From assembly GCF_000506985.1 (NCBI RefSeq), contig NZ_KI650979.1:1364710-1428709 (forward strand): a DNA stretch of 64,000 nucleotides, given 5' to 3'. A model generated the notes under the pieces. That model did no database searches. It saw only the letters and a list, made by a program, of their open reading frames with translations, and had not been told where the DNA came from. This DNA comes from Advenella kashmirensis W13003 (lineage in GTDB: Bacteria > Pseudomonadota > Gammaproteobacteria > Burkholderiales > Burkholderiaceae_B). Below are positions 1-64,000 of this stretch, one piece after another (position 1 is the stretch's first letter; each line of letters begins with the position of its first letter). A program made the position numbers and the translations under genes.

Positions 1-1066
1 TCGCGTCCAGTGAGTTGGTCAGCACACGCAGTTTGATGCCGTTTTTGGCCATTTTGGTAAACACATCTACGCCCGCCGCCGTCGGTACGAAATATGGGGA
101 GATAAGATCGACCGTGTGGGTGGGGCGCCCTAGCATCTCGCCCAGCTGGTGAATCAGCAGTCCATTCGAAGCCGCTTTGCCCAGACCCTTGGCCGGATCG
201 TCGCTGACCATTCGCGTGTCAGCCCATTCGACGGCCAGCTCCCCTTTCAGCAACTGGGGAATGAAAGCGGAAGTCCGGATCGCCTGGGTATACTCGGCAG
301 CGGCCGCAGATTGTGCCAGGGTTTGCGCAGTCGCCTGTATCTGCTGCATATCGCTTGCATTGACTTTTGGCAGAATCAGATCAACCGGATAAGACGACCC
401 GCTTTGCCAGTAGCGATCGAAATCGCTGGACACATCGCCCACAACCTTGCCAACCGCCAGCACATCGAGATCGGCAAACTGCACCGCCTCGCCCGCGCCG
501 AAATATTCGTCGCCGATATTACGCCCGCCTACAATGGTCGCCTGATTATCGGCCGTAAATGATTTGTTGTGCATGCGACGATTGGCGCGCATAAAGTCGG
601 TCACAAAGCCAACCGACTTGGGCCAGCGAACAATAAACGGATTGAACAGGCGTATCTCAATGTTCGGATGGCTGTCCAGCGCGGCCAGTGTCTTGTCCAG
701 GCCATTGGTACCATTATCGTCCAGAAGCAGGCGGACACGCACACCCCTGTTTGCGGCGGCCCTGAGTTCGTCAAGGAGCAGGGTGCCGGTGATATCTCCA
801 TGCCAAATATAATATTGCACGTCCAGCGATTTTTGTGCAGCGCGCGCCAGTAGCATACGGGCCGCGAAAGCGTCATGGGCGTCTGCCAGTGCAGTAATAC
901 CGCTTTTTCCAGGATGCGCCTGAACCCGGGGCGCGATGGCACGGCCCAGAGCCGTGGTTTCGGATTCTGTGATGCCCAGCGCCCTGCTGTTTGTTCTGTT
1001 GTCCAGTGCAGGCAGCGAGCAGCCTGCCAGCAGGGCGCTCACCAGGCAAAGAACAGCAAGCCTCAT
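1..1066 (-). CDS. Phospholipase D-family lipoprotein (ClsC/YmdC-like), 3' end cut by window edge
   Basis: The reading frame is open from the ATG at 1066 to the window edge (about 355 codons) with no stop seen, so the C-terminal part is missing. The N-terminus is a lipoprotein signal with a lipobox LLAGC, so the Cys at about residue 16 would be lipidated. A PLD segment LDVQYYIWHGD near residue 80 is followed by a first HKD motif (HNKSFTADNQ...GGRNIGDEYF). This is typical of YmdC/ClsC-type cardiolipin synthases and related PLD proteins, which transfer phosphatidyl groups at the membrane. The second HKD motif is expected beyond the window. The 222-bp gap to the next minus-strand gene suggests its own promoter. 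The family call is firm. The exact reaction (cardiolipin synthase or other phosphodiesterase) is inferred. Confidence 0.8.
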   Translation of the reverse strand, partial: MRLAVLCLVSALLAGCSLPALDNRTNSRALGITESETTALGRAIAPRVQAHPGKSGITALADAHDAFAARMLLARAAQKSLDVQYYIWHGDITGTLLLDELRAAANRGVRVRLLLDDNGTNGLDKTLAALDSHPNIEIRLFNPFIVRWPKSVGFVTDFMRANRRMHNKSFTADNQATIVGGRNIGDEYFGAGEAVQFADLDVLAVGKVVGDVSSDFDRYWQSGSSYPVDLILPKVNASDMQQIQATAQTLAQSAAAAEYTQAIRTSAFIPQLLKGELAVEWADTRMVSDDPAKGLGKAASNGLLIHQLGEMLGRPTHTVDLISPYFVPTAAGVDVFTKMAKNGIKLRVLTNSLDA

Positions 1067-1236
1067 CAGTAATAAGGCATCGATTCTGAGGCTTAGGGTA
1101 GAGAAGGACATGGAACGGCTCGGACGGGATGGCATGCGAATGACCGATTGTGCCTGATCCGAGCCCGCGTGCACAAGTCATCTGGCGTATTGCTTCCATA
1201 TAAGACGTGCCGGTTCGCGTGGTAGGGACGCCTTGG

Positions 1237-1272
1237 CTCCAATGCCGGTTAAAATATTGGCCTGCATTGGAG
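1237..1272. terminator. Strong inverted repeat downstream of the DsbA-like gene, possible terminator
   Basis: The arms CTCCAATGC (1237-1245) and GCATTGGAG (1264-1272) are perfectly complementary with an 18-base loop. The hairpin lies 17 bp past the stop of the minus-strand isomerase gene and before the PLD gene. There is no clear T-run, so it could be a factor-dependent terminator, an mRNA-stabilising hairpin or an operator. Confidence 0.4.
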
Positions 1273-1288
1273 TGACCGATTGACCGTC

Positions 1289-1906
1289 TCAGGCGGACAC
1301 GGTATCGGCAGGCACCTTAGAGAGCACGTCGTCGACAAAGTCCATTCTGTCCTTGCCCCAGAACATTTCATTGTTGGCAATAATCATGGGTACACCGAAG
1401 ACCTCGCGCTCAATGCCCCTGTCGGTACTGGCGGCCAGTTCTGCCGCGATTTCATCGCTTGCGCTCAAGCGCTCGAACTCGTCAGGATCCACACCCAGCT
1501 CGGCGGCAATCGGCCGCAGACCGGCGTATTCTGCAATGGTGGCGTCTCCCTGTTCCCAGTAGCGGTCCATTACCCTCTCGACGAACTCAAGCTCTTTGCC
1601 GTAGCGTCTCATGGCCAGAGAGCCACGCAGTACACGGCTTGACTTGATCGGAAACTGGCGCGGAATCTGAAAGGGCAGGTTGTATTTTTTTGCCCAGCGC
1701 ATCAGGTCCTGCTTGCGATTCCTGAGCTTGGCTTTGGGCTCTTTCATCAACTCATAATTATTAGTGCGAAATACATAGCCCAGATTGAACGGATGCAGGA
1801 TCAGCTCGCAGTCATGGCGCGCCAGGATCGGTTTAATCAGTTTCAGGGCAAAGTAGGTGTTGGTGCTGCCGACATCCCAATACATTTCAATTTTCTGTTT
1901 AGACAT
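1289..1906 (-). CDS. DsbA/GST-kappa-fold 2-hydroxychromene-2-carboxylate isomerase-like protein
   Basis: This 205-residue protein has the thioredoxin/GST-kappa fold signature of the 2-hydroxychromene-2-carboxylate isomerase (NahD) family. An N-terminal strand MYWDVGSTNTYFA is followed by a helical insert and by a C-terminal FGVPMIIANNEMFWGKDRMDFVDDVL block, which forms the GSH-binding cis-Pro region. The active-site position has no CxxC, so it should act as a glutathione-dependent isomerase rather than an oxidoreductase. GGAG lies 8 bp before the ATG. It follows the Bug-protein gene by 25 bp and so ends an operon with a GST and a CoA-transferase, suggesting aromatic or organic-acid catabolism. 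The actual substrate is unknown. Confidence 0.8.
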   Translation of the reverse strand: MSKQKIEMYWDVGSTNTYFALKLIKPILARHDCELILHPFNLGYVFRTNNYELMKEPKAKLRNRKQDLMRWAKKYNLPFQIPRQFPIKSSRVLRGSLAMRRYGKELEFVERVMDRYWEQGDATIAEYAGLRPIAAELGVDPDEFERLSASDEIAAELAASTDRGIEREVFGVPMIIANNEMFWGKDRMDFVDDVLSKVPADTVSA

Positions 1907-1931
1907 GTTTATTACTCCGACAATAAAATAG

Positions 1932-2897
1932 TTACTTCAAATAGGCAGATGATTGTTCTATCAATGGCGCCCACAAGCTGATCTGGCTGTGCAAGTGCTG
2001 TTTCAGGCTGGCCGGGGTGGCTCGTGCCGGATCCACCGGCACGGCGCCCAGTTTGCTCATACTGGTTTTGAATTCCTGGTCCGACAATGCTGCCTGAAGC
2101 GCCTGGCTCAGGCGATTCACTACCGGTACGGGCGTTCCCTTGGGTGCATAAATGGCATGCCACACGCTGATCTCGAAATTGTTCAATCCCTGTTCGCTTA
2201 ACGTGGGCAGGTCAGGCAGGCTAGCCAGCCTGTTACGGCTCGTGGAGCCATAGGTCTGGACCCGATGTGCCTGGATGGGCGACAGCGTTGTGGTGATCTG
2301 GTCGCACAAAAGGTCCACTTGCCCGCCTTGCAGGTCGGTCAATGCCGGGGCGGCACCCTTGTAGGGAACCATGGTCATGTCCAGTTTGAGGGTCGACATG
2401 AGCATCAGCGCACACAAATGGGAGGCGGTGCCGATGCCGGCGTTACTAATGTTGATGGACTTGCGATGCGTCTGCAGATAAGTGCGCAGGCTGTCAAAAT
2501 CCCCGGCCGGCAATGCTTTTTTTCCGATCAGTGTCATCGGAACGTCGGCGACTTCACCCACATACGCAAAATCCTTTTGTGGATCAAATTGCAGTTGTGG
2601 ATTCAGCGATTTCACGGTGGACATGCCGATGTTGTGGATAAGGAGGGTGTAGCCGTCCGGGGCAGAGCGCGTCAGGTTTTCAATCCCGACAATGCCGCCG
2701 GCACTGGGACGGTTTTCTACCACGATCGTCTGCTTCAGATCTTTTTCCATGGCCCTGGCCAGATGCCGGGCGACGACATCCGTGGGACCGCCTGCCGAGA
2801 ATGGCACAATCAGCTTGACTGCATGATCGGGATAGCTGCCGGCCATGGCCGCTTGGGTCGAGAGCAGCAGTGTTGCTGCCATAATATGTTTGAACAT
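1932..2897 (-). CDS. Bug-family tripartite tricarboxylate transporter substrate-binding protein
   Basis: This 321-residue periplasmic binding protein of the Bug/TctC family has a signal peptide ending AAMA, then YPDHAVKLIVPFSAGG and the family hallmark GGPTDVVAR. The block NRPSAGGIVG and a C-terminal PDLPTLSEQG motif are also typical. The start chosen is the ATG at 2897 because GGAGGAG sits 6-7 bp before it. An in-frame ATG 15 bp upstream overlaps that Shine-Dalgarno and is unlikely. No TctA/TctB membrane genes lie nearby, which is usual for orphan Bug proteins in Alcaligenaceae. The neighbouring CoA-transferase suggests an organic-acid ligand, but this is inference. Confidence 0.9.
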   Translation of the reverse strand: MFKHIMAATLLLSTQAAMAGSYPDHAVKLIVPFSAGGPTDVVARHLARAMEKDLKQTIVVENRPSAGGIVGIENLTRSAPDGYTLLIHNIGMSTVKSLNPQLQFDPQKDFAYVGEVADVPMTLIGKKALPAGDFDSLRTYLQTHRKSINISNAGIGTASHLCALMLMSTLKLDMTMVPYKGAAPALTDLQGGQVDLLCDQITTTLSPIQAHRVQTYGSTSRNRLASLPDLPTLSEQGLNNFEISVWHAIYAPKGTPVPVVNRLSQALQAALSDQEFKTSMSKLGAVPVDPARATPASLKQHLHSQISLWAPLIEQSSAYLK

Positions 2898-2920
2898 GGG
2901 TGTCTCCTCCATGAATGGTT

Positions 2921-4183
2921 TCAGGTTTCTGTCGTTTCCTTGATACTGCGCGGGGCTGTTTTGTCTTTGATCAGCACGCCCTCGTCGTATAGTTGTTCTA
3001 TGTTTTCGTCCGGCATCGCCAGGATGTCCCGTAAAACACTTTCGTTGTGTTCGCCCAGCAAACCGGCCTGGAGTTTTTTTTCTGGTTTCCAGCTGGAAAA
3101 TGTCACAGGCAGGCCCGGAATATCGAAAGAGCCAAGCCCCGCATCGTGCACCTGTCTAACGGTGTTGCGCTGTTTCAAGTGAGGATGTGCCATGGCTTCA
3201 TTCAGGGTCAGCACCGGGGCGCAGGGTATGCGATGCTTTTCCAGCGCCGCCAGGGCGTCGTCGCGGTTGTCGAACCCGCCCAGCCAGCCTTCAAGTGTGT
3301 TTTTCAGATCTTCGTTGTGGTCGCGTCGCAATGCGGCGGTCGCGTACCGTGGGTCATCCAGCAATTCGGGTGCGTCCAGCGCCTGTACGAAGGCTTTCCA
3401 CTGATGCGGTAATATGGCAAGCGCAATGTAACTGCCATCGGCACACTTGAAGACGCCGGTAGGTCCGCCATCAGGATGCTGAGAGCCGGTGCGACGCGGC
3501 GTATAGTTCTTGCGCAGCGATACCCTGGGAATGGCCACTTCATGCATTTGAAAGTAAGTATCCAGTAGCGTTGCCTCCACATATTGCCCCTGTCCGGTCC
3601 GCTCCCGGTGCAACAGCGCATAGCCGATGGCCATCGCCGCCGAAATACCGGTGGCCGTGTCTCCCATTGCCATGGTGATCAAGGCGGGGTCGCCGTCGGG
3701 ATCGCCAATCAAATCGGTAATGCCGGCGTACGCCTGGGCAATATAGTCGTAGCCGGGCTTCTGGCTTAATGGACCGGTCTGCCCGGCCAGTGATATGGAG
3801 CACATGACCAGACGTGGATTGATTTTTTTAAGTTCTTCATATGACAGCCCTGCCCGTTCCATTACGCCTGGGCTGAAGTTCTCTACCAGCACATCGAAAT
3901 GAGGAATGAGCGCGCGCAGCAGGGCCAGGCCTTGTGGATTTTTCCAGTCAAGCGCCAGGCTGCGCTTGGAATGATTATGCTGGAAATAATATGTGCTTTG
4001 TGATGACCCTTTGTGTGCCGGATCGCGTGGTTTCAGACCACCGAAACGGGTCCGGTCGCCATAAGGGGCCAGTTCCAGCTTGATCACGTCAGCCCCCAGT
4101 TCCGCCATGATACGGCTGCATGTCGGTCCGGCAACGATCTGGGTCATATCAAGGACACGATAGCCCTGAAGCATTGATTTCAT
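2921..4183 (-). CDS. CaiB/BaiF (class III) CoA-transferase
   Basis: This 420-residue class III CoA-transferase has the N-terminal GYRVLDMTQIVAGPTCSRIMAELGADVIK typical of the family, a VENFSPGVMERAGL block, and MAMGDTATG carrying the aspartate expected to form the aspartyl-CoA anhydride. Such enzymes move CoA between acyl-CoA and a carboxylic acid in the cytoplasm. Its ATG overlaps the stop of the upstream GST gene (ATGA at 4183-4180), so translation is probably coupled, and the Bug gene follows after 23 bp. The acid is unknown. The operon context suggests activation of an imported carboxylate. Confidence 0.9.
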   Translation of the reverse strand: MKSMLQGYRVLDMTQIVAGPTCSRIMAELGADVIKLELAPYGDRTRFGGLKPRDPAHKGSSQSTYYFQHNHSKRSLALDWKNPQGLALLRALIPHFDVLVENFSPGVMERAGLSYEELKKINPRLVMCSISLAGQTGPLSQKPGYDYIAQAYAGITDLIGDPDGDPALITMAMGDTATGISAAMAIGYALLHRERTGQGQYVEATLLDTYFQMHEVAIPRVSLRKNYTPRRTGSQHPDGGPTGVFKCADGSYIALAILPHQWKAFVQALDAPELLDDPRYATAALRRDHNEDLKNTLEGWLGGFDNRDDALAALEKHRIPCAPVLTLNEAMAHPHLKQRNTVRQVHDAGLGSFDIPGLPVTFSSWKPEKKLQAGLLGEHNESVLRDILAMPDENIEQLYDEGVLIKDKTAPRSIKETTET

Positions 4184-4914
4184 GATTGTTCTCCTGAAGG
4201 CGCGGTGGTCTGTCCCTGTGCAAACTGCGCATCGCCGAACAGGTTATTCCACCGTTGGGCATCGGGTTTGGCGCCGCTTCTGTCGACTTTTTCCGCCAGG
4301 ACTGCCAGGCCCCGCTGGACAGCTGGACGCGCGCGGACCGCACTGAACCAGCGCTGCAGATTGGGCCATTGCTCGATATTCTGGCCTTGCCATTTATAGG
4401 GGCGCAGCCAGGGGTATGTGGCAATGTCGGCCAGCGAATAGGCGTCGCCGCCCAGGTATTCGCTTTGCGCGAGCCGTCGGTCAAGCACACCGTAGATGCG
4501 CCTGGCCTCATTCGTGTAGCGATCGATTGCATAGTCAATGGCCTGTGGCGCGTACTTCCTGAAATGATGCGCCTGTCCCAGCATGGGGCCGATTCCGCCC
4601 ATCTGAAACATGAGCCATTGCAGCACGCCATAGCGGGCATGCGGCTCTGCAGGATACAGATCGCTGGACGCCTTCTCTGCCAGATACATCATGATCGCGC
4701 CCGATTCGAACAGGGAAATGGGTTTATGATCGGGGCCATCGGTATCGATCAGGGCCGGAATTTTGTTGTTCGGACTGATCTGCAGAAATTCCGGGGTGAA
4801 CTGCTCACCCTTGCCGATATGGATCGGGATGACTTCATAGGGCAATGCAAGTTCTTCAAGCAGAATCGAGATCTTGTACGCGTTGGGCGTTGACCAGAAA
4901 AATAATTTAATCAT
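4180..4914 (-). CDS. Glutathione S-transferase family protein (YfcG/YghU-like)
   Basis: The 244-residue product has an N-terminal thioredoxin-fold domain (IKLFFWSTPNAYKISILLEE, then SPNNKIPALID and LFESGAIMMYLAEK) and a C-terminal all-helical domain (RYTNEARRIYGVLDRRLAQ...SLADIATYPW). The Asn in STPNAYK is typical of Nu-class (YfcG/YghU) bacterial GSTs, which often act as disulfide-bond reductases. The ATG at 4914 starts the conserved domain directly, and an in-frame extension to 5055 would carry unrelated sequence into the LysR control region. It is the first gene of the minus-strand operon running down to 1289. Confidence 0.85.
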   Translation of the reverse strand: MIKLFFWSTPNAYKISILLEELALPYEVIPIHIGKGEQFTPEFLQISPNNKIPALIDTDGPDHKPISLFESGAIMMYLAEKASSDLYPAEPHARYGVLQWLMFQMGGIGPMLGQAHHFRKYAPQAIDYAIDRYTNEARRIYGVLDRRLAQSEYLGGDAYSLADIATYPWLRPYKWQGQNIEQWPNLQRWFSAVRARPAVQRGLAVLAEKVDRSGAKPDAQRWNNLFGDAQFAQGQTTAPSGEQS

Positions 4915-4997
4915 GTTTGTGATAAACCGGAAGCGGGTGTGAGAGTCGGTTTTTATAATAGACGCGCAAAATCGTTTCGGATAATATGTCATTGAGA

Positions 4998-5013
4998 TTG
5001 CGGTATATCGCAA
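4998..5013. promoter_or_regulatory. LysR-type operator in the GST/LysR divergent region
   Basis: TTGCGGTATATCGCAA is a near-perfect dyad with T-N11-A spacing in its core. It lies 42 bp before the LysR start and 84 bp before the GST start, the usual place for a LysR recognition site that serves autoregulation and divergent activation. Confidence 0.55.
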
Positions 5014-5054
5014 ACCTATAACACGCCAGCACCGCTGCATATATTCGGACCGCA

Positions 5055-6050
5055 ATGGAACTCAGGCAACTCAGGTATTTCATACGTATTGTGGAATTGG
5101 GCAGCGTCTCGCGCGCGGCAAAAGATCTCTACATTGCACAACCCGCGCTGAGTGCGCAGATTTCCAAGCTGGAAGATGAGCTTGGCGTCAAGGTGCTGTC
5201 ACGAAGCGTTCGGGGGGTGACCATGACCCAGGCAGGTGAATCCCTTTATCTGCATTCCCAGGCAGTCCTGCGTCAGATTGAGAGATTGCGCCATGACGTT
5301 GTCAATGTCGGATCCCGTCCTGCAGGACCCGTATCGATAGGCGTGCCCACCAGTGCGGCAAACGTGCTGGCCGGCCCGTTGATCAGTGCTGTTCAGGATC
5401 GTTATCCGGATATTCAACTGAGAATTGTGGAAAGCCTGAGCGGGCATTTGCAGGAGCTGGTCACCAACGGGCGTATCGAGATGAGCCTGCTGTTTGAAGC
5501 CACAGGCGATCCGCTCACGGCCTCAGACGATACGGCGCAACCCGCCCATTTGCACTGGACACCGCTGCTGGACGAAGAATTGTTTCTGCTCTCCAGACGT
5601 GAAGAGGGTGCGGGGCAGGATACACCCGCCAGTCTTCAGGAGGTGTCTTCGTTGCGGCTGGTGCTGCCGGGCAAGGCCAATATCACCCGTCAGTTGATCG
5701 ATGAGGCATTCAGTGCGCAGGGATGTAAACTGAATATCGTTGCCGAGATCGATTCACTCTCCACGATTCAATCCATTGTAGAGAGCGGACACGCCAGTAC
5801 GATCCTTTCCAGGGCGGCCATGGTCCGCAACGATGACCACAGCCGCGTCAGCGCCCGGACCATAGAACGTGTGGGCCTGAAGCGCAGGCTATCGCTTTGC
5901 ACCTCGGATATCGTCGGTTACGGGACCGCGGCCGAGAGCGTTGCGGCCATGATTCCTGAACTGGTCAACGCATGCGTGCTGAACGGCCTCTGGTCCGGTA
6001 CGCTGGCCATTGCGTCTTCGCCAGACGACTCGACGTCGGGCCGGCCATAG
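5055..6050 (+). CDS. LysR-family transcriptional regulator
   Basis: This 331-residue protein begins with a LysR winged helix (MELRQLRYFIRIVELGSVSRAAKDLYIAQPALSAQISKLEDELG, residues 1-45), followed by an effector domain starting near PVSIGVPTSAANVLA at residue 95. The QPALSAQI recognition helix resembles the Nac/Cbl-like group. It is divergent from the GST/CoA-transferase/Bug operon and precedes a second CoA-transferase, so it probably controls one or both. The effector is unknown. The C-terminus is about 20 residues longer than usual. There is no clear Shine-Dalgarno, but the HTH begins at this ATG. Confidence 0.9.
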   Translation: MELRQLRYFIRIVELGSVSRAAKDLYIAQPALSAQISKLEDELGVKVLSRSVRGVTMTQAGESLYLHSQAVLRQIERLRHDVVNVGSRPAGPVSIGVPTSAANVLAGPLISAVQDRYPDIQLRIVESLSGHLQELVTNGRIEMSLLFEATGDPLTASDDTAQPAHLHWTPLLDEELFLLSRREEGAGQDTPASLQEVSSLRLVLPGKANITRQLIDEAFSAQGCKLNIVAEIDSLSTIQSIVESGHASTILSRAAMVRNDDHSRVSARTIERVGLKRRLSLCTSDIVGYGTAAESVAAMIPELVNACVLNGLWSGTLAIASSPDDSTSGRP

Positions 6051-6138
6051 CATTTATATATAACCCCAGCGCAAAGTCATATTATTTGGGTGCTGCTGTC
6101 ACTGCGTAGAATAGCTTCGTTAATAGTGGAGACGATTC

Positions 6139-7371
6139 ATGCAGAAGATACTATCCGAAACCGTTGTGCTTGATTTGACCCGTTTTTTTTCCGGCCCTCA
6201 GGCAACGCTTCTGCTTGCCGGCCTCGGGGCTGAAGTGATCAAGATCGACGACCCCAAAACCGGAGACCCGACTGCGTCTTCTCCACCTTATGCGGGCCCC
6301 CAGGGCATTTCGTTTTCCCGCCAGACACAGGCGGATATGGGTATTGCCTATCTGAAGCGGGCCAGGGGAAAGAAATCGGTCACGCTGGATCTGAAATCGC
6401 CGGAGGGCAAACGGGTTTTCATGAAAATGGTCGAGCGGGCCGATGTGGTTATCGATAATTTCAGCGTGGGCGTCGCGCAACGATTGGGAACCGATTACGA
6501 GAGCCTGCAGGCCGTTAACCCGAATATCATTTACTGTTCGCTGACCGGTTATGGCGCCACCGGTCAGGATCGCAATCTGAAGGCATATGATTTGATGGTT
6601 CAGGCAGGTGTCGGCCTGATGAGTCTGACGGGCCATCCTGATTCGACGCCGGTAAAGGCCGGCTCGCCCTTGTCCGACGCCATTTCGGGCGTGTTCGCCG
6701 CCAGTGGCATTATCGCCGCCTTGCTGCATCGGCACCGAACGGGGCAGGGGCAGTCCATTGATGTCTCGATGGCCGACTGCCTGTTTGCGCTGATGTTCGA
6801 TGAACCTGTTGATTGCTATAGCGAACTGGGGCTTGAGCACCGGCAAGGCAATCGCATCATGCGATTTTCTCCCTTCAATTCCTATCGTGCGAAAGACGGC
6901 TACATCGCTTTGGGCGCGGCGAGCAACGCGGAGTGGACAACGTTGCTGAAAGCCATGGAGCGCGAGGATCTGCTGGGCGACGCCAATATGATGGACCTTG
7001 GCTGGCGTATTGCCCATAACGACGAAGTTGATCGAATCGTGTCTGCATGGACACAGACGCGAACCAAGGGCGAGATACTTGAATTGCTTAATGCGCTGAA
7101 AATACCGAACAGTCCGGTTCGGACTGTGGCCGAAGTGATGTCATGGCAGCAATTGCATGAGCGAGATATGGTCCAGCCATTGTGGAATCCGCTGGCCCAG
7201 GCGCATGTGTCCGCGCGCGGGCCGGGTTTTCCGATCAAGTTCAGCCATACGAAAGCCGTCTACGATATGCCGGCACCCCGGCCCGGGGAACACAGTCGTG
7301 ATATTCTCAAGCGGCTGGGCGGGCTTTCTGACCAGGAGTTCGACCGGCTGGTTTCGGCTGGCATCGCGTGA
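6139..7371 (+). CDS. CaiB/BaiF CoA-transferase
   Basis: This 410-residue class III CoA-transferase has VVLDLTRFFSGPQATLLLAGLGAEVIKI at the N-terminus, VVIDNFSVGVAQRLG at about residues 110-125, and QGQSIDVSMADCLFALM past mid-chain. The ATG at 6139 is preceded by GGAG with a 7-bp spacer. It lies 88 bp after the LysR gene in the same direction. It is distinct from the CoA-transferase at 2921-4183, having only family-level similarity in the segments compared. The next gene downstream carries a PicR-type operator, so this gene is probably the last of the preceding unit. The substrate is not evident. Confidence 0.9.
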   Translation: MQKILSETVVLDLTRFFSGPQATLLLAGLGAEVIKIDDPKTGDPTASSPPYAGPQGISFSRQTQADMGIAYLKRARGKKSVTLDLKSPEGKRVFMKMVERADVVIDNFSVGVAQRLGTDYESLQAVNPNIIYCSLTGYGATGQDRNLKAYDLMVQAGVGLMSLTGHPDSTPVKAGSPLSDAISGVFAASGIIAALLHRHRTGQGQSIDVSMADCLFALMFDEPVDCYSELGLEHRQGNRIMRFSPFNSYRAKDGYIALGAASNAEWTTLLKAMEREDLLGDANMMDLGWRIAHNDEVDRIVSAWTQTRTKGEILELLNALKIPNSPVRTVAEVMSWQQLHERDMVQPLWNPLAQAHVSARGPGFPIKFSHTKAVYDMPAPRPGEHSRDILKRLGGLSDQEFDRLVSAGIA

Positions 7372-7520
7372 CGCAAGGCATGGTGGTGTTCTCTTGGGAT
7401 CAGAACCGAGGGTTCAGGACAATGCACGTCGTCACCTTTTGGTTCGACTTTTAGCCGCTGGCCTCCGCGATCATTCATCGATGTAATGGTTACTACTGAT
7501 AGAGCGCAGAAAAATATATG

Positions 7521-7530
7521 CAGTATACTG
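7521..7530. promoter_or_regulatory. PicR-type palindromic operator before dctQM
   Basis: CAGTATACTG is a perfect 10-bp palindrome followed by ATTAAT, ending 61 bp before the dctQ start. A second partial copy, CAGTACCTG, lies at 7544-7552. Read on the minus strand the site is TCAG-TATA-CTGC, which fits the TCAG-N4-CTNN pattern I recall for A. faecalis PicR. TATACT inside the palindrome could be a -10 element, although no good -35 is seen here. Confidence 0.7.
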
Positions 7531-7591
7531 ATTAATATTCAATCAGTACCTGAGATTCCTGTTCACCCTTTTCAGCGGCCTCCCAATATCA

Positions 7592-8203
7592 ATGAATATT
7601 CTGTTCAGCCTTTCCAAAGCGATTGACGCCCTCCTGAACGCCATTGGGCGAGTCGTTATCTGGCTTACGCTCGTCGTGGTCCTCATCAGCGCCGGCAATG
7701 CGGTGATCCGTAAGGTCTTGCATGTCAGCTCCAATGGCTGGCTGGAGATCCAGTGGTATTTGTTTGGCGCCATCTTTCTGCTGGCTGCAGGCTATACGTT
7801 TCTGAAAAATGAACATGTGCGCGTCGACATTATTTCCCAAACGCTGAGCAAGCGCGCTCAGATCATGATTGAAATATTCGGCGTGCTTTTTTTCATGTTG
7901 CCTGCCTGTCTGTTGCTGCTTGATTTGTCCATACCGTTTTTCATTCAGTCGTTCGTGACAGCAGAGCAGTCCTCGAATGCAGGCGGCTTGATACGCTGGC
8001 CGGTGAAGCTGCTGATTCCCATCGGTTTTTTTCTCCTTGTGCTGGCGGCCATATCGCATCTGATCAAGTGCGTTGCCTATCTGGCGGGTAAGGGGCCCGA
8101 CCCTTTGGCGCCCGCTCACGGGAAAACCGCGGAACAGCTATTGGCAGAAGAGATCGCCCGCGAGGCACAACAGAAAGAAATAGAACAAAAGGCGGGTAAA
8201 TAG
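7592..8203 (+). CDS. dctQ: TRAP transporter small permease (DctQ)
   Basis: The 203-residue protein has four hydrophobic segments (about residues 22-42, 52-68, 90-112 and 140-162) typical of DctQ, plus a charged cytoplasmic C-terminal tail rich in Glu, Gln and Lys. DctQ binds DctM in the inner membrane to form a Na+-coupled tripartite importer for organic acids. It ends 1 bp before dctM. No Shine-Dalgarno is evident before the ATG. The PicR-type operator upstream and picC downstream indicate uptake of picolinate or a related pyridine carboxylate, with the binding protein encoded at 17633-18724. The ligand is inferred. Confidence 0.9.
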   Translation: MNILFSLSKAIDALLNAIGRVVIWLTLVVVLISAGNAVIRKVLHVSSNGWLEIQWYLFGAIFLLAAGYTFLKNEHVRVDIISQTLSKRAQIMIEIFGVLFFMLPACLLLLDLSIPFFIQSFVTAEQSSNAGGLIRWPVKLLIPIGFFLLVLAAISHLIKCVAYLAGKGPDPLAPAHGKTAEQLLAEEIAREAQQKEIEQKAGK

Positions 8204-8204
8204 C

Positions 8205-9941
8205 ATGGAATTTCTGGTCAACAATATGCCGCCGATCATGTTTCTCACATTGATCTGCTTTCTGCTGCTGGGATTTCCGGTCGCGTTTACGCTCGCAGCC
8301 AACGGAATTCTATACGCGCTGCTTGGGATCGCTTTCGGCGAGTTTACGTTTTCCTTTTTGCAGGCCTTGCCCGACCGGGTGTTTGGGATCGTCCTTAACG
8401 ACTCATTGCTGGCGGTGCCGTTCTTCACCCTGATGGGCCTGATCCTGGAAAGATCAGGTATGGCAGAGGATTTGCTGGAAACGATCGGACAGCTGTTCGG
8501 CCCGATCCGGGGCGGCCTGGCGATTGCTGTCGTGGTGGTCGGGGCGATGCTGGCGGCAACCACCGGCGTGGTATCGGCATCGGTGATCTCGATGGGGCTG
8601 ATTTCCCTGCCGATCATGTTGCGCTACGGTTACGATCGCAAGCTTGCAACGGGTGTCATTGCTGCATCAGGAACGTTGTCGCAGATTATTCCTCCCTCAC
8701 TCGTGCTGATCATCCTGGCCGATCAGCTGGGGCGTTCCATTGGCGATATGTACCGCGGTGCGATGTTGCCCGGTTTTATCCTGGCAGGCGCGTACATTCT
8801 TTATGTCGTGATCTGTTCCATCGTCAAGCCGTCGAGTGCACCGGCGCTGCCCGAGGAAGCACGGATTTATCGTGAACCCAATGGGAAAAGTGGGCTGGTC
8901 TCGCTGCTGGTGCTCACGATTGTCGCTGCGGCGGGCGCCTGGTTGCTGGATAAAATCCTGCTGACAGAAAAAACGGCGCTGGACGAAGTCGTTGTCCTGA
9001 ACTTGCTGTTGTGGGGCATCATTGCGTTTGTCATCGCTGCACTGAACAAGGCACTGGGGCTCAGGATGCTGTCGCAGATCGCCGAGCGCGTGGTTTTCGT
9101 CATGATTCCTCCCCTGTTACTGATCTTTCTGGTGCTGGGTACAATCTTCATCGGGGTGGCGACGCCGACTGAAGGCGGCGCCATGGGAGCGGTAGGCGCG
9201 ATTGTCATGGCACTGATCCGACGTCGCCTGAGCTGGGCTTTGCTCAAGCAGGCCATGGATACGACTACCAAGCTCACCAGTTTTGTCGTGTTTATTCTGG
9301 TCGGTTCCACAATCTTTACACTTACATTTACCGGATTTGGTGGTCAGCATTGGGTTGAGGGACTGTTTGCAAGTCTGCCAGGTGGCGAAATAGGATTTCT
9401 GATTGTCGTCAGTATTGCAACTTTTTTCCTTGCATTCTTCCTGGATTTCTTTGAACTGGCGTTTATTATCGTGCCGCTACTTGGGCCGGTGGCCGACAAG
9501 ATGGGGATTGACCTGATCTGGTTCGGCGTGTTGCTGGCGGTCAATATGCAGACTTCCTTCATGCATCCTCCTTTCGGATTTGCACTGTTTTATCTGCGTT
9601 CTGTTGCGCCCAAGGAAGATTATGTGGATCGTGTTACCGGAAAATTGATCAAAAGGGTCAGTACAGGAGATATCTATCGTGGCTCCATCCCGTTTATCGT
9701 CATTCAGCTGCTGATGGTGGTAGCGGTCATGGCCTGGCCCGGCATGGTCATGCACTATAAGGGTGCCGGTACCGGCGTGGATCCCGCCACGGTCAAATTT
9801 GATATGGGTACATCGTACGACTCCGGCGGCTATAGCACCGATCCTTATGGCAGTGGCGGGGCAGCCGATTTCGGTAGCCCCGCCCCCGAGCAGGCGCCCG
9901 GCACCGAAAAGGAAAAAGATGCCGCGCCGCTCTTCAAATAG
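8205..9941 (+). CDS. dctM: TRAP transporter large permease (DctM), long form
   Basis: This 578-residue DctM-family permease has an N-terminal PPIMFLTLICFLLLGFPVAFTLA, TGVVSASVISMGLISLPIMLRYGYDRKLATG and PPSLVLIILADQ blocks. Its C-terminal half contains GVATPTEGGAMGAVGA and MHPPFGFALFYLRSVAP. It is longer than the common form of about 425 residues, because of an insert between the two halves (about residues 210-300, with extra membrane segments) and a Gly/Ser/Pro-rich hydrophilic tail. This long subtype is often annotated as mannitol/chloroaromatic TRAP. It forms the ion-coupled channel with DctQ and probably serves the pic pathway. Confidence 0.93.
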   Translation: MEFLVNNMPPIMFLTLICFLLLGFPVAFTLAANGILYALLGIAFGEFTFSFLQALPDRVFGIVLNDSLLAVPFFTLMGLILERSGMAEDLLETIGQLFGPIRGGLAIAVVVVGAMLAATTGVVSASVISMGLISLPIMLRYGYDRKLATGVIAASGTLSQIIPPSLVLIILADQLGRSIGDMYRGAMLPGFILAGAYILYVVICSIVKPSSAPALPEEARIYREPNGKSGLVSLLVLTIVAAAGAWLLDKILLTEKTALDEVVVLNLLLWGIIAFVIAALNKALGLRMLSQIAERVVFVMIPPLLLIFLVLGTIFIGVATPTEGGAMGAVGAIVMALIRRRLSWALLKQAMDTTTKLTSFVVFILVGSTIFTLTFTGFGGQHWVEGLFASLPGGEIGFLIVVSIATFFLAFFLDFFELAFIIVPLLGPVADKMGIDLIWFGVLLAVNMQTSFMHPPFGFALFYLRSVAPKEDYVDRVTGKLIKRVSTGDIYRGSIPFIVIQLLMVVAVMAWPGMVMHYKGAGTGVDPATVKFDMGTSYDSGGYSTDPYGSGGAADFGSPAPEQAPGTEKEKDAAPLFK

Positions 9942-9961
9942 CGTAGCGGAATAATAAACGG

Positions 9962-9990
9962 CAACGACGTCATCGCGGCATTCGTCGTTG
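9962..9990. repeat. Inverted repeat overlapping the picC promoter
   Basis: CAACGACG (9962-9969) and CGTCGTTG (9983-9990) are perfect 8-bp arms with a 13-bp loop, between dctM and picC. The right arm overlaps a candidate -35 box. With no T-run it is not a classical terminator. It may be an mRNA 3'-end hairpin for dctQM or a second regulator's site. Confidence 0.4.
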
Positions 9991-10017
9991 TCGTCCGGAA
10001 TATTAATCAGTATACTG
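9988..10017 (+). promoter_or_regulatory. picC promoter with PicR-type operator over the -10 box
   Basis: A candidate -35 TTGTCG (9988-9993) is followed by a 17-bp spacer and TATACT (10011-10016). The -10 hexamer lies inside the palindrome CAGTATACTG (10008-10017), flanked on the left by ATTAAT. The form TCAG-TATA-CTGT fits the recalled PicR site exactly. A repressor bound here would block RNA polymerase. Confidence 0.75.
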
Positions 10018-10061
10018 TTATAAAAATCAGGATACAACATTCAAAAGGACAAGGTTCACCC

Positions 10062-11024
10062 ATGACAGTGATGCGCAAGATCGCTTTCGAAGAGCATTTC
10101 AGTGCCGTTGGCTTCGACGACTATTCCAAGGCATTCGTGAAACACATTAGTACACAGGGCAGTAGCGAGCTGAATGCCCGTCTTGCGGACTTCGACGACA
10201 CGCGCATCAAACTGATGGACAAATATGGTATTGAATACGTGATTTTGTCCCAGACCGGACCGGGCGTGCAGAATGAACCGGACAGCGCGACGGCGGTGCG
10301 CCGCAGCCGGGAAAATAACGATTTTCTGGCAGCGCAGATCGAGCGCAATCGCGAGCGCTTCGGTGGATTCGCAACGCTGCCCATGCAGGATCCCCGGGCG
10401 GCGATAGACGAACTGCGGCGCACGGTGAATGATCTGGGTTTCAAGGGAGCGCTGGTCAATGGTCACACTCAGGGCGTGTACTACGATCTGCCCGAATATG
10501 ACCCGTTCTGGGCTGAGCTGGAAAAGCTCGGTGTGCCGTTCTATCTGCATCCATTTGACGCCTTTGATGTACCGCATGCATATAGCGGGCACCCGGAGCT
10601 GGTGGGCGCAACCTGGGGATGGGGCGTTGAAGCAGGCACACATGCGTTGCGCTTGCTCTTTGGTGGTGTGTTCGATCGTCATCCTGGCGTGAAAGTCATC
10701 CTGGGTCATATGGGAGAAGGGCTTCCGTTCCAGCGCTGGCGTTTTGACAGCCGTTTTGCCGTGTACCCGCATGGCGTGACACTCAAGCGTCAACCATCGG
10801 AATATATCGGCAACAATATCGTCATTACCACGTCGGGTGTCTGCTCGCACGCAACTTTGCAGGGTGCGATTGCGGAAATGGGTGCCGAAGCGGTGATGTT
10901 CTCGGTCGACTATCCCTACGAATCGATCGAATTGGCCGCTCAGTTTATCGATACCGCGCCACTGGATGAAAAAACAAAGCAACTGGTGTGCTACGACAAT
11001 GCAAAAAAACTGTTCCGGCTTTGA
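10062..11024 (+). CDS. picC: 3,6-dihydroxypicolinate decarboxylase (PicC), amidohydrolase-2 family
   Basis: This 320-residue protein of the ACMSD/gamma-resorcylate decarboxylase group carries Glu10-x-His12 (FEEHF), His163 (YLHPF), His216 (GHMGEGLPF) and Asp283 (SVDYPYES). The spacing matches the metal ligands of non-oxidative aromatic decarboxylases. In the known picolinate pathway PicC converts 3,6-dihydroxypicolinate to 2,5-dihydroxypyridine. The next genes encode enzymes acting on exactly that product, and no NicC-type flavin monooxygenase is present, which argues against the nicotinate route. It is the first gene of picC-E-D-F, with AAGG 8 bp before the ATG. Aminocarboxymuconate semialdehyde decarboxylase is a less likely alternative. 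Confidence 0.9.
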   Translation: MTVMRKIAFEEHFSAVGFDDYSKAFVKHISTQGSSELNARLADFDDTRIKLMDKYGIEYVILSQTGPGVQNEPDSATAVRRSRENNDFLAAQIERNRERFGGFATLPMQDPRAAIDELRRTVNDLGFKGALVNGHTQGVYYDLPEYDPFWAELEKLGVPFYLHPFDAFDVPHAYSGHPELVGATWGWGVEAGTHALRLLFGGVFDRHPGVKVILGHMGEGLPFQRWRFDSRFAVYPHGVTLKRQPSEYIGNNIVITTSGVCSHATLQGAIAEMGAEAVMFSVDYPYESIELAAQFIDTAPLDEKTKQLVCYDNAKKLFRL

Positions 11025-11041
11025 TTCAACAGGAGAAGATA

Positions 11042-11884
11042 ATGAACACTTTTATGTACGGGGCGAATGTTCACGCAAATGGCATCCGTCAGCACTACTT
11101 GCGATTTGGCGGCGTAGAGGGGGCACGCAAAACGCGTCCGGCGATTGTGATCGTACCGGGTATCACCAGCCCTGCCACTACCTGGGCCTTTGTGGGAGAG
11201 CGGTTTGGTCAGCACTATGATACCTATGTGCTTGATGTGCGAGGCCGCGGCCTGAGCGATGCATCTGCTTGCATGGATTACAGTCTGGATGCCCAGGCCA
11301 GGGATGTGATCGAGTTTGCCCGTGCACTCAAACTGCAGGAATACATCATCGTGGGACATTCCATGGGCGCGCGCATTGGTGCCAGAGCCGCTGCTACCCG
11401 GCCGGCCGGTCTGGCCAGGCTGGTCATGGTTGATCCGCCTGTGTCCGGCCCCGGCCGCCGGGCTTATCCGTCCAAACTGCCGTGGTATGTAGACTCAATG
11501 GCGCTGGCGCGCAAGGGTTGCAGCGCGCAGGAGATGAAGGCATTCTGTCCCACCTGGACCGACGAACAATTGCAGCTGCGTGCCGAGTGGCTTCACACGT
11601 GTGATGAGCGCGCCGTTATCGAAAGTTTCGAGGGGTTTCATACTGATGATGTCTTTGCCGATTTCCCGAACATTCAGATTCCCGTATTGCTGATGACGGC
11701 GGAACGCGGCGATGTCGTGTTGCCCGCAGACGTGAGCGAAATCGAAGGTCTGATCGATGGGCTGACGCATGCCCGGGTGGGTGATGCCGGCCATATGATT
11801 CCCTGGGACAACGAAGAGGGGTTCTATCAGGCATTCGGCGATTTCCTGGGAGAGCGCCTGACGGATTCGCGCCAGGCGCGGTAA
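11042..11884 (+). CDS. picE: N-formylmaleamate deformylase (PicE/NicD-type alpha/beta hydrolase)
   Basis: The product is a 280-residue alpha/beta hydrolase with nucleophile Ser107 in VGHSMGA, an oxyanion-region VPGITSPATTW, an acid residue probably at Asp224 or Asp230, and His251 in DAGHMIPW. The start at 11042 follows AGGAG with a proper spacer and lies 17 bp after picC. An in-frame ATG 54 bp upstream would overlap picC. The reaction expected from the pathway is hydrolysis of N-formylmaleamate to maleamate and formate. Its place between the decarboxylase and the 2,5-dihydroxypyridine dioxygenase supports this over a generic esterase. Confidence 0.88.
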   Translation: MNTFMYGANVHANGIRQHYLRFGGVEGARKTRPAIVIVPGITSPATTWAFVGERFGQHYDTYVLDVRGRGLSDASACMDYSLDAQARDVIEFARALKLQEYIIVGHSMGARIGARAAATRPAGLARLVMVDPPVSGPGRRAYPSKLPWYVDSMALARKGCSAQEMKAFCPTWTDEQLQLRAEWLHTCDERAVIESFEGFHTDDVFADFPNIQIPVLLMTAERGDVVLPADVSEIEGLIDGLTHARVGDAGHMIPWDNEEGFYQAFGDFLGERLTDSRQAR

Positions 11885-11971
11885 TACCGACAGCGGTGCA
11901 CGCACCCGTGACAACAAGTGCATGCTGCGTTTTTTTTAATGTTGCGTCCTATATTTACAAGGAGACTGTTC

Positions 11972-13021
11972 ATGGCCGTTAGCGATTATCAACTGATTGC
12001 CGCCTGGCAGCACGTTCTGACCCTGTCCAGGCTGGAACGGGGACAAACCGTTACCATTTTAACCAGCGCCATTACGCATCCCCAGACTCTGGCATGTGCG
12101 TTGATTGCGGTGCAGTCCATGGGGGCGGTGGTTAACCGGCTGGATTTGCCGCCCGTAAACGCAGAGAAATCATTAAGCCGGGATCCGCTGGCTTACCTTG
12201 GCACCACACCGCTTACAGGCAATCCCGCTGCCATTGCCGCGCTGAAGGCCAGCGATCTGGTGCTGGATCTGATGACGCTGCTTTTTTCACCGGAACAGAT
12301 CGATATCCTGGAAAGCGGCACCAAGATTCTGCTGGCGGTGGAACCGCCGGAAATACTGGTGCGTTGCCTGCCGACTGCCGAAGATCGCGAACGGGTACTG
12401 GCGGCTTCGGCACTTATCACGAATGCAAAGGAAATGACCGTCGTCTCGGACGCAGGTACGGATTTGCGTTGTCCGCTGGGCGAATTTCCGGCCATCAGCG
12501 AGTATGGCTTTGTTGACGAACCTGGGCGCTGGGATCACTGGCCCAGCGGCTTTTCACTGACATGGCCCAACGAGCAGGGAGCCAACGGCACTATTGTGAT
12601 CGACACGGGAGATATCCTGTTGCCCCAGAAATCGTATGTAGGCTCGCCCATCACCCTAACGGTGAAAAACGGGTATGCAGTAAAGATCGAAGGCGGAATT
12701 GACGCCGAGCGTCTGTCCGAATATATGGAAACCTTCAACGATCCGGAAGGCTATGCGATTTCGCATATCGGATGGGGACTGCAGAAGCGCGCGTATTGGT
12801 CAACGCTCGAACTGTACGACAGGGAACAAACCATAGGCATGGATGCGCGCGCCTTCGCCGGCAACTTTCTGTTTTCGCTCGGTCCCAATAATGAAGCGGG
12901 CGGGTCTCGCACCACGGCATGTCATATCGATATTCCGTTGCGCAATTGTACGGTGCGACTGGATGAAAAAGCGGTCGTCATAAAAGGAAAGCTTCAGGAA
13001 GAGAGACATGGAACACAATAG
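11972..13021 (+). CDS. picD: 2,5-dihydroxypyridine 5,6-dioxygenase (PicD/NicX)
   Basis: The 349-residue protein matches the NicX family, a non-heme Fe(II) ring-cleavage dioxygenase related in fold to M29 aminopeptidases. His265 (YAISHIGWG), His318 and Asp320 (TACHIDIPL) stand at the same positions as the iron ligands known in Pseudomonas NicX. It opens 2,5-dihydroxypyridine to N-formylmaleamate. The ATG at 11972 follows AAGGAG by 8 bp, and an upstream in-frame ATG at 11918 has no such signal. The 3' end overlaps the picF start by 14 bp, suggesting coupled translation. Confidence 0.95.
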   Translation: MAVSDYQLIAAWQHVLTLSRLERGQTVTILTSAITHPQTLACALIAVQSMGAVVNRLDLPPVNAEKSLSRDPLAYLGTTPLTGNPAAIAALKASDLVLDLMTLLFSPEQIDILESGTKILLAVEPPEILVRCLPTAEDRERVLAASALITNAKEMTVVSDAGTDLRCPLGEFPAISEYGFVDEPGRWDHWPSGFSLTWPNEQGANGTIVIDTGDILLPQKSYVGSPITLTVKNGYAVKIEGGIDAERLSEYMETFNDPEGYAISHIGWGLQKRAYWSTLELYDREQTIGMDARAFAGNFLFSLGPNNEAGGSRTTACHIDIPLRNCTVRLDEKAVVIKGKLQEERHGTQ

Positions 13022-13655
13022 CGAATCACACGTGTACGCAGCCCAGGGGTTCGGCGCCGATCTTGAATTGAAACCGCCCATCGGATTGTTGATTGTGGAT
13101 TTGGTTAACGGTTTTGCCGATCCTGACATATTTGGTGGCGGCAATATCCGCCAGGCAATCGACAATACTGTCCCGTTGCTGGAGGCGGCCAGACAGGCTG
13201 GCTGGCCCATTGCGCATACGCGCATTGTGTATGCCGATGACGGTTCCGATCACAATGTGTTCAGCGCCAAGATTCCTGCCATGCTGACGCTGACCGAACA
13301 GGCGTCGCGCAGTCAGATCGTGCCTGAGCTGACGCCGCGCAGGGGCGAGCTGGTTGTGCGAAAAAATGTAGCATCGGCTTTTTTCGGGACTTCGCTGGCT
13401 GCGTGGCTGACGCATCGTGGCGTGCATACGCTGGCGTTCGCGGGCGCCGTTACCAGCGGGTGTATACGGGCCAGCGTGGTGGACGCCAGTCAAATGGGTT
13501 TTGCGCCGCTGGTGATCGAAGACTGTGTGGGCGACCGCGCAGAAGGGCCGCATCAGGCGAACCTGTTTGATATGAGGCAGAAATACGCGGTGGTTATGAA
13601 GCGGGATGAGGCCCTGGCTGCGTTGGGTATCAAAAGAATGACGGCCAAGGCCTGA
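13008..13655 (+). CDS. picF: Maleamate amidohydrolase (PicF/NicF), isochorismatase fold
   Basis: This 215-residue cysteine hydrolase of the isochorismatase family has its catalytic triad visible as Asp31 (LIVDLVNGF), Lys119 (VVRKNVASAFFGT) and Cys152 (VTSGCIRASV), with the usual non-proline cis-peptide region AVTSG. It hydrolyses maleamate to maleate and ammonia, the nitrogen-releasing step of the pathway. The gene starts inside the end of picD (14-bp overlap), and a hairpin terminator follows 48 bp after its stop, so picC-E-D-F form one unit. Confidence 0.93.
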   Translation: MEHNSESHVYAAQGFGADLELKPPIGLLIVDLVNGFADPDIFGGGNIRQAIDNTVPLLEAARQAGWPIAHTRIVYADDGSDHNVFSAKIPAMLTLTEQASRSQIVPELTPRRGELVVRKNVASAFFGTSLAAWLTHRGVHTLAFAGAVTSGCIRASVVDASQMGFAPLVIEDCVGDRAEGPHQANLFDMRQKYAVVMKRDEALAALGIKRMTAKA

Positions 13656-13703
13656 AGGATACATCGCCGTGGCATAGGCGAATCTGCCAGGATCTGCAAT
13701 CAG

Positions 13704-13731
13704 AAGGGCACGGAAGACCGCGCCCTTTTTT
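13704..13731 (+). terminator. Rho-independent terminator after picF
   Basis: The arms AAGGGCACGG and CCGCGCCCTT pair with one A/C mismatch around an AAGA loop and are followed by a T-run. The hairpin lies between convergent picF and picB4. No T-run forms on the other strand, so it terminates plus-strand transcripts only. Confidence 0.85.
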
Positions 13732-13762
13732 GCTGCTTTACGGACCGAGGAGGGCGTTGCGA

Positions 13763-14281
13763 TTAAATCGGATACACAAGGCTATTGGCCAGAATTTCGG
13801 TATCGAAGATCGCGTGGCGCTCTTTGAGCCTGAGTTGATCGCCGACCCACACGAACGTATCATGATAAGTGCCTGCCAGGTGAATCGTGGACGGCCCCTC
13901 GACCAGCGTTTGCATCAGCAGGAAATTGGCCTGTGCCTCGATGTCGCCTGCCTCGGATTCCTGCAGGATCCGAATGTTCGACACCACGTGCAGGGTAAAG
14001 CGTGGCGCATACATTTGCGTGCGTGACGTCGCGACGGCGCGGTCATGCATCATGTCGCGTCCCTCGGCGTAGATCAGGCCGACAGGCAGCCCCAGTTCGG
14101 CATTTTCCCGGGACGTGGCGCGATACAGGCCGTCTTCCGTGAAAAAGTCAGGCCATTGTTCAACCTGATTCTGATCCAGCACGGCGCAATATTCTGCATG
14201 AAAATTTTCAATCTCCGGTCTCAATGCCAGCGCTCGTTCCCTTGAAATATTTTGTGGCTGGTACGTGAACGTATTTTTCAT
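13763..14281 (-). CDS. picB4: Ring-hydroxylating oxygenase beta subunit (PicB4)
   Basis: The 172-residue protein matches the small, non-catalytic subunit of Rieske ring-hydroxylating oxygenases (SnoaL-like cone fold). It shows an N-terminal helix ALRPEIENFHAEYCAVLDQNQVEQWPDFFTEDGLYRA and a later FTLHVVSNIRI block. It should form an alpha3beta3 complex with PicB3. AAGAAGG lies upstream of the ATG, and the gene lies 14 bp after picB3 as the last gene of the minus-strand unit. Suffix numbering follows the A. faecalis order as I recall it, so B1-B4 labels are less certain than subunit roles. Confidence 0.88.
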   Translation of the reverse strand: MKNTFTYQPQNISRERALALRPEIENFHAEYCAVLDQNQVEQWPDFFTEDGLYRATSRENAELGLPVGLIYAEGRDMMHDRAVATSRTQMYAPRFTLHVVSNIRILQESEAGDIEAQANFLLMQTLVEGPSTIHLAGTYHDTFVWVGDQLRLKERHAIFDTEILANSLVYPI

Positions 14282-14295
14282 TTGTGATTGCCTTC

Positions 14296-15585
14296 TTAAA
14301 TATCCATGACCTTGCGGTAATACTCGTACATGGAGCGGATGGCCGCTTCAGATATCAATGTGTTCGATGTCCCTGTCTTGTTGGCATCCAGTTTGATAAT
14401 GCTGGTGTCAGTGGTTGAGCGACGCACACCTTCCTGTACGAACTTCATGGCCTCGTTGTCTTCCAGGCCGAGGAACCCGGCAGGGCCCATCAGATTTCCC
14501 TGGCGAAGCCGGTGACGCAGCGTTTCTTCTGAATCGTCTTCGTAGCCGAACATGGTCCATTGCATGATCAGGCTGTTCGGACCGTTAGGAATAATCTGGC
14601 GCACACCCAGCGTGTTCATTTCCCGCTGCACAATGAGATTGGGCCAGATGGTCTGCATCGTGACGGACCACGGCGAATCGAATTCCTTTATGTAGTTCAG
14701 AAAGCGTTCGTCTTTCAGGCGTAATGTGTCGACGTAAGAGCGCATTTCTTTTTTATTCTCTTCGCTCACGCTGGCATATTTGTCTTCGGATTTGGCCGAG
14801 GCCATGTATCCGTGGCGTCCGTGCACGGAATCGACGAGCATCTGGGATTTGTTACCGGCGACAAGCAGGCCAAATACCACCAGGAAGGAATGCAACAGGG
14901 TCGCGTGGTAGGGATCTTTCAGATTCTCGTGATACATCTTCCAGTTGCACGGCAGTTCGTTGCGATAGTAGCCGACGACGCGCAGGGGCTTGCCGGGGAA
15001 AATGACATTGAAATCCTCCAGGATTTCCGGCGTCAGATACTCTTCTATCGGTTCGACCTCGTCCGAGTAGGACGCAAAAATCACGCCGTGATGCGTGGTC
15101 ACGTTCAGTCTTTTCAGGCCGTGATCTGCATTTTTGAAGTCACGCGGCATGCCGCCTTCCTTGTTGACGCCCCGTTTGAACGGAATCCCTTGCAAGTCGC
15201 CCTTCAGGCTGTAGGACCATTGGTGATACGGGCACACGAATTCATTCGTATTGCCCTGATTTTTTCGACAGAATTCTGCCCCGCGATGGGCGCAGCGATT
15301 TTCAAATACATTGATGGAACCATCCTCGGCTCGCGAGACGACGACGGGGGTTGCACCGACATAGGAGCGCTTGTAGTCGCCCGATTTGGGAATTTCGGCT
15401 TCGAGGGCGACAAAATTCCAGGTCTTGCCATGGAAGATGCGCTCCATTTCGAGGTCATACACAGACTGGCTGGTATACACCCAGTCCGGAATGGCGTGAA
15501 GGGCGTCTTCGGGCCACACGCAGTCTTCGACAGGGGTGTTCTTGGCGCCCAGCGTTTGGCCAATGACGGTTTGAGACTGAAACAT
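14296..15585 (-). CDS. picB3: Rieske oxygenase alpha subunit (PicB3), 6-hydroxypicolinate 3-monooxygenase
   Basis: This is the 429-residue catalytic subunit. The Rieske [2Fe-2S] ligands are Cys98-x-His100 (RCAHRGAEF) and Cys118-x2-His121 (CPYHQWSY). The mononuclear iron site is Asp224-x2-His227-x4-His232 (NLKDPYHATLLH), preceded by NWKMYHEN. In the known pathway the four-component enzyme 3-hydroxylates 6-hydroxypicolinate to 3,6-dihydroxypicolinate, the substrate of PicC encoded nearby. The specific substrate is inferred from context, because the alpha subunit alone would read only as an aromatic-ring oxygenase. Confidence 0.9.
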   Translation of the reverse strand: MFQSQTVIGQTLGAKNTPVEDCVWPEDALHAIPDWVYTSQSVYDLEMERIFHGKTWNFVALEAEIPKSGDYKRSYVGATPVVVSRAEDGSINVFENRCAHRGAEFCRKNQGNTNEFVCPYHQWSYSLKGDLQGIPFKRGVNKEGGMPRDFKNADHGLKRLNVTTHHGVIFASYSDEVEPIEEYLTPEILEDFNVIFPGKPLRVVGYYRNELPCNWKMYHENLKDPYHATLLHSFLVVFGLLVAGNKSQMLVDSVHGRHGYMASAKSEDKYASVSEENKKEMRSYVDTLRLKDERFLNYIKEFDSPWSVTMQTIWPNLIVQREMNTLGVRQIIPNGPNSLIMQWTMFGYEDDSEETLRHRLRQGNLMGPAGFLGLEDNEAMKFVQEGVRRSTTDTSIIKLDANKTGTSNTLISEAAIRSMYEYYRKVMDI

Positions 15586-15619
15586 AACTTTTCTCCTGAA
15601 TGATCCGATGATCTGCCGA

Positions 15620-16912
15620 TCAGATAGCGGCAGCGGTCGTTTTTTTTGCGAATTGCTTAACAGGCAGATCGACGTCGCCGAATGCCTGGGGGTCGATCGG
15701 AATGCCCTTTTCCAGCAAGGGGCGCAGCGCCCGCAAGTCGGCGCCGGCGTTCACAGCAAGCGCATAGCGGGGAATGCGGTCTTTGATGCCAAGCAACAGA
15801 AACTTCGGGACCGCTGCGCCGGCGTCCATTTCTCCTCGCTGCACAAACTGCAAGCCGGCCGTGGTGGCGCCCAGCATCTGGATATTGCAGTCGAACTGGT
15901 CGGTCCAGAACCACGGAAACGAGGCTGCAGCGGGCGTCTGTCCCAGCATGGCCTGGACAGCAACCCTGGCCTGTTCGTTGGCGTTCTGCCATGACTCGAT
16001 GCGCATGAACTCCCCTGTTTCGGCGTTGATTCGTGTGGCGCAATCTCCGGCTGCAAACACATTCGGCATACTGGTGCGTCCGTGGTGATCGATCTTGATG
16101 CCTCCTGTGTGCGCGCAGACCGCCAGACCGGAGCGCAAGGCGACTTCGGTGTTCGGCACCAGTCCGATGGCCACAATCAGATGGTCCGCTTCGAGCCGGC
16201 GACCGTTGTCCAGGCTTAAAGTCACCGGGGCATCTGCCTGTCCTGTCTTTTGCAACTTCGCTGCAAGTACCTTTGCCCCCAAATGGAGCGTCACGCCCGC
16301 ACGGCGGGCACGTTGGGCCAGCCATTCCGAAAACAGGCCAGGAGCGTTGCGGGCCAGTAGTGAATCGGCTGCTTCAATCACATCCACATTCGCACCGAGC
16401 ATCTGAGTTGTCGAAGCAAGTTCCATGCCCAGAAACCCGCCACCGATGATGACCACCCGGGACGACGCATTCAGGGAATGTTTGAGTTTCAACGCATCGT
16501 CGGCTGTGCGCAGGTAATGAATATGCGGGTCGCCATAAGGGTAATCGGGCAACTGTCGCGCCTGGCCGCCGGTGGCAAGCAGACAGTAGTCATAGGACAG
16601 TTGTTGGCCGTCCTCCAGCAGCGCCATATTGCGTTCGCCATCGATCCGCGTGACTGTTTTCTGCAGCATCAGGTCGATCATGGCATCTTGATAGAAATCC
16701 GCAGGATGGATGTGCAGGCCAGACACGCCGGCATCGGGGTCCGACAGCATGGTTTTGGAAAGCGGCGGACGCTCGTAGGCCAGGTGAGCCTCGCTACCCA
16801 CGACGCGGATGCATCCGGCAAACCCGTGGCTGCGCAGGGTCTGTACTGCCGTGGCTGCGGCCTGTCCGTTACCGACAATCAGTATGGTCTGGTCATGATT
16901 CTCTTGTGACAC
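15620..16912 (-). CDS. picB2: Rieske oxygenase NAD(P)H:ferredoxin reductase (PicB2)
   Basis: The 430-residue flavoprotein belongs to the rubredoxin/ferredoxin reductase family of pyridine-nucleotide disulfide-type enzymes. The FAD-binding ILIVGNGQAAATAVQTLR is at residues 10-27, the NAD-binding VVIIGGGFLGMELAS is near residue 153, and the second FAD motif NVFAAGDCATR is near residue 290. It passes electrons from NADH to the PicB1 ferredoxin. It lies 61 bp after picB1 and 34 bp before picB3. The C-terminal reductase-C domain ends with a divergent Ala/Thr/Lys-rich tail. Confidence 0.9.
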   Translation of the reverse strand: MSQENHDQTILIVGNGQAAATAVQTLRSHGFAGCIRVVGSEAHLAYERPPLSKTMLSDPDAGVSGLHIHPADFYQDAMIDLMLQKTVTRIDGERNMALLEDGQQLSYDYCLLATGGQARQLPDYPYGDPHIHYLRTADDALKLKHSLNASSRVVIIGGGFLGMELASTTQMLGANVDVIEAADSLLARNAPGLFSEWLAQRARRAGVTLHLGAKVLAAKLQKTGQADAPVTLSLDNGRRLEADHLIVAIGLVPNTEVALRSGLAVCAHTGGIKIDHHGRTSMPNVFAAGDCATRINAETGEFMRIESWQNANEQARVAVQAMLGQTPAAASFPWFWTDQFDCNIQMLGATTAGLQFVQRGEMDAGAAVPKFLLLGIKDRIPRYALAVNAGADLRALRPLLEKGIPIDPQAFGDVDLPVKQFAKKTTAAAI

Positions 16913-16973
16913 TGTTCACCTCCGGGGCTGGCCCTCAATGATCCTTCTTGATCGTACTCATGCACGACAGATT

Positions 16974-17282
16974 TCAGGGAAACGATACCTGTACGTCTCC
17001 CGCTTCTTCCCTGACGGCATAGACTTTGATGCCGACCGTCGCCGGTGCGCTCATGGCCTTGCCGGTCTTCAAACAGAACTGGGCCTGGTGCAAAGGGCAT
17101 TCAATACAGCCGTCTTCCAGAAAGCCTTCGGACAGCAAGGCATACTGATGGGTGCAGATGTTGTCGCTGACATAGAATTGATCGTCCAGCCTGTGCAGCG
17201 CAAGTTTATGTCCGTTTATTTCAAAACCCAGCGATTCCTCGTTGTCCAGTTCGCTGGCGTTATCGATTGTTACCCAAGCCAT
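16974..17282 (-). CDS. picB1: Rieske-type ferredoxin (PicB1)
   Basis: This is a 102-residue Rieske ferredoxin with cluster ligands Cys43-x-His45 (CTHQYALL) and Cys62-x2-His65 (CPLHQAQFC), the bphA3/naphthalene-dioxygenase-type arrangement. It carries electrons from PicB2 to PicB3. It is the first gene of the minus-strand unit picB1-B2-B3-B4. The transcript start should lie in the 350-bp divergent region with two PicR-type operators, one of which is 80 bp before this start codon. Confidence 0.92.
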   Translation of the reverse strand: MAWVTIDNASELDNEESLGFEINGHKLALHRLDDQFYVSDNICTHQYALLSEGFLEDGCIECPLHQAQFCLKTGKAMSAPATVGIKVYAVREEAGDVQVSFP

Positions 17283-17361
17283 TTTTGTTCCTCTCGAAAA
17301 TCATCAAACCTGCCGGTTGTCCGCACTTACACCCGGCAGACAAGGGCTTCAAAATATTATT

Positions 17362-17371
17362 CAGTATACTG
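17362..17371. promoter_or_regulatory. PicR-type operator for picB1-B4
   Basis: CAGTATACTG, with ATTATT to the left and TTCTAAAT to the right, forms TCAG-TATA-CTGT. Its near edge is 80 bp before the picB1 start codon. Confidence 0.75.
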
Positions 17372-17532
17372 TTCTAAATCATACTACAATATTTTTCCGG
17401 ATCACACTGATTTCAGATGAAATCCAGCCGTCGTTCGGTTGACTGACAGCCCTGTCCGATATTTTTGCAAAAAAGACACATAAAAATCAGGCAATTACAA
17501 CCGTGATTTCCGGTTATCAGTATTTACCCTGC

Positions 17533-17562
17533 TTGATTCGCAAAAAAATAATCAGCATACTT
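17533..17562 (+). promoter_or_regulatory. Promoter and variant PicR-type operator for the TRAP binding protein/picA unit
   Basis: A -35 TTGATT (17533-17538), a 17-bp spacer and CATACT (17556-17561) form a plausible promoter. The -10 lies in CAGCATACTT (17553-17562), an 8-of-10 match to the palindrome that still fits TCAG-N4-CTNN. As at picC, the operator covers the -10. Confidence 0.6.
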
Positions 17563-17632
17563 GCATAAATATTGCGGCATGCTCAGCACCCGAATCATCC
17601 ACTGGTTGTCATCTCGTTCTAAGGGAAAGAAA

Positions 17633-18724
17633 ATGAAAAGACGCAGTTTCCTGATCAAATCCGCCGGCGTTGGTCTGGCATCCGTGGCTGCGGCGCCGGC
17701 CGTTGCCCAGACGACAGAAAAAGTAAAATGGCGCATGTCGGCCGGCTGGCCCAAAAACCTGGATGCAATCTACGGTTCGGCCGAGAATATGTGCAAACGC
17801 ATCGGCCAATTGACCGAAGGAAAATTCCAGATCGATGTATTCCAGGCCGGGGAAATCGTGCCGTATTCCCAGAACATGGATGCCGTATCCAACGGAACGG
17901 TTCAATGCAATCACGTACTGAGTACGGCTTTCATCGGGAAAAATCCGGCACTCGCGTTCGACACCGGGCTGTCGTTCGGCATGAATGCGCGCCAGCATTA
18001 TTCGTGGCTTCATTATGGCGGCGGTATGGACCTGCTGCGTGAAATGTATGCCAAATCCAATATCGTCAATTTCGCCTGTGGCAATGTCGGTGTACAAATG
18101 GGTGGGTGGTTTCGCAAGGAAATCAAGTCACTGGCCGATCTGAAGGGCCTGAAGATGCGTATCGGCGGCATCGGCGGCATGGTATTGCTGAAGCTCGGCG
18201 CCATTGCGCAACAGATCGCTCCTGGCGATATTTATGCGTCGCTGGAGAAGGGCACGATTGACGCAGCAGAATGGATCGGACCCTATGATGACGAAAAACT
18301 TGGCCTGAACAAGGTCGCACCGTATTACTATACGCCTGGCTGGTTTGAGGGCAGCGCCGCCTTGACCTGCATGGTCAACAAATCGGCATGGGAAAAACTG
18401 CCTGACGTGTTCAAGATCGCATTCGAAACCGCCAGCAATGAACAGTATATGGCCTGTCTGACTCACTATGATGCGCTCAACCCCAAAGCCCTGCGCGAAC
18501 TGATCGCCCAGGGCGCCAAGCTGAGCCTGTTTCCCAAAGACGTCATGGATGCAGCCTATAAGGCCTCGCAGGAACTCTGGCAGGAACTGTCTGCCAAGAA
18601 CGCCGATTTCGCGAAGATTTATCCGCAATGGAAGGCGTACCAGAAAGACCAGGCGGCCTGGTTCCGCGTGGCTGAAAGCACCCTGGATAATTTCACGTTC
18701 AGGGAATTGAGCAAAGACCAGTAA
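17633..18724 (+). CDS. dctP: TRAP transporter periplasmic binding protein (DctP), probable partner of dctQM
   Basis: The 363-residue binding protein of the TRAP DctP/TakP family starts with KRRSFLIKSAGVGLASVAAAPAVAQ, a Tat-like signal with a paired-Arg start. Family blocks VQCNHVLSTAFIGKNPALAFDTGLSFG and LKGLKMRIGGIGGMVLLKLG follow, and CGNVGVQMGGWFRKEI carries the Arg expected to bind the ligand carboxylate. The ATG at 17633 is preferred because the signal begins there. It lacks its own membrane genes, whereas dctQM at 7592-9941 lack a binding protein, and both have the same operator. It precedes picA1 by 30 bp. It may correspond to picT1 of A. faecalis. Confidence 0.9.
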   Translation: MKRRSFLIKSAGVGLASVAAAPAVAQTTEKVKWRMSAGWPKNLDAIYGSAENMCKRIGQLTEGKFQIDVFQAGEIVPYSQNMDAVSNGTVQCNHVLSTAFIGKNPALAFDTGLSFGMNARQHYSWLHYGGGMDLLREMYAKSNIVNFACGNVGVQMGGWFRKEIKSLADLKGLKMRIGGIGGMVLLKLGAIAQQIAPGDIYASLEKGTIDAAEWIGPYDDEKLGLNKVAPYYYTPGWFEGSAALTCMVNKSAWEKLPDVFKIAFETASNEQYMACLTHYDALNPKALRELIAQGAKLSLFPKDVMDAAYKASQELWQELSAKNADFAKIYPQWKAYQKDQAAWFRVAESTLDNFTFRELSKDQ

Positions 18725-18754
18725 GCGCATTGCTGGACAGGATGCAGGCAGGAT

Positions 18755-21175
18755 ATGAACGATAGCAAAGACACTCAGGCAGTCGTCAAACCACAAGGCG
18801 TGGGAGCACGCCTTCGACGCAAGGAAGACGTTCGCCATTTACAGGGCAAAGGCAATTTCATCGGTAACATGCAGATGGCCGGCTTGCAGGAAGTGGCGTT
18901 CCTGCGCAGTCCCGTGGCGCATGGAAGCATCAGGCGCATTCATGTCGAGGATGCGGCGCGCGACAATGTGATTTTGCGCGAAGCGATGGATTGCGCCGAT
19001 ATCTTTGCGCCGTCGACCCTGCCGGGTTATCAGAATTCCACGGTGCCGCCTCTGGCCAGCGGCAAAGTCAGGCTGGTGGGCGAGGCGGTGGCCATGGCCT
19101 TCGCCGCTACCCGCGCCGAGGCGGAAGACTATGCGGAAATGGTGCAGGTCGACTATGACGAGTTGCCCGTGTACGCAAACATGCACGATGCGCGCAAGGC
19201 GCAGGATCATTTCGTACATGATGGCTGGAACAACAATCTGTTTGTACAGTTAAAGAGCGATGTGAAGTTCGAGGAAGCTGCAGCAAAGGCGACCCGCCAG
19301 GTCACGCACAGCGTCAGCCTGTCGCGGCAATGCATGTTGCCCATGGAAGGCAAGGCAGTCCTGGCGTACTGGGATCATCAGTCAGATCAATTGGTTGTTT
19401 ATTGCGGCAGCCAGATACCTCATATGCATCGCACGGGATTTGCCGAGTTTCTGCAACTTGATCAATCGCGGATCCGCGTGATCTCGCCCGATGTCGGTGG
19501 CGCATTTGGCTATAAATGCGTGCTTCATCCCGAAGAGCTATGCGTGGCCTGGCTGGCCAAAACGTACCGAAAGCCGTTCAGGTACATGGAAGACCGGCGC
19601 GAGCACCTGATCGTGGGGGCCAACACGCGCGAGCATGAATACAGGCTGACCGGCCATATCGATGACGCCGGTCGGCTGCTGGCGCTGGAAGCCGAGATCA
19701 CAGTCGATGCAGGCGCGTACTCGGTCTGGCCCTTTACCGTGGGCCTGGAAGTCGGGCAGGCGCTGGGCAATCTGCCCGGTCCCTACCGGATCGAGGGTTA
19801 TCGCTGCACCACCACGGGAGTGGCGACGAACAAGCCCGGATTTATGCCGTACCGGGGTGTTGCGCGCACCGGCGTCTGTCTGGCGATCGAACAGCTGATG
19901 GACGCCATCGCGCGCGAGGTAGGCAGGGAGCCCTGGGAGGTGCGTCTGGATAACCTTGTGCGGGCCGAAGATATGCCGTATGTGAATATTGCCAACAAGC
20001 ATTACGATGGGGGTGATTATCCGGCAGGCCTGCGTCGTGCCCTGGAGATGATTAATGTACAGGAGGTACGCGCGCGCCAGCGCACTCGTAAAAACGGCGA
20101 GCCCCTGCTGGGAATTGGCCTGGCCACCTATACCGAACAGTCCGCGCACGGTACGTCTGTGTTCGCGGCCTGGGGAACGGCAGTCATTCCCGGGTTTGAC
20201 CAGGCGATGGCGCGCATTTCCGCAGATGGCAGCCTGGAGCTGAGTGTCGGCGTGCATTCGCATGGGCAAGGCATGGAAACCAGTTTCGCCCAGATTGCAA
20301 ATGAAATTCTGGGAATCGATGTCTCTAAAATCAACCTGACGCATGGCGACACCGGTCGCACACCGTTCTCAACCGGCACCTACGCGTCGCGTTCTGCCGT
20401 CATGTCCGGCGGCGCGGTATCCCGGGCGTGCAAGTCCCTATTGCCGCGGCTATTACATATCGGCAGCCATATGCTGGGCGTTTCGATCGACGACGTCGAG
20501 CTGGTCGATGGACAGGTGCGGCATGGCGACCGGCATGTGACTGTCGCCGATATCGCGGATGCCTGGTATATCCATCCCCAGAAGTTGCCGCCCGATGTGG
20601 ACCCGGGCGGCCTGGAGATCACGGTGGGTTACAAGCCAAAGGTCGATACCGGCAGCTTTACCTATGCATCCTGCGCCGCAGTCATTGCGCTGGATCCACA
20701 TACGGGAATCGTCAAGGTCCTGGATTATGTCGTCGTAGAAGACTGCGGCACCATTCTGAACCCGCTGATTGTGGAAGGTCAGACAATAGGCGGTACAGCA
20801 CAGGGGATCGGTACCGCACTGTACGAAGAAACGCCCTATGACGATGCAGGCCAGCCGCTGGCATCGACATTGGCCGATTACGTCATGCCCGGCGCTCCTG
20901 AAGTGCCCAATATTCGTATCGAGCATACGCAGACGCCATCGCCGAATACGGAATTCGGCGCCAAGGGCATGGGCGAGGGCGGCGCCATTGCGCCACCTGC
21001 CGTACTGATGTCGGCGGTCAACGATGCACTGAAAGACAGGCATGTTCTTGTCACCCGCACTCCCATGACACCGAAGCGAATTATGGAAGCAATCACTGCG
21101 GCAGGCGAGCATTCTGCCGCGATTGACATAGACCAGCCAACAGTTGCGGCGCCCTTGCGGGAGGCTGCAGCATGA
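18755..21175 (+). CDS. picA1: Picolinate dehydrogenase molybdopterin subunit (PicA1)
   Basis: This is the 806-residue large subunit of the xanthine dehydrogenase/CO dehydrogenase family. It has an N-terminal a/b-hammerhead domain (VGARLRRKEDVRHLQGKGNF), Mo-cofactor segments GGAFGYKC and PYRGVARTG, and a C-terminal GAKGMGEGGAI in which about Glu741 is the expected catalytic base. Together with PicA2 and PicA3 it should hydroxylate picolinate at C6 using water. No cytochrome domains are fused, unlike NicB of Pseudomonas nicotinate hydroxylase. The stop overlaps the picA2 start (ATGA). Confidence 0.9.
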   Translation: MNDSKDTQAVVKPQGVGARLRRKEDVRHLQGKGNFIGNMQMAGLQEVAFLRSPVAHGSIRRIHVEDAARDNVILREAMDCADIFAPSTLPGYQNSTVPPLASGKVRLVGEAVAMAFAATRAEAEDYAEMVQVDYDELPVYANMHDARKAQDHFVHDGWNNNLFVQLKSDVKFEEAAAKATRQVTHSVSLSRQCMLPMEGKAVLAYWDHQSDQLVVYCGSQIPHMHRTGFAEFLQLDQSRIRVISPDVGGAFGYKCVLHPEELCVAWLAKTYRKPFRYMEDRREHLIVGANTREHEYRLTGHIDDAGRLLALEAEITVDAGAYSVWPFTVGLEVGQALGNLPGPYRIEGYRCTTTGVATNKPGFMPYRGVARTGVCLAIEQLMDAIAREVGREPWEVRLDNLVRAEDMPYVNIANKHYDGGDYPAGLRRALEMINVQEVRARQRTRKNGEPLLGIGLATYTEQSAHGTSVFAAWGTAVIPGFDQAMARISADGSLELSVGVHSHGQGMETSFAQIANEILGIDVSKINLTHGDTGRTPFSTGTYASRSAVMSGGAVSRACKSLLPRLLHIGSHMLGVSIDDVELVDGQVRHGDRHVTVADIADAWYIHPQKLPPDVDPGGLEITVGYKPKVDTGSFTYASCAAVIALDPHTGIVKVLDYVVVEDCGTILNPLIVEGQTIGGTAQGIGTALYEETPYDDAGQPLASTLADYVMPGAPEVPNIRIEHTQTPSPNTEFGAKGMGEGGAIAPPAVLMSAVNDALKDRHVLVTRTPMTPKRIMEAITAAGEHSAAIDIDQPTVAAPLREAAA

Positions 21176-22020
21176 AGGCCGCCAAATTTGATTACATACG
21201 CGCCGGCTCGCTGGATGAGGCGTTTGCGCAGCTTGGCGCCGATGATTTCGGCACCAAGATTCTGGCCGGCAGCCAGTCTCTGGGTCCCATGCTGAATCTT
21301 CGCCTGGCGCGTCCGGGAAAACTGGTCGATATTTCTGCTGCGGCGCCATTGCGTACGGTGGAAAAACAAAGCAATGGTATCCGTATTGGCGCCGCAGTGA
21401 CGCATGCCGAAATCGAGGACGGCGTGCACGAAGCGCTGCGCGGTCATATGATGCATTACGTTGCAGGGCGGATCGCCTATCGCGCGGTGCGCAACCGGGG
21501 CACGATCGGCGGCAGCCTGGCCCATGCAGACCCGGCGGCTGACTGGGTCCTGGTGACTCATGTGCTGGATGCCGTCCTGGAAATTCAGGGAAGCCGTGGC
21601 AAGCGCAGCGTTCCGGCCGCGCGCTTCATGCAGGCGGCCTACACCACGGATTTGCAGCCGGACGAAATGATTTTATCGGTTCGCGTGCCCGAGGCCTCGC
21701 CCGATGCGCGTTGGGGGTATTACAAGTTTGTACGCAAGGTCGGAGAGTTTGCGGAAGCCAGTTGCGCCTGTTATTTCGATCGCAATAAAGGTATTGCCCG
21801 CATCGTGATTGGCGCGCTCGATGGCGCTCCGCAGGTATTGCCCGATCTTTCTGTCGAAGTGGCCAGGCAAGGCGCCGGCGCCCTGACGCCGCACGTCATC
21901 GATGAGGCGATTGCACCGCATATGCAGAACAAAGACCCGGCCGAGCGCATGTGGTTTCGCACGGTCGTCGAGCGCAGCCTTTGTCAGGCGCTGGGAATAA
22001 AAGGAATGACCCATGAGTGA
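21172..22020 (+). CDS. picA2: Picolinate dehydrogenase FAD subunit (PicA2)
   Basis: The 282-residue medium subunit has the CoxM/XdhB FAD fold: AGSQSLGPMLNLRLARPGKLVDI near residues 33-55 and RNRGTIGGSLAHADPAADW at about 105-123, both flavin contacts. It carries electrons from the Mo/Fe-S subunits to the acceptor. It is translationally coupled to picA1 by ATGA and overlaps picA3 by 8 bp, as expected for subunits made in fixed ratio. Confidence 0.9.
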   Translation: MKAAKFDYIRAGSLDEAFAQLGADDFGTKILAGSQSLGPMLNLRLARPGKLVDISAAAPLRTVEKQSNGIRIGAAVTHAEIEDGVHEALRGHMMHYVAGRIAYRAVRNRGTIGGSLAHADPAADWVLVTHVLDAVLEIQGSRGKRSVPAARFMQAAYTTDLQPDEMILSVRVPEASPDARWGYYKFVRKVGEFAEASCACYFDRNKGIARIVIGALDGAPQVLPDLSVEVARQGAGALTPHVIDEAIAPHMQNKDPAERMWFRTVVERSLCQALGIKGMTHE

Positions 22021-23212
22021 ACTCGCACTGGAAGTCAACGGCAAGCCGGTCCGTTCTGACGTGACACCCCGTACCCATTTGGGCGATTTTCTGAGAGACA
22101 GTCTGCGCCAGACTGGCACCAACCTGAGCTGCGAGCACGGTGTCTGCGGCTCGTGTACGGTTTTGGTGGATGACAAGCCTGTGCGTTCATGTATTACGTT
22201 CGCGGTGGCTTGCGAAGGTAAAAGGGTCACGACGATAGAAGGCTATGACGATGACGTCGTCATGCGCATGCTGCGTGGCGCATTTAATGAGTTTCATGCC
22301 TTGCAATGCGGTTTCTGTACGCCCGGTATGCTGGCCACCAGCCGCGACATTGTGCTGCGGCTGCCCGATGCAGACGAAGAGCGTGTGCGCATTGAATTGA
22401 GCGGCAATATCTGCCGCTGTACCGGCTACCAGGGGATCACCGGCGCCGTCATGTCCGTACTAAACACACTGAGGGCGCAGCCTGATGATGAAGTCGAGGC
22501 GTTGCGCGCCGCCCTGCGACAGAATGCGCCGCGCGAGTTTCCTGTTTTCACCGATTTTGCGCCGTTTTCGGCGGAGAAACCCTTGAACGAAGCCGTTCCG
22601 GTTGCCACCGAGTTTGCCCCTGCCGGAAAGGCGCGCACCGCGGCAAAAGACGGTAAAGGCACGGCAGTTGAAAGCGGTTTTGACGTGAAGCTGCCTGCAG
22701 GCCAGGTCTGGACGTTCATGACCGATCTGAAAGCGGTCGCCGGTTGCCTGCCAGGCGCAGTCATCGAAGAACAGGACGGAGACCGGGTTACCGGCAAAAT
22801 CGCCATCAAGTTCGGTCCCATGGCGGCGGCTTTTCGTGGGAACGCGACGCTCGATCGCAACGATAGCGAGCGTACTGCCACGTTGCGCGGAGAGGGCGTC
22901 GACTCTCTGAGCAATTCGCGAGCAAAGGGCGATGTGACTTACGCGATTGAAGCCACCGGAGAAAACCAGTCCCGTGTCAACGTCTCGCTCGCCTATTCGC
23001 TGCAGGGTCCGTTGGCGCAGTTTTCCCGGTCCGGACTGGTACAGGACTTCGTTAAGCGCATGATTGCGGACTTTGGCCGGAATGTCGAATTTCGCTTGTT
23101 GAACCCGGACGCCGACGCCAGCCAGATTCCGCAATCACAGATCAGTCCGTTCAAACTGATGCTGAGCGTGCTTTGGGATCGCGTCAGAAGATTGTTCGGC
23201 TCCAGGGGCTGA
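22013..23212 (+). CDS. picA3: Picolinate dehydrogenase [2Fe-2S] subunit fused to a CoxG/SRPBCC domain (PicA3)
   Basis: Residues 1-160 are the small iron-sulfur subunit. A plant-type cluster is bound by Cys40, Cys45, Cys48 and Cys60 (CEHGVCGSC...RSC), and a second by Cys99, Cys102, Cys134 and Cys136 (CGFC...CRC). A linker of about 60 residues leads to a CoxG-like SRPBCC domain (about 222-370: VKLPAGQVWTFMTDLKAVAGCLPGA, ITGKIAIKFGPMAAAFRG-like strands, GEGVDSLSNSRAKGDVTY). The tail is hydrophobic and basic (LMLSVLWDRVRRLFGSRG). The stand-alone subunit is usually about 160 residues, so the chain is more than doubled. CoxG anchors CO dehydrogenase to the membrane, so a similar role is inferred. 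Confidence 0.88.
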   Translation: MSELALEVNGKPVRSDVTPRTHLGDFLRDSLRQTGTNLSCEHGVCGSCTVLVDDKPVRSCITFAVACEGKRVTTIEGYDDDVVMRMLRGAFNEFHALQCGFCTPGMLATSRDIVLRLPDADEERVRIELSGNICRCTGYQGITGAVMSVLNTLRAQPDDEVEALRAALRQNAPREFPVFTDFAPFSAEKPLNEAVPVATEFAPAGKARTAAKDGKGTAVESGFDVKLPAGQVWTFMTDLKAVAGCLPGAVIEEQDGDRVTGKIAIKFGPMAAAFRGNATLDRNDSERTATLRGEGVDSLSNSRAKGDVTYAIEATGENQSRVNVSLAYSLQGPLAQFSRSGLVQDFVKRMIADFGRNVEFRLLNPDADASQIPQSQISPFKLMLSVLWDRVRRLFGSRG

Positions 23213-23293
23213 AGGCGAACTGCGACTGGTGGACAGGTTCGCAATCGCAATAAGCCATATTCCGTATCAAACCAGCGAAAGGAGTGTGCAGTG

Positions 23294-24313
23294 ATGAAAG
23301 CGTTGTTCAATAAGGTCCGGCGGTGCATTGTCATTGCGTCTTTCGGTGTCGGGCTGCCTTCGATCGCGTGGGCGGCAACCGATCTGTCCGTGCGGCTGGA
23401 CTGGACGCCCTGGGCTGTTCAGGCCCCCTTTCACCTGGCCATGCAAAAGGGCTGGTTCAAGGCGGCTGGCCTGAATGTGCGGATGGAAGATGGCAATGGT
23501 TCGGTCAGTACGGTGCAGATGCTGGGGGCGGGCGATCATTTCGATGTCGGTCACGCGTCGCTTGCGGCAATGATGATCGGCCGCGACAAGGGCATGCCCC
23601 TGAAGGCAATTGCTCCGTTCATGACCCGAACCGATATTGGCGCCCTGGTGCCTGCCGATTCGGATATCAAAGGGCCTGCACAGCTTAAGGGAAAGAAGGT
23701 GCTGTACACGGCAGGCTCACTGGAAGCGCCGTTCATTGATTTTTTCCTGAAAGAAGGGAAGCTGACACGCAACGATCTGGACCTGCTCAGCGTTGATGCC
23801 TCGGCCAAGGCGGCCACGTACGCGGTCGGGCGCGCCGATGCGGTTATTTCGACCATACCGTTTATCTTTCCAAGTGTCTCGCGGCAGCGCCACTCGCGCG
23901 CGCTGCCGTTTTCCGACTATGGCCTGGACATGGTGAGTTTCGGACTGTTCACCAGCGAACAGAAGCTGCAGGAAAAGAAAGACGCGATCGCCAAGTTCGC
24001 CAGTATTGTTGCTTATGGCTGGCAGTACATACTCAACGGCCATGAATCGGAGGCGGTGGATGCCATCGTCGCCCAGCGACCGCAAGCGCGCCTGGACAAA
24101 GCGATTCTGGCCGAGCAGCTCGAGGCGCTCAAGCCTTATTTTCCCACGTCGAAGGAGCAAGCTGTCGGTGCCGTCAACCCGGAAGATTTCGAGAAATCAG
24201 TCAGTACACTGCATAAAGTGGGTTCAATCGGTTCCAGGCTGGATCCAGAAGAATACTACGTCAAGGATCTGGTACGACCTGTAGAGACCATTGCCCCGGA
24301 GATTGTCAAATGA
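23294..24313 (+). CDS. ABC transporter substrate-binding protein (NMT1/TauA-like)
   Basis: The 339-residue exported protein has a signal peptide ending IAWA and an NMT1/THI5-like fold: VRLDWTPWAVQAPFHLAMQKGWFKAAGLNVRMEDGNGS, then GHASLAAMMIGRDKGMPLKAIAPF. Relatives bind nitrate, taurine, thiamine precursors or small aromatics. AAGGAG lies 9 bp before the ATG, with a possible GTG one codon earlier. It follows picA3 by 81 bp in the same direction and its stop overlaps the ATPase gene. The ligand may be a pyridine carboxylate, which would give the island two import systems. This is inference. Confidence 0.85.
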   Translation: MKALFNKVRRCIVIASFGVGLPSIAWAATDLSVRLDWTPWAVQAPFHLAMQKGWFKAAGLNVRMEDGNGSVSTVQMLGAGDHFDVGHASLAAMMIGRDKGMPLKAIAPFMTRTDIGALVPADSDIKGPAQLKGKKVLYTAGSLEAPFIDFFLKEGKLTRNDLDLLSVDASAKAATYAVGRADAVISTIPFIFPSVSRQRHSRALPFSDYGLDMVSFGLFTSEQKLQEKKDAIAKFASIVAYGWQYILNGHESEAVDAIVAQRPQARLDKAILAEQLEALKPYFPTSKEQAVGAVNPEDFEKSVSTLHKVGSIGSRLDPEEYYVKDLVRPVETIAPEIVK

Positions 24314-25074
24314 ACGCAGCGGGCGTGGTTGCGGAAAGTATTTCCAAACGATATGGTGGTACGCGGCAGACCCAGGCACTGCAGGATGTCAGTGTGTCAA
24401 TCCAGCCCGGACAGTTTGTCAGCATTCTGGGTCCAAGCGGTTGCGGTAAAAGTACTTTTCTGCGTTGTGTGGCCGGCCTCGAGCGTATTACCGACGGATC
24501 TCTGCGGGTGGGAAAGGACCCGGTAGCCGGGCCGCCTGACAATATCGGCATGGTGTTTCAGCGCGACGCGCTGCTGGAGTGGCGTACGATCCGCAATAAT
24601 ATTCTGCTGCCCATTGAATTTGCCGGCAAGTCAAGGGAGAACTACCAGCATCGGGTCGATGCCTTATTGAGACTGACCGGGCTGTCCGGTTTCGCGGACA
24701 GCTACCCGCATGAACTGTCCGGGGGCATGCGTCAGCGTGCATCCATATGCCGGGCGCTCGTTGATGATCCGCGTCTGTTGCTGATGGACGAACCTTTTGG
24801 CGCGCTTGATGCGCTCACGCGCGATCAGATGAATGTCGAAATGCAGCGAATCTGGATGGAAACCCGCAATACTACACTGTTCGTGACGCACGGTATTGCA
24901 GAAGCCATTTTTCTGGGCGATGTGGTGCTGGTGTTCTGTCCCAGGCCGGGTCGAATTGTCGAAGCCATTCCGATTGGATTCCCACGACCCCGTCCACTGG
25001 AGCTGCGCGAATCCCCCGAATTTGGCCGGCTGGCGACGCATATCCGAGGGCTTTTTGAAGGGATGGAACACTGA
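24310..25074 (+). CDS. ABC transporter ATP-binding protein (SsuB/TauB-like)
   Basis: The 254-residue ATPase has Walker A GPSGCGKST near residue 43, the signature LSGGMRQRASICRAL and Walker [20 protein letters not shown], with an H-loop FVTHGIAEAI. It belongs to the nitrate/sulfonate/taurine importer group. The start overlaps the stop of the binding-protein gene, and the permease gene follows 2 bp later, so these form one importer of the picA transcription unit. Confidence 0.92.
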   Translation: MNAAGVVAESISKRYGGTRQTQALQDVSVSIQPGQFVSILGPSGCGKSTFLRCVAGLERITDGSLRVGKDPVAGPPDNIGMVFQRDALLEWRTIRNNILLPIEFAGKSRENYQHRVDALLRLTGLSGFADSYPHELSGGMRQRASICRALVDDPRLLLMDEPFGALDALTRDQMNVEMQRIWMETRNTTLFVTHGIAEAIFLGDVVLVFCPRPGRIVEAIPIGFPRPRPLELRESPEFGRLATHIRGLFEGMEH

Positions 25075-25076
25075 TC

Positions 25077-25844
25077 ATGAATGCGATGATGAGCTCTGCA
25101 AAAAATTTCATGCATGGCGTGACTTCGCTGGTGGTCTTGATTCTTCTGTGGGAATTGGTCTGTCGCGCCGGCCTGGTTCCTCCCATTATCTTGCCCGCGC
25201 CCAGTGATGTGTTGATGGAACTATTCAACGAGGCGGGCTGGTATGCTGCCCAGGCCTGGTATACCTTGCTGATCACCCTGGCAGGCTTTGTTTGCGCTGT
25301 GGTGGGCGGGGTGTTGATCGCGGTTGCGCTGGTCAGTTCCCGTTTTTTCGAGCGCTATTTTTACCCGCTCATCATTGCATTCAACAGCATCCCGAAGGTC
25401 GCGCTGGCACCGCTTTTTGTCATCTGGCTGGGTACGGGTTCTGAACCTAAAATTCTCATTGCCTTTATGATTGCCGTGTTCGCTGTGATTATTGATACGG
25501 TACATGGGCTGAGATCTGTTCCGCCGGATCTGATCGATCTGGGCCGCGTACTCAAGGGCAGTCCGTTGAGCTTCTTTCTGAAAGTAAAACTGCCCTCCGC
25601 CTTGCCTTCTATCGTCGCAGGCCTGAAAGTGGCGCTGTCGCTTGCGCTGGTGGGTACTATCGTCGGCGAGTTCGTGTCATCGCAAAAAGGCCTGGGCTAC
25701 ATCATCATGAGTGCACAGGGCAGCTTTGATACTGTGCGCGTCTTTGCTTCGCTGTCTATTCTCGCGCTGATGGGGGTCGTCCTGTATGGGGTGCTTGCCT
25801 GGGTCGAAAGCAAAGTCATTGCAGGTCGTCGCGCACAGGATTGA
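25077..25844 (+). CDS. ABC transporter permease (SsuC/TauC-like)
   Basis: The 255-residue inner-membrane permease has about six hydrophobic segments and the EAA loop DLGRVLKGSPLSFFLKVKLPSALPSIVAGLKVALS. It contains FNSIPKVALAPLFVIWLGTGSEPKI, typical of the BPD_transp_1 group for nitrate/sulfonate-like substrates. It is the last plus-strand gene of the picA unit and converges on picR after a 93-bp gap with no clear terminator. Confidence 0.92.
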   Translation: MNAMMSSAKNFMHGVTSLVVLILLWELVCRAGLVPPIILPAPSDVLMELFNEAGWYAAQAWYTLLITLAGFVCAVVGGVLIAVALVSSRFFERYFYPLIIAFNSIPKVALAPLFVIWLGTGSEPKILIAFMIAVFAVIIDTVHGLRSVPPDLIDLGRVLKGSPLSFFLKVKLPSALPSIVAGLKVALSLALVGTIVGEFVSSQKGLGYIIMSAQGSFDTVRVFASLSILALMGVVLYGVLAWVESKVIAGRRAQD

Positions 25845-25937
25845 ACACGGCACACGCGACCGAAAAAGCAGAGGCGGGCCTTGTCCGGTCCATCCGGCGG
25901 CTGGGGTCCGCCAGGTGTTTTTTCACAGGTCTGTTTT

Positions 25938-26459
25938 TCACATATCTTTTAGCGCAGCCCTGCCATATTGATTGTTTTCCTCGACCAGCCGGCTCAGCAA
26001 CTGCACGAATATTTCTCTTTCCTGGTTATTCAGCGGCTCCAGCAAACGTTCCTGGGCGCGTATCATCCCCTTGCGCAACTGTTTCATAACGCGGATGCCT
26101 TCTTCCGTGATAAAGGACTGGCGCGAGCGCCTGTCTTCCGGGTTGACTCGGCGGCTGATCAGCCCTTTGTCCGCCAGGCGCTTGATCACATCTGCGGAGG
26201 TGGTCCGGTCCAGGCCGACCTTCAGGCCGATCGAGGACTGGTCCAGATATTGTTCATTCAGCAATACAGAGAGCACGCCATGTTGCACTGGTGTGATATT
26301 TTCATTCTTGCATTCTTCGTAGAACATGGAGTAGTGAATCTGGTTCAGCCGCCGGACCAGAAAACCAGGGCGTGACCACAACCCCTGGTCGTGAAACTTG
26401 CTTTTGATTCCAGGGGATTGATCGGCCATGGTCAAATCGTTGCTGTCTCTCTTTCTCAT
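25938..26459 (-). CDS. picR: MarR-family repressor of the pic regulon (PicR)
   Basis: The 173-residue protein has a winged helix with NENITPVQHGVLSVLLNEQYLDQSSIGLKVGLDRTTSADVIKRLADKGLISRR and wing NPEDRRSRQSFITEEG, all MarR hallmarks. A MarR protein PicR is known to repress pic genes in A. faecalis, with 6-hydroxypicolinate as inducer as I recall. Here it lies at the far end of the island instead of beside picC. The start is uncertain: ATGs exist at 26504, 26459 and 26429, none with a clear Shine-Dalgarno. An exact PicR-type palindrome lies about 135 bp upstream, suggesting autoregulation. Confidence 0.82.
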   Translation of the reverse strand: MRKRDSNDLTMADQSPGIKSKFHDQGLWSRPGFLVRRLNQIHYSMFYEECKNENITPVQHGVLSVLLNEQYLDQSSIGLKVGLDRTTSADVIKRLADKGLISRRVNPEDRRSRQSFITEEGIRVMKQLRKGMIRAQERLLEPLNNQEREIFVQLLSRLVEENNQYGRAALKDM

Positions 26460-26591
26460 TATGCAGTAAACCTTATGCTGAAGTGGCTTGAAGCACGGGA
26501 GCACGCAGCCTTATGGGCCGGTTACTCCATGAACTTTACTGGTGCACGATGCCATTTTATCGGGAAATGATGCGCCACGCACGAGCAATAA

Positions 26592-27488
26592 CTACAGTAT
26601 ACTGTCATTTTTTTCTGAAAGGAAAGCAAACGTCTGTTTTGCACTTGGAGACAGCTCCCCGATGCGTCGGGCACCCAGCAGAATATTGCGTTTTGCCCAT
26701 GCTTCATTCAGAGGAATCCGCACGGTGTCGGGCACACGGTAAAGATCCACGCTGCGCTCGGGCAGAATGCCGATGCCCATATTGGCATTGATCAGCAGGC
26801 ACATGGCGTCGTAGCCGGACGTTTCGATATCGATCCTGACATTGGCCGATTCCTCGCGTGCTGCGTTGATGAGCTGGTAATTGAGCTGGGTGCCTGCCTT
26901 CAGCGTGATGTGGCTGTATGCCAGGGTCTGCTTGAAGGTTGCTTTGTCGCAGCTTGCCAAAGGATGCGTGGCATGAACCAGGACGACCAGCGTATCTGTC
27001 CGGAAGGGGATGACTTCGATCTCTTCAGTGTAGGGAATTTCGGTGAAAATCCCGATATCCAGCTTGCCTGCGGCCAGGTCGCGCGTAATGCTCAGGCTGT
27101 TTTGTTCTGCCAGATGTAGTTGTATATGGGGATATTTTTTTGTGAAGGCGGCCAGCGGCGGCGCCAGAAACTGGGTGAGCGCGGTGGGATTGGCAGCCAG
27201 CGTCACGCTGCCACGCTGGCCCTGGTTAAAAGCCCCAAGCTGATGCTCTACGGCCTGCACGCTATTGAGGATCGCTCGCCCGCGGTACAGCAACTCCAGT
27301 CCGGCCGAGGTGGGCGTCACGCCGCGATTGCTCCGGTTCAACAGGACCAGGCCGAGTTTGTCTTCAAGTTCGGACAGCCGGCGGCTGACAGCCGCGGCGG
27401 CGATGTTTTCCTGTTCTGCTGCACGGGCAATCGTTCCCTCATCGACAACCCGTATGAATAATTTAAGTGTCAGCAGATCAATTTTCAC
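26592..27488 (-). CDS. LysR-family regulator between picG and picR
   Basis: The 298-residue LysR protein has an HTH IDLLTLKLFIRVVDEGTIARAAEQENIAAAAVSRRLSELEDKLG (residues 2-45) and an effector domain from VTLAANPTALTQFLAPPL onward. The start is a GTG with a weak ribosome site. It follows picG by 27 bp and precedes picR on the same strand. Its last codons and TAG stop lie inside the palindrome ACAGTATACTGT, so the 3' end of this gene doubles as the picR operator. It could be a second, activating regulator of pic genes or of picG. The effector is unknown. Confidence 0.88.
   Translation of the reverse strand: MKIDLLTLKLFIRVVDEGTIARAAEQENIAAAAVSRRLSELEDKLGLVLLNRSNRGVTPTSAGLELLYRGRAILNSVQAVEHQLGAFNQGQRGSVTLAANPTALTQFLAPPLAAFTKKYPHIQLHLAEQNSLSITRDLAAGKLDIGIFTEIPYTEEIEVIPFRTDTLVVLVHATHPLASCDKATFKQTLAYSHITLKAGTQLNYQLINAAREESANVRIDIETSGYDAMCLLINANMGIGILPERSVDLYRVPDTVRIPLNEAWAKRNILLGARRIGELSPSAKQTFAFLSEKNDSIL
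26594..26605. promoter_or_regulatory. PicR-type operator upstream of picR, inside the LysR gene 3' end
   Basis: ACAGTATACTGT is a perfect 12-bp palindrome containing CAGTATACTG. It encodes the final Ser-Ile-Leu codons and the stop of the minus-strand LysR gene. The outer bases are A/T rather than T/A, so it departs slightly from the TCAG-N4-CTNN form. Confidence 0.65.
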
Positions 27489-27515
27489 GGCGCGTTCAGT
27501 CTTGGGGTAAACGCG

Positions 27516-28265
27516 CTATTTGCCCGATAATAAAAAGCCCGCATCGGGTACGCGCGTTTCCAGGTTAAGGGTTTTCAGCATCTGATATACCGTTGCGACG
27601 GCAGCAGACAGAACCGGCTTGCCGATTTTGTCTTCCGCTTTCTGGATCGCAGGCAGGGAGGGCATTTGCACGCAGGCCGACAGGATCACGGCATCTACGC
27701 CCTGGGTATCCAGACGCGCGACATGTTCCAGCAGATTGGCCGGATCCAGGCGCCCGACTTTCAGGTTGTCAGACACTTCCAGGCTGATGGAGTCATGGAC
27801 CTTCACCCCTTCGGCTTCGATGTATTCTATCACGCGCTGTGTCAGGGGTTTCATGTAGGGAGCGAGAATGGATACCGTGCCCAGGTTCTTTTCCTTCAGG
27901 CTGTCGACCAGGGCACCCGCTGAACTCAGAATCGGAATCTGGGTGCCATTTTCCTGGACCGCCTTCTGCAGCCGCGCCTGGGACTGGCAGTGGTAGCCGT
28001 TACCCTGCGCCATGATGGCGACCAGGCAGGCATAAGCCATGACGTCCATGCGGGCATCGCTCAATTCGATGGCGCAGCGATCACTGGCCTGATCCATTGC
28101 TGTCAGTTCTTCGGGCGTCACGCTCATCATGCGCATGCGCGCCGAATGAAATGTAAACGTCTCCTGGGGGAACAGGTCACGACGCGCATTGAGCATGGCC
28201 GGAATTTCCGTTTCCATGGTCGTGTTGGAGCTGGGGACAATCTGGCCGATCCGATAGTTTCTCAT
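27516..28265 (-). CDS. picG: Maleate cis-trans isomerase (PicG/NicE)
   Basis: The 249-residue protein of the Asp/Glu racemase superfamily has the maleate isomerase N-terminus YRIGQIVPSSNTTMETEIP. The two catalytic cysteines appear as Cys80 (AYACLVA) and Cys198 (LSACVQM), at the spacing known for NicE/MaiA enzymes. It converts maleate, the product of PicF, to fumarate, completing the path to the TCA cycle. It heads a minus-strand run picG-LysR-picR. An inverted repeat, not the PicR palindrome, lies in its control region. Confidence 0.93.
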   Translation of the reverse strand: MRNYRIGQIVPSSNTTMETEIPAMLNARRDLFPQETFTFHSARMRMMSVTPEELTAMDQASDRCAIELSDARMDVMAYACLVAIMAQGNGYHCQSQARLQKAVQENGTQIPILSSAGALVDSLKEKNLGTVSILAPYMKPLTQRVIEYIEAEGVKVHDSISLEVSDNLKVGRLDPANLLEHVARLDTQGVDAVILSACVQMPSLPAIQKAEDKIGKPVLSAAVATVYQMLKTLNLETRVPDAGFLLSGK

Positions 28266-28275
28266 TTTTCACCTT

Positions 28276-28305
28276 TTACAATCATTGACGATATAACGAT
28301 TGTAA
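28276..28305. promoter_or_regulatory. Inverted repeat upstream of picG, candidate operator
   Basis: TTACAATC (28276-28283) and GATTGTAA (28298-28305) are perfect 8-bp arms with a 14-bp spacer, just upstream of the picG start. The motif differs from the PicR palindrome, so another regulator, perhaps the adjacent LysR protein, may act here. Confidence 0.5.
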
Positions 28306-28377
28306 TAAGGGGATTAATCAATACAAATCAGTCATTTACGATGGCGCCATCGCGTATTGCGATGGCTGACTTAAACG

Positions 28378-28806
28378 TCAGGACGCCGATTTCAATTGCA
28401 TCCAGGTCGCCGTGGCAAACGCAATCACCTGATCCTGATCGTCTACCATAGTCGACTTCAGAAAGGAAACAGTGCGCCCGCGACGGGTGAACTCACCCTT
28501 GCAGGTCACTGTACCCTGGCGTGCCGCCTTGACGTACTGGGTCTTCATTTCAAGTGTCGTACCAGGTCCCTGCACATGTTTGAGCAAATGGCCCATTGAA
28601 ATGTCCAATGCGGTTGCAATAATGCCGCCGTGCAGCGAACCCTGGGGGTTGAACATGAAATCCTTGAGTTCAAACGTGACCACGCATGTATTTTCCGGAT
28701 AGGCGAACCGCAAATCCAGGAAGCGCGCAAGAAAGAAGGTTTCAAAATCCGGTTTCTCTGTCTCGATTGCATTGTTGAACGCCTGCATGGCGACGGGTCT
28801 ATCCAT
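28378..28806 (-). CDS. PaaI-type hotdog-fold thioesterase
   Basis: The 142-residue protein has the PaaI thioesterase pattern: MFNPQGSLHGGIIATALDISMGHLL carries the HGG motif and the acidic residue of the active-site helix. TTLEMKTQYVKAARQGTVTCKGEFTRRGRT and a C-terminal IAFATATWMQL follow. It would hydrolyse an acyl-CoA, possibly the product of the neighbouring CoA-transferase, whose 3' end it overlaps by 8 bp. It is the last gene of a three-gene minus-strand operon. The substrate is unknown. Confidence 0.88.
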   Translation of the reverse strand: MDRPVAMQAFNNAIETEKPDFETFFLARFLDLRFAYPENTCVVTFELKDFMFNPQGSLHGGIIATALDISMGHLLKHVQGPGTTLEMKTQYVKAARQGTVTCKGEFTRRGRTVSFLKSTMVDDQDQVIAFATATWMQLKSAS

Positions 28807-30031
28807 GATTTACCTTCTCCTGTGGGGCGGGTGCCATTGTTTTGATGACACCTGAATTATTCAGTGCTGTGATGTCGGCATCCGGCAACCCCAAATGATA
28901 CTTCAGGATGTCAAAGGTGTGCTGACCAAGCAGTGGTGGAGGTGAGTGCTCATGTTCGTCCTCTACATCAAATCGAAATGGGCTCAGCAGATTTTTGACA
29001 GTGCCTGCGGTAGGATGCGGCATGTCGATAACCATGTTTCGCGTAGTCAATTGCTCTGCTTCGCAGACCTCTTTGACGGAACGGATATCCCCATAAGGAA
29101 CCCCCGCCTCGCGCAGGCGCTTGATCCAGTGCTGTCTTGGCTGTCGCGCGATTTCACGGGAAACAATCGGAATCAATTCTTCTCTGAGCCTGACCCTGTC
29201 AATGGCCTTTGCATAACGAGGCTCTGAGGCGAGATCGGGACGCTCAATCACATCGCAAAACAACAGCCAGAATTTATCGTTCGCCACGCCGATATTCAGC
29301 CATCCGTCGGCGGCCTCGAAGGTCTGATAAGGCGCTATCGTTGGATGCGCGTTTCCCTTGCGCCCGGGACTTTCGCCGGTCGTAAAGTAAATGCCCGCAT
29401 TGAACGTCAAGAGCGACGCCATGCAGTCCAGCATTGAAATATCTACATGATGACCCATGCCGGTACTGTTGCGTTCAAGCAGCGCAGCCATAATCGCCTG
29501 GGAAGCATATTGACCGGTGACCAGATCCGCGATCGACGTCCCCACCTTGGTGGGCAGGCCGTTAGGATCGCCGGTGATATCCATCATTCCCGACTCTCCC
29601 TGGATAATGAGGTCGTATCCGGGCCGATCGGCGTCGATGCCTGTGCGACCGAAGCCCGTAACCGAGCAGCTGATGAGTCTGCTGTTATCCGCGCGCAATT
29701 GTTCATAGGACAAGCCCAGCCTGTCCATCGTGCCGGGACGGAAATTATCAATGATGACATCGGCCTTTTGCGCGAGCCGACGGATCAACTGCACGCCTTC
29801 CGGGCTTTTCAGGTTGACGGCACAACTGCGCTTATTGCGATTCACTGAGAGAAAATAGGCGCTTTGGCCACCGCTGAACGGTGGACCGAATGCGCGGCTG
29901 TCATCCCCGTTTACAGGTTCTTCAATTTTAATAATGTCGGCCCCCAGGTCGCCAAGGAGCATGGTGCAAAATGGGCCAGACACGACGCGCGTCAGGTCAA
30001 GCACAAGAGTCCCGTTCAGCGGTCGCATCAT
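28799..30031 (-). CDS. CaiB/BaiF CoA-transferase
   Basis: The 410-residue class III CoA-transferase has LVLDLTRVVSGPFCTMLLGDLGADIIKIEEP, IIDNFRPGTMDRLGLSYEQL and PGYDLIIQGESGMMDITGDPNG blocks. It is the third such enzyme in the window. Start codons TTG-ATG-ATG follow each other. The ATG at 30031 shares one base with the stop of the HAD gene (TGATG), indicating coupling. Together with a dehalogenase-like HAD protein and a thioesterase it suggests activation and release of a short organic acid. Confidence 0.9.
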   Translation of the reverse strand: MMRPLNGTLVLDLTRVVSGPFCTMLLGDLGADIIKIEEPVNGDDSRAFGPPFSGGQSAYFLSVNRNKRSCAVNLKSPEGVQLIRRLAQKADVIIDNFRPGTMDRLGLSYEQLRADNSRLISCSVTGFGRTGIDADRPGYDLIIQGESGMMDITGDPNGLPTKVGTSIADLVTGQYASQAIMAALLERNSTGMGHHVDISMLDCMASLLTFNAGIYFTTGESPGRKGNAHPTIAPYQTFEAADGWLNIGVANDKFWLLFCDVIERPDLASEPRYAKAIDRVRLREELIPIVSREIARQPRQHWIKRLREAGVPYGDIRSVKEVCEAEQLTTRNMVIDMPHPTAGTVKNLLSPFRFDVEDEHEHSPPPLLGQHTFDILKYHLGLPDADITALNNSGVIKTMAPAPQEKVNHG

Positions 30032-30738
30032 CAATCCACCATCAAATCGGCCAGCGATTTCATATCGTCAACCCACAGATCGGGCTGATGCGGTGTACCG
30101 CCAAAGGGACGCTTGCGGCGATCAATAAACGCACTGTGCATGCCGGCGGCCTTGGCGCCAAGGCAATCGAACGCATGGTTTGCCACAAACAGCACTTCGT
30201 CAAGCTGAACGCCTTCAATTTCTGCGGCTTTCGTATAGGTGTCCACATGAGGCTTGAAAGAGCTTGCCTCTGCAACAGAAATCACATTGTTGAAAGGAAC
30301 GCCGTGATATTTTTTTGCCGTCTCCAGCATGTCCCGGTCACCGTTGGAGAGCACGACAATGCGGTATTTCGTCTGGAGTTTGGCCAGGGCATCGGGCACA
30401 TCGGGAAACGGTTTCAGTTTTTCAATGCAGCCCACGAGGTATTTCACTTCGTCTTCCGTGTGCTGCACGCCGGCCCGCTCCAGGGTGTAGGCCACTGCCC
30501 GCTCGCCGATCGTGCGGTAGGGTGTGTGCTCTTTATGAAGCAGGGCATCAATCATTGAATTCTCGAAATGCGTGCGCCGCCACCAGGTGACAAATGAATT
30601 GGGGTTGCCGTCCCAGCCTTTCTCTTTGAGGAAAGGCGTTGCAATTTCCACAAGCCCCTTTTGCATGTCAACCACGGTTCCGTATTGGTCAAACATGACA
30701 ACCTTGATTTTCTTTTTCAACTCTGCAGCTGTAGCCAT
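30031..30738 (-). CDS. Haloacid dehalogenase type II (HAD superfamily)
   Basis: The 235-residue HAD hydrolase has nucleophile Asp17 in VVMFDQYGTVVD, motif II VVLSNGD near residue 115, Lys in SSFKPH and motif IV FVANHAFDCLGAKAAGM. DxYGT and FVANHAFD place it among L-2-haloacid dehalogenase-type proteins rather than phosphatases, although 2-haloacid activity is not proven. The start at 30738 has AGGAG with a proper spacer, and upstream ATGs are too close to or before that site. It is the first gene of the operon, divergent from a LysR gene. Confidence 0.82.
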   Translation of the reverse strand: MATAAELKKKIKVVMFDQYGTVVDMQKGLVEIATPFLKEKGWDGNPNSFVTWWRRTHFENSMIDALLHKEHTPYRTIGERAVAYTLERAGVQHTEDEVKYLVGCIEKLKPFPDVPDALAKLQTKYRIVVLSNGDRDMLETAKKYHGVPFNNVISVAEASSFKPHVDTYTKAAEIEGVQLDEVLFVANHAFDCLGAKAAGMHSAFIDRRKRPFGGTPHQPDLWVDDMKSLADLMVD

Positions 30739-30805
30739 GTACATTCTCCTGTTTGGCATTGAGCGATGATCCGCTTGCATGTAATGTATCGTTGGCCAGA
30801 TTATT

Positions 30806-30819
30806 CGTCTAATGGATAA
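30806..30819. promoter_or_regulatory. Shared 14-bp motif, candidate LysR site (copy 1)
   Basis: CGTCTAATGGATAA occurs here, between the HAD operon and the LysR gene, and again at 33879-33892 upstream of the Bug gene. It is flanked here by ATT...AAT in a T-N11-A-like layout. Confidence 0.55.
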
Positions 30820-30963
30820 TGATTATGCGGTAATCATTAAAATAAATAATGCATGCCGATGTAAGCCGGGTTGCCGGTTCTTGCTGTGGGCATTAAAACG
30901 TCATCACAAAATCTAATGAAATGTGACCTAAAATAAGTCTTATCAATTTGCCTGGGATCTATA

Positions 30964-31890
30964 GTGAAAAACACGATCAATTTGCGATCCGTCGATCTGA
31001 ACCTGCTTGTCTTTTTCAATGCGTTGATGTCTGAGAGACATGTCACTCGCGCAGCAGACAAGGTCGCCATCAGCCAGCCGGCCATGAGCAATGCACTGGC
31101 CCGGCTGCGTGTCGTCTTCAAGGACGAGCTTTTCGTGCGGACAGCAAAAGGCATGGAGCCGACACCACGTGCGCTGGAGCTGGCCGAACAGATTCAGACC
31201 ATTCTGCTGCAGGCAACCCGGTTGATGACAAGTGAAATTCAATTCGATCCCGACACATCAGATCGTTTGTACAGCGTACGCATGTCAGACCTGGTGGGCA
31301 TCCTCATTCTGCCCGGACTCATGGCGCGCCTGCGTACCGAGGCACCCGGGGTGTCCATTGATACGGTCCACTTATCGCCGGAACAAACTATTGATGCGCT
31401 GGAAACCGACCGCTTGGACCTGGCGGTCAGTATGGAACTGCAGCACACCAGTGCGATTCGTTCCGAAACGCTCTTTGCCGATCGCATGGCCTGCGTTGTT
31501 GGGAAGGACCACCCTTTGGCAACGGGCAAGCTGACGCTGAACCGGTTCCTGGCCTATCGTCACTTGCGAGTGTCAATGAGTCCGACCGATATCCGTTTCG
31601 TGGACAGCGTGCTGGCGGGGAAAGGGTTGGAACGGCAAATTGCGCTGAATGTCACGCACTGGCTGCTGGTGCCCCAGATTTTGCAGGAGACTGATCTTGT
31701 CGCCGTGATGTCGGAACGGGCTGCACAACAGATTCCCGGTGCGGGGGTTGTCATACGCGAACTGCCGTTTCATACGCAAAGCTTTACATGGCGCGTGTAC
31801 TGGCATCGTCGCTATGAACATAGCGCAGCGCATCAGTGGTTGCGCACTCAGCTTCAGGAAGTGGTCAAATCGCGCGCGCTGGCAGCGTAA
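30964..31890 (+). CDS. LysR-family regulator (NodD/NahR-like)
   Basis: The 308-residue regulator has an N-terminal LRSVDLNLLVFFNALMSERHVTRAADKVAISQPAMSNALARLRVVFKDELFVRTAKGMEPTPRA, the pattern of the NodD/NahR/LinR LysR subgroup. The start is a GTG at 30964. It lies between two minus-strand operons whose control regions share a 14-bp motif, which makes it the likely regulator of both. The gene converges on the hydrolase gene at 31909 with an 18-bp gap. The effector is unknown. Confidence 0.9.
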   Translation: MKNTINLRSVDLNLLVFFNALMSERHVTRAADKVAISQPAMSNALARLRVVFKDELFVRTAKGMEPTPRALELAEQIQTILLQATRLMTSEIQFDPDTSDRLYSVRMSDLVGILILPGLMARLRTEAPGVSIDTVHLSPEQTIDALETDRLDLAVSMELQHTSAIRSETLFADRMACVVGKDHPLATGKLTLNRFLAYRHLRVSMSPTDIRFVDSVLAGKGLERQIALNVTHWLLVPQILQETDLVAVMSERAAQQIPGAGVVIRELPFHTQSFTWRVYWHRRYEHSAAHQWLRTQLQEVVKSRALAA

Positions 31891-31908
31891 TCAAGTCTGC
31901 GCGTAAAG

Positions 31909-32799
31909 CTATTCTCTTGACTGACGATTCGTATCGAGGATAGCGAGCAGATGACGATTGAAAAGCGTGGCCGCTTCATACTGAACCCAGTGCCCCGCAG
32001 ATGGAATACGCGTCAAGCCCTGAAACAGCGGTGCTCCGGACAAAGCCGGAACGATCGTCGCTTCGCAGCCTTGATACAAGGCATCTTCTGCTCCCCAGAT
32101 GCCCCATACCGGGCAGCGCACATCGGGCAATGTTTGCCGCATAATATCGGTCGTGAAGAGCCGCCGCTGGGGAATACGATCATTTTCTGCATCCCGGGCA
32201 TATTGTGCGATGATGTCATCATGCACGGATTCATCACGAGCCAGCATGAGTGAACGAAGGTTATGCTTGTGCGCCTGGTATCTTTCGGTCGCGCTGTCCA
32301 GACCTCGCCAATTGCGCAGATGGGGGCGCGGACCCGGAACGTCCGTTAATGCGGGTGCGCCGATCACGACAAGGCGGCTGACCTGGGCAGGGGACTGAAC
32401 GGCAATAAACGTGGCAACCATCGAACCAAACGAAAACCCCACCAGATCGTATGATGCGCGTCCCAGCAACTGGCCGATACCCTGCGCGACCCAGCCGGCC
32501 TGGCCATCGGCATCGAAATTGTCCGGAGCGATATCAGACTCCCCGAAGCCAGGCAAGTCTGGCGCATATACCGAATAGCCGGCCTTGATCAACGGGCCGA
32601 TATTACGCACCCAGTGTGCCCAACTACCCGAACCACCATGCAACAGGACAACCGGTATACCGCCTTGTCCCCATATGCGCCACACCAGCTTACCCTGGCC
32701 GCAAGGGGTTTCCTTACGCGTTGCCGTGGCCAGCAGCCGTGAAAATTCGGTTTCGCTATGGATAGTATCGGGCAGGGTATGGGTCGTCATAAATGCCAT
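31909..32799 (-). CDS. Alpha/beta hydrolase
   Basis: The 296-residue alpha/beta hydrolase has an oxyanion region VVLLHGGSGSWAHWVRNI, nucleophile Ser in GFSFGSM near residue 147, and His in SAGHWVQYE near residue 275. It resembles carbon-carbon or ester hydrolases of aromatic-acid pathways. It starts 15 bp after the Bug gene stop with no clear ribosome site, and an ATG three codons later is equally possible. Paired with a binding protein for organic acids, it may act on an imported ester or ring-cleavage product. Confidence 0.85.
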   Translation of the reverse strand: MAFMTTHTLPDTIHSETEFSRLLATATRKETPCGQGKLVWRIWGQGGIPVVLLHGGSGSWAHWVRNIGPLIKAGYSVYAPDLPGFGESDIAPDNFDADGQAGWVAQGIGQLLGRASYDLVGFSFGSMVATFIAVQSPAQVSRLVVIGAPALTDVPGPRPHLRNWRGLDSATERYQAHKHNLRSLMLARDESVHDDIIAQYARDAENDRIPQRRLFTTDIMRQTLPDVRCPVWGIWGAEDALYQGCEATIVPALSGAPLFQGLTRIPSAGHWVQYEAATLFNRHLLAILDTNRQSRE

Positions 32800-32814
32800 T
32801 ACAGTTTTATACAG

Positions 32815-33780
32815 TTACTCTTTTGCAGCACCCGTGCGCTGGCCGATCTGTGCCCATCGTTTCACTTCAGCTGATACGAAAGATGGCAGTTCAGTCGCGG
32901 GCTTGTCGGAGATGGTGGCACCCTGAGCTTCGAATGCTTTTTTCACCATATCGGATTTCATTGCAGTTGCAATCTGACTCTGCAGATAGCTTATTCTTTC
33001 TGCAGGCGTCTTCGCGGGTGCCCAAATAGCATACCAGATTCCCGCATCCATGTCGGGACCACCTGCCTCATGTGTGGTTGGGATATCGGGGAAATAAGGC
33101 GACCGTGTTTTGGTGGTGAATGCCAGCGGCCGCACTTTCCCGGTTCTGATCAGTTGCGCGGAAGTGCCCAGGCCATCGAACATCACCTGGCATTGTCCGC
33201 CCATCAGGTCAGTCAACGCGGCAGCGGTCCCCGTATAGGGAATATGCGTCAGTTTGATTGAGGTGGCCTCCATGAACACTTCGGCAACCAGGTGCTGAGC
33301 GGTACCGACGCCGGACGAACAATAATTCAATTCTGAAGGATGCTGCTTCGCGTAGTCAATCAGCTCCTTAACCGTCTTGAAAGGCGTGTTGAGATTGACG
33401 ATGAGTACGTTGGGTACGACCGCTGTAAAGGACAGTGGCTTGAAATCCTGATCGAGCGTATAGCCGCGTTTGGGATAGATACCTTCGGCCATCGCCTGGT
33501 GGACGCCGCCTGAAAGCAATGTATAGCCGTCTGAAGAAGCGCGCGCAACCTGGCGCACCCCGATCGTGCCCCCTCCACCGGACTTGTTTTCAACCACAAA
33601 TGACTGCCCGGTCTGCTCGCCCAGCGCAATGGCAATCGGTCGGGTAAAGGTATCGACACCACCCCCAGGACCGTAAGGCACGATAACGTGCACCGGTTTG
33701 TCGGGATAGTCTGCTGCGTTGGCATGACCGCCAGCCAGGACAACAGCGAACGCTGCGCCGTATATAAACGATTTCAACAT
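32815..33780 (-). CDS. Bug-family tripartite tricarboxylate transporter substrate-binding protein
   Basis: The 321-residue exported protein has a signal peptide ending HANA, then YPDKPVHVIVPYGPGGGVDTFTRPIA, NKSGGGGTIGVRQVA and PDIPTTHEAG, all hallmarks of Bug/TctC proteins. AAGGAG precedes the ATG at 33780 by a good spacer. It is the first gene of a two-gene unit with the alpha/beta hydrolase, and no membrane partners are close. The 14-bp motif shared with the HAD operon lies 99 bp upstream. Confidence 0.9.
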   Translation of the reverse strand: MLKSFIYGAAFAVVLAGGHANAADYPDKPVHVIVPYGPGGGVDTFTRPIAIALGEQTGQSFVVENKSGGGGTIGVRQVARASSDGYTLLSGGVHQAMAEGIYPKRGYTLDQDFKPLSFTAVVPNVLIVNLNTPFKTVKELIDYAKQHPSELNYCSSGVGTAQHLVAEVFMEATSIKLTHIPYTGTAAALTDLMGGQCQVMFDGLGTSAQLIRTGKVRPLAFTTKTRSPYFPDIPTTHEAGGPDMDAGIWYAIWAPAKTPAERISYLQSQIATAMKSDMVKKAFEAQGATISDKPATELPSFVSAEVKRWAQIGQRTGAAKE

Positions 33781-34225
33781 GTTAAGTCTCCTTTTTATAC
33801 TCGCCGCGTCTGATTCAAGATGAGGTATCTCGATATGGCGCGACCGCTAGCGGAAATAGTAGGAGGGTGTGTACTATGCGTCTAATGGATAACTTGTATG
33901 TGAATATTCAACCCGTGAATATCGGGCGGGATCCTGACGGGGCGCAGGCAAAACGTCATCAGCACCGGTACTCAATGAGTGCGGTGCCGATGTACAGAAC
34001 CGGATGATGAAAATGGTGGAACAGGACAATGAGAATCTGGTTCTAACTCAGGCGCATGACAAAAGAGTTGCCTCAAGGCTTTGTGCGCAATGAATAGCGC
34101 CAGCGAGTTGAATGAAATTTAAGGTGAAGTGTTCGGTCAGTCAAATGAAATATTGCTATGGCAATATTGGCGGGTCCAATAATAGTCCGGGGCTGGGGAC
34201 GCCGTATGCTGTCTGCCGAGATACT
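33781..34225. other. Intergenic region with a 14-bp shared motif, no recognised gene
   Basis: This 445-bp stretch between the Bug gene start and the siderophore importer stop holds the second copy of CGTCTAATGGATAA (33879-33892). A 29-codon open frame at 34004-34093 resembles nothing I know and lacks a clear ribosome site. The rest shows no gene signal. Confidence 0.6.
33879..33892. promoter_or_regulatory. Shared 14-bp motif, candidate LysR site (copy 2)
   Basis: CGTCTAATGGATAA is identical to 30806-30819. It lies 99 bp before the Bug gene start, a usual distance for an activator site. Confidence 0.5.
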
Positions 34226-35467
34226 TTAGTTGCTTCTCGACCGCAACAATATCGGTATCATGGCAAGTGTAAGTATCGTCAGCACAATCCCAATGGCGAA
34301 TCCGCCAGCGTATCCCAGCGCTGCTGACAACGCGATCAGTGATGACGAGGCGGCCATTTCTCCGAGGTCGCGCGAGCTTTGCACGATCGTCATATCTGTT
34401 CCTGCCTGGTGCCGGGCATGTGTATAGTGCATTGCCGCGGTCATGACCGCGACCGAGGTGCAACCTGCGCCGAAACTGGCGAGCGTGGTGGCAGGCCACA
34501 CTGCAGTCAACGAAACGGGAGACCGGCCCAGTGCCAGATACGCCCAGACCGAGGTAGCCAGCCCTGAGCACACGATGCCCAGAAAAAAGGCTCGCCAAGG
34601 ACCCAGCCGTGCAACCAGCCATGCCCCTGCACCGCAACCCAGTGTAATCGTGATTGCCCCGCCGATCATACCTACCAGTCCGATCTGATCCAGTTGCCAG
34701 CCGGCATCGACCAGCATCAGCCTGGATAGACCATGGCCGCCTACCACTGTCGCGGCCGAAAGAAAGGCTGCTGCCATTAGCGCCCAGGCGTGTTTGCCCG
34801 AGATAAGGAATTGCAGCAGGCTGGCTTGTTGCTTTTTCGGACGGGGCTCCGGAAACGGTTCAGGTTCACGCCAGTACGCCATCAGCCCTAGACTGACGAT
34901 CACAGGCAGCAACACCAGACATAATGCCGCTGTTTCGCCAAACTGGGTGTAGGCCACCAAAAACAGCGATCCGCCATAGAAAAATCCGATCATGGCACCG
35001 GCAACCTGAATTGCATTTGCACTGGATAGATGATTGGGTTGAAACTGTTCTGCTACCAGTGCGTCAGTTGCGATATCCTGCGTCGCGCTTGCCAGCGACG
35101 CCAGGGCAGAAAGTGCAATGAGCCAGCCCAAGGAACCTTGCTGCAAGTTCAACATCATGGTGACAACCAGAATCAGTGCGATGATCGATTGCATGGTCAG
35201 TATCCAGCTTCTTCGGCGCCCCAAACGTTGACACCAGTGGTTGTCCACCACCGGAGCCCAGCAGAATTTGACGACCCAGGGCAGGCTGACCAGCGGAAGC
35301 CAGGAGAGGGCCGCCAGATCGGCGCCCTGGTGCCTCAGCAGAGAGGGCAGAGCTTCCATGGCAAGGCCGAAAGGGATGCCCTGGGTCAGATAAAGGCAGG
35401 CGATCAACGGCCATTTGAGTTCCGGAATGCGGTTGGATACGGAAGTGGCGGATGGAGTGGCACACAT
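34226..35467 (-). CDS. MFS importer, RhtX/FptX siderophore family
   Basis: The 413-residue, about 12-segment membrane protein starts PELKWPLIACLYLTQGIPFGLAMEALPSLLRHQGADLAALSWLPLVSLPWVVKFCWAPVVD. This is the pattern of single-component RhtX/FptX inner-membrane siderophore permeases, related to AmpG. It would move a ferri-siderophore from periplasm to cytoplasm. The ATG at 35467 is separated by one base from the cupin stop, and the longer in-frame extension runs through the cupin gene. It ends a unit with a TonB receptor, so a catecholate, pyochelin-like or citrate-based siderophore is plausible. Confidence 0.87.
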   Translation of the reverse strand: MCATPSATSVSNRIPELKWPLIACLYLTQGIPFGLAMEALPSLLRHQGADLAALSWLPLVSLPWVVKFCWAPVVDNHWCQRLGRRRSWILTMQSIIALILVVTMMLNLQQGSLGWLIALSALASLASATQDIATDALVAEQFQPNHLSSANAIQVAGAMIGFFYGGSLFLVAYTQFGETAALCLVLLPVIVSLGLMAYWREPEPFPEPRPKKQQASLLQFLISGKHAWALMAAAFLSAATVVGGHGLSRLMLVDAGWQLDQIGLVGMIGGAITITLGCGAGAWLVARLGPWRAFFLGIVCSGLATSVWAYLALGRSPVSLTAVWPATTLASFGAGCTSVAVMTAAMHYTHARHQAGTDMTIVQSSRDLGEMAASSSLIALSAALGYAGGFAIGIVLTILTLAMIPILLRSRSN

Positions 35468-35468
35468 G

Positions 35469-35963
35469 TCAGGCGTTCTCACTAAGTATGGTGTTGTGTC
35501 GGCGGAGCTGGTGTTCACTGTCTGTCGCAGGGGTAATAAACATGAGACGGCCAGGCTGCAGGACTTCAAGACGGTGCCAGCAACCTTGAGGAACGATTGC
35601 CGATTCGCCAGAAGCCAGGCGCCATGATTTGTCCGGGTGGGCGTCGATGGCATAGGGGTTCGGATCTGCTTTGTCCGCGCCAGCCGCACCGATACCGGGC
35701 ACAATGCGCAGTTCGCCTTCCAGAACTGTCAGCACTTCGTCGCCATGCGGGTGTCGTTCCCAATGGTTGCCGTGCACACTAGCCTGGTCGGAAAAGGCCT
35801 TGATGCCCACGATCCATTCGGCCTTGACGCGAGATCGTTCGTGAGGCGGAACGCATGCGATTGCGGCGCCCGGATTGAGCGCGATCAGTGTTTCGGAGAG
35901 CAGAAGGCGGACAGGCTCATCGCTGTGATTGGAATCAGAGGGGGAAAAGCTGGAGATATTCAT
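35469..35963 (-). CDS. Cupin-domain protein in the siderophore locus
   Basis: The protein has about 164 residues and one cupin barrel. GNHWERHPHGDEVLTVLEGELRIV contains the first metal-binding His/Glu motif, and GESAIVPQGCWHRLEVLQPGRLMFI the second. The role is unknown. Cupins beside siderophore genes sometimes act on the ligand or bind metal, but the sequence does not say. The start is uncertain: an in-frame TTG at 35981 would add six residues, and neither start has a good ribosome site. It sits between the receptor (47 bp upstream) and the importer (1-bp gap). Confidence 0.75.
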   Translation of the reverse strand: MNISSFSPSDSNHSDEPVRLLLSETLIALNPGAAIACVPPHERSRVKAEWIVGIKAFSDQASVHGNHWERHPHGDEVLTVLEGELRIVPGIGAAGADKADPNPYAIDAHPDKSWRLASGESAIVPQGCWHRLEVLQPGRLMFITPATDSEHQLRRHNTILSENA

Positions 35964-36009
35964 GGCGTTTGGGAATTTCAAGAGATTCGGTTTCGTGCTT
36001 TCAAGTGAT

Positions 36010-38178
36010 TCAATACTCTGCGCGCAGCGTCAGCGCGACATTGCGCGGCTCGCCGTACCGGTTATTCCAATAGGGTCCGGAGAGGCTCTGGTAGTAGCGT
36101 CGATTGAAAAGATTGTTGACGTGCAAAGCGGCGGTGAGGCGGCTGCTGATACGGTAGCCGATGCGCATATGGGCGAGTGCATAACCGCCTTGTCGCAAGG
36201 TTGCGCCACCCGATGACACGCTGTAGCGGCTTTGCGCCTGGATGCCCAGACTGGCGCTTGCGCGGCCCGAATTCCAGGGCAGGATGTAATTTGTCCAGAA
36301 ACGGAATATATGTTTCGGCGTGAAGCGCGCGAACGCCTGCCCCTGGGCTTGCGCGTCTTTTAGGTATCGGGTGGTGTTGTAGGTATAGCTTGCGGCCAGT
36401 TCCCATCCCGTCAGCGGTTGGCCGCTGATTTCTGCTTCAATACCGCGGCTTTCCACTTCGCCGCTGGCGATGTAATAGCAAATCGCGCCGATGCATGGAT
36501 GAGCCGGGTCTGTCTGCGCACGGTTGCGCTGGCGGATATTGAACAGTGCCAGGCTGGCGTTCAAGCGTCCGTCAAGCAGTTCACCCTTGATGCCGATTTC
36601 CCGGTTTGTGCCTTTTACCGGATCAAGCATGCTGCCCTGCCAGGTTGTTTGGATCTGGGGCTGGAAGACTTGCGCGTAGCTGGCGTACACAGCCCATTGC
36701 GGAGTGATATCGATGACCAGTCCGCCATAGGGCGTGAGTTCGTTGCGCAGCCGGGCTGTGTTTGTCGAGGTGTTTTGCTTCCATTGGCTCACGCGCGCAC
36801 CGGCAATGAGTTTAATCCGGTCGGCGAGCGAGAACCGGCTCATGGCGTAAATACCTGATTGGGTGACACGGGTCGGTCCGCGCGAACGGAAAGGACCGGT
36901 ATCAGGTTCCGGCACGCTATGCGGATCCCAGTTCCACGGATCCACGGATACGTTGACTGGCATGACAAAATCCGCGGAAAACTGTTCGGCGCGGGTACGC
37001 TGAAAATTGGCGCCGATCAGCGCTTCATGCCTGCGGCCAAACAGGCTGAAGGCGCCGCTGAGGTAGCCATCGGCGCTGAACTGGCGATTGTCAAAGCGGT
37101 ATGCTGCGCCCATAAGCCGCATTCGGGAACCTGCCAGTGGATCAACCGCGCCATTGGCGCCAGCATATTTGAGCCGGGCCTCGCCCGAGAGACGGTTGAG
37201 GTTGACTTTGGCTGTCCAGCCATTGGCAAAGGTATGCTCCAGTCCTGCGAATATGCGCGTGTTATCCCAGTCGAAACGGTCCCAGTCTACGTCCAGATAG
37301 GTCGACACCGGTAAGTCGATGTCGCTGCCGTCTCGATAGAATGGCACGCCTGCCATATTGGTGATTGAGCGAATCCGCTGATGCTGCACACCTGCGCGCA
37401 ACAGGCTCGCGGGATCCAGGTCAATTTCGAAGGTGCCATACAGATGGGTCGATTTCTGCCGGGCGACATCGTAGAAAAAACCACGATCTTCATGGCTGGC
37501 GACCAGCCTGCCGCGCAGCGTCTTCCGGTCGTTCAGCGCGCTGCCGATGTCCACTTCACCACGATTGCGGTTCCAGCTACCTGCGCTTAACGCCGCATGC
37601 GCCCGGGTGTTGCGTGGCGCGCGTTTGGGTACAAGATTGACCGTCGCAGCCGGATTGCCGGTTCCTTGCAGCAGACCATTTGCCCCGCGCAGGATTTCGA
37701 CTCGCTCATACATCGCCATATCTTCCGGCGGGCTGGCCATTTGCCCCATCAGAATAGGGACGCCGTCCTGCTGGAACGAATCAATTTTGAACCCGCGAGC
37801 ATAATAACCCGTAGTCAGAAACTGATAGGGCTGGACCGTGATGCCTGGCGTTTGCTGCAGGACATCCTGCAATGTTTGCAGATTCTGCTGAACCATGCGT
37901 TCGCTGTCGATGATCGTGACAGATTGGGGGGTATCCTTGATGGATTGTGTAGTTTTCATCAATGCGGGCACGGGTGGTGTTTCGGCCGTCACGACGATGT
38001 CAGGCAAGGTGCTGATGGCCGGCGAGAACGACATTTGTGCCAGGGTTTGCCTGCCGCACAGCAGGGCAATCAGCGCGACCGACGGCCACACCAGTTTTGT
38101 ACTTTTATTGTTTGAAATGAAAGGATGCCGGTCTTCGACCGCTTGTGATTGCTTGAAAACGGTACGACTGCCCGCCAC
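36010..38178 (-). CDS. TonB-dependent siderophore receptor
   Basis: The 722-residue outer-membrane receptor has an N-terminal signal region, a TonB-box-like stretch DIVVTAETP, and a plug domain (QSIKDTPQSVTIIDSERMVQQNLQTLQDVLQQTPGITV...EILRGANGLLQGTGNPAATVNLVPKR). A 22-strand-type beta barrel follows, ending LTLRAEY with a C-terminal aromatic. It resembles FptA/FhuE-type receptors. The start is a GTG at 38178, supported by an exact AGGAGGT 7 bp upstream. A Fur-box-like site lies 31 bp before it. It is the first gene of the receptor-cupin-importer unit. Confidence 0.93.
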   Translation of the reverse strand: MAGSRTVFKQSQAVEDRHPFISNNKSTKLVWPSVALIALLCGRQTLAQMSFSPAISTLPDIVVTAETPPVPALMKTTQSIKDTPQSVTIIDSERMVQQNLQTLQDVLQQTPGITVQPYQFLTTGYYARGFKIDSFQQDGVPILMGQMASPPEDMAMYERVEILRGANGLLQGTGNPAATVNLVPKRAPRNTRAHAALSAGSWNRNRGEVDIGSALNDRKTLRGRLVASHEDRGFFYDVARQKSTHLYGTFEIDLDPASLLRAGVQHQRIRSITNMAGVPFYRDGSDIDLPVSTYLDVDWDRFDWDNTRIFAGLEHTFANGWTAKVNLNRLSGEARLKYAGANGAVDPLAGSRMRLMGAAYRFDNRQFSADGYLSGAFSLFGRRHEALIGANFQRTRAEQFSADFVMPVNVSVDPWNWDPHSVPEPDTGPFRSRGPTRVTQSGIYAMSRFSLADRIKLIAGARVSQWKQNTSTNTARLRNELTPYGGLVIDITPQWAVYASYAQVFQPQIQTTWQGSMLDPVKGTNREIGIKGELLDGRLNASLALFNIRQRNRAQTDPAHPCIGAICYYIASGEVESRGIEAEISGQPLTGWELAASYTYNTTRYLKDAQAQGQAFARFTPKHIFRFWTNYILPWNSGRASASLGIQAQSRYSVSSGGATLRQGGYALAHMRIGYRISSRLTAALHVNNLFNRRYYQSLSGPYWNNRYGEPRNVALTLRAEY

Positions 38179-38208
38179 GATGATGACCTCCTGGTATAAG
38201 AAGCAAGT

Positions 38209-38223
38209 TGAGAATTAATCTCA
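38209..38223. promoter_or_regulatory. Fur-box-like site before the TonB receptor
   Basis: TGAGAATTAATCTCA is a 7-1-7 near-palindrome close to the Fur core TGATAAT-N-ATTATCA. It is placed where Fur would block transcription of the receptor unit. Confidence 0.55.
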
Positions 38224-38330
38224 TCTATTCTAGGCCGAGCAGAGGCTGTGTATTGGCGCTTGCGGGTATGCCCCTAGCGCTTGCCGGTATTTGTGCGCGT
38301 TGTTGTGAAAACAGCGACCGGGGGGCGGTC

Positions 38331-39209
38331 TCATGGCTGCAGCTTGTGGGGAGCAAGGCCGAAACGTTTCTGGAATATCTTTGAAAAATGCGAATCGCTG
38401 TAGCCGCTGGCGCAAGCCGCCTGGGCGACAGTGCATTCGCCGGTCGCCAGCATGCGATACGCGAGGTCAAGCCGTTGTTCACGGACAAAGCCGTACACAC
38501 TATCGCCGAACAACTGGCGAAATCCCCGGGTAAGCGTGGTGACATTGAGTCCCACTTCTCGCGCCAGGGCAGCCAGACTGGGTGTCTGGGATGGGGTTGC
38601 AAGCAACAGATGCCGAGCGTGGTGCAGGGCCTCCAGCTGTCGGGATGTCAGTTTGCAGATGCCTTTATCGTCGACGCCCGGCTGACGGGACTGTACCGAG
38701 GCAAGGGCCATCGTAGTCAATTCCAGCGCTTTGCCGGTCAGGTAGAGCTGGCGCAGCCCCCCTTTGAGCGGGCAAAGCAATACTTGTCGGGCCAGGCCTT
38801 GCATTGTTTTGTTGGCTTGCCGGTCCTGAAAAAAAGGAACGTCGCTGGTTGTATGTGGCGTGGCAGGCAATTCAGGAAAATCGATATGCAGTCCCTGGTT
38901 CAGCGTCTCTACGGGCAACCGTATGGCAACGTATTGTAAAGGGGTGGCTGTGCTATATCGGTGAGTAACCGAGAATGGCCTATTGCTCACGCTCAGATGG
39001 ATGGCAGGACCGGTTACCGCGATATGCCGATTGCGATGCATTGAATAGTCCAATTGGCCTGACAGCAGCAGGACCAGTTTCAGACCGGCCTCGTTTTCTT
39101 CTTGAATAGCTTGATTTCCGCTCGTTTGCACCCGGCCGCCGCTGATAGAGATAGGTGTGAGTGTTGATGAAAATTGCCATTGATCTGAAAAAGAGACGGA
39201 CATGATCAT
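38331..39209 (-). CDS. AraC-family regulator (PchR-like)
   Basis: The roughly 292-residue regulator has an N-terminal effector domain and a C-terminal double HTH: SLAALAREVGLNVTTLTRGFRQLFGDSVYGFVREQRLDLAYRMLATGECTVAQAACASGYSDSHFSKIFQKRFG. The pairing with a siderophore receptor and importer matches PchR-type activators that sense the ferri-siderophore. The start is ATG 39209 or 39203. Further upstream codons lie in the Fur-box-like site and are unlikely. The receptor promoter is 107 bp past its stop. Confidence 0.88.
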   Translation of the reverse strand: MIMSVSFSDQWQFSSTLTPISISGGRVQTSGNQAIQEENEAGLKLVLLLSGQLDYSMHRNRHIAVTGPAIHLSVSNRPFSVTHRYSTATPLQYVAIRLPVETLNQGLHIDFPELPATPHTTSDVPFFQDRQANKTMQGLARQVLLCPLKGGLRQLYLTGKALELTTMALASVQSRQPGVDDKGICKLTSRQLEALHHARHLLLATPSQTPSLAALAREVGLNVTTLTRGFRQLFGDSVYGFVREQRLDLAYRMLATGECTVAQAACASGYSDSHFSKIFQKRFGLAPHKLQP

Positions 39210-39217
39210 ATCGAATG

Positions 39218-39234
39218 AATAAGAATCATTATTA
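39218..39234. promoter_or_regulatory. Fur-box-like site before the AraC gene
   Basis: AATAAGAATCATTATTA matches most positions of the classical Fur 19-mer when aligned by eye. It ends 9 bp upstream of the AraC start. Iron would thus repress both regulator and receptor. Confidence 0.65.
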
Positions 39235-39291
39235 ATTGTACATTGACAAATTGCACAGCAGTAGAGATATTTAACGACAAGACTGCAGTTA

Positions 39292-39747
39292 TTAAGAAAC
39301 CGCACCCGGATCGTCTTCCTGCCCCCTCAACACACTTTCCCCAGTGCGGGGATTGGTCAGCGTAACGTTCTCCAGCGCCTTGATTTGCCATGCGTCGCCA
39401 TCCTTAGTCAGAACCGCGAGAATCAGCGTATCGACTGCGTGGGGGCCTGCCGGGTGGGCCTCTCCGGCCGTGAGACGACTCCAGAAATGCACAATCGCTG
39501 CGTCGTTACTCAGGATATTGACATCGATCAGATCATTCTGCAGCCTGGAGTCACTGTAAATGGACGCGTGGATGGGGGCATGCAATCCGACAATGTCTTC
39601 AACCCCACGCACATAATGGCCGAACCGATTCACAAATGTGGCATCGTCGTGAAAGAGTGCGCCGAACGAGGCCATGTCGTGATCATTCCAGGCAGCTTCG
39701 AAAGCGGCGGGCACCTCTTGCGGCTGAGTGATGTGGAGTTGTGTCAT
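39292..39747 (-). CDS. SnoaL-like/SgcJ-EcaC family protein
   Basis: The 151-residue NTF2-fold protein has PAAFEAAWNDHDMASFGALFHDDATFVNRFGHYVRGVEDI and a C-terminal DGDAWQIKALENVTLTNPR, typical of the SgcJ/EcaC (DUF4440-like) group. These small proteins act as isomerases, hydrolases or unassigned binding proteins, so no reaction is proposed. The ATG at 39747 begins the conserved domain. A longer in-frame start at 39795 would add 16 uncharacteristic residues. It is divergent from the SDR-like gene at 39923 and may share its control region. Confidence 0.75.
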   Translation of the reverse strand: MTQLHITQPQEVPAAFEAAWNDHDMASFGALFHDDATFVNRFGHYVRGVEDIVGLHAPIHASIYSDSRLQNDLIDVNILSNDAAIVHFWSRLTAGEAHPAGPHAVDTLILAVLTKDGDAWQIKALENVTLTNPRTGESVLRGQEDDPGAVS

Positions 39748-39922
39748 TTGGCATATGTCCGGGATCGTGATGAATGAAAAAACGCAGCAGAACACTCACG
39801 GTCGAGATCTGACGGCCGAAGCGCTACACTCAGTATGAAACGCCGAGTGTGCCGCGTCAAGCGGGTGTCGTCACGCATGCGGCCACGGCAGCGTCGTTTA
39901 TCACGTGTTATTTGGAGAGCAT

Positions 39923-40582
39923 ATGAAAAAGGTTTTTATCGTCGGCGGGTCAGGCAAGATCGCACGCCTTCTGGCGCAACAGCTGAGTGCGCGAGGCCAC
40001 TTGCCTCAGTCATTGCATCGACGTGCCGAACAGGCCGAAGAACTCGCTGCACTGGGCGCCGAGCCCATCTCTGGCGATCTGCTTGCACTTGACGCGACGG
40101 CCCTGGCCGGCCTTATGAAGGGCAGCGATGTAGTCGTGTTTTCGGCAGGCGCCGGCGGCAAGGGTGGTCCTGAAATGACAAACGCAATTGATGGACGGGG
40201 ACTGGAGGTATCGGTTGCGGCGGCGATTGATGCGGGCATCCGGCGCTTTATTCTGGTGTCGGCTTTTCCCGAAGCTGGTCGTGGCAGGACGGTATCCGAT
40301 ACTTTCGAAAACTATATGACTGTGAAAAAGCATGCGGACGTGCACCTGGCCGAAACGGACCTGGACTGGGTTATTGTGCGCCCGGGTACCTTAGTGGATA
40401 AGGCAGGTACCGGCAAAGTGCGTGCAGGCCTGGCCATTCCTTACGGCGATATACCGCGTGGCGATGTGGCCGCGACGCTGCTGGAAATCATTGAACGTCC
40501 TCAGGTCAACCGAATCATCATCGAGTTGACGGGGGGCGATATACCTGTGGATCAGGCGATACAGCAACTGGTACCCGCCTGA
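39923..40582 (+). CDS. NAD(P)-binding atypical SDR (YwnB/YhfK-like)
   Basis: The 219-residue Rossmann protein begins KKVFIVGGSGKIARLLAQQLSARGH, with the GGSGxIA dinucleotide motif of atypical SDRs (NmrA/YwnB-like). It has VVFSAGAGGKGG and FILVSAFPEAGRG mid-chain and DLDWVIVRPGTLVDKAGTGKV near the end. It lacks the YxxxK pair of classical SDRs, as usual for this group. GGAG precedes the ATG at 39923. Its role is probably NADPH-dependent reduction or redox sensing, and the substrate is unknown. It converges on nadB over an 84-bp gap. Confidence 0.85.
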   Translation: MKKVFIVGGSGKIARLLAQQLSARGHLPQSLHRRAEQAEELAALGAEPISGDLLALDATALAGLMKGSDVVVFSAGAGGKGGPEMTNAIDGRGLEVSVAAAIDAGIRRFILVSAFPEAGRGRTVSDTFENYMTVKKHADVHLAETDLDWVIVRPGTLVDKAGTGKVRAGLAIPYGDIPRGDVAATLLEIIERPQVNRIIIELTGGDIPVDQAIQQLVPA

Positions 40583-40666
40583 TCCTCGTCTGAACTCACG
40601 TCTACCCCACGGCTGACCCAGTTCGATCTACGCTTGCCCGAATTTGACCCGTGGCTGATGGATGTC

Positions 40667-42319
40667 TCAGCCGCTTTCACTCTCTGCCAGGATTTCCGAC
40701 TCCAAAACGGGCGCACGTACAACACTTGAGCTGGCATCTGACAACATGTCAGGATAGTCAGCCAGGGCATGCAGGCCCCGGCTTTCAGGGCGCTGCGCAG
40801 CGCAGCTTGCGATGAGCCACGCGCAGTCAAGCTGGTTGCGCAGATTCAGCGCGGTGGGGAAATATCCTGCATTGCATGCATGCGCCAGCTGTTCACGCCA
40901 TTGTTCCAATTGCACCAATGCCTGGTTGATACCTGAGGTCGAACGCAGTATCCCCAGTTTAGTTCCCATCAATTGGCGGATGTCGTCAGGTGTTGGCAGC
41001 GGCTGGTCTTCTGACACGCATGGCGTACGCGTATTTTTCCGCAGACTGTGTTGTGCAGCGCTGGCGCTTTGCAATAGATCGCCCGCTGGTCTGCGTTTGT
41101 GGGCCGGGTTGTCGTGATCGGCAATAGCCTGCGCGCAATTTTTGCCGATGACCATACATTCGAGCAGAGAATTGCTCGCCAGTCGATTGGCGCCATGCAG
41201 ACCTGTATCGGCAACTTCTCCGACGGCATACAATCCTGCGACATCGGTTTGCCCATATAGATCGGTCAGGACGCCGCCGCACGAATAGTGAGCGGCGGGC
41301 GCGATGGGAATGGGCTCGCGTGTGATATCAAGGCCGTAATCCCGACAGGTCTGTTCGATTGTGGGGAAATGTGTCCGGATGAAATCGGCCGAGTGATGAG
41401 AAATATCAAGCCATACCGGCTGCCCCTGTTGCTTGGCAATTTCTGAATGGACAGCGCGGGCCACGATATCTCGTGGCGCCAGCTCTGCACGCGAATCATA
41501 ATCCGGCATAAAGCGATGGCCCTCGCGATTGCGCAAAATGCCACCTTCACCGCGCACGGCTTCAGAAATTAAAAAGGTTGGAACGCCTGGCATGGCAAGG
41601 GCGGTGGGATGAAACTGTACGAATTCAAGATTGGATATCCTGCAACCGGCGCGCCAGGCGATGGCCTGCCCATCACCAGTAGCAGTTTCGGGATTGGTGG
41701 TATAGGGAAACAGTTGCCCCAATCCACCTGTGGCCAGGATAGTGTGGTCTGCATTCAATATTAGCGTTTGTCCGGATGCGGTGTCGACGGCCTGGATCCC
41801 ATGGCATATGGGCCGTTGTCCGTCCCGATGTTTGATCAGGGCATCTACGCATAGGGTATGTTCGTAAAGATCGACGTTCGGCCTCTGTCGTAATTGCGCC
41901 TGCAATACCGAGGTGACAGCCAGGCCGGTCCTGTCGGCAGCGTGGACAATGCGGCGATGGCTATGTCCGGCTTCACGGGTCAGATGCAATTGGGCCGAAT
42001 CGCCGAGCGTGAATTCAACCTGACAGCGTCTTAACCAATCAATGGCAGCAGGAGCTGCTTCCACGATGTGAGCGACCGAATCCAGAATGCACAGGCCGGC
42101 GCCGGCAACCAGCGTATCGCGAATGTGGTTATCAGTATGATCATCGGGGTCCAGCACGGCGGCAATGCCACCCTGAGCCTTGCCGCTGGCCGTGATGTCC
42201 AGTGATAGCTTGCTGACAAGCGCGATCCGCCGGCTGGAGGGCAAATTCAATGCAACCGACAGCCCAGCCAGCCCGCCACCGATAATCAGTACGTCATAGT
42301 CATATGTTGCGCCAGTCAT
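40667..42319 (-). CDS. nadB: L-aspartate oxidase (NadB)
   Basis: The 550-residue flavoprotein has YDVLIIGGGLAGLSVALNL for FAD binding at the N-terminus. It has the fumarate reductase-like core ITASGKAQGGIAAVLDPDDHTDNHIRDTLVAGAGL and HPTALAMPG...FLISEAVRGEGGIL, and a C-terminal helical domain. It oxidises aspartate to iminoaspartate, the first step of NAD synthesis. The start ATG shares one base with the nadA stop (TAATG), so the two are coupled. Confidence 0.96.
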   Translation of the reverse strand: MTGATYDYDVLIIGGGLAGLSVALNLPSSRRIALVSKLSLDITASGKAQGGIAAVLDPDDHTDNHIRDTLVAGAGLCILDSVAHIVEAAPAAIDWLRRCQVEFTLGDSAQLHLTREAGHSHRRIVHAADRTGLAVTSVLQAQLRQRPNVDLYEHTLCVDALIKHRDGQRPICHGIQAVDTASGQTLILNADHTILATGGLGQLFPYTTNPETATGDGQAIAWRAGCRISNLEFVQFHPTALAMPGVPTFLISEAVRGEGGILRNREGHRFMPDYDSRAELAPRDIVARAVHSEIAKQQGQPVWLDISHHSADFIRTHFPTIEQTCRDYGLDITREPIPIAPAAHYSCGGVLTDLYGQTDVAGLYAVGEVADTGLHGANRLASNSLLECMVIGKNCAQAIADHDNPAHKRRPAGDLLQSASAAQHSLRKNTRTPCVSEDQPLPTPDDIRQLMGTKLGILRSTSGINQALVQLEQWREQLAHACNAGYFPTALNLRNQLDCAWLIASCAAQRPESRGLHALADYPDMLSDASSSVVRAPVLESEILAESESG

Positions 42320-43491
42320 TATGCCGGTCCGATTTGAGAAAAAAGGTGAACATCCTGGCTCAGGTCACCGCTGGCGCGGATGTTCTTTTTGTAGGCCGCT
42401 GCGAAATCCAGCATGCGCTGAATCGGCTTATGCGCCTGCCGTCCCAGTGCCGGATCCAGAACGATCTCTCCGCTGCCATGCTCAAGACAGGCATTGACAC
42501 CCGCCAGCCCGTTCATGGCCATCCAGGGGCAAAAAGCGCAGCTTTTGCAGGTCGCGCTCTCGCCGGCAGTGGGCGCTGCAATGAACGTTTTGCCGGGAGC
42601 CTGCTTTTGCATTTCGTGCAAAATGCCCTGATCGGTGGCTACGATAAAGGTGCCGGCTGTCGATTCGGTGACAGCGGCAATCAATTTGCTGGTGGAGCCG
42701 ACAATATCAGCCAGCGCTACCACCGAGGCCGGAGATTCCGGATGCACCAGCACGCTCGCGTCGGGATGGGCTTTTTTCAGCTCAAGCAGTTCGTCACCTT
42801 TGAATTCATTATGCACCAGACAGGATCCTTGCCACAGCAGCATGTCGGCACTGGTCTGTTGCTGTATATAGTGACCCAGGTGACGGTCCGGGCCCCACAG
42901 GATTTTTTCGCCGCGCTGGTGCAGGTACGTGACAATTTCCAGCGCGATGGAAGAGGTGACCACCCAATCCGCGCGGGCCTTGACCTGGGCGCTGGTATTG
43001 GCGTACACCACGACCGTTCTGTCCGGGTTGGCATCGCAAAAGGCCGCGAACGCATCCGGCGGGCAACCCAAGTCCAGGGAACAATTGGCATCCAGGTCCG
43101 GCATGAGCACGCGTTTTTCAGGGCTGAGGATCTTGGCTGTCTCTCCCATGAATCTGACGCCGGCCACAATCAGGGTCGATGCCGGATGATCGCGGCCAAA
43201 GCGCGCCATTTCCAGCGAATCCCCGACACAACCACCGGTTTCCAGGGCCAGGTCCTGTAACTGGGCGTCTACATAATAGTGGGCGACCAGTGCGGCCTGC
43301 TGCGATTTCAGGCGATGCACGATGCGTTCGCGCAATGTCTCTGTCTGCTGCTGACTGAGCGGATCGGGAATCCTGGCCCAGGCCTGCCTGACCTCACAGG
43401 CCGACGCGGATGTCACCTGTGCAGTGGAGGGGTCGGATACCGGAAAATCAATATCAAACCTCTTGTGTACGGCTAATTGGGTGGATGCCAT
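42319..43491 (-). CDS. nadA: Quinolinate synthase (NadA)
   Basis: The 390-residue enzyme condenses iminoaspartate with dihydroxyacetone phosphate to quinolinate using a [4Fe-4S] cluster. [29 protein letters not shown] contains the first cluster cysteine, and [13 protein letters not shown] near the C-terminus the last. The fold is three repeats of the NadA type. The start is placed at 43491 because a longer frame would run through the operator. It is the first gene of nadA-nadB and is probably repressed by the regulator encoded divergently at 43660. Confidence 0.95.
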
Positions 43492-43523
43492 GACCTGCGA
43501 TCCTGAAGTGAAAGTTAATATAT

Positions 43524-43542
43524 TATGCTCCAATTGAGCATA
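43524..43542. promoter_or_regulatory. NAD-regulator operator before nadA
   Basis: TATGCTC-N5-GAGCATA is a perfect dyad 33 bp before the nadA start. The same architecture occurs before nadC at 44641-44659. Confidence 0.75.
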
Positions 43543-43659
43543 AATAGTAAAGTGTTTTGTAACGGTCGCTGCGCTTTGCACGCTGCAGGGGGTGTCCGCG
43601 AGCCCATGCATTTCTGTTCAGTCTGATAGAATCCATACATTATTCAGGGGTATATCAGT

Positions 43660-44601
43660 ATGGTTTCAGGCTTTTCCGGGTCGGACACGATTGAGGGCGC
43701 AACAGAGGTGGTTGCAGTACTGGTGGCGATCACCAATCTCAACGCCCGGGTGCTGACCGTCGAAAATGGCTCTCTCCTGCCTTACGGGCCGCTATCCCCG
43801 GTGCACAGTTCACTGCAGGCAGGCGTGCGCCAGTGGGTGAAAAACCAGACCCGCCAGCCCATGGGCTACGTCGAGCAACTGTACACTTTTGTTGATATTT
43901 TGCGCACCCGCGCTTCCGGCCACCCCGTGCTGTATGTCAGTTATCTGGGTCTGGTCAAGGAGGCCGAAGACAGTCTGCTGGAAACCAACGCCGGCTGGCG
44001 CAATTGGTACCTGTACTTTCCCTGGGAAGACCATCGCGACGGAAGGCCGGAATGGATCGCCCGGGTGTTCTTTCCCCATCTGAAGAAGTGGGTGGCTTTC
44101 GCCGAAAATGAAACAGTGCGCCAGAATCGCCAGCGTCGTTTGGATCTGTGCTGGGGACTGGGCGAGCATGAGTGGATCGAAGACAACGCGCTGTATCGCT
44201 ATGAGTTGCTGTACGAAGTCGGCCTTATCCCGGAGTCGCCGCTGTTTGACGGATCCATTCCCGAAGCCATGACCGGCAAGCCCATGCAACACGATCACAG
44301 GCGTGTACTGGCCACGGCAATGTCGCGTTTGCGCGCTAAAATCCGCTATCGTCCGGTTATTTCGGAGTTAATGGCCAGCGAATTCACCCTGCTGCAATTG
44401 CAAAAAAGCATCGAGAGCCTGGCTGGCGTGGAACTGCACAAGCAGAATTTCCGGCGCCTGATGCAGCACCAGGACCTGCTTGAGGCGACGGGTCAGAGCG
44501 TGGTGCAGGACCGGGGACGTCCGGCGCAGTTGTACCGCTTCAAGCAAACCGTTCTGCTGGAAAGTCTGCTGTCCGGCAGCAAATTGCCCGTCAGTAAATA
44601 A
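43660..44601 (+). CDS. nadQ: NadQ/NrtR-type transcriptional regulator of NAD synthesis
   Basis: The 313-residue protein has an N-terminal Nudix-like domain (about residues 10-150) and a C-terminal winged helix (about 210-305: ISELMASEFTLLQLQKSIESLAGVELHKQNFRRLMQHQDLLEATGQ...RGRPAQLYRF), the NrtR/NadQ layout. The Nudix box GX5EX7REUXEEXGU is not visible, so it should sense rather than hydrolyse its ligand. It stands between nadA and nadC, and two matching palindromes flank its gene. I recall a NadQ repressor of NAD synthesis named in other proteobacteria. The assignment rests on domain layout and context. Confidence 0.85.
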   Translation: MVSGFSGSDTIEGATEVVAVLVAITNLNARVLTVENGSLLPYGPLSPVHSSLQAGVRQWVKNQTRQPMGYVEQLYTFVDILRTRASGHPVLYVSYLGLVKEAEDSLLETNAGWRNWYLYFPWEDHRDGRPEWIARVFFPHLKKWVAFAENETVRQNRQRRLDLCWGLGEHEWIEDNALYRYELLYEVGLIPESPLFDGSIPEAMTGKPMQHDHRRVLATAMSRLRAKIRYRPVISELMASEFTLLQLQKSIESLAGVELHKQNFRRLMQHQDLLEATGQSVVQDRGRPAQLYRFKQTVLLESLLSGSKLPVSK

Positions 44602-44631
44602 AACGGCAAAACCTGTTTTTGTCGTTTTTTT
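44601..44631 (+). terminator. Rho-independent terminator after nadQ
   Basis: An 11-bp stem (44601-44611 with 44617-44627, one G-T wobble) with a 5-base loop is followed by TTTT. It begins at the last base of the nadQ stop codon and separates nadQ from the nadC promoter. Confidence 0.85.
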
Positions 44632-44640
44632 CGGCATTTA

Positions 44641-44659
44641 TATACTCATATTGAGTATA
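44641..44659. promoter_or_regulatory. NAD-regulator operator before nadC
   Basis: TATACTC-N5-GAGTATA is a perfect dyad 42 bp before the nadC start. It matches the nadA operator except for one symmetric base pair in each arm. Confidence 0.75.
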
Positions 44660-44701
44660 TTACCGCTATACTTCAATTTATTTTCCCCCAGGATGAACAC
44701 G

Positions 44702-45562
44702 ATGATAAACCCCGCTGCTTACGAATTGCCCGATGTTATTCTGTTGCCGTTTGTGCAGGGCGCGCTGGCCGAAGACATGGGTCGCAAGGGTGATATCACG
44801 TCGCAAGCGACCATTGATGCAGGCAAACAAGGCACATTGCATGTTGTGTCGCGCCGCCCTGGCGTGATCGCGGGCATGGCCCTTGCCCGGCTGGCATTTG
44901 AACAGATCAATCCGGCGATCCGCTTTGAAGTCATCCAGCCTGATGGGGCACAGGTACAGCCTGGTGAGCGGCTGGCGACGGTTTCGGGTGATATCCGATC
45001 CCTGCTGGCGGCTGAGCGCACAGCACTCAACTTTCTGACTCATCTGAGCGGCATTGCCAGCCTCACGGCTGAAATGGTAAAGCAGGTCTCGCATACGAGC
45101 GCTCGCATTACCTGCACCCGCAAGACCATCCCGGGTCTGCGGGTGTTGCAGAAATATGCCGTTCGTGTTGGCGGCGGCTGGAATCATCGCATGGCGCTGG
45201 ATGATGCCATGCTCATCAAGGACAACCACATCGCGCTGGCTGGCGATCTGCGCAGTGCGATCCGTCTGGCGCAATCACATGCCGGCCATTTGACGCCGAT
45301 CGAGCTTGAAGTGGATACGCTGGAGCAATTGGCCATTGCCCTGGAAGAAGGCATCAAGCTGGTGCTGCTGGATAATATGGACTGCGACACTTTGCGTGAA
45401 GCCGTGGCAATGTGCCGTGGCAAGGCACAAACCGAAGCCTCGGGGGGCATTACGCCGGAAAGCGTCCGTGCCGTCGCGGAAACCGGCGTGGACTATATTG
45501 CCATCGGGTATCTGACGCACAGTGCGAAAGCGCTGGATATCGGACTGGATTACGAGGCGTAA
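44702..45562 (+). CDS. nadC: Quinolinate phosphoribosyltransferase (NadC)
   Basis: The 286-residue enzyme converts quinolinate and PRPP to nicotinate mononucleotide. RTALNFLTHLSGIASLTAEMV, TRKTIPGLRVLQKYAVRVGGGWNHRMALDDAMLIKDNHI and EASGGITPESV carry the conserved Arg, Lys and His residues. The ATG at 44702 has AGGA with a good spacer, and the ATG at 44693 is too close to it. Its last 13 bp overlap the end of the convergent LysR gene. NadC completes nadA-nadB-nadC in one locus under a shared regulator. Confidence 0.95.
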   Translation: MINPAAYELPDVILLPFVQGALAEDMGRKGDITSQATIDAGKQGTLHVVSRRPGVIAGMALARLAFEQINPAIRFEVIQPDGAQVQPGERLATVSGDIRSLLAAERTALNFLTHLSGIASLTAEMVKQVSHTSARITCTRKTIPGLRVLQKYAVRVGGGWNHRMALDDAMLIKDNHIALAGDLRSAIRLAQSHAGHLTPIELEVDTLEQLAIALEEGIKLVLLDNMDCDTLREAVAMCRGKAQTEASGGITPESVRAVAETGVDYIAIGYLTHSAKALDIGLDYEA

Positions 45563-46404
45563 AAACGATTCTCAAGCACTGTCGTCATCTGTTCCGCCAG
45601 CTCGGCCGTCGGACCCGTTTTTTCCCAGGTATAGAGTGAAACGACCATCGGCGGGGCGCTACCGAAGGGCTGGTATACCTGCAAGCCACGCCCTTTGGTC
45701 GCGATCACAGGCAACATCGAAAGCCCCAGGCCCGCCTGCACGCCGGCCAGCACACTGGGCAGGCTGCTCCCGGAAAATGCGATATACCAACGCCTGCGCT
45801 CCCGTTCTATGCGATCGAACATGGCCTCGCGATACAGGCCGCCTGGCGCAAAGGTAACCAGCGGAAGGGGATCTGTCCATTTCCCTGCATTCTCCTGGCT
45901 TTCAAACCAGGCCATGGTTTCCGGAAAGCTGGCGCGACAGTCCGCGCTGGCGTTCGATTCCTTCACGACCACAATATCGAGTTCGCCGCCGCGATAACGT
46001 TCAGCCAGAGCACGGCTCAGGCCGGTCGTGATATCCAGGCGCACATTACGATGCATACGCGTACTGGTTCGGAACACAGACGTCATTTCGTCGGTGACCA
46101 GATCTTCAGGCAGACCGATACGCAGTGATTGGGCGCCCACGGGATCTCCGAGCACAGCCTGAGCCTCCTGTTCAAGCAGGAGAATGCGCCTCGCGTAGCC
46201 GATCAGCCGCTCGCCCGCCGCTGTGGCAAGAACGGGCCGGGCATTGCGTTGAACCAGCTGCTGGCCGACAGACTCTTCAAGCCTGGCAAGCTGCTGGCTG
46301 ATGGTCGATTGCGTCATATGCAGGCGATCCGCAGCGGCGGTAAAACTGCCGGTGTCGATGATCGCTGTAAATGACCGCAGCAAGCGCGGATCCAGCAAAT
46401 GCAT
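45550..46404 (-). CDS. LysR-family regulator
   Basis: The 284-residue LysR protein has the HTH LLDPRLLRSFTAIIDTGSFTAAADRLHMTQSTISQQLARLEESVGQQL (residues 3-50) and an effector domain from LRIGLPEDLVTDEM on. It overlaps nadC tail to tail by 13 bp. It is divergent from the ankyrin gene across a 138-bp AT-rich region. The closest functional hints are weak. It may regulate the ankyrin/deaminase/MFS genes or distant targets. The effector is unknown. Confidence 0.9.
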   Translation of the reverse strand: MHLLDPRLLRSFTAIIDTGSFTAAADRLHMTQSTISQQLARLEESVGQQLVQRNARPVLATAAGERLIGYARRILLLEQEAQAVLGDPVGAQSLRIGLPEDLVTDEMTSVFRTSTRMHRNVRLDITTGLSRALAERYRGGELDIVVVKESNASADCRASFPETMAWFESQENAGKWTDPLPLVTFAPGGLYREAMFDRIERERRRWYIAFSGSSLPSVLAGVQAGLGLSMLPVIATKGRGLQVYQPFGSAPPMVVSLYTWEKTGPTAELAEQMTTVLENRFYAS

Positions 46405-46542
46405 TCCCTTGAAATTGAACGATGCCAGCGCTGATTATAATTGTGTTATTACGATTGTGAATATATTTGATTTAATAATTTAATTTTTAAATATGATAAG
46501 CAAAGACTATACTGACCAGCAATGATGGTTAAGGAGATCACG

Positions 46543-47211
46543 ATGATCCGATTACGTACAATAGCGACCGGCGCACTGTTGATGTTTACTTGTATACGCG
46601 CCGCTTCAGCCAATATCATGAATGACTTTCCCCTGCATCGCGCGGCGGCCAATGACGAGGTCGCTACAATCAAAAAGCTGCTGTCTGAAGGCATGGCAGT
46701 AGACGGGCGCGACGGCGCAGGCGCGACTGCCCTTCTGGTGGCTACGCACGCCAATCGTGTACACGCCGCCCGGGCGCTGATTGATGCGGGGGCCGATGTG
46801 AATGCAAAAGACCGTATCAACGACAGTGCCTATTTGTATGCAGGAGCGCGAGGTCATTTGGAGATCCTGAATTTGACTCTGGCCAACGGTGCGGACTTGA
46901 AGAGCACCAATCGATACGGCGGAACGGCGCTGATTCCCGCGGCCGAGCGCGGCCATGTACAAACAGTACAGACACTGATCGATGCCGGTGTCGAGATTGA
47001 TCACATTAATAATCTGGGCTGGACGGCTTTGCTGGAGGCCATTATTCTGGGGTCGGGCGGACCGCCGCATCAGCAAATTGTTGACGAATTGCTCAAGGCC
47101 GGGGCCAATCCCAATCTGGCTGACCGGGACGGCGTGACGCCACTGGCACATGCGCGCGCTCACGGCTACCGCGAGATTGAACAGCGACTGCTTGCGGCCG
47201 GAGGACATTGA
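46543..47211 (+). CDS. Exported ankyrin-repeat protein
   Basis: The 222-residue protein has a signal peptide ending AASA and four to five ankyrin repeats (DFPLHRAAANDEVATIKKLLSEGMAVDGRDGAG, ATALLVATHANRVHAARALIDAGADVNAKD, and so on to ADRDGVTPLAHARAHGYREIEQRLLAAGGH). It probably works in the periplasm as a protein-binding scaffold. AAGGAG precedes the ATG at 46543 with a good spacer. The deaminase gene starts 2 bp after its stop. Small periplasmic ankyrin proteins of this kind often accompany enzymes such as catalase, but here the partner is unclear. Confidence 0.9.
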   Translation: MIRLRTIATGALLMFTCIRAASANIMNDFPLHRAAANDEVATIKKLLSEGMAVDGRDGAGATALLVATHANRVHAARALIDAGADVNAKDRINDSAYLYAGARGHLEILNLTLANGADLKSTNRYGGTALIPAAERGHVQTVQTLIDAGVEIDHINNLGWTALLEAIILGSGGPPHQQIVDELLKAGANPNLADRDGVTPLAHARAHGYREIEQRLLAAGGH

Positions 47212-47213
47212 AA

Positions 47214-47699
47214 ATGAATACACAACAGGAAACGGATTTTCTCGGGCAGGCGGTCAGGCTTGCCTATAACAACGCGCAAAAGGGCGGCCGTCCGTTCGGC
47301 GCAGTCGTTGTCAGAAACGGACAAGTCATCGCCTCGGCGGTAAATGAAATCCTGACGACAAACGATCCAACCGCGCATGCCGAACTATTGGCGATCCGGG
47401 CGGCCAGCCAGCAACTGGCGTCGGCGCGTCTGGACAATTGTCACGTATTTGCCAGCGGACAGCCCTGTCCGATGTGCATGGCGGCGATGCGGCTGGCTGG
47501 AATTACGGAAGTGACTTATGCCTATTCCAACGAAGACGGCGCCCCTTATGGTCTGTCGACGGCAGATATTGCGGCCGAACTGGCCAGGCCTTTTGCCGAC
47601 CAATCCATGACAATCCGCCAGCAAACGGTTGAACCGGACGCCAAAGAGGGGTTGTACGCATACTGGGCGCAACAGCAAACAGGCAGGGGCATGACTTGA
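47214..47699 (+). CDS. Nucleoside/guanine deaminase (CDA-fold)
   Basis: The 161-residue zinc enzyme has His55-Ala-Glu57 (TAHAELLAI) and Cys85-Pro-Met-Cys88 (PCPMCMA), the cytidine deaminase-fold signature. The C-terminal region fits the guanine deaminase (GuaD)/nucleoside deaminase group rather than TadA, because the TadA RNA-contact tail is missing. It would deaminate a purine or pyrimidine base in the cytoplasm. GGAGG precedes the ATG, and an earlier TTG overlaps the ankyrin stop. The following MFS gene could transport a related compound. Confidence 0.87.
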   Translation: MNTQQETDFLGQAVRLAYNNAQKGGRPFGAVVVRNGQVIASAVNEILTTNDPTAHAELLAIRAASQQLASARLDNCHVFASGQPCPMCMAAMRLAGITEVTYAYSNEDGAPYGLSTADIAAELARPFADQSMTIRQQTVEPDAKEGLYAYWAQQQTGRGMT

Positions 47700-47707
47700 T
47701 CGCAAGC

Positions 47708-48979
47708 ATGAAATGGGGGCCGACGCGCATCCTGTTGGTAGTGACAGCGGCCTTGATCGGCTTGAATCTGAGGCCTTTTATCACGAGTATCGGACCGCTG
47801 GCCGGCACGATCCAGACGCAGACCGGTATGGGTTTGCAGAGCCTGGCATTATTGACATTAGTGCCGATGCTGCTGATGGGGGTGATCGCGTTCACGGCAC
47901 CCGCCATACAGAACGCGGTGGGCGCGCGTCGGGCGATTCTTGGCGCGCTGCTGATCATCTGTTGCGGCTCTGCCTTGCGTTTGGTGACGCTGACCGGGTG
48001 GGGAATGGTCGCCACGGCAGCCATGATCGGATTGGGTGTTGCCGTCGTACAAGCCGTTTTCCCGGGCGTGATCAAGCGGGAGTTCCCGTTGCATGTCGGT
48101 CCCATGATGGGCCTGTATTCTGCCATGCTGATGGGCGGGGGCGCGCTGGGTGCGGTCACCGCGCCGGCCGTGTCCAGCGCGACAGGCGTCTGGATGACCG
48201 GATTGGCCTGGTTTGCCCTGCCGGCCATCCTGACAGTCTTGCTGGCGTTTCTCTTTTTGCCTGTTCATACCCGGCAGCAAACGAGACCTGCGTCCGCTAC
48301 ACGCCTGTTGACGCGGCCCCGGACATGGATGCTGATGATGTGTTTCGGCCTGATGAATGGGGGCTATTCTTCCGTGGTCGCCTGGGTCGCGCCTGCTTAC
48401 CAGGAACAGGGCTGGAGCGCGGCGGCCAGTGGGGGCTTGCTGGCAATACTGGCCACCAGTCAGGCATTCTCGGCACTTCTATTGCCGGTGCTGGCCCGAA
48501 AGTCAGCAGATCGCCGTCCATGGCTCTGGCTCACGCTGGCCATGCAGGGCATAGGCTTTGCGGGGCTGGCCTTTATGCCGGCGGCAATGCCGCTGGTCTG
48601 GATTATTGTATTGGGCGTGGGCCTGGGAGGCTGTTTTGCACTGTTGATGATTGTGGCTCTGGACCATCTGCCGGATCCGACACAGGCGGGTGCGTTATCG
48701 GCCCTGATGCAGGGGGGCGGGTTTCTGCTGGCGGCCATACCTGCGTGGCTGGTCGCCGCGCTGCATGACGCCACAGGAAGCTATGCGGCAGGGTGGAATT
48801 GGCATTTGGCCTGTGTCACCATCGTCGCCGCCATGGTTGTTAAGCTAGCGCCTCGCGGTTACGGCAGGGCGATGGGCATACTGGATGACAAGGAAAGGGG
48901 CCTGGAAGGCGTCACTTATTGTTCGGGGAATAACCCCGGCATCCACCGCTCAGCCAGTTTGGCGGGAAAAGCAAGATAG
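47708..48979 (+). CDS. MFS transporter, CynX/NimT family
   Basis: The 423-residue protein has about 12 membrane segments and the CynX/NimT family start RILLVVTAALIGLNLRPFITSIGPLAGTIQ. It has AVVQAVFPGVIKREFP and a central loop before TRPRTWMLMMCFGLMNGGYSSVVAWVAPAYQ. Known members move cyanate or 2-nitroimidazole-like compounds. The substrate here is open. A TTG at 47696 overlapping the deaminase stop is an alternative start. The last 25 residues are polar and may be an add-on. It ends the ankyrin-deaminase-MFS unit. Confidence 0.87.
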   Translation: MKWGPTRILLVVTAALIGLNLRPFITSIGPLAGTIQTQTGMGLQSLALLTLVPMLLMGVIAFTAPAIQNAVGARRAILGALLIICCGSALRLVTLTGWGMVATAAMIGLGVAVVQAVFPGVIKREFPLHVGPMMGLYSAMLMGGGALGAVTAPAVSSATGVWMTGLAWFALPAILTVLLAFLFLPVHTRQQTRPASATRLLTRPRTWMLMMCFGLMNGGYSSVVAWVAPAYQEQGWSAAASGGLLAILATSQAFSALLLPVLARKSADRRPWLWLTLAMQGIGFAGLAFMPAAMPLVWIIVLGVGLGGCFALLMIVALDHLPDPTQAGALSALMQGGGFLLAAIPAWLVAALHDATGSYAAGWNWHLACVTIVAAMVVKLAPRGYGRAMGILDDKERGLEGVTYCSGNNPGIHRSASLAGKAR

Positions 48980-49334
48980 AGCGGAGCGCGTGTGCTCTCG
49001 GAGATGATGGCACCTGCGTTGAGCAACGCTGCAGTGACGCGCCTTGCTGCCATCGGGCAACCGGCCACAGGCCGCGTGTTTCGAGCGATGAACGAAGCTT
49101 GGCTAGGACATCAGCCGCGCGGCGCCGCCTTTTTGGCCGCTTTGACGGCCGCATTGCTTATCGTGATGCAACGCGAGCCGCATGACTGCGACTGTGGACC
49201 AGACCGACCGGAAAAATATGGATCCCAGCTTTGTTGCCAACTGCCACAGTCCAATTCACCCTTATAATTATGTCAAATAATAACTTATGTATCTAAATGT
49301 TTTATTTGATTGCGATTTTAGTAGGGAAATATTG
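48980..49334. other. Intergenic stretch with no recognised gene
   Basis: The 355-bp gap after the MFS gene has short open frames on both strands (80-91 codons) whose translations resemble no family I know and show no coding character. The part from about 49240 to 49334 is AT-rich and probably holds the promoter of the DUF945 gene. A decayed gene fragment cannot be excluded. Confidence 0.6.
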
Positions 49335-50789
49335 ATGGGTAAAACGTCAATCATAGCCGGGGTCATCGTCGCGGCGGGTGTCGCATGGACGGGCTCAAGC
49401 TGGTATTTTGGAACGCAGATTGAAGAGCATCTGGATGAGTATCTGGCCAACTCTAACCAGTATCTGGAAAAGGAAGCAGGCGGCAGTGTCAAATTTGAAA
49501 AAATCAGCTTTCAGCGCGGGATATTCTCGTCTGAAGCGATCTTGAAATTGCGTGTTAATGTGCCTTACTTGCCAGAAAAATCGATAGAGCTCACCGGAAA
49601 AACACAGATTCAACACGGACCGGTGCCGTTACAGTCAATTCTGAAAGGAGAGTTTTTCGCCGGTTACGCGACCGCGGATACCGCCTTGGTGAAAGATGAA
49701 CATAGCAAGTTGATCTTTGACTTTACCGGTGACAAGAATCCATACACGCAGCACGACCGGATTGATTTCTCCGGCAACATTCACAGCAACGCTACCGTTG
49801 CGGCGTTGACGATCGCGATAGATAAATTTAACTTCCAATCCCAGCCTATCAAGATTCGATCGGTAACGGATAAGGATCTGACGACCGGTGAACTATGGGC
49901 AGACATATCAGAGATAAGCGCTATATCTGCACGTGATTCAGATCGTAAAATCTTTATTAAAAACGCAAGTGCGCATCTCAATACCAAAAAAGCGGCTTCC
50001 GGAAGCTATGTGGGTGATGCGCTTGCCACCATTGAACTGCTGAAGGCAGACCAAAATCGCAGCCCAGCCGACAAGGGCAATCCGCTCATATTTGATCAAT
50101 TCAAAATGAGCGTCAAGTCTGAAGAAATTGATGACTATATGAATGTCGGGGTTGGCTATGAAATTGGTAAGCTACAAACTCATGGTGTTGATTTTGGTGC
50201 ATTGAAATTTAATCTGGCACTTGACTATTTGGATAGAAAGGCGCTGGAAAAATTCACGACGCAGAACAGATCTTTGTTTATGTCGGCACAGGATTCGTTT
50301 GAACAGGCTGAAAGAATCGTTGAACAATACGGCCAATTAATGACAAACTTGGTACGCGGTAATATGCAACTAAACGTCTCGCCGTTTGAGTGGAAGACGG
50401 CAAATGGGCAAATTCAGGTACAAGCCTCCGTGAATCTGGACGGGTCAGGGATTCCTGAACAAGCGATCTTGAATGACAAGGCATTGGGGCAGTCGATCAA
50501 GAGCGTCGAGTTTAATATGGACGCGGATATACGTGCGGTTGAAGATATCGTCTCTGCGATCGTTCAAGTCAAGGGCAAGGAAAAGGATACGGCGCGCCAA
50601 CAGGGAAAAACTGCTGTGAAAGAGCTTCTTGACCTTATTGCGCAGACGGGTATCGCCCGGGCTGAGGGAGAAAAAATCAAGACCCGGATCAGCTTTGATG
50701 GCAGGCAGCCTGAAGAGGAAAAAATCAGTCTGAACTCCGAAAAAATGAGCATTCAGCGCCTAGCTGAAAAAGCCGCTCCGATCTTTTAA
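49335..50789 (+). CDS. YdgA-family DUF945 protein
   Basis: The 484-residue protein has a single N-terminal membrane segment (MGKTSIIAGVIVAAGVAWTGSSWYFG) followed by a long soluble domain. The domain starts QIEEHLDEYLANSNQYL and ends with DUF945-typical strands. The family's role is not established. E. coli YdgA is an inner-membrane protein facing the periplasm. The start at 49335 has AGGGA upstream and begins the anchor. It is transcribed alone, with a 143-bp gap to the peptidase gene. Confidence 0.87.
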   Translation: MGKTSIIAGVIVAAGVAWTGSSWYFGTQIEEHLDEYLANSNQYLEKEAGGSVKFEKISFQRGIFSSEAILKLRVNVPYLPEKSIELTGKTQIQHGPVPLQSILKGEFFAGYATADTALVKDEHSKLIFDFTGDKNPYTQHDRIDFSGNIHSNATVAALTIAIDKFNFQSQPIKIRSVTDKDLTTGELWADISEISAISARDSDRKIFIKNASAHLNTKKAASGSYVGDALATIELLKADQNRSPADKGNPLIFDQFKMSVKSEEIDDYMNVGVGYEIGKLQTHGVDFGALKFNLALDYLDRKALEKFTTQNRSLFMSAQDSFEQAERIVEQYGQLMTNLVRGNMQLNVSPFEWKTANGQIQVQASVNLDGSGIPEQAILNDKALGQSIKSVEFNMDADIRAVEDIVSAIVQVKGKEKDTARQQGKTAVKELLDLIAQTGIARAEGEKIKTRISFDGRQPEEEKISLNSEKMSIQRLAEKAAPIF

Positions 50790-50932
50790 AAAAGTTGGTC
50801 AGGTCCACCTTGGCAGTCCAGCGCCTCGTGTCTGATGGACAAAAAGGCGATGTGGTTAAGCTGCGATGAGGTCATTTGATTGACATATGCCTCCTTCAGG
50901 AATAGAGTTCAATTTTCGGAAGGAGACTATAA

Positions 50933-52255
50933 GTGTTATTACAAATGAAATATTCACACATTGGCCGAGTGTGCCTGGGTATCAGCGCGGCATTTCTGAT
51001 GAACGCATCCGTTGCCCAGCAACAGGATGCCAAGTCAGCTTTGACATCGCTAAATGATTCCGCAGAAATCAAAAAACTCATGGACGCAATCAAGTCGGAT
51101 CACGATCGCACGATCCAGGAACTGCGCACCATCACCGAAATCGAAGCACCGCCGTTCAAGGAGCAAAAACGGGCAGAACATGTGCTGAACCGCTTCAAGG
51201 AAGTCGGGCTGACCGATGCCGCGATTGATTCTGCAGGCAACGTGGTGGGCATACGCAAGGGTAGCGGCAGCGGTCCGACCCTGGTGGTATCGGCGCATCT
51301 TGACACGGTATTTCCGGAAGGCACCGACGTCAAAGTGAAAGAACAGGACGGCAAGTTGCTGGCGCCCGGTATTGGCGATGATACACGGGGGCTGGCTGTG
51401 GTCATTTCCTGGATCAAGGCGTTGAACGAACAGAAAATCAAGACCGTAGGCGACATCATGTTTGTAGCCAATGTGGGCGAAGAAGGCCTGGGCAACCTGA
51501 AAGGCATGAAAGCCCTCTTCAAGGAGCATAAAAATATCGACGGTATGGTCGGACTGGAGCCCGGAGTAGGCGACAAGGTCCTGACCCAGGGTACGGGCAG
51601 CCATCGTTACGAAGTGTCGTTCAGCGGTCCGGGCGGACATAGTTTCGGCGCGTTCGGCAAAGTACCCAGCGCCATCCACGCCATGGGCCGGGCCATTGCC
51701 CATATTGGCGACGTGCAAGTGCCGACCGATCCGAAGACGACCTTTACGGTCGGTACGGTAGGCGGGGGCACTTCGGTGAACACCATCGCAGGTGATGCCA
51801 AAATGGCGGTCGATATTCGTTCCAACGATACAAAGTCACTGCTTGAGGCTGAACGCAATATCATGGCCGCAATCGACAAAGGCGTCGATGAAGAGAACAA
51901 GCGCTGGAAATCAGAGGCAAAAATCACATCTGAAGCCAAGCTGATCGGCGACCGGCCTGCCGGTACCACGCCAAAGGATAGTGCGATTGTGAAGGCGGCA
52001 CTGGAGTCTATTGCACTGGCCGGCGGCAAAGGCGAGACGCGCGCAGGAAGCACGGATGCCAACGTACCCATGAGTCTGAGCATTCCTGCAATTATCCTGG
52101 GTAGCGGTGGAAAATCAGGCGGATCGCATTCGCTGAAAGAGTGGTACGACCCCACTGATGCCTGGAAAGGGTCGCAGGTTGCCTTTACCACGGTGCTCTC
52201 ATTGGTAGGCGTGGAAGGCGTCAGCAAGCCTTTGCTTGAAAAGGCCGCAAAATAA
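50933..52255 (+). CDS. Exported M20-family metallopeptidase
   Basis: The 440-residue M20 peptidase has a signal peptide (GRVCLGISAAFLMNASVAQ). Active-site motifs are VVSAHLDTVFPEG (first metal His and Asp), GIGDDTRGLAV (bridging Asp), VANVGEEGLGN (catalytic Glu and metal Glu) and GGSHSLKEW near the end. The dimerisation domain is intact (GPGGHSFGAFGKVPSAIHAM). It likely trims peptides in the periplasm. The start is a GTG at 50933: AAGGAG sits 8 bp before it, whereas the next ATG is 20 bp away. The gene converges on the SsuD-like gene. Confidence 0.9.
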   Translation: MLLQMKYSHIGRVCLGISAAFLMNASVAQQQDAKSALTSLNDSAEIKKLMDAIKSDHDRTIQELRTITEIEAPPFKEQKRAEHVLNRFKEVGLTDAAIDSAGNVVGIRKGSGSGPTLVVSAHLDTVFPEGTDVKVKEQDGKLLAPGIGDDTRGLAVVISWIKALNEQKIKTVGDIMFVANVGEEGLGNLKGMKALFKEHKNIDGMVGLEPGVGDKVLTQGTGSHRYEVSFSGPGGHSFGAFGKVPSAIHAMGRAIAHIGDVQVPTDPKTTFTVGTVGGGTSVNTIAGDAKMAVDIRSNDTKSLLEAERNIMAAIDKGVDEENKRWKSEAKITSEAKLIGDRPAGTTPKDSAIVKAALESIALAGGKGETRAGSTDANVPMSLSIPAIILGSGGKSGGSHSLKEWYDPTDAWKGSQVAFTTVLSLVGVEGVSKPLLEKAAK

Positions 52256-52289
52256 AGGCCAGGACAGGAGGGGCTGCGGTCGCGGTGGT

Positions 52290-53444
52290 TCAGGCCTGGC
52301 GGCTGTCCTGCCCCAACAGGTGTGAGTCCGATGCGCGGCGATCGAAGGCGCCGCCCGTCTGAGCCTCTCCTTTCATGGTCACTGCCGCCTTTCCCAGCAG
52401 CGGAAAAGCCAGTTCGGCAAACCGGATCGCTTCTTCCAGATGAGGATATCCAGATAGCACAAACGTGTCGATACCCAGATCGGCATATTCCCGCAGTCTG
52501 TCGACAACCGTCTGAGGATCTCCGACCAGGGACGTACCTGCGCCGCCTCTGACCAGCCCTACGCCTGCCCACAGATTGGGTGCCACTTCCAGCCTGTCGC
52601 GGCGTCCCCCATGCAGTGCGGCCATACGTTGCTGGCCCACGGAATCCATTTGGGCGTAGTTTTGCCGGGCACGTTCGATATCGTCGTCGGTGACGTGGCT
52701 GATCAACCGGTCGGCGTCGGCCCATGCCTGTTCTGCGGTTTCGCGCACAATTACATGGACCCGCAAGCCGAATCGGACTGTTCGTCCATATTTTGCAGCC
52801 CGCTCCCTGACATCCGCTATTTTTGCGGCGACGGCCGCTGGCGGTTCGCCCCAGGTCAAATAGGCGTCAACATGTCGCGCGGCCAGTTCATGCGCGGCGT
52901 CCGACGACCCGCCGAAATAAAGAGGCGGCCAGGGCCTTTGGACAGGGGCGTGATAGTTGCGGCTTTGCCTGACCGTCAGATATTTACCACTGAAATCGAC
53001 GGTCTCGCCCGACAGCAGCTTCTTCCATATCTGCAGATATTCGTCTGCCGCTTCGTAACGCTGGTCATGCGCCAACCGCACACCATCTGCTGCCAGTTCT
53101 GCGGCATCGCCGCCCGGCACTACGTTCAGCAGCAAACGGCCATGCAACGCCTGGTCCAGTGTTGCTGCTTGCCGCGCGGAAGGGGCCGGCCCGCCCAGCG
53201 ATGTCCGCAAGGCCACCAGCAGCTTGATTCTCTGTGTGACAGGAATCAGGCTGGCGGCGACCACCCATGGATCAAGACAGGCGCTGCCGGTGGGAATAAG
53301 CAATCCGTCATAGCCCAGATTTTCACTAGTGATTGCGATCTGGCGAAGGTATTCGTTCGTAGGATAGCGTCCAGAGTCGGAGGTGCCCAGATAGCGTGTG
53401 TCGCCGGAGGTGGGGAGAAACCAGAAAATATCGGGGTTCGTCAT
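52290..53444 (-). CDS. FMNH2-dependent alkanesulfonate monooxygenase, SsuD-type (copy 1)
   Basis: The 384-residue TIM-barrel monooxygenase starts [36 protein letters not shown]. It has the SsuD blocks [47 protein letters not shown] and [22 protein letters not shown]. SsuD enzymes split the C-S bond of alkanesulfonates to aldehyde and sulfite, using FMNH2 from an SsuE partner. The reductase gene lies 42 bp upstream on the same strand. The C-terminus carries an extra tail of about 20 residues. It is one of three SsuD-type genes in the locus. Confidence 0.88.
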
Positions 53445-53486
53445 GCTTGAACTATCAGATAACAGCGCTGCCGGCTTTTCCCCCGC

Positions 53487-54068
53487 TTACGCGACGGCGC
53501 GTTCATCAAATCTATTATGTTGCTGACCAAGAACGCCGTGCAAGACCGGCGAGGCAAGGCTGGCCACCAGTTCAAGACGTGCGGTCAGTGCGTCACTGGC
53601 GATTCTGCCATTCTGGATCTCTTCCGAGGTGGCGTAGATACCGGCGGGCAGACTCAACGCATGGAAGAAGCCAAACAAGGTGCGCAGTTGATGATCAATG
53701 ACCAGACCGTGACGGGCACTGCCTCCGGTAGCGGCCAGGAGCACGGGTTTGCCGGTGAGCGCGTTCATATCGATCAGGTCAAATAAATGCTTGAAAAGAC
53801 CGGGCACCGAGCCGCGAAACACAGGAGCACCTACGATCAGAAAATCTGCCCTTTCAATTTGTCGCAACGCATGTGCAGCGACGGGCTCCAGAGCCTCTTT
53901 GGATAACGCCGTTCCGATGGAGGGCGCCAGATCGACAAGGTCAATAGATTCGGTCTCGATTGCGACATCGTTTGATATTTTCTGCGCCACTGCATCCAGC
54001 AGAATGCGGGTACGAGACGGACGATGCAGGCTTCCATTTACTACAACTGTGTTTAAAAAACGAGGCAT
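53487..54068 (-). CDS. ssuE: NAD(P)H-dependent FMN reductase, SsuE/MsuE-type
   Basis: The 193-residue flavodoxin-fold reductase has PRFLNTVVVNGSLHRPSRTRILLDAVAQKI at the phosphate loop and RADFLIVGAPVFRGSVPGLFKHLFDLIDMNALTGKPVLLAATGGS, typical of SsuE/MsuE. It supplies FMNH2 to SsuD enzymes. The ATG at 54068 begins the domain, whereas a longer frame to 54125 adds an unlikely leader. It is the first gene of a minus-strand pair with SsuD copy 1, divergent from ssuA over 207 bp. It is the only FMN reductase for all three monooxygenases in this window. Confidence 0.88.
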   Translation of the reverse strand: MPRFLNTVVVNGSLHRPSRTRILLDAVAQKISNDVAIETESIDLVDLAPSIGTALSKEALEPVAAHALRQIERADFLIVGAPVFRGSVPGLFKHLFDLIDMNALTGKPVLLAATGGSARHGLVIDHQLRTLFGFFHALSLPAGIYATSEEIQNGRIASDALTARLELVASLASPVLHGVLGQQHNRFDERAVA

Positions 54069-54275
54069 GCTGTTCTCGGAGTATTGAATATGAAAATAAA
54101 TACAGGGTTTATTACACCACCGCATGCAGTGAGTTCAAACAATCTAAATTGCATTTGTATATGCCGGAAAAAAAAGGAAATCCAGAATAAGCAAAATACA
54201 AATTGATATTGGAAGCATGGATCATCGCGTTGCTAAGATAAAAAGAAATCTTCATCAAAAACGGATTCCCGGTAC

Positions 54276-55241
54276 ATGAAAAAAAGCGCCTTCAATACCC
54301 GCAGATCTTCCTTGAAATTCCTGGCTTCAATGGGTGCATTGACCCTGGCACCGCTGCAGAAAGCGTGGGCGCAAAGCAGCACCAGGACGTTCCGTGTGGG
54401 TTGGCAGAAAGGTTCCAATATTGCCTTGCTCAGGGCGCGTGGCAACCTTGACGCGCGCCTGAAAAAAGAAGGTATTAATGTCCGGTGGATCGAATTTACT
54501 GCCGGTCCGCAGATGCTTGAAGGGCTGAATGTAGGCAGTATTGATTTTGCCTGCGTCGGTGAAACACCGCCCATATTCGCCCAGGCGGCCGGCGCCGACC
54601 TGGTTTATGTGGCAAGCGAGCCGCCCGCGCCCAAAGCAGAAAAAATCCTGGTGCAGAAAGACTCGACCCTCAAGTCATTCAAAGAGCTTAAAGGCAAGCG
54701 GGTAGCGCTCAATCGCGGCTCCAATGTTCATTACCTGCTGCTGAAGGTGCTGGAACGGGAAGGGCTGGCCTATAGCGATATCGAAGTGAAATATCTGCCG
54801 CCGGCGGATGCCCGTGCAGCGTTCGAAAGCGGTTCCATTGACGCCTGGGTTATCTGGGACCCGTTTGCGCAAGCCGCAATCGAACAGATCGGCGCGCGGG
54901 TCCTGGTGGCTGGGCACGACGAGGTGCATAACTACAACTTTTACCTTTCCACGGGTGCATACGCCAAGGCTCGTCCGGACGTGTTGAAATGGACGATAGA
55001 ACAGGTGGACATCACCAACAAGTGGACGCTGGCCCATTTTGATGAGGCGGCCGATATTCTGTCGCCGCAGATCGGATTGAGTCGGGAAATCACCCGTCAT
55101 GCCCTGGAAAACTACGCGTACGGTGTCGCATATATTACCGATGCGGTTGCCCGGAATCAGCAGAATATTGCGGATGCATTTTCATCCCAAAAACTGATAC
55201 CGCGCCCACTGGAGATCAAAAATGTTATCTGGCGTCCATGA
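54276..55241 (+). CDS. ssuA: Aliphatic sulfonate ABC binding protein (SsuA)
   Basis: The 321-residue exported protein has a leader SSLKFLASMGALTLAPLQKAWA. SsuA-type motifs FRVGWQKGSNIALLRARGNLDARLKKEGINVRWIEFTAGPQMLEGLNVGSIDFACVGETPPIFAQAAGADLVYVASEPPAPKAE and SIDAWVIWDPFAQAA are present. It binds sulfonates in the periplasm. Its stop overlaps the ssuC start by 20 bp. The gene starts a plus-strand unit ssuA-C-B-D-D and is divergent from the reductase gene. Confidence 0.93.
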   Translation: MKKSAFNTRRSSLKFLASMGALTLAPLQKAWAQSSTRTFRVGWQKGSNIALLRARGNLDARLKKEGINVRWIEFTAGPQMLEGLNVGSIDFACVGETPPIFAQAAGADLVYVASEPPAPKAEKILVQKDSTLKSFKELKGKRVALNRGSNVHYLLLKVLEREGLAYSDIEVKYLPPADARAAFESGSIDAWVIWDPFAQAAIEQIGARVLVAGHDEVHNYNFYLSTGAYAKARPDVLKWTIEQVDITNKWTLAHFDEAADILSPQIGLSREITRHALENYAYGVAYITDAVARNQQNIADAFSSQKLIPRPLEIKNVIWRP

Positions 55242-56064
55242 TCGGATCGAGGCCGATGTGGCGAACGAGCCCATTGTTGAGCTGGCGAGACGGTCGTTGT
55301 GGCAACGCGTCGCAGACAGCCGGCTGGCTCCCTGGCTGGTTCCGCTTGCTTTGCTCGCGTTATGGCAGGTTGCCGCATCGGCTGGCTGGCTTTCCACACG
55401 GGTGGCGCCATCGCCCGTCGCAGTCGTCCGGGCTGCATGGGAATTGATCCGCAGCGGCGAGATCTTTATGCATTTGTGGGCAAGTTTTGTACGTGCTTTG
55501 ATCGGTTTTCTGATCGGCGGTGTGATCGGGCTGGTGCTGGGTTTCCTGAACGGCGGCTTCAAAGTATGCGAACGCCTGCTTGATACGACTATTCAGATGG
55601 TGCGCAATGTACCGCATTTGTCGCTGATCCCTCTGGTCATTCTGTGGTTCGGCATCGACGAAGCAGGCAAGCTTTTCCTGGTTGCGCTGGGCACGCTGTT
55701 TCCTGTTTATCTGAATACGTTTCATGGCATTCGTTCTGTGGATCCCGCCTTGATCGAGATGGGGCGATCCTATGGACTGTCGAACTGGCAGTTGTTCAAA
55801 AAAGTCATTTTGCCCGGTGCCATGCCTGGCATTCTGGTTGGCGTCCGGTTTGCGCTGGGGTTCATGTGGCTCACGCTGATTGTTGCCGAAACGATCTCTG
55901 CCAGTAGTGGTATCGGCTATATGGCAATGACGGCTCGCGAATTCATGCAGACCGATATCGTGGTCGTGGCGATTTTGCTCTATGCCCTGCTGGGAAAACT
56001 GGCCGATACGGCGTCTCGTCTGCTTGAAAGGCGGTTACTGCGCTGGAACCCGGCATTTCAATGA
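55222..56064 (+). CDS. ssuC: Sulfonate ABC permease (SsuC)
   Basis: The 280-residue permease has about six membrane segments, QMVRNVPHLSLIPLVILWFGIDEAGKLFLVALG, and the EAA loop LIEMGRSYGLSNWQLFKKVILPGAMPGILVGVRFALGFMW. The start at 55222 is supported by GGAG with a 7-bp spacer, and the frame overlaps the end of ssuA. It forms the membrane channel with SsuB ATPases. Confidence 0.93.
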   Translation: MLSGVHDRIEADVANEPIVELARRSLWQRVADSRLAPWLVPLALLALWQVAASAGWLSTRVAPSPVAVVRAAWELIRSGEIFMHLWASFVRALIGFLIGGVIGLVLGFLNGGFKVCERLLDTTIQMVRNVPHLSLIPLVILWFGIDEAGKLFLVALGTLFPVYLNTFHGIRSVDPALIEMGRSYGLSNWQLFKKVILPGAMPGILVGVRFALGFMWLTLIVAETISASSGIGYMAMTAREFMQTDIVVVAILLYALLGKLADTASRLLERRLLRWNPAFQ

Positions 56065-56091
56065 TCATATTGATGGCAAAGGAATCACATC

Positions 56092-56865
56092 ATGGATACT
56101 CGGCAGCACACCAGCGGAATTGAACTGCGAATAGAGGGTGTGGGCAAACGCTACGGTACGCGGCAGGTATTGCAGGATGTCAATCTCAGTGTCGGGTCTT
56201 GCCGGTTCCTTGCAGTGGTCGGGCGCAGCGGCAGTGGCAAGAGCACGCTTCTGCGTTTGCTTGCCGGCCTGGATCGGCCGGATCAGGGTCGGCTATGGCT
56301 GGATGGCAGGGCGGTCGGCGACGCCAGGCCGGACACCCGCATCATGTATCAGGACGCGCGTCTGTTGCCCTGGCAGACAGTTGCAGATAACGTCGCGCTC
56401 GGTCTGAAGGGACGCCGCAGCGACATCCGCAGGATCGCCATTGAATCACTCGAGCAGGTGGGCTTGGCCGACCGCGCCGATGAATGGCCCTCCGTGCTGT
56501 CGGGTGGCCAGCGTCAGCGCGTTGCGCTTGCCCGCGCGCTTGCGCATCGCCCCCGCCTGCTTTTGCTGGATGAGCCACTGGGCGCGCTCGATGCCCTGAC
56601 ACGGATAGAAATGCAGCAACTGATCGAAACGCTCTGGAAAGATCACGGGTTTACTGCCGTGCTAGTAACGCATGATGTGGCGGAGGCCATCGCGTTGGCG
56701 GACCGAGTCATCCTGATCGATCAGAAACGAATCTCGTTCGATCTGGACATTGAACTGGCGCGCCCGCGTCTGCGGGGTGACGTAGCCTATGCGGATTTGG
56801 AAGGGCAGGTGCTATCCCGCCTGCTTGCCAGAGAGGTCGTCCCAGATGACGTACAGGTGGCGTAG
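56092..56865 (+). CDS. ssuB: Sulfonate ABC ATPase (SsuB)
   Basis: The 257-residue ATPase has Walker [10 protein letters not shown], the Q-loop region [24 protein letters not shown], signature [15 protein letters not shown] and Walker [14 protein letters not shown], with H-loop VTHDVAEAI. The [10 protein letters not shown] segment is characteristic of SsuB. It lies 27 bp after ssuC and 36 bp before the second SsuD gene. Confidence 0.94.
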
Positions 56866-56901
56866 GCGCCCGGTGTTTTCTTCAGGAGTAATCAATACAT
56901 C

Positions 56902-58011
56902 ATGGCTATAGAACTTAACTGGTACTTACCCAATCATGGCGATTTTCACGGCCTGACCAATAATCGACTGGGAGAATCGGCCAACAAAGTGCGGTCGAGC
57001 ACGCCCGCGTATCTTGAGTCAGTTGCCAGAGCGATTGAATACGCAGGATTCAATGCCGTGCTGATTCCGACAGGACCCACCTGCCATGACGGTTGGGTGG
57101 TAGCGGCTTCGCTGTCGCAGGTCACCACCCGTCTCAAATTTCTCGTTGCATTCCGTCCGGGTTTTGTTCTGCCCGCTGTCGCTGCACAAAGCGTACAGTC
57201 GCTGCAGCGGATCACCGGCAATCGCCTGCTGCTGAATGTGGTCACTGGCGGCGACTCCGCGGAGCAGCGAGGCTACGGTGATTTCCTGAATCATGACGAA
57301 CGTTATTCGCGCACGGCAGAGTTCCTGGATATCGTCAGACGGATATGGGCGGGTAAAAAATTTGATTATGAAGGACGGCACTTTCGTCTGCGAAATGCCG
57401 GCCTGCTTCGTCCCATCGACACACCACCACCGATCTATTTCGGAGGGGCTTCGGCCGCAGCCGAAGCGGTCGCCGCGCAATACAGCGATACGTATCTTTT
57501 CTGGGGTGAAACGCCGGATATGGTAGAAGAGCGGATCCGCCGCGCAGATGATCTGGCGGCCAGGCACGGTCGTCAATTGCGTTATGGCTATCGGGTACAC
57601 GTCATCTCCCGCGACACACCAGAGCAGGCCTGGGCCGAGGCAGACCGTCTGCTGCGCGAAGTGCCCAGGGAAATCATTGAAAAAGCACAGAAGCAATTGC
57701 AGGCCAGCGAGTCGGTCGGTCAGGCACGCATGCGAAGCCTGCGGCGCTCCAACACCTTCAACGATGTGCGTGACCTGGAGGTGTACCCGAATCTGTGGAC
57801 CGGTGTAGGGCTGGTGCGCGGCGGCGCAGGTACTGCCATCGTAGGCAGTCATGAGCAGGTGGCCGAGCGTATTGAACAACTGTATGAGTCAGGCGTTTCC
57901 AGCTTTATCCTGTCGGGCTATCCCAACCTGGAAGAAGCCTTGAATGTAGGGGAAGAAGTCGTCCCTTTGTTGCGCAGCACTGCGCCGCGACTGGCCGTAG
58001 CCAGCGCCTGA
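56902..58011 (+). CDS. ssuD: FMNH2-dependent alkanesulfonate monooxygenase SsuD (copy 2)
   Basis: The 369-residue monooxygenase starts AIELNWYLPNHGDFHGLTNNRLG and has LLNVVTGGDSAEQRGYGDFLNHDERYSRTAEFL, PPIYFGGASAAAEAVAAQ and [22 protein letters not shown]. It is followed 12 bp later by a third SsuD gene of similar length and clear similarity, so the pair looks like an old tandem duplication. The substrate range may differ between copies, for example in chain length. FMNH2 must come from the SsuE-type reductase. Confidence 0.92.
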   Translation: MAIELNWYLPNHGDFHGLTNNRLGESANKVRSSTPAYLESVARAIEYAGFNAVLIPTGPTCHDGWVVAASLSQVTTRLKFLVAFRPGFVLPAVAAQSVQSLQRITGNRLLLNVVTGGDSAEQRGYGDFLNHDERYSRTAEFLDIVRRIWAGKKFDYEGRHFRLRNAGLLRPIDTPPPIYFGGASAAAEAVAAQYSDTYLFWGETPDMVEERIRRADDLAARHGRQLRYGYRVHVISRDTPEQAWAEADRLLREVPREIIEKAQKQLQASESVGQARMRSLRRSNTFNDVRDLEVYPNLWTGVGLVRGGAGTAIVGSHEQVAERIEQLYESGVSSFILSGYPNLEEALNVGEEVVPLLRSTAPRLAVASA

Positions 58012-58023
58012 TAGAGGAAAAAC

Positions 58024-59115
58024 ATGAGCATTGAATTTAACTGGTTTTTGCCCACCAACGGGGACAGCCGTCATTTGACCGGCAACATCAGTACACCTCA
58101 ACTGCGCCCGTCTCATCTGACGCATCGCGAACCCGATGTGGATTATCTGATTCAGATTGCGCGCGCCGCCGAAGCGACCGGCTTCAACGCAGCCCTGATT
58201 CCGACGGGGGCCGCATGTGAGGACGCCTGGCTGATTGCCGCGGCTCTGGCCCAGCATACGGAAACACTCAAGTTTCTGGTGGCTTTCCGCCCGGGCCTGG
58301 AACTGCCTGCCTATGCGGCTCAGAAAGTGGCTGCCCTGCAGACATTTACCGATAACAGGGTGCTGTTGAACGTGGTAACGGGGGGAGATCAGGATCAGCA
58401 GGAGGCCTACGGAGATTTCCTGGACCATGACGAACGCTATTTGCGCACAGCCGAGTTCCTGCAAGTTGTCCGGCAGATATGGCAGGGTCCGGGCCAGGAG
58501 CATTCCGGCACTCATTATGACATTCGCAATGGCGGACTGACGCATCCGCTTGCCGTGCCGCCAGAGATTTATTTCGGCGGCGCTTCGCCTGCCGCAGAGA
58601 AAGTCGCTACCGGAGGGGCGGCAGATGTGTATCTGCTTTGGGGCGAGACTCCCGATATGGTGAACGAACGGTTGCAGCGTGTTCGCTCTCAGGCGCAGCA
58701 GCAGAATCGCACGCTGCGCTTCGGTCTGAGGATCCATGTGATTGCCCGCGAAACAGAAAGCCAGGCATGGGATGAAGCCGACCGATTATGGCGAGCGCTG
58801 TCGCCGGAAACGATCGTCAATGCGCAACGTGCCTTGCGAGCGAGCCAGTCTGTAGGGCAGGCCCGTATGCAGGAGTTGAACGATGGTACGCGCGGCAATT
58901 CCGCCAGGGATCTGGAAATTGCTCCTGGTCTGTGGTCAGGAATCGGTCTTGTTCGCGGCGGAGCCGGAACTGCACTGGTCGGCAGTTACCGGCAGGTCGC
59001 AGATGCGATCCGCAAATATCATGATCTGGGTATCGACACGTTTATTTTCTCGGGTTATGCAAACCTGGAAGAAGCCTGGCGTGTCGGTGAAAATGTGCTG
59101 CCGCGCGTTCAGTAG
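58024..59115 (+). CDS. ssuD: FMNH2-dependent alkanesulfonate monooxygenase SsuD (copy 3)
   Basis: The 363-residue monooxygenase starts SIEFNWFLPTNGDSRHLTGN and has LLNVVTGGDQDQQEAYGDFLDHDERYLRTAEFL, PEIYFGGASPAAEKVATGG and [26 protein letters not shown] precedes the ATG with a good spacer. It is more like copy 2 than copy 1 in the catalytic blocks. It ends the ssuA-C-B-D-D unit and converges on the second importer with only a 12-bp gap. Confidence 0.92.
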   Translation: MSIEFNWFLPTNGDSRHLTGNISTPQLRPSHLTHREPDVDYLIQIARAAEATGFNAALIPTGAACEDAWLIAAALAQHTETLKFLVAFRPGLELPAYAAQKVAALQTFTDNRVLLNVVTGGDQDQQEAYGDFLDHDERYLRTAEFLQVVRQIWQGPGQEHSGTHYDIRNGGLTHPLAVPPEIYFGGASPAAEKVATGGAADVYLLWGETPDMVNERLQRVRSQAQQQNRTLRFGLRIHVIARETESQAWDEADRLWRALSPETIVNAQRALRASQSVGQARMQELNDGTRGNSARDLEIAPGLWSGIGLVRGGAGTALVGSYRQVADAIRKYHDLGIDTFIFSGYANLEEAWRVGENVLPRVQ

Positions 59116-59127
59116 CGCGGCAGGATT

Positions 59128-59973
59128 TCAGGCGGCAGCCCGATGACGTGACGATTCGCCTGTCGCGTCACTTTTTTCTGTATCTATTTGTCCGGATACT
59201 GTATCGGCCAGGGGTTGCGCATCAATCGGGTCTGCGTTAACCCCCAGGCGTTGCAACAGATAGCGACGTATCCGCGCAATTTCATGTTCGCGTGCCTGAC
59301 TGTGTTCAGGTAACTCCACCGCAAGATCCAGGACCAGTTTGCCCTCATCCAGAATCAGGATGCGTTGCGCCAGATGAATCGCTTCGTCAACATCGTGGGT
59401 CACCAGAAGTACCGCTGGTTGGTGATGCTGGCACAACCTGCGCAGCAACGCGTGCATACGCAGGCGCGTCAACGCATCCAGTGCGCCAAAAGGCTCATCC
59501 GCCAGCAACAATGCGGGATTGCGAACCAGCGCGCGGGCCAGGGCAACGCGTTGTTGTTCGCCCCCGGATAATTCTCCGGGCCAGGAAAGCTCGCGGTTGG
59601 CCAATCCCACTTCCCGCAATGCCGTGGCTGCGCGGCCTTTGGCATTGGGACCGGTCAGGCCGAACGTGACATTGTCGATCAGGCGCTTCCAGGGTAACAG
59701 ACGAGCGTCCTGAAAGACGACGGACAATGACGAGGGTACGTGCAATTGACCCTCGCCCACAACATCGTGATCAAGCCCGGCCAGCGCCCTCAGGAACGTG
59801 CTTTTCCCCGAGCCGCTACGGCCCAGCAGCGCAACAAACTCGCCCTTGCGAATCTCCAGATCAATATCATTCAGGATCGTACGTATGCCGAACCTGCGCA
59901 CCAGGTGGCGCACCGACACTGCCGGCGTGTTCTCGGCGTTTGCCGTATTTAATCGTTCAGCGTTTTGCGCCAT
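59128..59973 (-). CDS. Second sulfonate-type ABC ATPase
   Basis: The 281-residue ATPase has Walker [32 protein letters not shown], signature [15 protein letters not shown] and Walker B LLLADEPFGALDA, with VTHDVDEAI. It is the SsuB/TauB type. The C-terminus is extended by about 50 residues with a polar tail. It overlaps the permease gene by 25 bp and is the last gene of the second importer unit. Confidence 0.92.
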   Translation of the reverse strand: MAQNAERLNTANAENTPAVSVRHLVRRFGIRTILNDIDLEIRKGEFVALLGRSGSGKSTFLRALAGLDHDVVGEGQLHVPSSLSVVFQDARLLPWKRLIDNVTFGLTGPNAKGRAATALREVGLANRELSWPGELSGGEQQRVALARALVRNPALLLADEPFGALDALTRLRMHALLRRLCQHHQPAVLLVTHDVDEAIHLAQRILILDEGKLVLDLAVELPEHSQAREHEIARIRRYLLQRLGVNADPIDAQPLADTVSGQIDTEKSDATGESSRHRAAA

Positions 59974-60821
59974 TTGAGTACCTTTTTCTGCAGTAAGCGG
60001 ACGAGACTGTCCGATGTCAGGCCAAGCAATGCATAAAGCGCCAGACCCACAACAATGATTTCGGTCTGGCCATAAGTGCGGGCCAGTTCAATCATGTAGC
60101 CGATGCCACTGGTTGAGTTGACTTGTTCGACCACCACCAGGGCGAGCCAGGAAGAGGTCACAGCGAAACGCAGGCCAAGCAAAAAGCCGGGGAGTGCGCC
60201 AGGCAGGACAACATGACGAATGAATTGGCCACGGGTCACGCCCAGCGTTTCAGACAGCTCGAGGTAGCGACTGTCTATACTGCGCAGACAATCGTGGGTC
60301 TGAATATAGATGGGAACAACGACAATCATCGCGATAGCCGTAATTTTCATTGATTCACCGATGCCCAGCCAGAGCATCAGCAAAGGAATCAGCGCCAGAC
60401 TGGGAATGGCGCGTTTGATCTGGACCGGACCATCGATGATGTATTCGCCGATGCGGCTTAACCCGGCGATGACGCCCATGACCACGCCAAACAGAACGCC
60501 CCAGAACAGACCCTGCAACGCCCTGAACAGCGATGTTTCAAAATTGCTCCAGAGACGGCCGGACTCGATGAGCTCTGCGGCAGTTTGCACCACCACCCAT
60601 GGTGGCGAGAGCGTGCGATGGTCGATGAACCCGGTCCAGGAACCTAGCGTCCATATGGTCAGCAGCAATAGCGGGCCGATTGCGCCGCCATAACGGATTT
60701 CCCTGCCTGGTCCCAGACGCGAGCGCCGTACGGCAGCCGCCGTGACGCCAGCGTTTGCGGCATGTGGTATTGCACGGGTTGTTGATGGGCCGGGATTGAG
60801 TGTTTGAGTTGATGAGTTCAT
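59949..60821 (-). CDS. Second sulfonate-type ABC permease
   Basis: The 290-residue permease has a leading cytoplasmic segment of about 45 residues, then about six membrane segments. IKRAIPSLALIPLLMLWLGIGESMKITAIAMIVVVPIYIQTHDCLRSID and the EAA loop LELSETLGVTRGQFIRHVVLPGALPGFLLGLRFAVTSSW are typical of the SsuC/TauC group. It is joined to the binding-protein gene by an ATGA overlap at 60818-60821. Confidence 0.92.
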   Translation of the reverse strand: MNSSTQTLNPGPSTTRAIPHAANAGVTAAAVRRSRLGPGREIRYGGAIGPLLLLTIWTLGSWTGFIDHRTLSPPWVVVQTAAELIESGRLWSNFETSLFRALQGLFWGVLFGVVMGVIAGLSRIGEYIIDGPVQIKRAIPSLALIPLLMLWLGIGESMKITAIAMIVVVPIYIQTHDCLRSIDSRYLELSETLGVTRGQFIRHVVLPGALPGFLLGLRFAVTSSWLALVVVEQVNSTSGIGYMIELARTYGQTEIIVVGLALYALLGLTSDSLVRLLQKKVLKWRKTLND

Positions 60822-61858
60822 CGCTGGCTTAACTCCTGAGTGGCCACTTTCTCAAAGCGGCGATCAAAGAGCGTGGCGGCATCCAGTCGCGGATTACCTG
60901 TTTCGCGCGCCAGTAAATCAATGGTCGCCTGCTGGCGTTCGATCACCTCCGTCCAGTCAGCCGGTATCTCGGGTTCGCCCGCGGATTTGGCCAGGTAGTC
61001 GCCGTCGGCAGTTTTCAGACCCTGGTCCTTAACGTAATAGCCTTCGACCCATTCTTTGGGATGTTCATAGATCCAGCGTGTGGCTTTTGCCCAGGCTTTT
61101 ACATATGCGCGGGCCGCAGCAGCTTTGGCCGGATTGTCCAGAACGGACTGCAAGGTATAAAGATGCCAGGCATCGTCACGCAAGCCGTGTGAAATCACCC
61201 GTGCGCCGTTCTTACCGCCATAATTGGCCAGGTATCGCGGCTGGTTCGCTTCGGCTATGGGTGCGGCATCGACCAGGCCGCTGGCCAGGGCACTGACGTA
61301 CACATCTCCGGTACTGGGCATTTCCACCAAAGTGACGTCCTCCTTGGTGAGTCCGGCCTTTTGCAGAATGCGCAGCACCAGGGCGCCCTGAGCCTGCCCG
61401 GGACTGAACGCGATCTTGTGTCCTTTCAGATCCGTGATGGATTTGATATCCGACCCAGGTGCAATGCCAAGTTTATATATTGGATGCTCAAGCGGGTCCT
61501 TGCGAAAGGCCGCCGCGATGATCCGTACCGGTAATCCGGTCCAGGTGGCATGAATCGGTGGAATGTCCGCGACAGCACCAATGTCCAGAGCATTGGCGCG
61601 GAACGCCTCGGTAGTTCGCGGACCGCCGCTGATATTGGCCCACTTCGGGGTGAAAGGCAGATTCTTTATTTCACCTGACAGTTCGAGCGCACGCTGAGTC
61701 TTGGGGTCGCCGATTGTCAAGGTGGTGCCTGCAGGAACCGTATCAGCAATGGCTGCATCAGTTTGTGCTGACGCCGATGCTGCGCATGTCATCACAATCG
61801 CGGCGCAGATTATTGCGTAGAATTTGGTTTTATTACGAATGTGATTTAATAAATTCAT
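60818..61858 (-). CDS. Second sulfonate-type ABC binding protein
   Basis: The 346-residue exported protein has a signal peptide ending ASASAQ, then TLTIGDPKTQRALELSGEIKNLPFTPKWANISGGPRTTEAFRANALDIGAVADIPPIHA, the pattern of aliphatic sulfonate/NMT1-like binding proteins. The start at 61858 has AGGAG 7 bp upstream. An ATG at 61876 overlaps that site. It is diverged from SsuA at 54276 and therefore probably binds a different sulfonate or sulfate ester. It is the first gene of the minus-strand importer. Confidence 0.88.
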   Translation of the reverse strand: MNLLNHIRNKTKFYAIICAAIVMTCAASASAQTDAAIADTVPAGTTLTIGDPKTQRALELSGEIKNLPFTPKWANISGGPRTTEAFRANALDIGAVADIPPIHATWTGLPVRIIAAAFRKDPLEHPIYKLGIAPGSDIKSITDLKGHKIAFSPGQAQGALVLRILQKAGLTKEDVTLVEMPSTGDVYVSALASGLVDAAPIAEANQPRYLANYGGKNGARVISHGLRDDAWHLYTLQSVLDNPAKAAAARAYVKAWAKATRWIYEHPKEWVEGYYVKDQGLKTADGDYLAKSAGEPEIPADWTEVIERQQATIDLLARETGNPRLDAATLFDRRFEKVATQELSQR

Positions 61859-62043
61859 ATGCCGGCTCCTGTTCATTGACTCTACGGTGTAGTCCGATCG
61901 GATTGATCGGACACGTTTTGAGTCTAAATGAAGCCAGAGCGCATACGAAGTACATTGTACTTATATTGTTATGAGGTGCGCTTTCAAGCGAAGCATCGTG
62001 CTTCGTTTTTCGCCCGAGTGATTTTATAGCGTGTGTTATGCCG

Positions 62044-62676
62044 TCAGTGCGTTTGTTCGATTGCTTTGTGCTGCGCAGATTTCTTTTCGTCGCCACCCGC
62101 TTGCGGAACATCCGGACGCGGATCCGGCACGAAGCCATCGCGATTGGGCATGCGGATCGCCGCCAGAGACTTTGCATCCATCGTGGCATCGTCCGGGACC
62201 AGGCCGTTCAGTTGCAGTACGTACGCGGTTACGGCATAGACCTGGTCATTACTCAAGGTTTGCGGCGCAGTCAATGGCATGGCGCGTCGTATGTAGTCAA
62301 ATAGCGTAGGCGCATAGGGCCAATAGCTGCCTACTGTTTTGACCGGCTTGTCACTGGCAAGCGTATCTTTGCCGCCTGCCAGTTTGTCACCCAGGCCACC
62401 TTCTCCCTTGGCACCGTGACAGGAAGCGCATTGCTGTACATAGATATCCCGACCCATAGCGACGGTGCCGCTGCCCGCGGGCAGGTTTTCACCGTCGGCA
62501 AATACATTGATGTCCCAGGCGGCCATTTGCTGCTGCGTAATTGGATGACCGAAACCGAATTTCTGTTCCGCATGAGAAACATGAGTGGCTGTCAGCAGTA
62601 TTGTCATACAGCTATACGTGATAAAGCATCGGAATATGTGTTCCGTGATGGCAATTGTGGTTTTATGCGAGTGCAT
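62044..62676 (-). CDS. Periplasmic cytochrome c, electron acceptor of the sulfite dehydrogenase
   Basis: The 210-residue protein has an N-terminal signal/anchor (FRCFITYSCMTILLTATHVSHA) and one heme-binding motif Cys83-Ala-Ser-Cys86-His87. An axial Met is expected in IRRAMPLTAPQTL. A Lys/Gln/His-rich tail ends the protein. It overlaps the sulfite dehydrogenase gene by 14 bp. Such pairs (SorAB/SoxCD-like) move electrons from sulfite to the respiratory chain. It is shorter than SoxD and longer than SorB. Confidence 0.87.
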   Translation of the reverse strand: MHSHKTTIAITEHIFRCFITYSCMTILLTATHVSHAEQKFGFGHPITQQQMAAWDINVFADGENLPAGSGTVAMGRDIYVQQCASCHGAKGEGGLGDKLAGGKDTLASDKPVKTVGSYWPYAPTLFDYIRRAMPLTAPQTLSNDQVYAVTAYVLQLNGLVPDDATMDAKSLAAIRMPNRDGFVPDPRPDVPQAGGDEKKSAQHKAIEQTH

Positions 62677-63988
62677 GAGTCACCTTTCCGTCTGCAGCGA
62701 CGCGCCAGGGCGTAATCGCATTATTGTGATAAGTACCGTTGACGCCTCGCACCTCGACCAGTGCGGTGATTGTAGGCTGGGTATATCCGGTTTCGTCAGT
62801 CGCCCGGCTTTGTATGACCACGGATTCACCGTTCCACTGCCAGGGAAAGACAAAACGGGTAAGCGCTTTGCTCAGCACCGGTTCCTGCAATACGGCGGCT
62901 TGCCAGGTTTTTCCTTCGTCCACCGACACTTCGACTTTGGCGATGCGTCCCTTGCCCGACCAGGCAATACCCTTGATTTCATGAAAGCCATGTCCTTCTA
63001 CCTGCTGTCCACCCGATGGACTGGTGATGATAGACTTGGCCTCCATCACAAATGTGAATTCACGTGCTTTGCCGTTGGGCAGGCTGTCGGTGTATTTGGA
63101 TGTTTCCTCGCGGGAATGTACGGGCCGGTCTGCTACTTGCAGACGCCGCAGCCATTTAATACTCATGTTCCCTTCATAGCCGGGCAGCAACAGTCGCAAG
63201 GGATACCCCTGCTCCGGCCGCAGGCGTTCGCCATTCTGGCTATACACCAGCATGGCATCATCCAGGCATTTTTCCAGCGGGATACTGCGCGTCATGCCGG
63301 CACCATCGGCCCCTTCGGCAATAATCCATTTCGCTTCGGGTTTGAGGCCGGCTTCTTTCAATACCGTTTTCAACAGCACGCCGGTCCACTCCGCGCAACT
63401 GACCAGACCATTGGCCTCGGCTGCCGTCTTGGCGTGGACGGTATAGCCGGGGTTGCCAGAGCACTCAAGGAAATAGATTTGTGAATGCGACGGAAAACGC
63501 CGGATATCATTCACGGTAAATTCCAGCGATTGCTGGACCAGACCGTGCACCACGAGCCGGTGTCCGGCCGGATCAATATCCGGGATACCATTATGATGCC
63601 GTTCATAGAACAGCCCGTTGGGCGTGATGATGCCGTCCAGTTCCTGCAGGGGCGAGCGGGTCGACGAAGAGAAGTATTGTTTGTCTGTCTTGCGCAGATG
63701 CCGGATGACACCGCTTTCGAAACGGGAGGGGGTGCCGTAAGGATGGCTGCCGACTTGCGCGCCTGACTGGGTTGACCATGGGGGAATGGACAGTGTACCC
63801 TGCGCCGCGGGCGCCGCATCTTCGGCTGCTGTGGTCGGCGTTGCCGCAATGGCGGAACGCAAGCCAGCGCTGGCAGCCAGTGCACCTGTCACCGCGGCCG
63901 CGCCGTGGCGCAGGAACTGCCTGCGTTTGCTTTGCGCATCCGAATCTGCGACGACCAGGTTTTCTTCAGAAAATGAGTCAGTATTCAT
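62663..63988 (-). CDS. Tat-exported molybdenum sulfite dehydrogenase (SoxC/SorA family)
   Basis: The 441-residue protein has a Tat signal KRRQFLRHGAAAVTGALAASAG. In the molybdopterin domain, Cys176 in FLECSGNPGY is the expected Mo ligand, and MLVYSQNGERLRPEQGYPLRLLLPGYEGNMSIKWL is typical of the sulfite oxidase family. A C-terminal dimerisation domain follows (IKGIAWSGKGRIAKVEVSVDEGKTW). It oxidises sulfite to sulfate in the periplasm and passes electrons to the adjacent cytochrome c. GGGAG precedes the ATG. Beside three sulfonate monooxygenases it may dispose of surplus sulfite. The SoxC label without other Sox genes is not certain. Confidence 0.9.
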   Translation of the reverse strand: MNTDSFSEENLVVADSDAQSKRRQFLRHGAAAVTGALAASAGLRSAIAATPTTAAEDAAPAAQGTLSIPPWSTQSGAQVGSHPYGTPSRFESGVIRHLRKTDKQYFSSSTRSPLQELDGIITPNGLFYERHHNGIPDIDPAGHRLVVHGLVQQSLEFTVNDIRRFPSHSQIYFLECSGNPGYTVHAKTAAEANGLVSCAEWTGVLLKTVLKEAGLKPEAKWIIAEGADGAGMTRSIPLEKCLDDAMLVYSQNGERLRPEQGYPLRLLLPGYEGNMSIKWLRRLQVADRPVHSREETSKYTDSLPNGKAREFTFVMEAKSIITSPSGGQQVEGHGFHEIKGIAWSGKGRIAKVEVSVDEGKTWQAAVLQEPVLSKALTRFVFPWQWNGESVVIQSRATDETGYTQPTITALVEVRGVNGTYHNNAITPWRVAADGKVTHALA

Positions 63989-64000
63989 ATCAGGCTCCCT

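Follow-up and report, generated by a model that had tools for sequence, protein, structure and literature searches.

Candidate PicR operators accompany the rearranged picolinate genes of Advenella kashmirensis

The pic island of Advenella kashmirensis W13003 lies in the stretch of 64,000 nucleotides analyzed here (the window) and contains several copies of the palindrome CAGTATACTG. The copies raise the question of whether they mark operators of the MarR-family repressor PicR, and whether they extend its regulon to additional genes. The first-pass annotation had reported exact copies at 7521, 10008, 17362, and 26595 and an 8/10 variant, CAGCATACTT, at 17553. All five were re-located in the window, and the accompanying estimate of ~0.06 occurrences of a random 10-mer per 64 kb is right (64000/4^10). 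Across the whole genome (4,846,031 bases), CAGTATACTG has 5 exact copies where 4.6 would be expected by chance, so its signal lies in clustering: 4 of the 5 sit in the pic island, inside 19 kb, and the fifth falls outside it, inside an N-formylglutamate amidohydrolase gene. The island comprises the following genes.

7592..8203, plus strand: dctQ, TRAP small permease (Pfam PF04290)
8205..9941, plus strand: dctM, TRAP large permease (Pfam PF06808)
10062-11024, plus strand: picC, amidohydrolase (Pfam)
11042-11884, plus strand: picF, alpha/beta hydrolase (Pfam)
11972-13021, plus strand: picD (no family in the Pfam search)
13008-13655, plus strand: picE, isochorismatase (Pfam)
13763..17282, minus strand: picB4 (beta subunit), picB3 (Rieske alpha subunit), picB1 (reductase), and picB2 (Rieske ferredoxin)
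17633..18724, plus strand: dctP, TRAP solute-binding protein in the picT1 position (Pfam PF03480)
18755..23212, plus strand: picA1, picA2, and picA3, molybdenum hydroxylase subunits (Pfam)
23291..25844, plus strand: ABC transporter, comprising an NMT1-type binding protein, an ATPase, and a permease (Pfam)
25938..26459, minus strand: picR, MarR-family repressor (Pfam PF01047)
26592..27488, minus strand: LysR gene at the island border, its last codons made of candidate operator 6 (Pfam)

None of the nine proteins tried matched NCBIfam above the cut-off, so the pic names were assigned from the genes present, their order, and their similarity; those in 10062..13655 are taken over from described pic clusters. 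Identity to other genera is 64-82% for picC-picF-picD-picE (10062..13655), and picB3 is 85-86% identical to Alcaligenes. The picR product belongs to the MarR family (PF01047, 42.5 bits for the longer version of the protein, against a cut-off of 24.6). Its start is preferably ATG 26459 rather than GTG 26504, the ATGAGAAAGAGAGAC start being conserved in four Advenella genomes. Orthologs of 65-70% identity adjoin pic genes in Alcaligenes-type genomes, and the recognition helix is mostly LDRTTxADVhKRL. By sequence, the nearest solved structure is the PcaV transcriptional regulator (PDB 4fht, E 5.2e-23), presumably the protocatechuate regulator of Streptomyces and related to PicR at the family level only.

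A mismatch search, together with a PWM built from 154 distinct non-Advenella sites, uncovered a sixth, previously overlooked site, CAGTACACTG at 24202 (9/10). Extended to 12 bases, the six candidate sites, all within the pic island, are as follows.

7520..7531, no strand: candidate operator 1, GCAGTATACTGA, PWM 25.6, the best in the window
10007..10018, no strand: candidate operator 2, TCAGTATACTGT, before picC, PWM 23.9
17361..17372, no strand: candidate operator 3, TCAGTATACTGT, picB2 side of the divergent picB/dctP gap, PWM 22.2
17552..17563, no strand: candidate operator 4 (weak), TCAGCATACTTG, dctP side of the picB/dctP gap, PWM 11.2
24201..24212, no strand: candidate operator 5 (new), TCAGTACACTGC, inside the coding sequence of the NMT1-type binding protein, PWM 19.8
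26594..26605, no strand: candidate operator 6, ACAGTATACTGT, upstream of picR and overlapping the LysR 3' end, PWM 11.6

Operator 1 occupies the bases 61-72 bp ahead of dctQ, close to the left island edge, and operator 6 lies at the right edge. The five sites noted at first had been assigned to five control regions; the sites stand, but 17362 and 17553 share one divergent gap, which leaves four regions. These five could serve five units: dctQM, picC, picB, dctP, and picR.

Both conservation within Advenella and recurrence in other genera bear on the identity of the binding protein. Among four Advenella genomes with a close picR (W13003 included), the four exact sites and the 17553 variant are kept in 4/4. 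All 10 columns are invariant at each exact site, against 58% of other noncoding columns, and operators 1 and 4 lie within invariant runs of 23 and 30 nt, respectively. Six congeners without a close picR carry 0, 1, 0, 1, 1, and 1 exact copies genome-wide. The non-Advenella PWM ranks the six island sites at the top of the window (25.6 to 11.2; next, 4.5), whereas a Markov null yields 0.2 matches per 64 kb at a score of at least 11. On clustering, conservation, and the PWM nulls, we rejected a chance origin.

Across Burkholderiales and Pseudomonas, many pic clusters, but not every one, have operator-like sites before picB2, picC, and dctP. With no more than 1 mismatch allowed and the 300 bp ahead of each gene considered, we found a site in non-Advenella loci before picB2 (51/67), picC (32/61), and dctP (15/28), with none before dctQ (0/8) or picA1 (0/56). 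The corresponding counts in further non-Advenella genomes were 9/13, 14/14, 6/13, 0/13, and 0/13, and random stretches yielded a site at the same criterion in 34/1480 cases. Where the fetched locus encodes an unbroken PicR, a site is present with no more than 1 mismatch in 55/71 and with 2 in 5/71; the places sampled gave nothing within 2 mismatches in 8/71, and 3 more could not be judged. The site-less loci with an unbroken PicR are L133, L151, L153, L158, L159, L164, L166, and L167.

Given the conservation alongside picR, the matrix from other genera, and the sites before pic operons elsewhere, the palindromes are very probably PicR operators. The original proposal of MarR repressor operators is thus supported by the 4/4 conservation in Advenella and by the sites outside the genus. 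We put the probability at roughly 0.87 that the palindromes are operators of PicR (25938-26459) and that the moved dctQM and picR each have their own. An alternative is that the palindromes are bound by a different regulator, for example one of the LysR proteins encoded around the island: LysR genes flank it on both sides, and one of them (26592-27488) overlaps a site. This is highly improbable: other genera have similar operator-like sites in pic clusters whose fetched stretch yielded no such LysR, and two congeners without a close picR (G049 and G051) retain this LysR without the 26595 site.

The site shape and surroundings modify several details of the initial description. Flanks extending toward ATTAAT did not hold up, as the family matrix shows just an A/T preference beyond TCAG...CTGA. 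The TCAG-N4-CTNN rule, reported for Alcaligenes faecalis, fits 5/6 sites on one strand; at 26595, A replaces the first T on both strands. A -10 hexamer overlapping the palindrome at 17 bp from a -35 had been proposed at two sites. It is well seen at picC, where a promoter-like element (9988..10016, plus strand, TTGTCG-17-TATACT, 9/12) places its second hexamer inside operator 2 and has its GTTGTYG conserved in four Advenella genomes. At 17553, direct reading gives TTGATT-17-CATACT (8/12), a score under the cut-off of the scan, which reports TTTACC-18-AATAAT, ending at 17552, instead. The scan returned no sense-strand promoter-like match at 7521, where the spacer of one nearby minus-strand match lies over the site, and no such match for picB at 17362 or at 26595. 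Promoter evidence is good for picC only and fair for dctP.

The site at 26595 overlaps the last LysR codons, abuts the LysR stop, and lies 136 bp before ATG 26459, where picR probably starts. Its 12-base form (26594-26605) reads ACAG...CTGT and lacks the T carried by 97% of the (selected) family sites, which makes it weaker than first thought. It encodes the last LysR residues and its outer bases are non-consensus, so it might be conserved only as LysR coding sequence. We regard this as unlikely, since the LysR orthologs of G049 and G051, 81-82% identical and from genomes without a close picR, end differently and lack operator 6. Conservation at 26595 also extends past the LysR stop codon, and the site uses ATA, which encodes 49 of the 562 isoleucines in 30 genes of the window.

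The intragenic site at 24202, 98 bp before the ATPase gene and conserved in 4/4 Advenella genomes, invites a similar objection. It encodes VSTLHK in frame, and 18 aligned genes contain 15 invariant runs at least 20 bases long, so the long invariant run at 24197 proves little alone. Weaker intragenic matches (11.5-12.5) occur in dctM of G057, G083, G099, and G105, and 9/200 synonymous shuffles yield a match of 11 or more. Coding coincidence is accordingly a sizable possibility, if not the one we prefer: the site scores 19.8, and 0/200 synonymous shuffles reach 19; it sits in the longest invariant run of the NMT1-type gene; and across 98 partly overlapping loci (~1.09 Mb of sequence assigned to genes) it is the sole intragenic match of 14 or more, found in Advenella only.

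Sites before dctQM and picR had been taken to indicate a wider regulon than in A. faecalis. Gene order elsewhere argues otherwise. In 13/13 non-Advenella genomes whose fetched stretch includes dctQM, these genes close the dctP-picA run on its 3' side; in 8 further non-Advenella loci they lie at the end of the run (2), between dctP and picA1 (5), or before dctP (1). No site within 2 mismatches precedes dctQ in any of these 21 loci or genomes. Because dctQM elsewhere belongs to the dctP-picA run, its candidate operator in Advenella probably reflects a moved operon, not a new target gene. Advenella appears to have moved both dctQM and picR, each with its own candidate operator. Its pic genes are split into a larger number of units than those of the other genera compared, with dctQM before picC and picR at the far end.

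A true gain of target genes by PicR is improbable on this comparison, even though dctQ has its own candidate operator in all four Advenella genomes with a close picR. Outside the island, the exact CAGTATACTG copy is coding. Eleven single-mismatch sites occur there, 9 of them inside long open frames (one of these family-tested) and not accepted as targets for that reason. The two noncoding ones precede a TctC gene (C1:765592) and an RNA methyltransferase gene. The former is kept at 11/12 bases in a 70% identical stretch of G046 only, breaks the nearly invariant CAG core of the family matrix, and has no match in 7/9 congeners, two matching in part; it was not accepted as a target, nor was the methyltransferase site, whose core is also broken. 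None of these twelve is convincing as a PicR target. Up to 2 mismatches, the 12-mer has 155 places in the genome against 78 for a reversed control; just three two-mismatch places outside the island were inspected (L086, L087, and L089), and all lie inside open frames.

How the switch might operate can be framed by comparison with A. faecalis JQ135, in which PicR is a published MarR repressor of pic (Xu et al. 2022, doi 10.1128/aem.00172-22). There it reportedly binds TCAG-N4-CTNN at three sites, one ahead of picC and two within the picB-picT1 gap, and is released by 6-hydroxypicolinate. With that system Advenella shares a MarR repressor, the palindrome, and putative operators at picC (10007) and in the picB-picT1 gap (17361 and 17552). 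Advenella differs in having six candidate sites, one intragenic and separate ones before dctQM and picR, and in the relocation of those genes. We infer PicR binding and repression, the ligand, the operon boundaries, and the role of the intragenic site. A PicR dimer would bind TCAG-YAYR-CTGA-like sites. On the picC operator it would mask the -10 TATACT, which belongs to the palindrome, and block RNA polymerase until, by analogy with JQ135, 6-hydroxypicolinate releases it. Each moved unit (dctQM and picR) would be under its own operator, with the further operator inside the ABC transporter part perhaps serving as an auxiliary operator or roadblock.

Operator pairs in other genera are spaced almost only 20-23 bp apart. 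No partner 19-24 bp from the six window sites scores above zero (best, -6.3 and -6.8), and pairing is thus not seen in the Advenella window. More speculatively, PicR control may need several dimers together, as the pairs two helical turns apart in several genera suggest. Single operators in Advenella (intragenic and at each island edge) might then replace pairs, possibly by looping or as a roadblock, each broken-off operon fragment having acquired or kept its own operator.

Related systems offer partial parallels. Bordetella bronchiseptica RB50, like Advenella, has divergent picT/picB, clustered picA (picA1A2A3) and picB (picB1B2B3B4) genes, and a picR apart from picC; unlike in Advenella, two unknown genes separate picR from picC, and the accessible part of the source reports no operators (PMC10142695). 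BpsR resembles PicR as a MarR-type repressor in pyridine-carboxylate metabolism, with DNA binding controlled by a hydroxylated intermediate, 6-hydroxynicotinate, in a different pathway; the portion of that work available offers no operator sequence for comparison (PMC6837509). The literature matches listed include no publication on Advenella pic operators, subscription papers being mostly beyond reach of the search.

The type of switch is already known from PicR; its layout in Advenella is new. Candidate novelties are the new division of the cluster into units, an operator at either edge of the island, an Advenella-only intragenic operator, and the 20-23 bp pairs elsewhere. A three-site description reported from one strain becomes a cross-genus operator definition, TCAG-YAYR-CTGA, that gives testable predictions for cooperativity and for the intragenic operator. 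The island thereby offers a clear case in which regulation was apparently kept while a gene cluster was rearranged.

Exact copies of the palindrome CAGTATACTG, which the first-pass annotation had placed at 7521, 10008, 17362 and 26595, were re-found in the window, together with the variant CAGCATACTT at 17553; matches with up to two mismatches numbered 36, against 12.5 expected from shuffles. The whole genome (4.85 Mb) holds five exact copies, about the chance expectation. Four of the five lie inside 19 kb, and the fifth falls within an N-formylglutamate amidohydrolase gene. When the window was scored with a matrix derived from 154 distinct sites of other genera, the top ranks went to the five sites originally proposed and a sixth, overlooked one at 24201-24212. 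The best remaining window score was 4.5, and an order-2 Markov null (40 runs) gave 0.2 matches of at least 11 and 0.025 of at least 19 per 64 kb.

Candidate PicR operators in the window, ranked by matrix score (12-mer starts; 10-mers start one base later)
7520, rank 1, score 25.6, ahead of dctQ
10007, rank 2, score 23.9, ahead of picC
17361, rank 3, score 22.2
24201, rank 4, score 19.8, intragenic
26594, rank 5, score 11.6, before picR
17552, rank 6, score 11.2, ahead of dctP

Gene order of the picolinate (pic) island and its right flank
dctQM
picC, picF, picD, picE
picB4-B3-B1-B2, minus strand
dctP, picA1-A2-A3, ABC transporter, plus strand
picR (MarR family), minus strand
LysR gene, past picR
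gene matching arylmalonate decarboxylase and, right at the cut-off, Asp/Glu racemase; taken to be maleate isomerase

The pic gene names are carried over from A. faecalis nomenclature. PicB3 shares 85-86% identity with Alcaligenes and 94-95% with Advenella records; none of nine proteins compared with NCBIfam matched above cut-off. In two genomes of the window's genus, picB3 agrees at 100% with Advenella pic loci, which identifies the genus as Advenella.

Among ten Advenella genomes searched, the window's own included, four encode a close PicR (the window's own, G046, G047 and G050). These carry 5, 5, 4 and 4 exact copies, respectively, with four inside the island in each; the six genomes without a close PicR carry 0, 1, 0, 1, 1 and 1. 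In four-way alignments, all 10 columns are invariant at each of the four exact sites, compared with 58% of other noncoding columns, and the 17553 variant sits inside a 30-base invariant run. At 7484-7503, upstream of the dctQ operator, four Advenella genomes share a second conserved block, which contains the invariant runs AATGGTTA and TACTGATAGAG. Seven genes of G047, picR among them, are each broken into pieces in neighbouring frames (G047:C1:97500-134000; loci L039 and L040), which looks like an indel-rich assembly and not gene decay.

Beyond the genus, we sampled 80 pic loci (two from Advenella; the locus set) and 15 non-Advenella genomes (the genome set), the two sets partly overlapping. 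Many of them have TCAG-YAYR-CTGA sites upstream of picB2, picC and dctP. When a 300-bp upstream region was counted as positive at no more than one mismatch to TCAGTATACTGA, non-Advenella members of the locus set gave 51/67 for picB2, 32/61 for picC, 15/28 for dctP, 0/8 for dctQ and 0/56 for picA1, and the genome set gave 9/13, 14/14, 6/13, 0/13 and 0/13, respectively. Random 300-base stretches of the locus set, true operators not excluded, gave 34/1480. Site-bearing genera include Alcaligenes, Achromobacter, Bordetella, Cupriavidus, Variovorax, Pigmentiphaga, Paraburkholderia, Pandoraea and Pseudomonas. At the sampled places of 71 fetched loci with unbroken PicR, 55 had a site within one mismatch, five had one with two mismatches, eight had none within two, and three were not judgeable. 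The PicR recognition helix of operator-bearing clusters mostly reads LDRTTxADVhKRL.

Neighbouring sites 11-60 bp apart form 46 pairs in the non-Advenella locus set, spaced by 20 bp (16 pairs), 21 (12), 22 (14), 23 (2) or 44 (2); the paired sequences are related, so that the fair count is the 11 genus-by-gene groups. A spacing of 20-23 bp, about two helical turns, suggests two dimers bound to the same face of the DNA. The window sites have no partner at 20-23 bp. Pairs at that distance were seen in parts of L098-L107, L109-L115, L121-L125, L137 and L165, other short spacings being rare.

The first-pass annotation also had the palindrome covering a -10 hexamer at 10008 and 17553. At 10008, before picC, this holds, with TATACT in the palindrome 17 bp from TTGTCG; dctP is less clear-cut, direct reading giving TTGATT-17 bp-CATACT (8/12) and the scan reporting instead another match ending at 17552. 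A sense-strand promoter-like match was sought at 7521, 17362 and 26595 and none was found. Repression through covering the -10 region, in which PicR on the palindrome would mask the hexamer, is thus well founded only for picC. In JQ135 work, 6-hydroxypicolinate is reportedly the PicR ligand.

The sixth site, TCAGTACACTGC at 24201-24212, lies within the NMT1-type binding-protein gene, 98 bp ahead of the ATPase gene. It may be a coding coincidence; its position in the gene's longest invariant run (20 bases, four Advenella) is weak evidence by itself, because 18 aligned genes contain 15 invariant runs of at least 20 bases. When 18 island genes were shuffled synonymously 200 times, no shuffle reached a score of 19 and nine reached 11. 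The genes assigned in 98 loci total about 1.09 Mb, and this Advenella site was their only intragenic match of at least 14 (five rows, two being duplicate records), and matches of at least 11 included dctM of four other genomes. An auxiliary operator or roadblock is the probable reading.

The site before picR, ACAGTATACTGT at 26594-26605, begins 135 bp before the probable picR start codon (ATG, 26459) and makes up the final codons of the LysR gene. Both outer bases deviate from a 97% consensus, so this candidate operator may be weak. Congeners G049 and G051 have no close picR; their LysR orthologues are 81-82% identical but have different ends without the palindrome. The sequence after LysR there (L200, L199) corresponds to the island's left flank in G046, G050 and G047, so G049 and G051 represent the empty site, beside the LysR-isomerase pair, and the right operator thus stands at the island edge. 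Left-hand homology begins near the operator at 7520; the window's own left flank differs from those three (window positions 7478-26605).

Outside the island, nine of 11 single-mismatch sites lie inside long open frames; of the other two, one is located before a gene for an RNA uracil methyltransferase and one before a TctC gene. With two mismatches allowed, the 12-mer occurs at 155 places genome-wide and its reversed control at 78, a minority of places being examined. The best target candidate outside the island is that TctC-type binding-protein gene, preceded in a noncoding gap by TCCGTATACTGA (G000:C1:765592-765603), its core broken. Of its 12 bases, 11 are retained in G046, where the stretch is 70% identical; G044 has matches nearby only, and seven of nine congeners have no match there. 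In Alcaligenes pakistanensis (L092:12159-18772), a PicR-type operator fronts a second molybdenum-hydroxylase cluster encoding a TctC protein, an unassigned protein, FAD and Mo subunits, CoxG and an Fe-S subunit similar to picA3; this may be a real regulon extension in Alcaligenes. Similar clusters occur in L118, L122, L125, L130, L137 and G061; in G061 a second PicR-like gene adjoins such a cluster.

The sites ahead of dctQM and picR had been read as a wider picolinate regulon, a view the other genera do not bear out. None of 21 non-Advenella loci or genomes has a site within two mismatches upstream of dctQ. There, the dctP-picA(-ABC) gene run has dctQM at its 3' end in 13/13 genome-set genomes where dctQM was found; among eight loci with a close dctQ, dctQM ends the run in L103 and L129, lies between dctP and picA1 in L112, L116, L117, L126 and L131, and precedes dctP in L167. 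Because dctQM sits in that run, it is presumably already under PicR in those genera, provided that the runs are operons. In Advenella, dctQM has shifted to a place ahead of picC, and picR to the opposite end, each with its own candidate operator; the regulon looks unchanged in gene content and different in arrangement.
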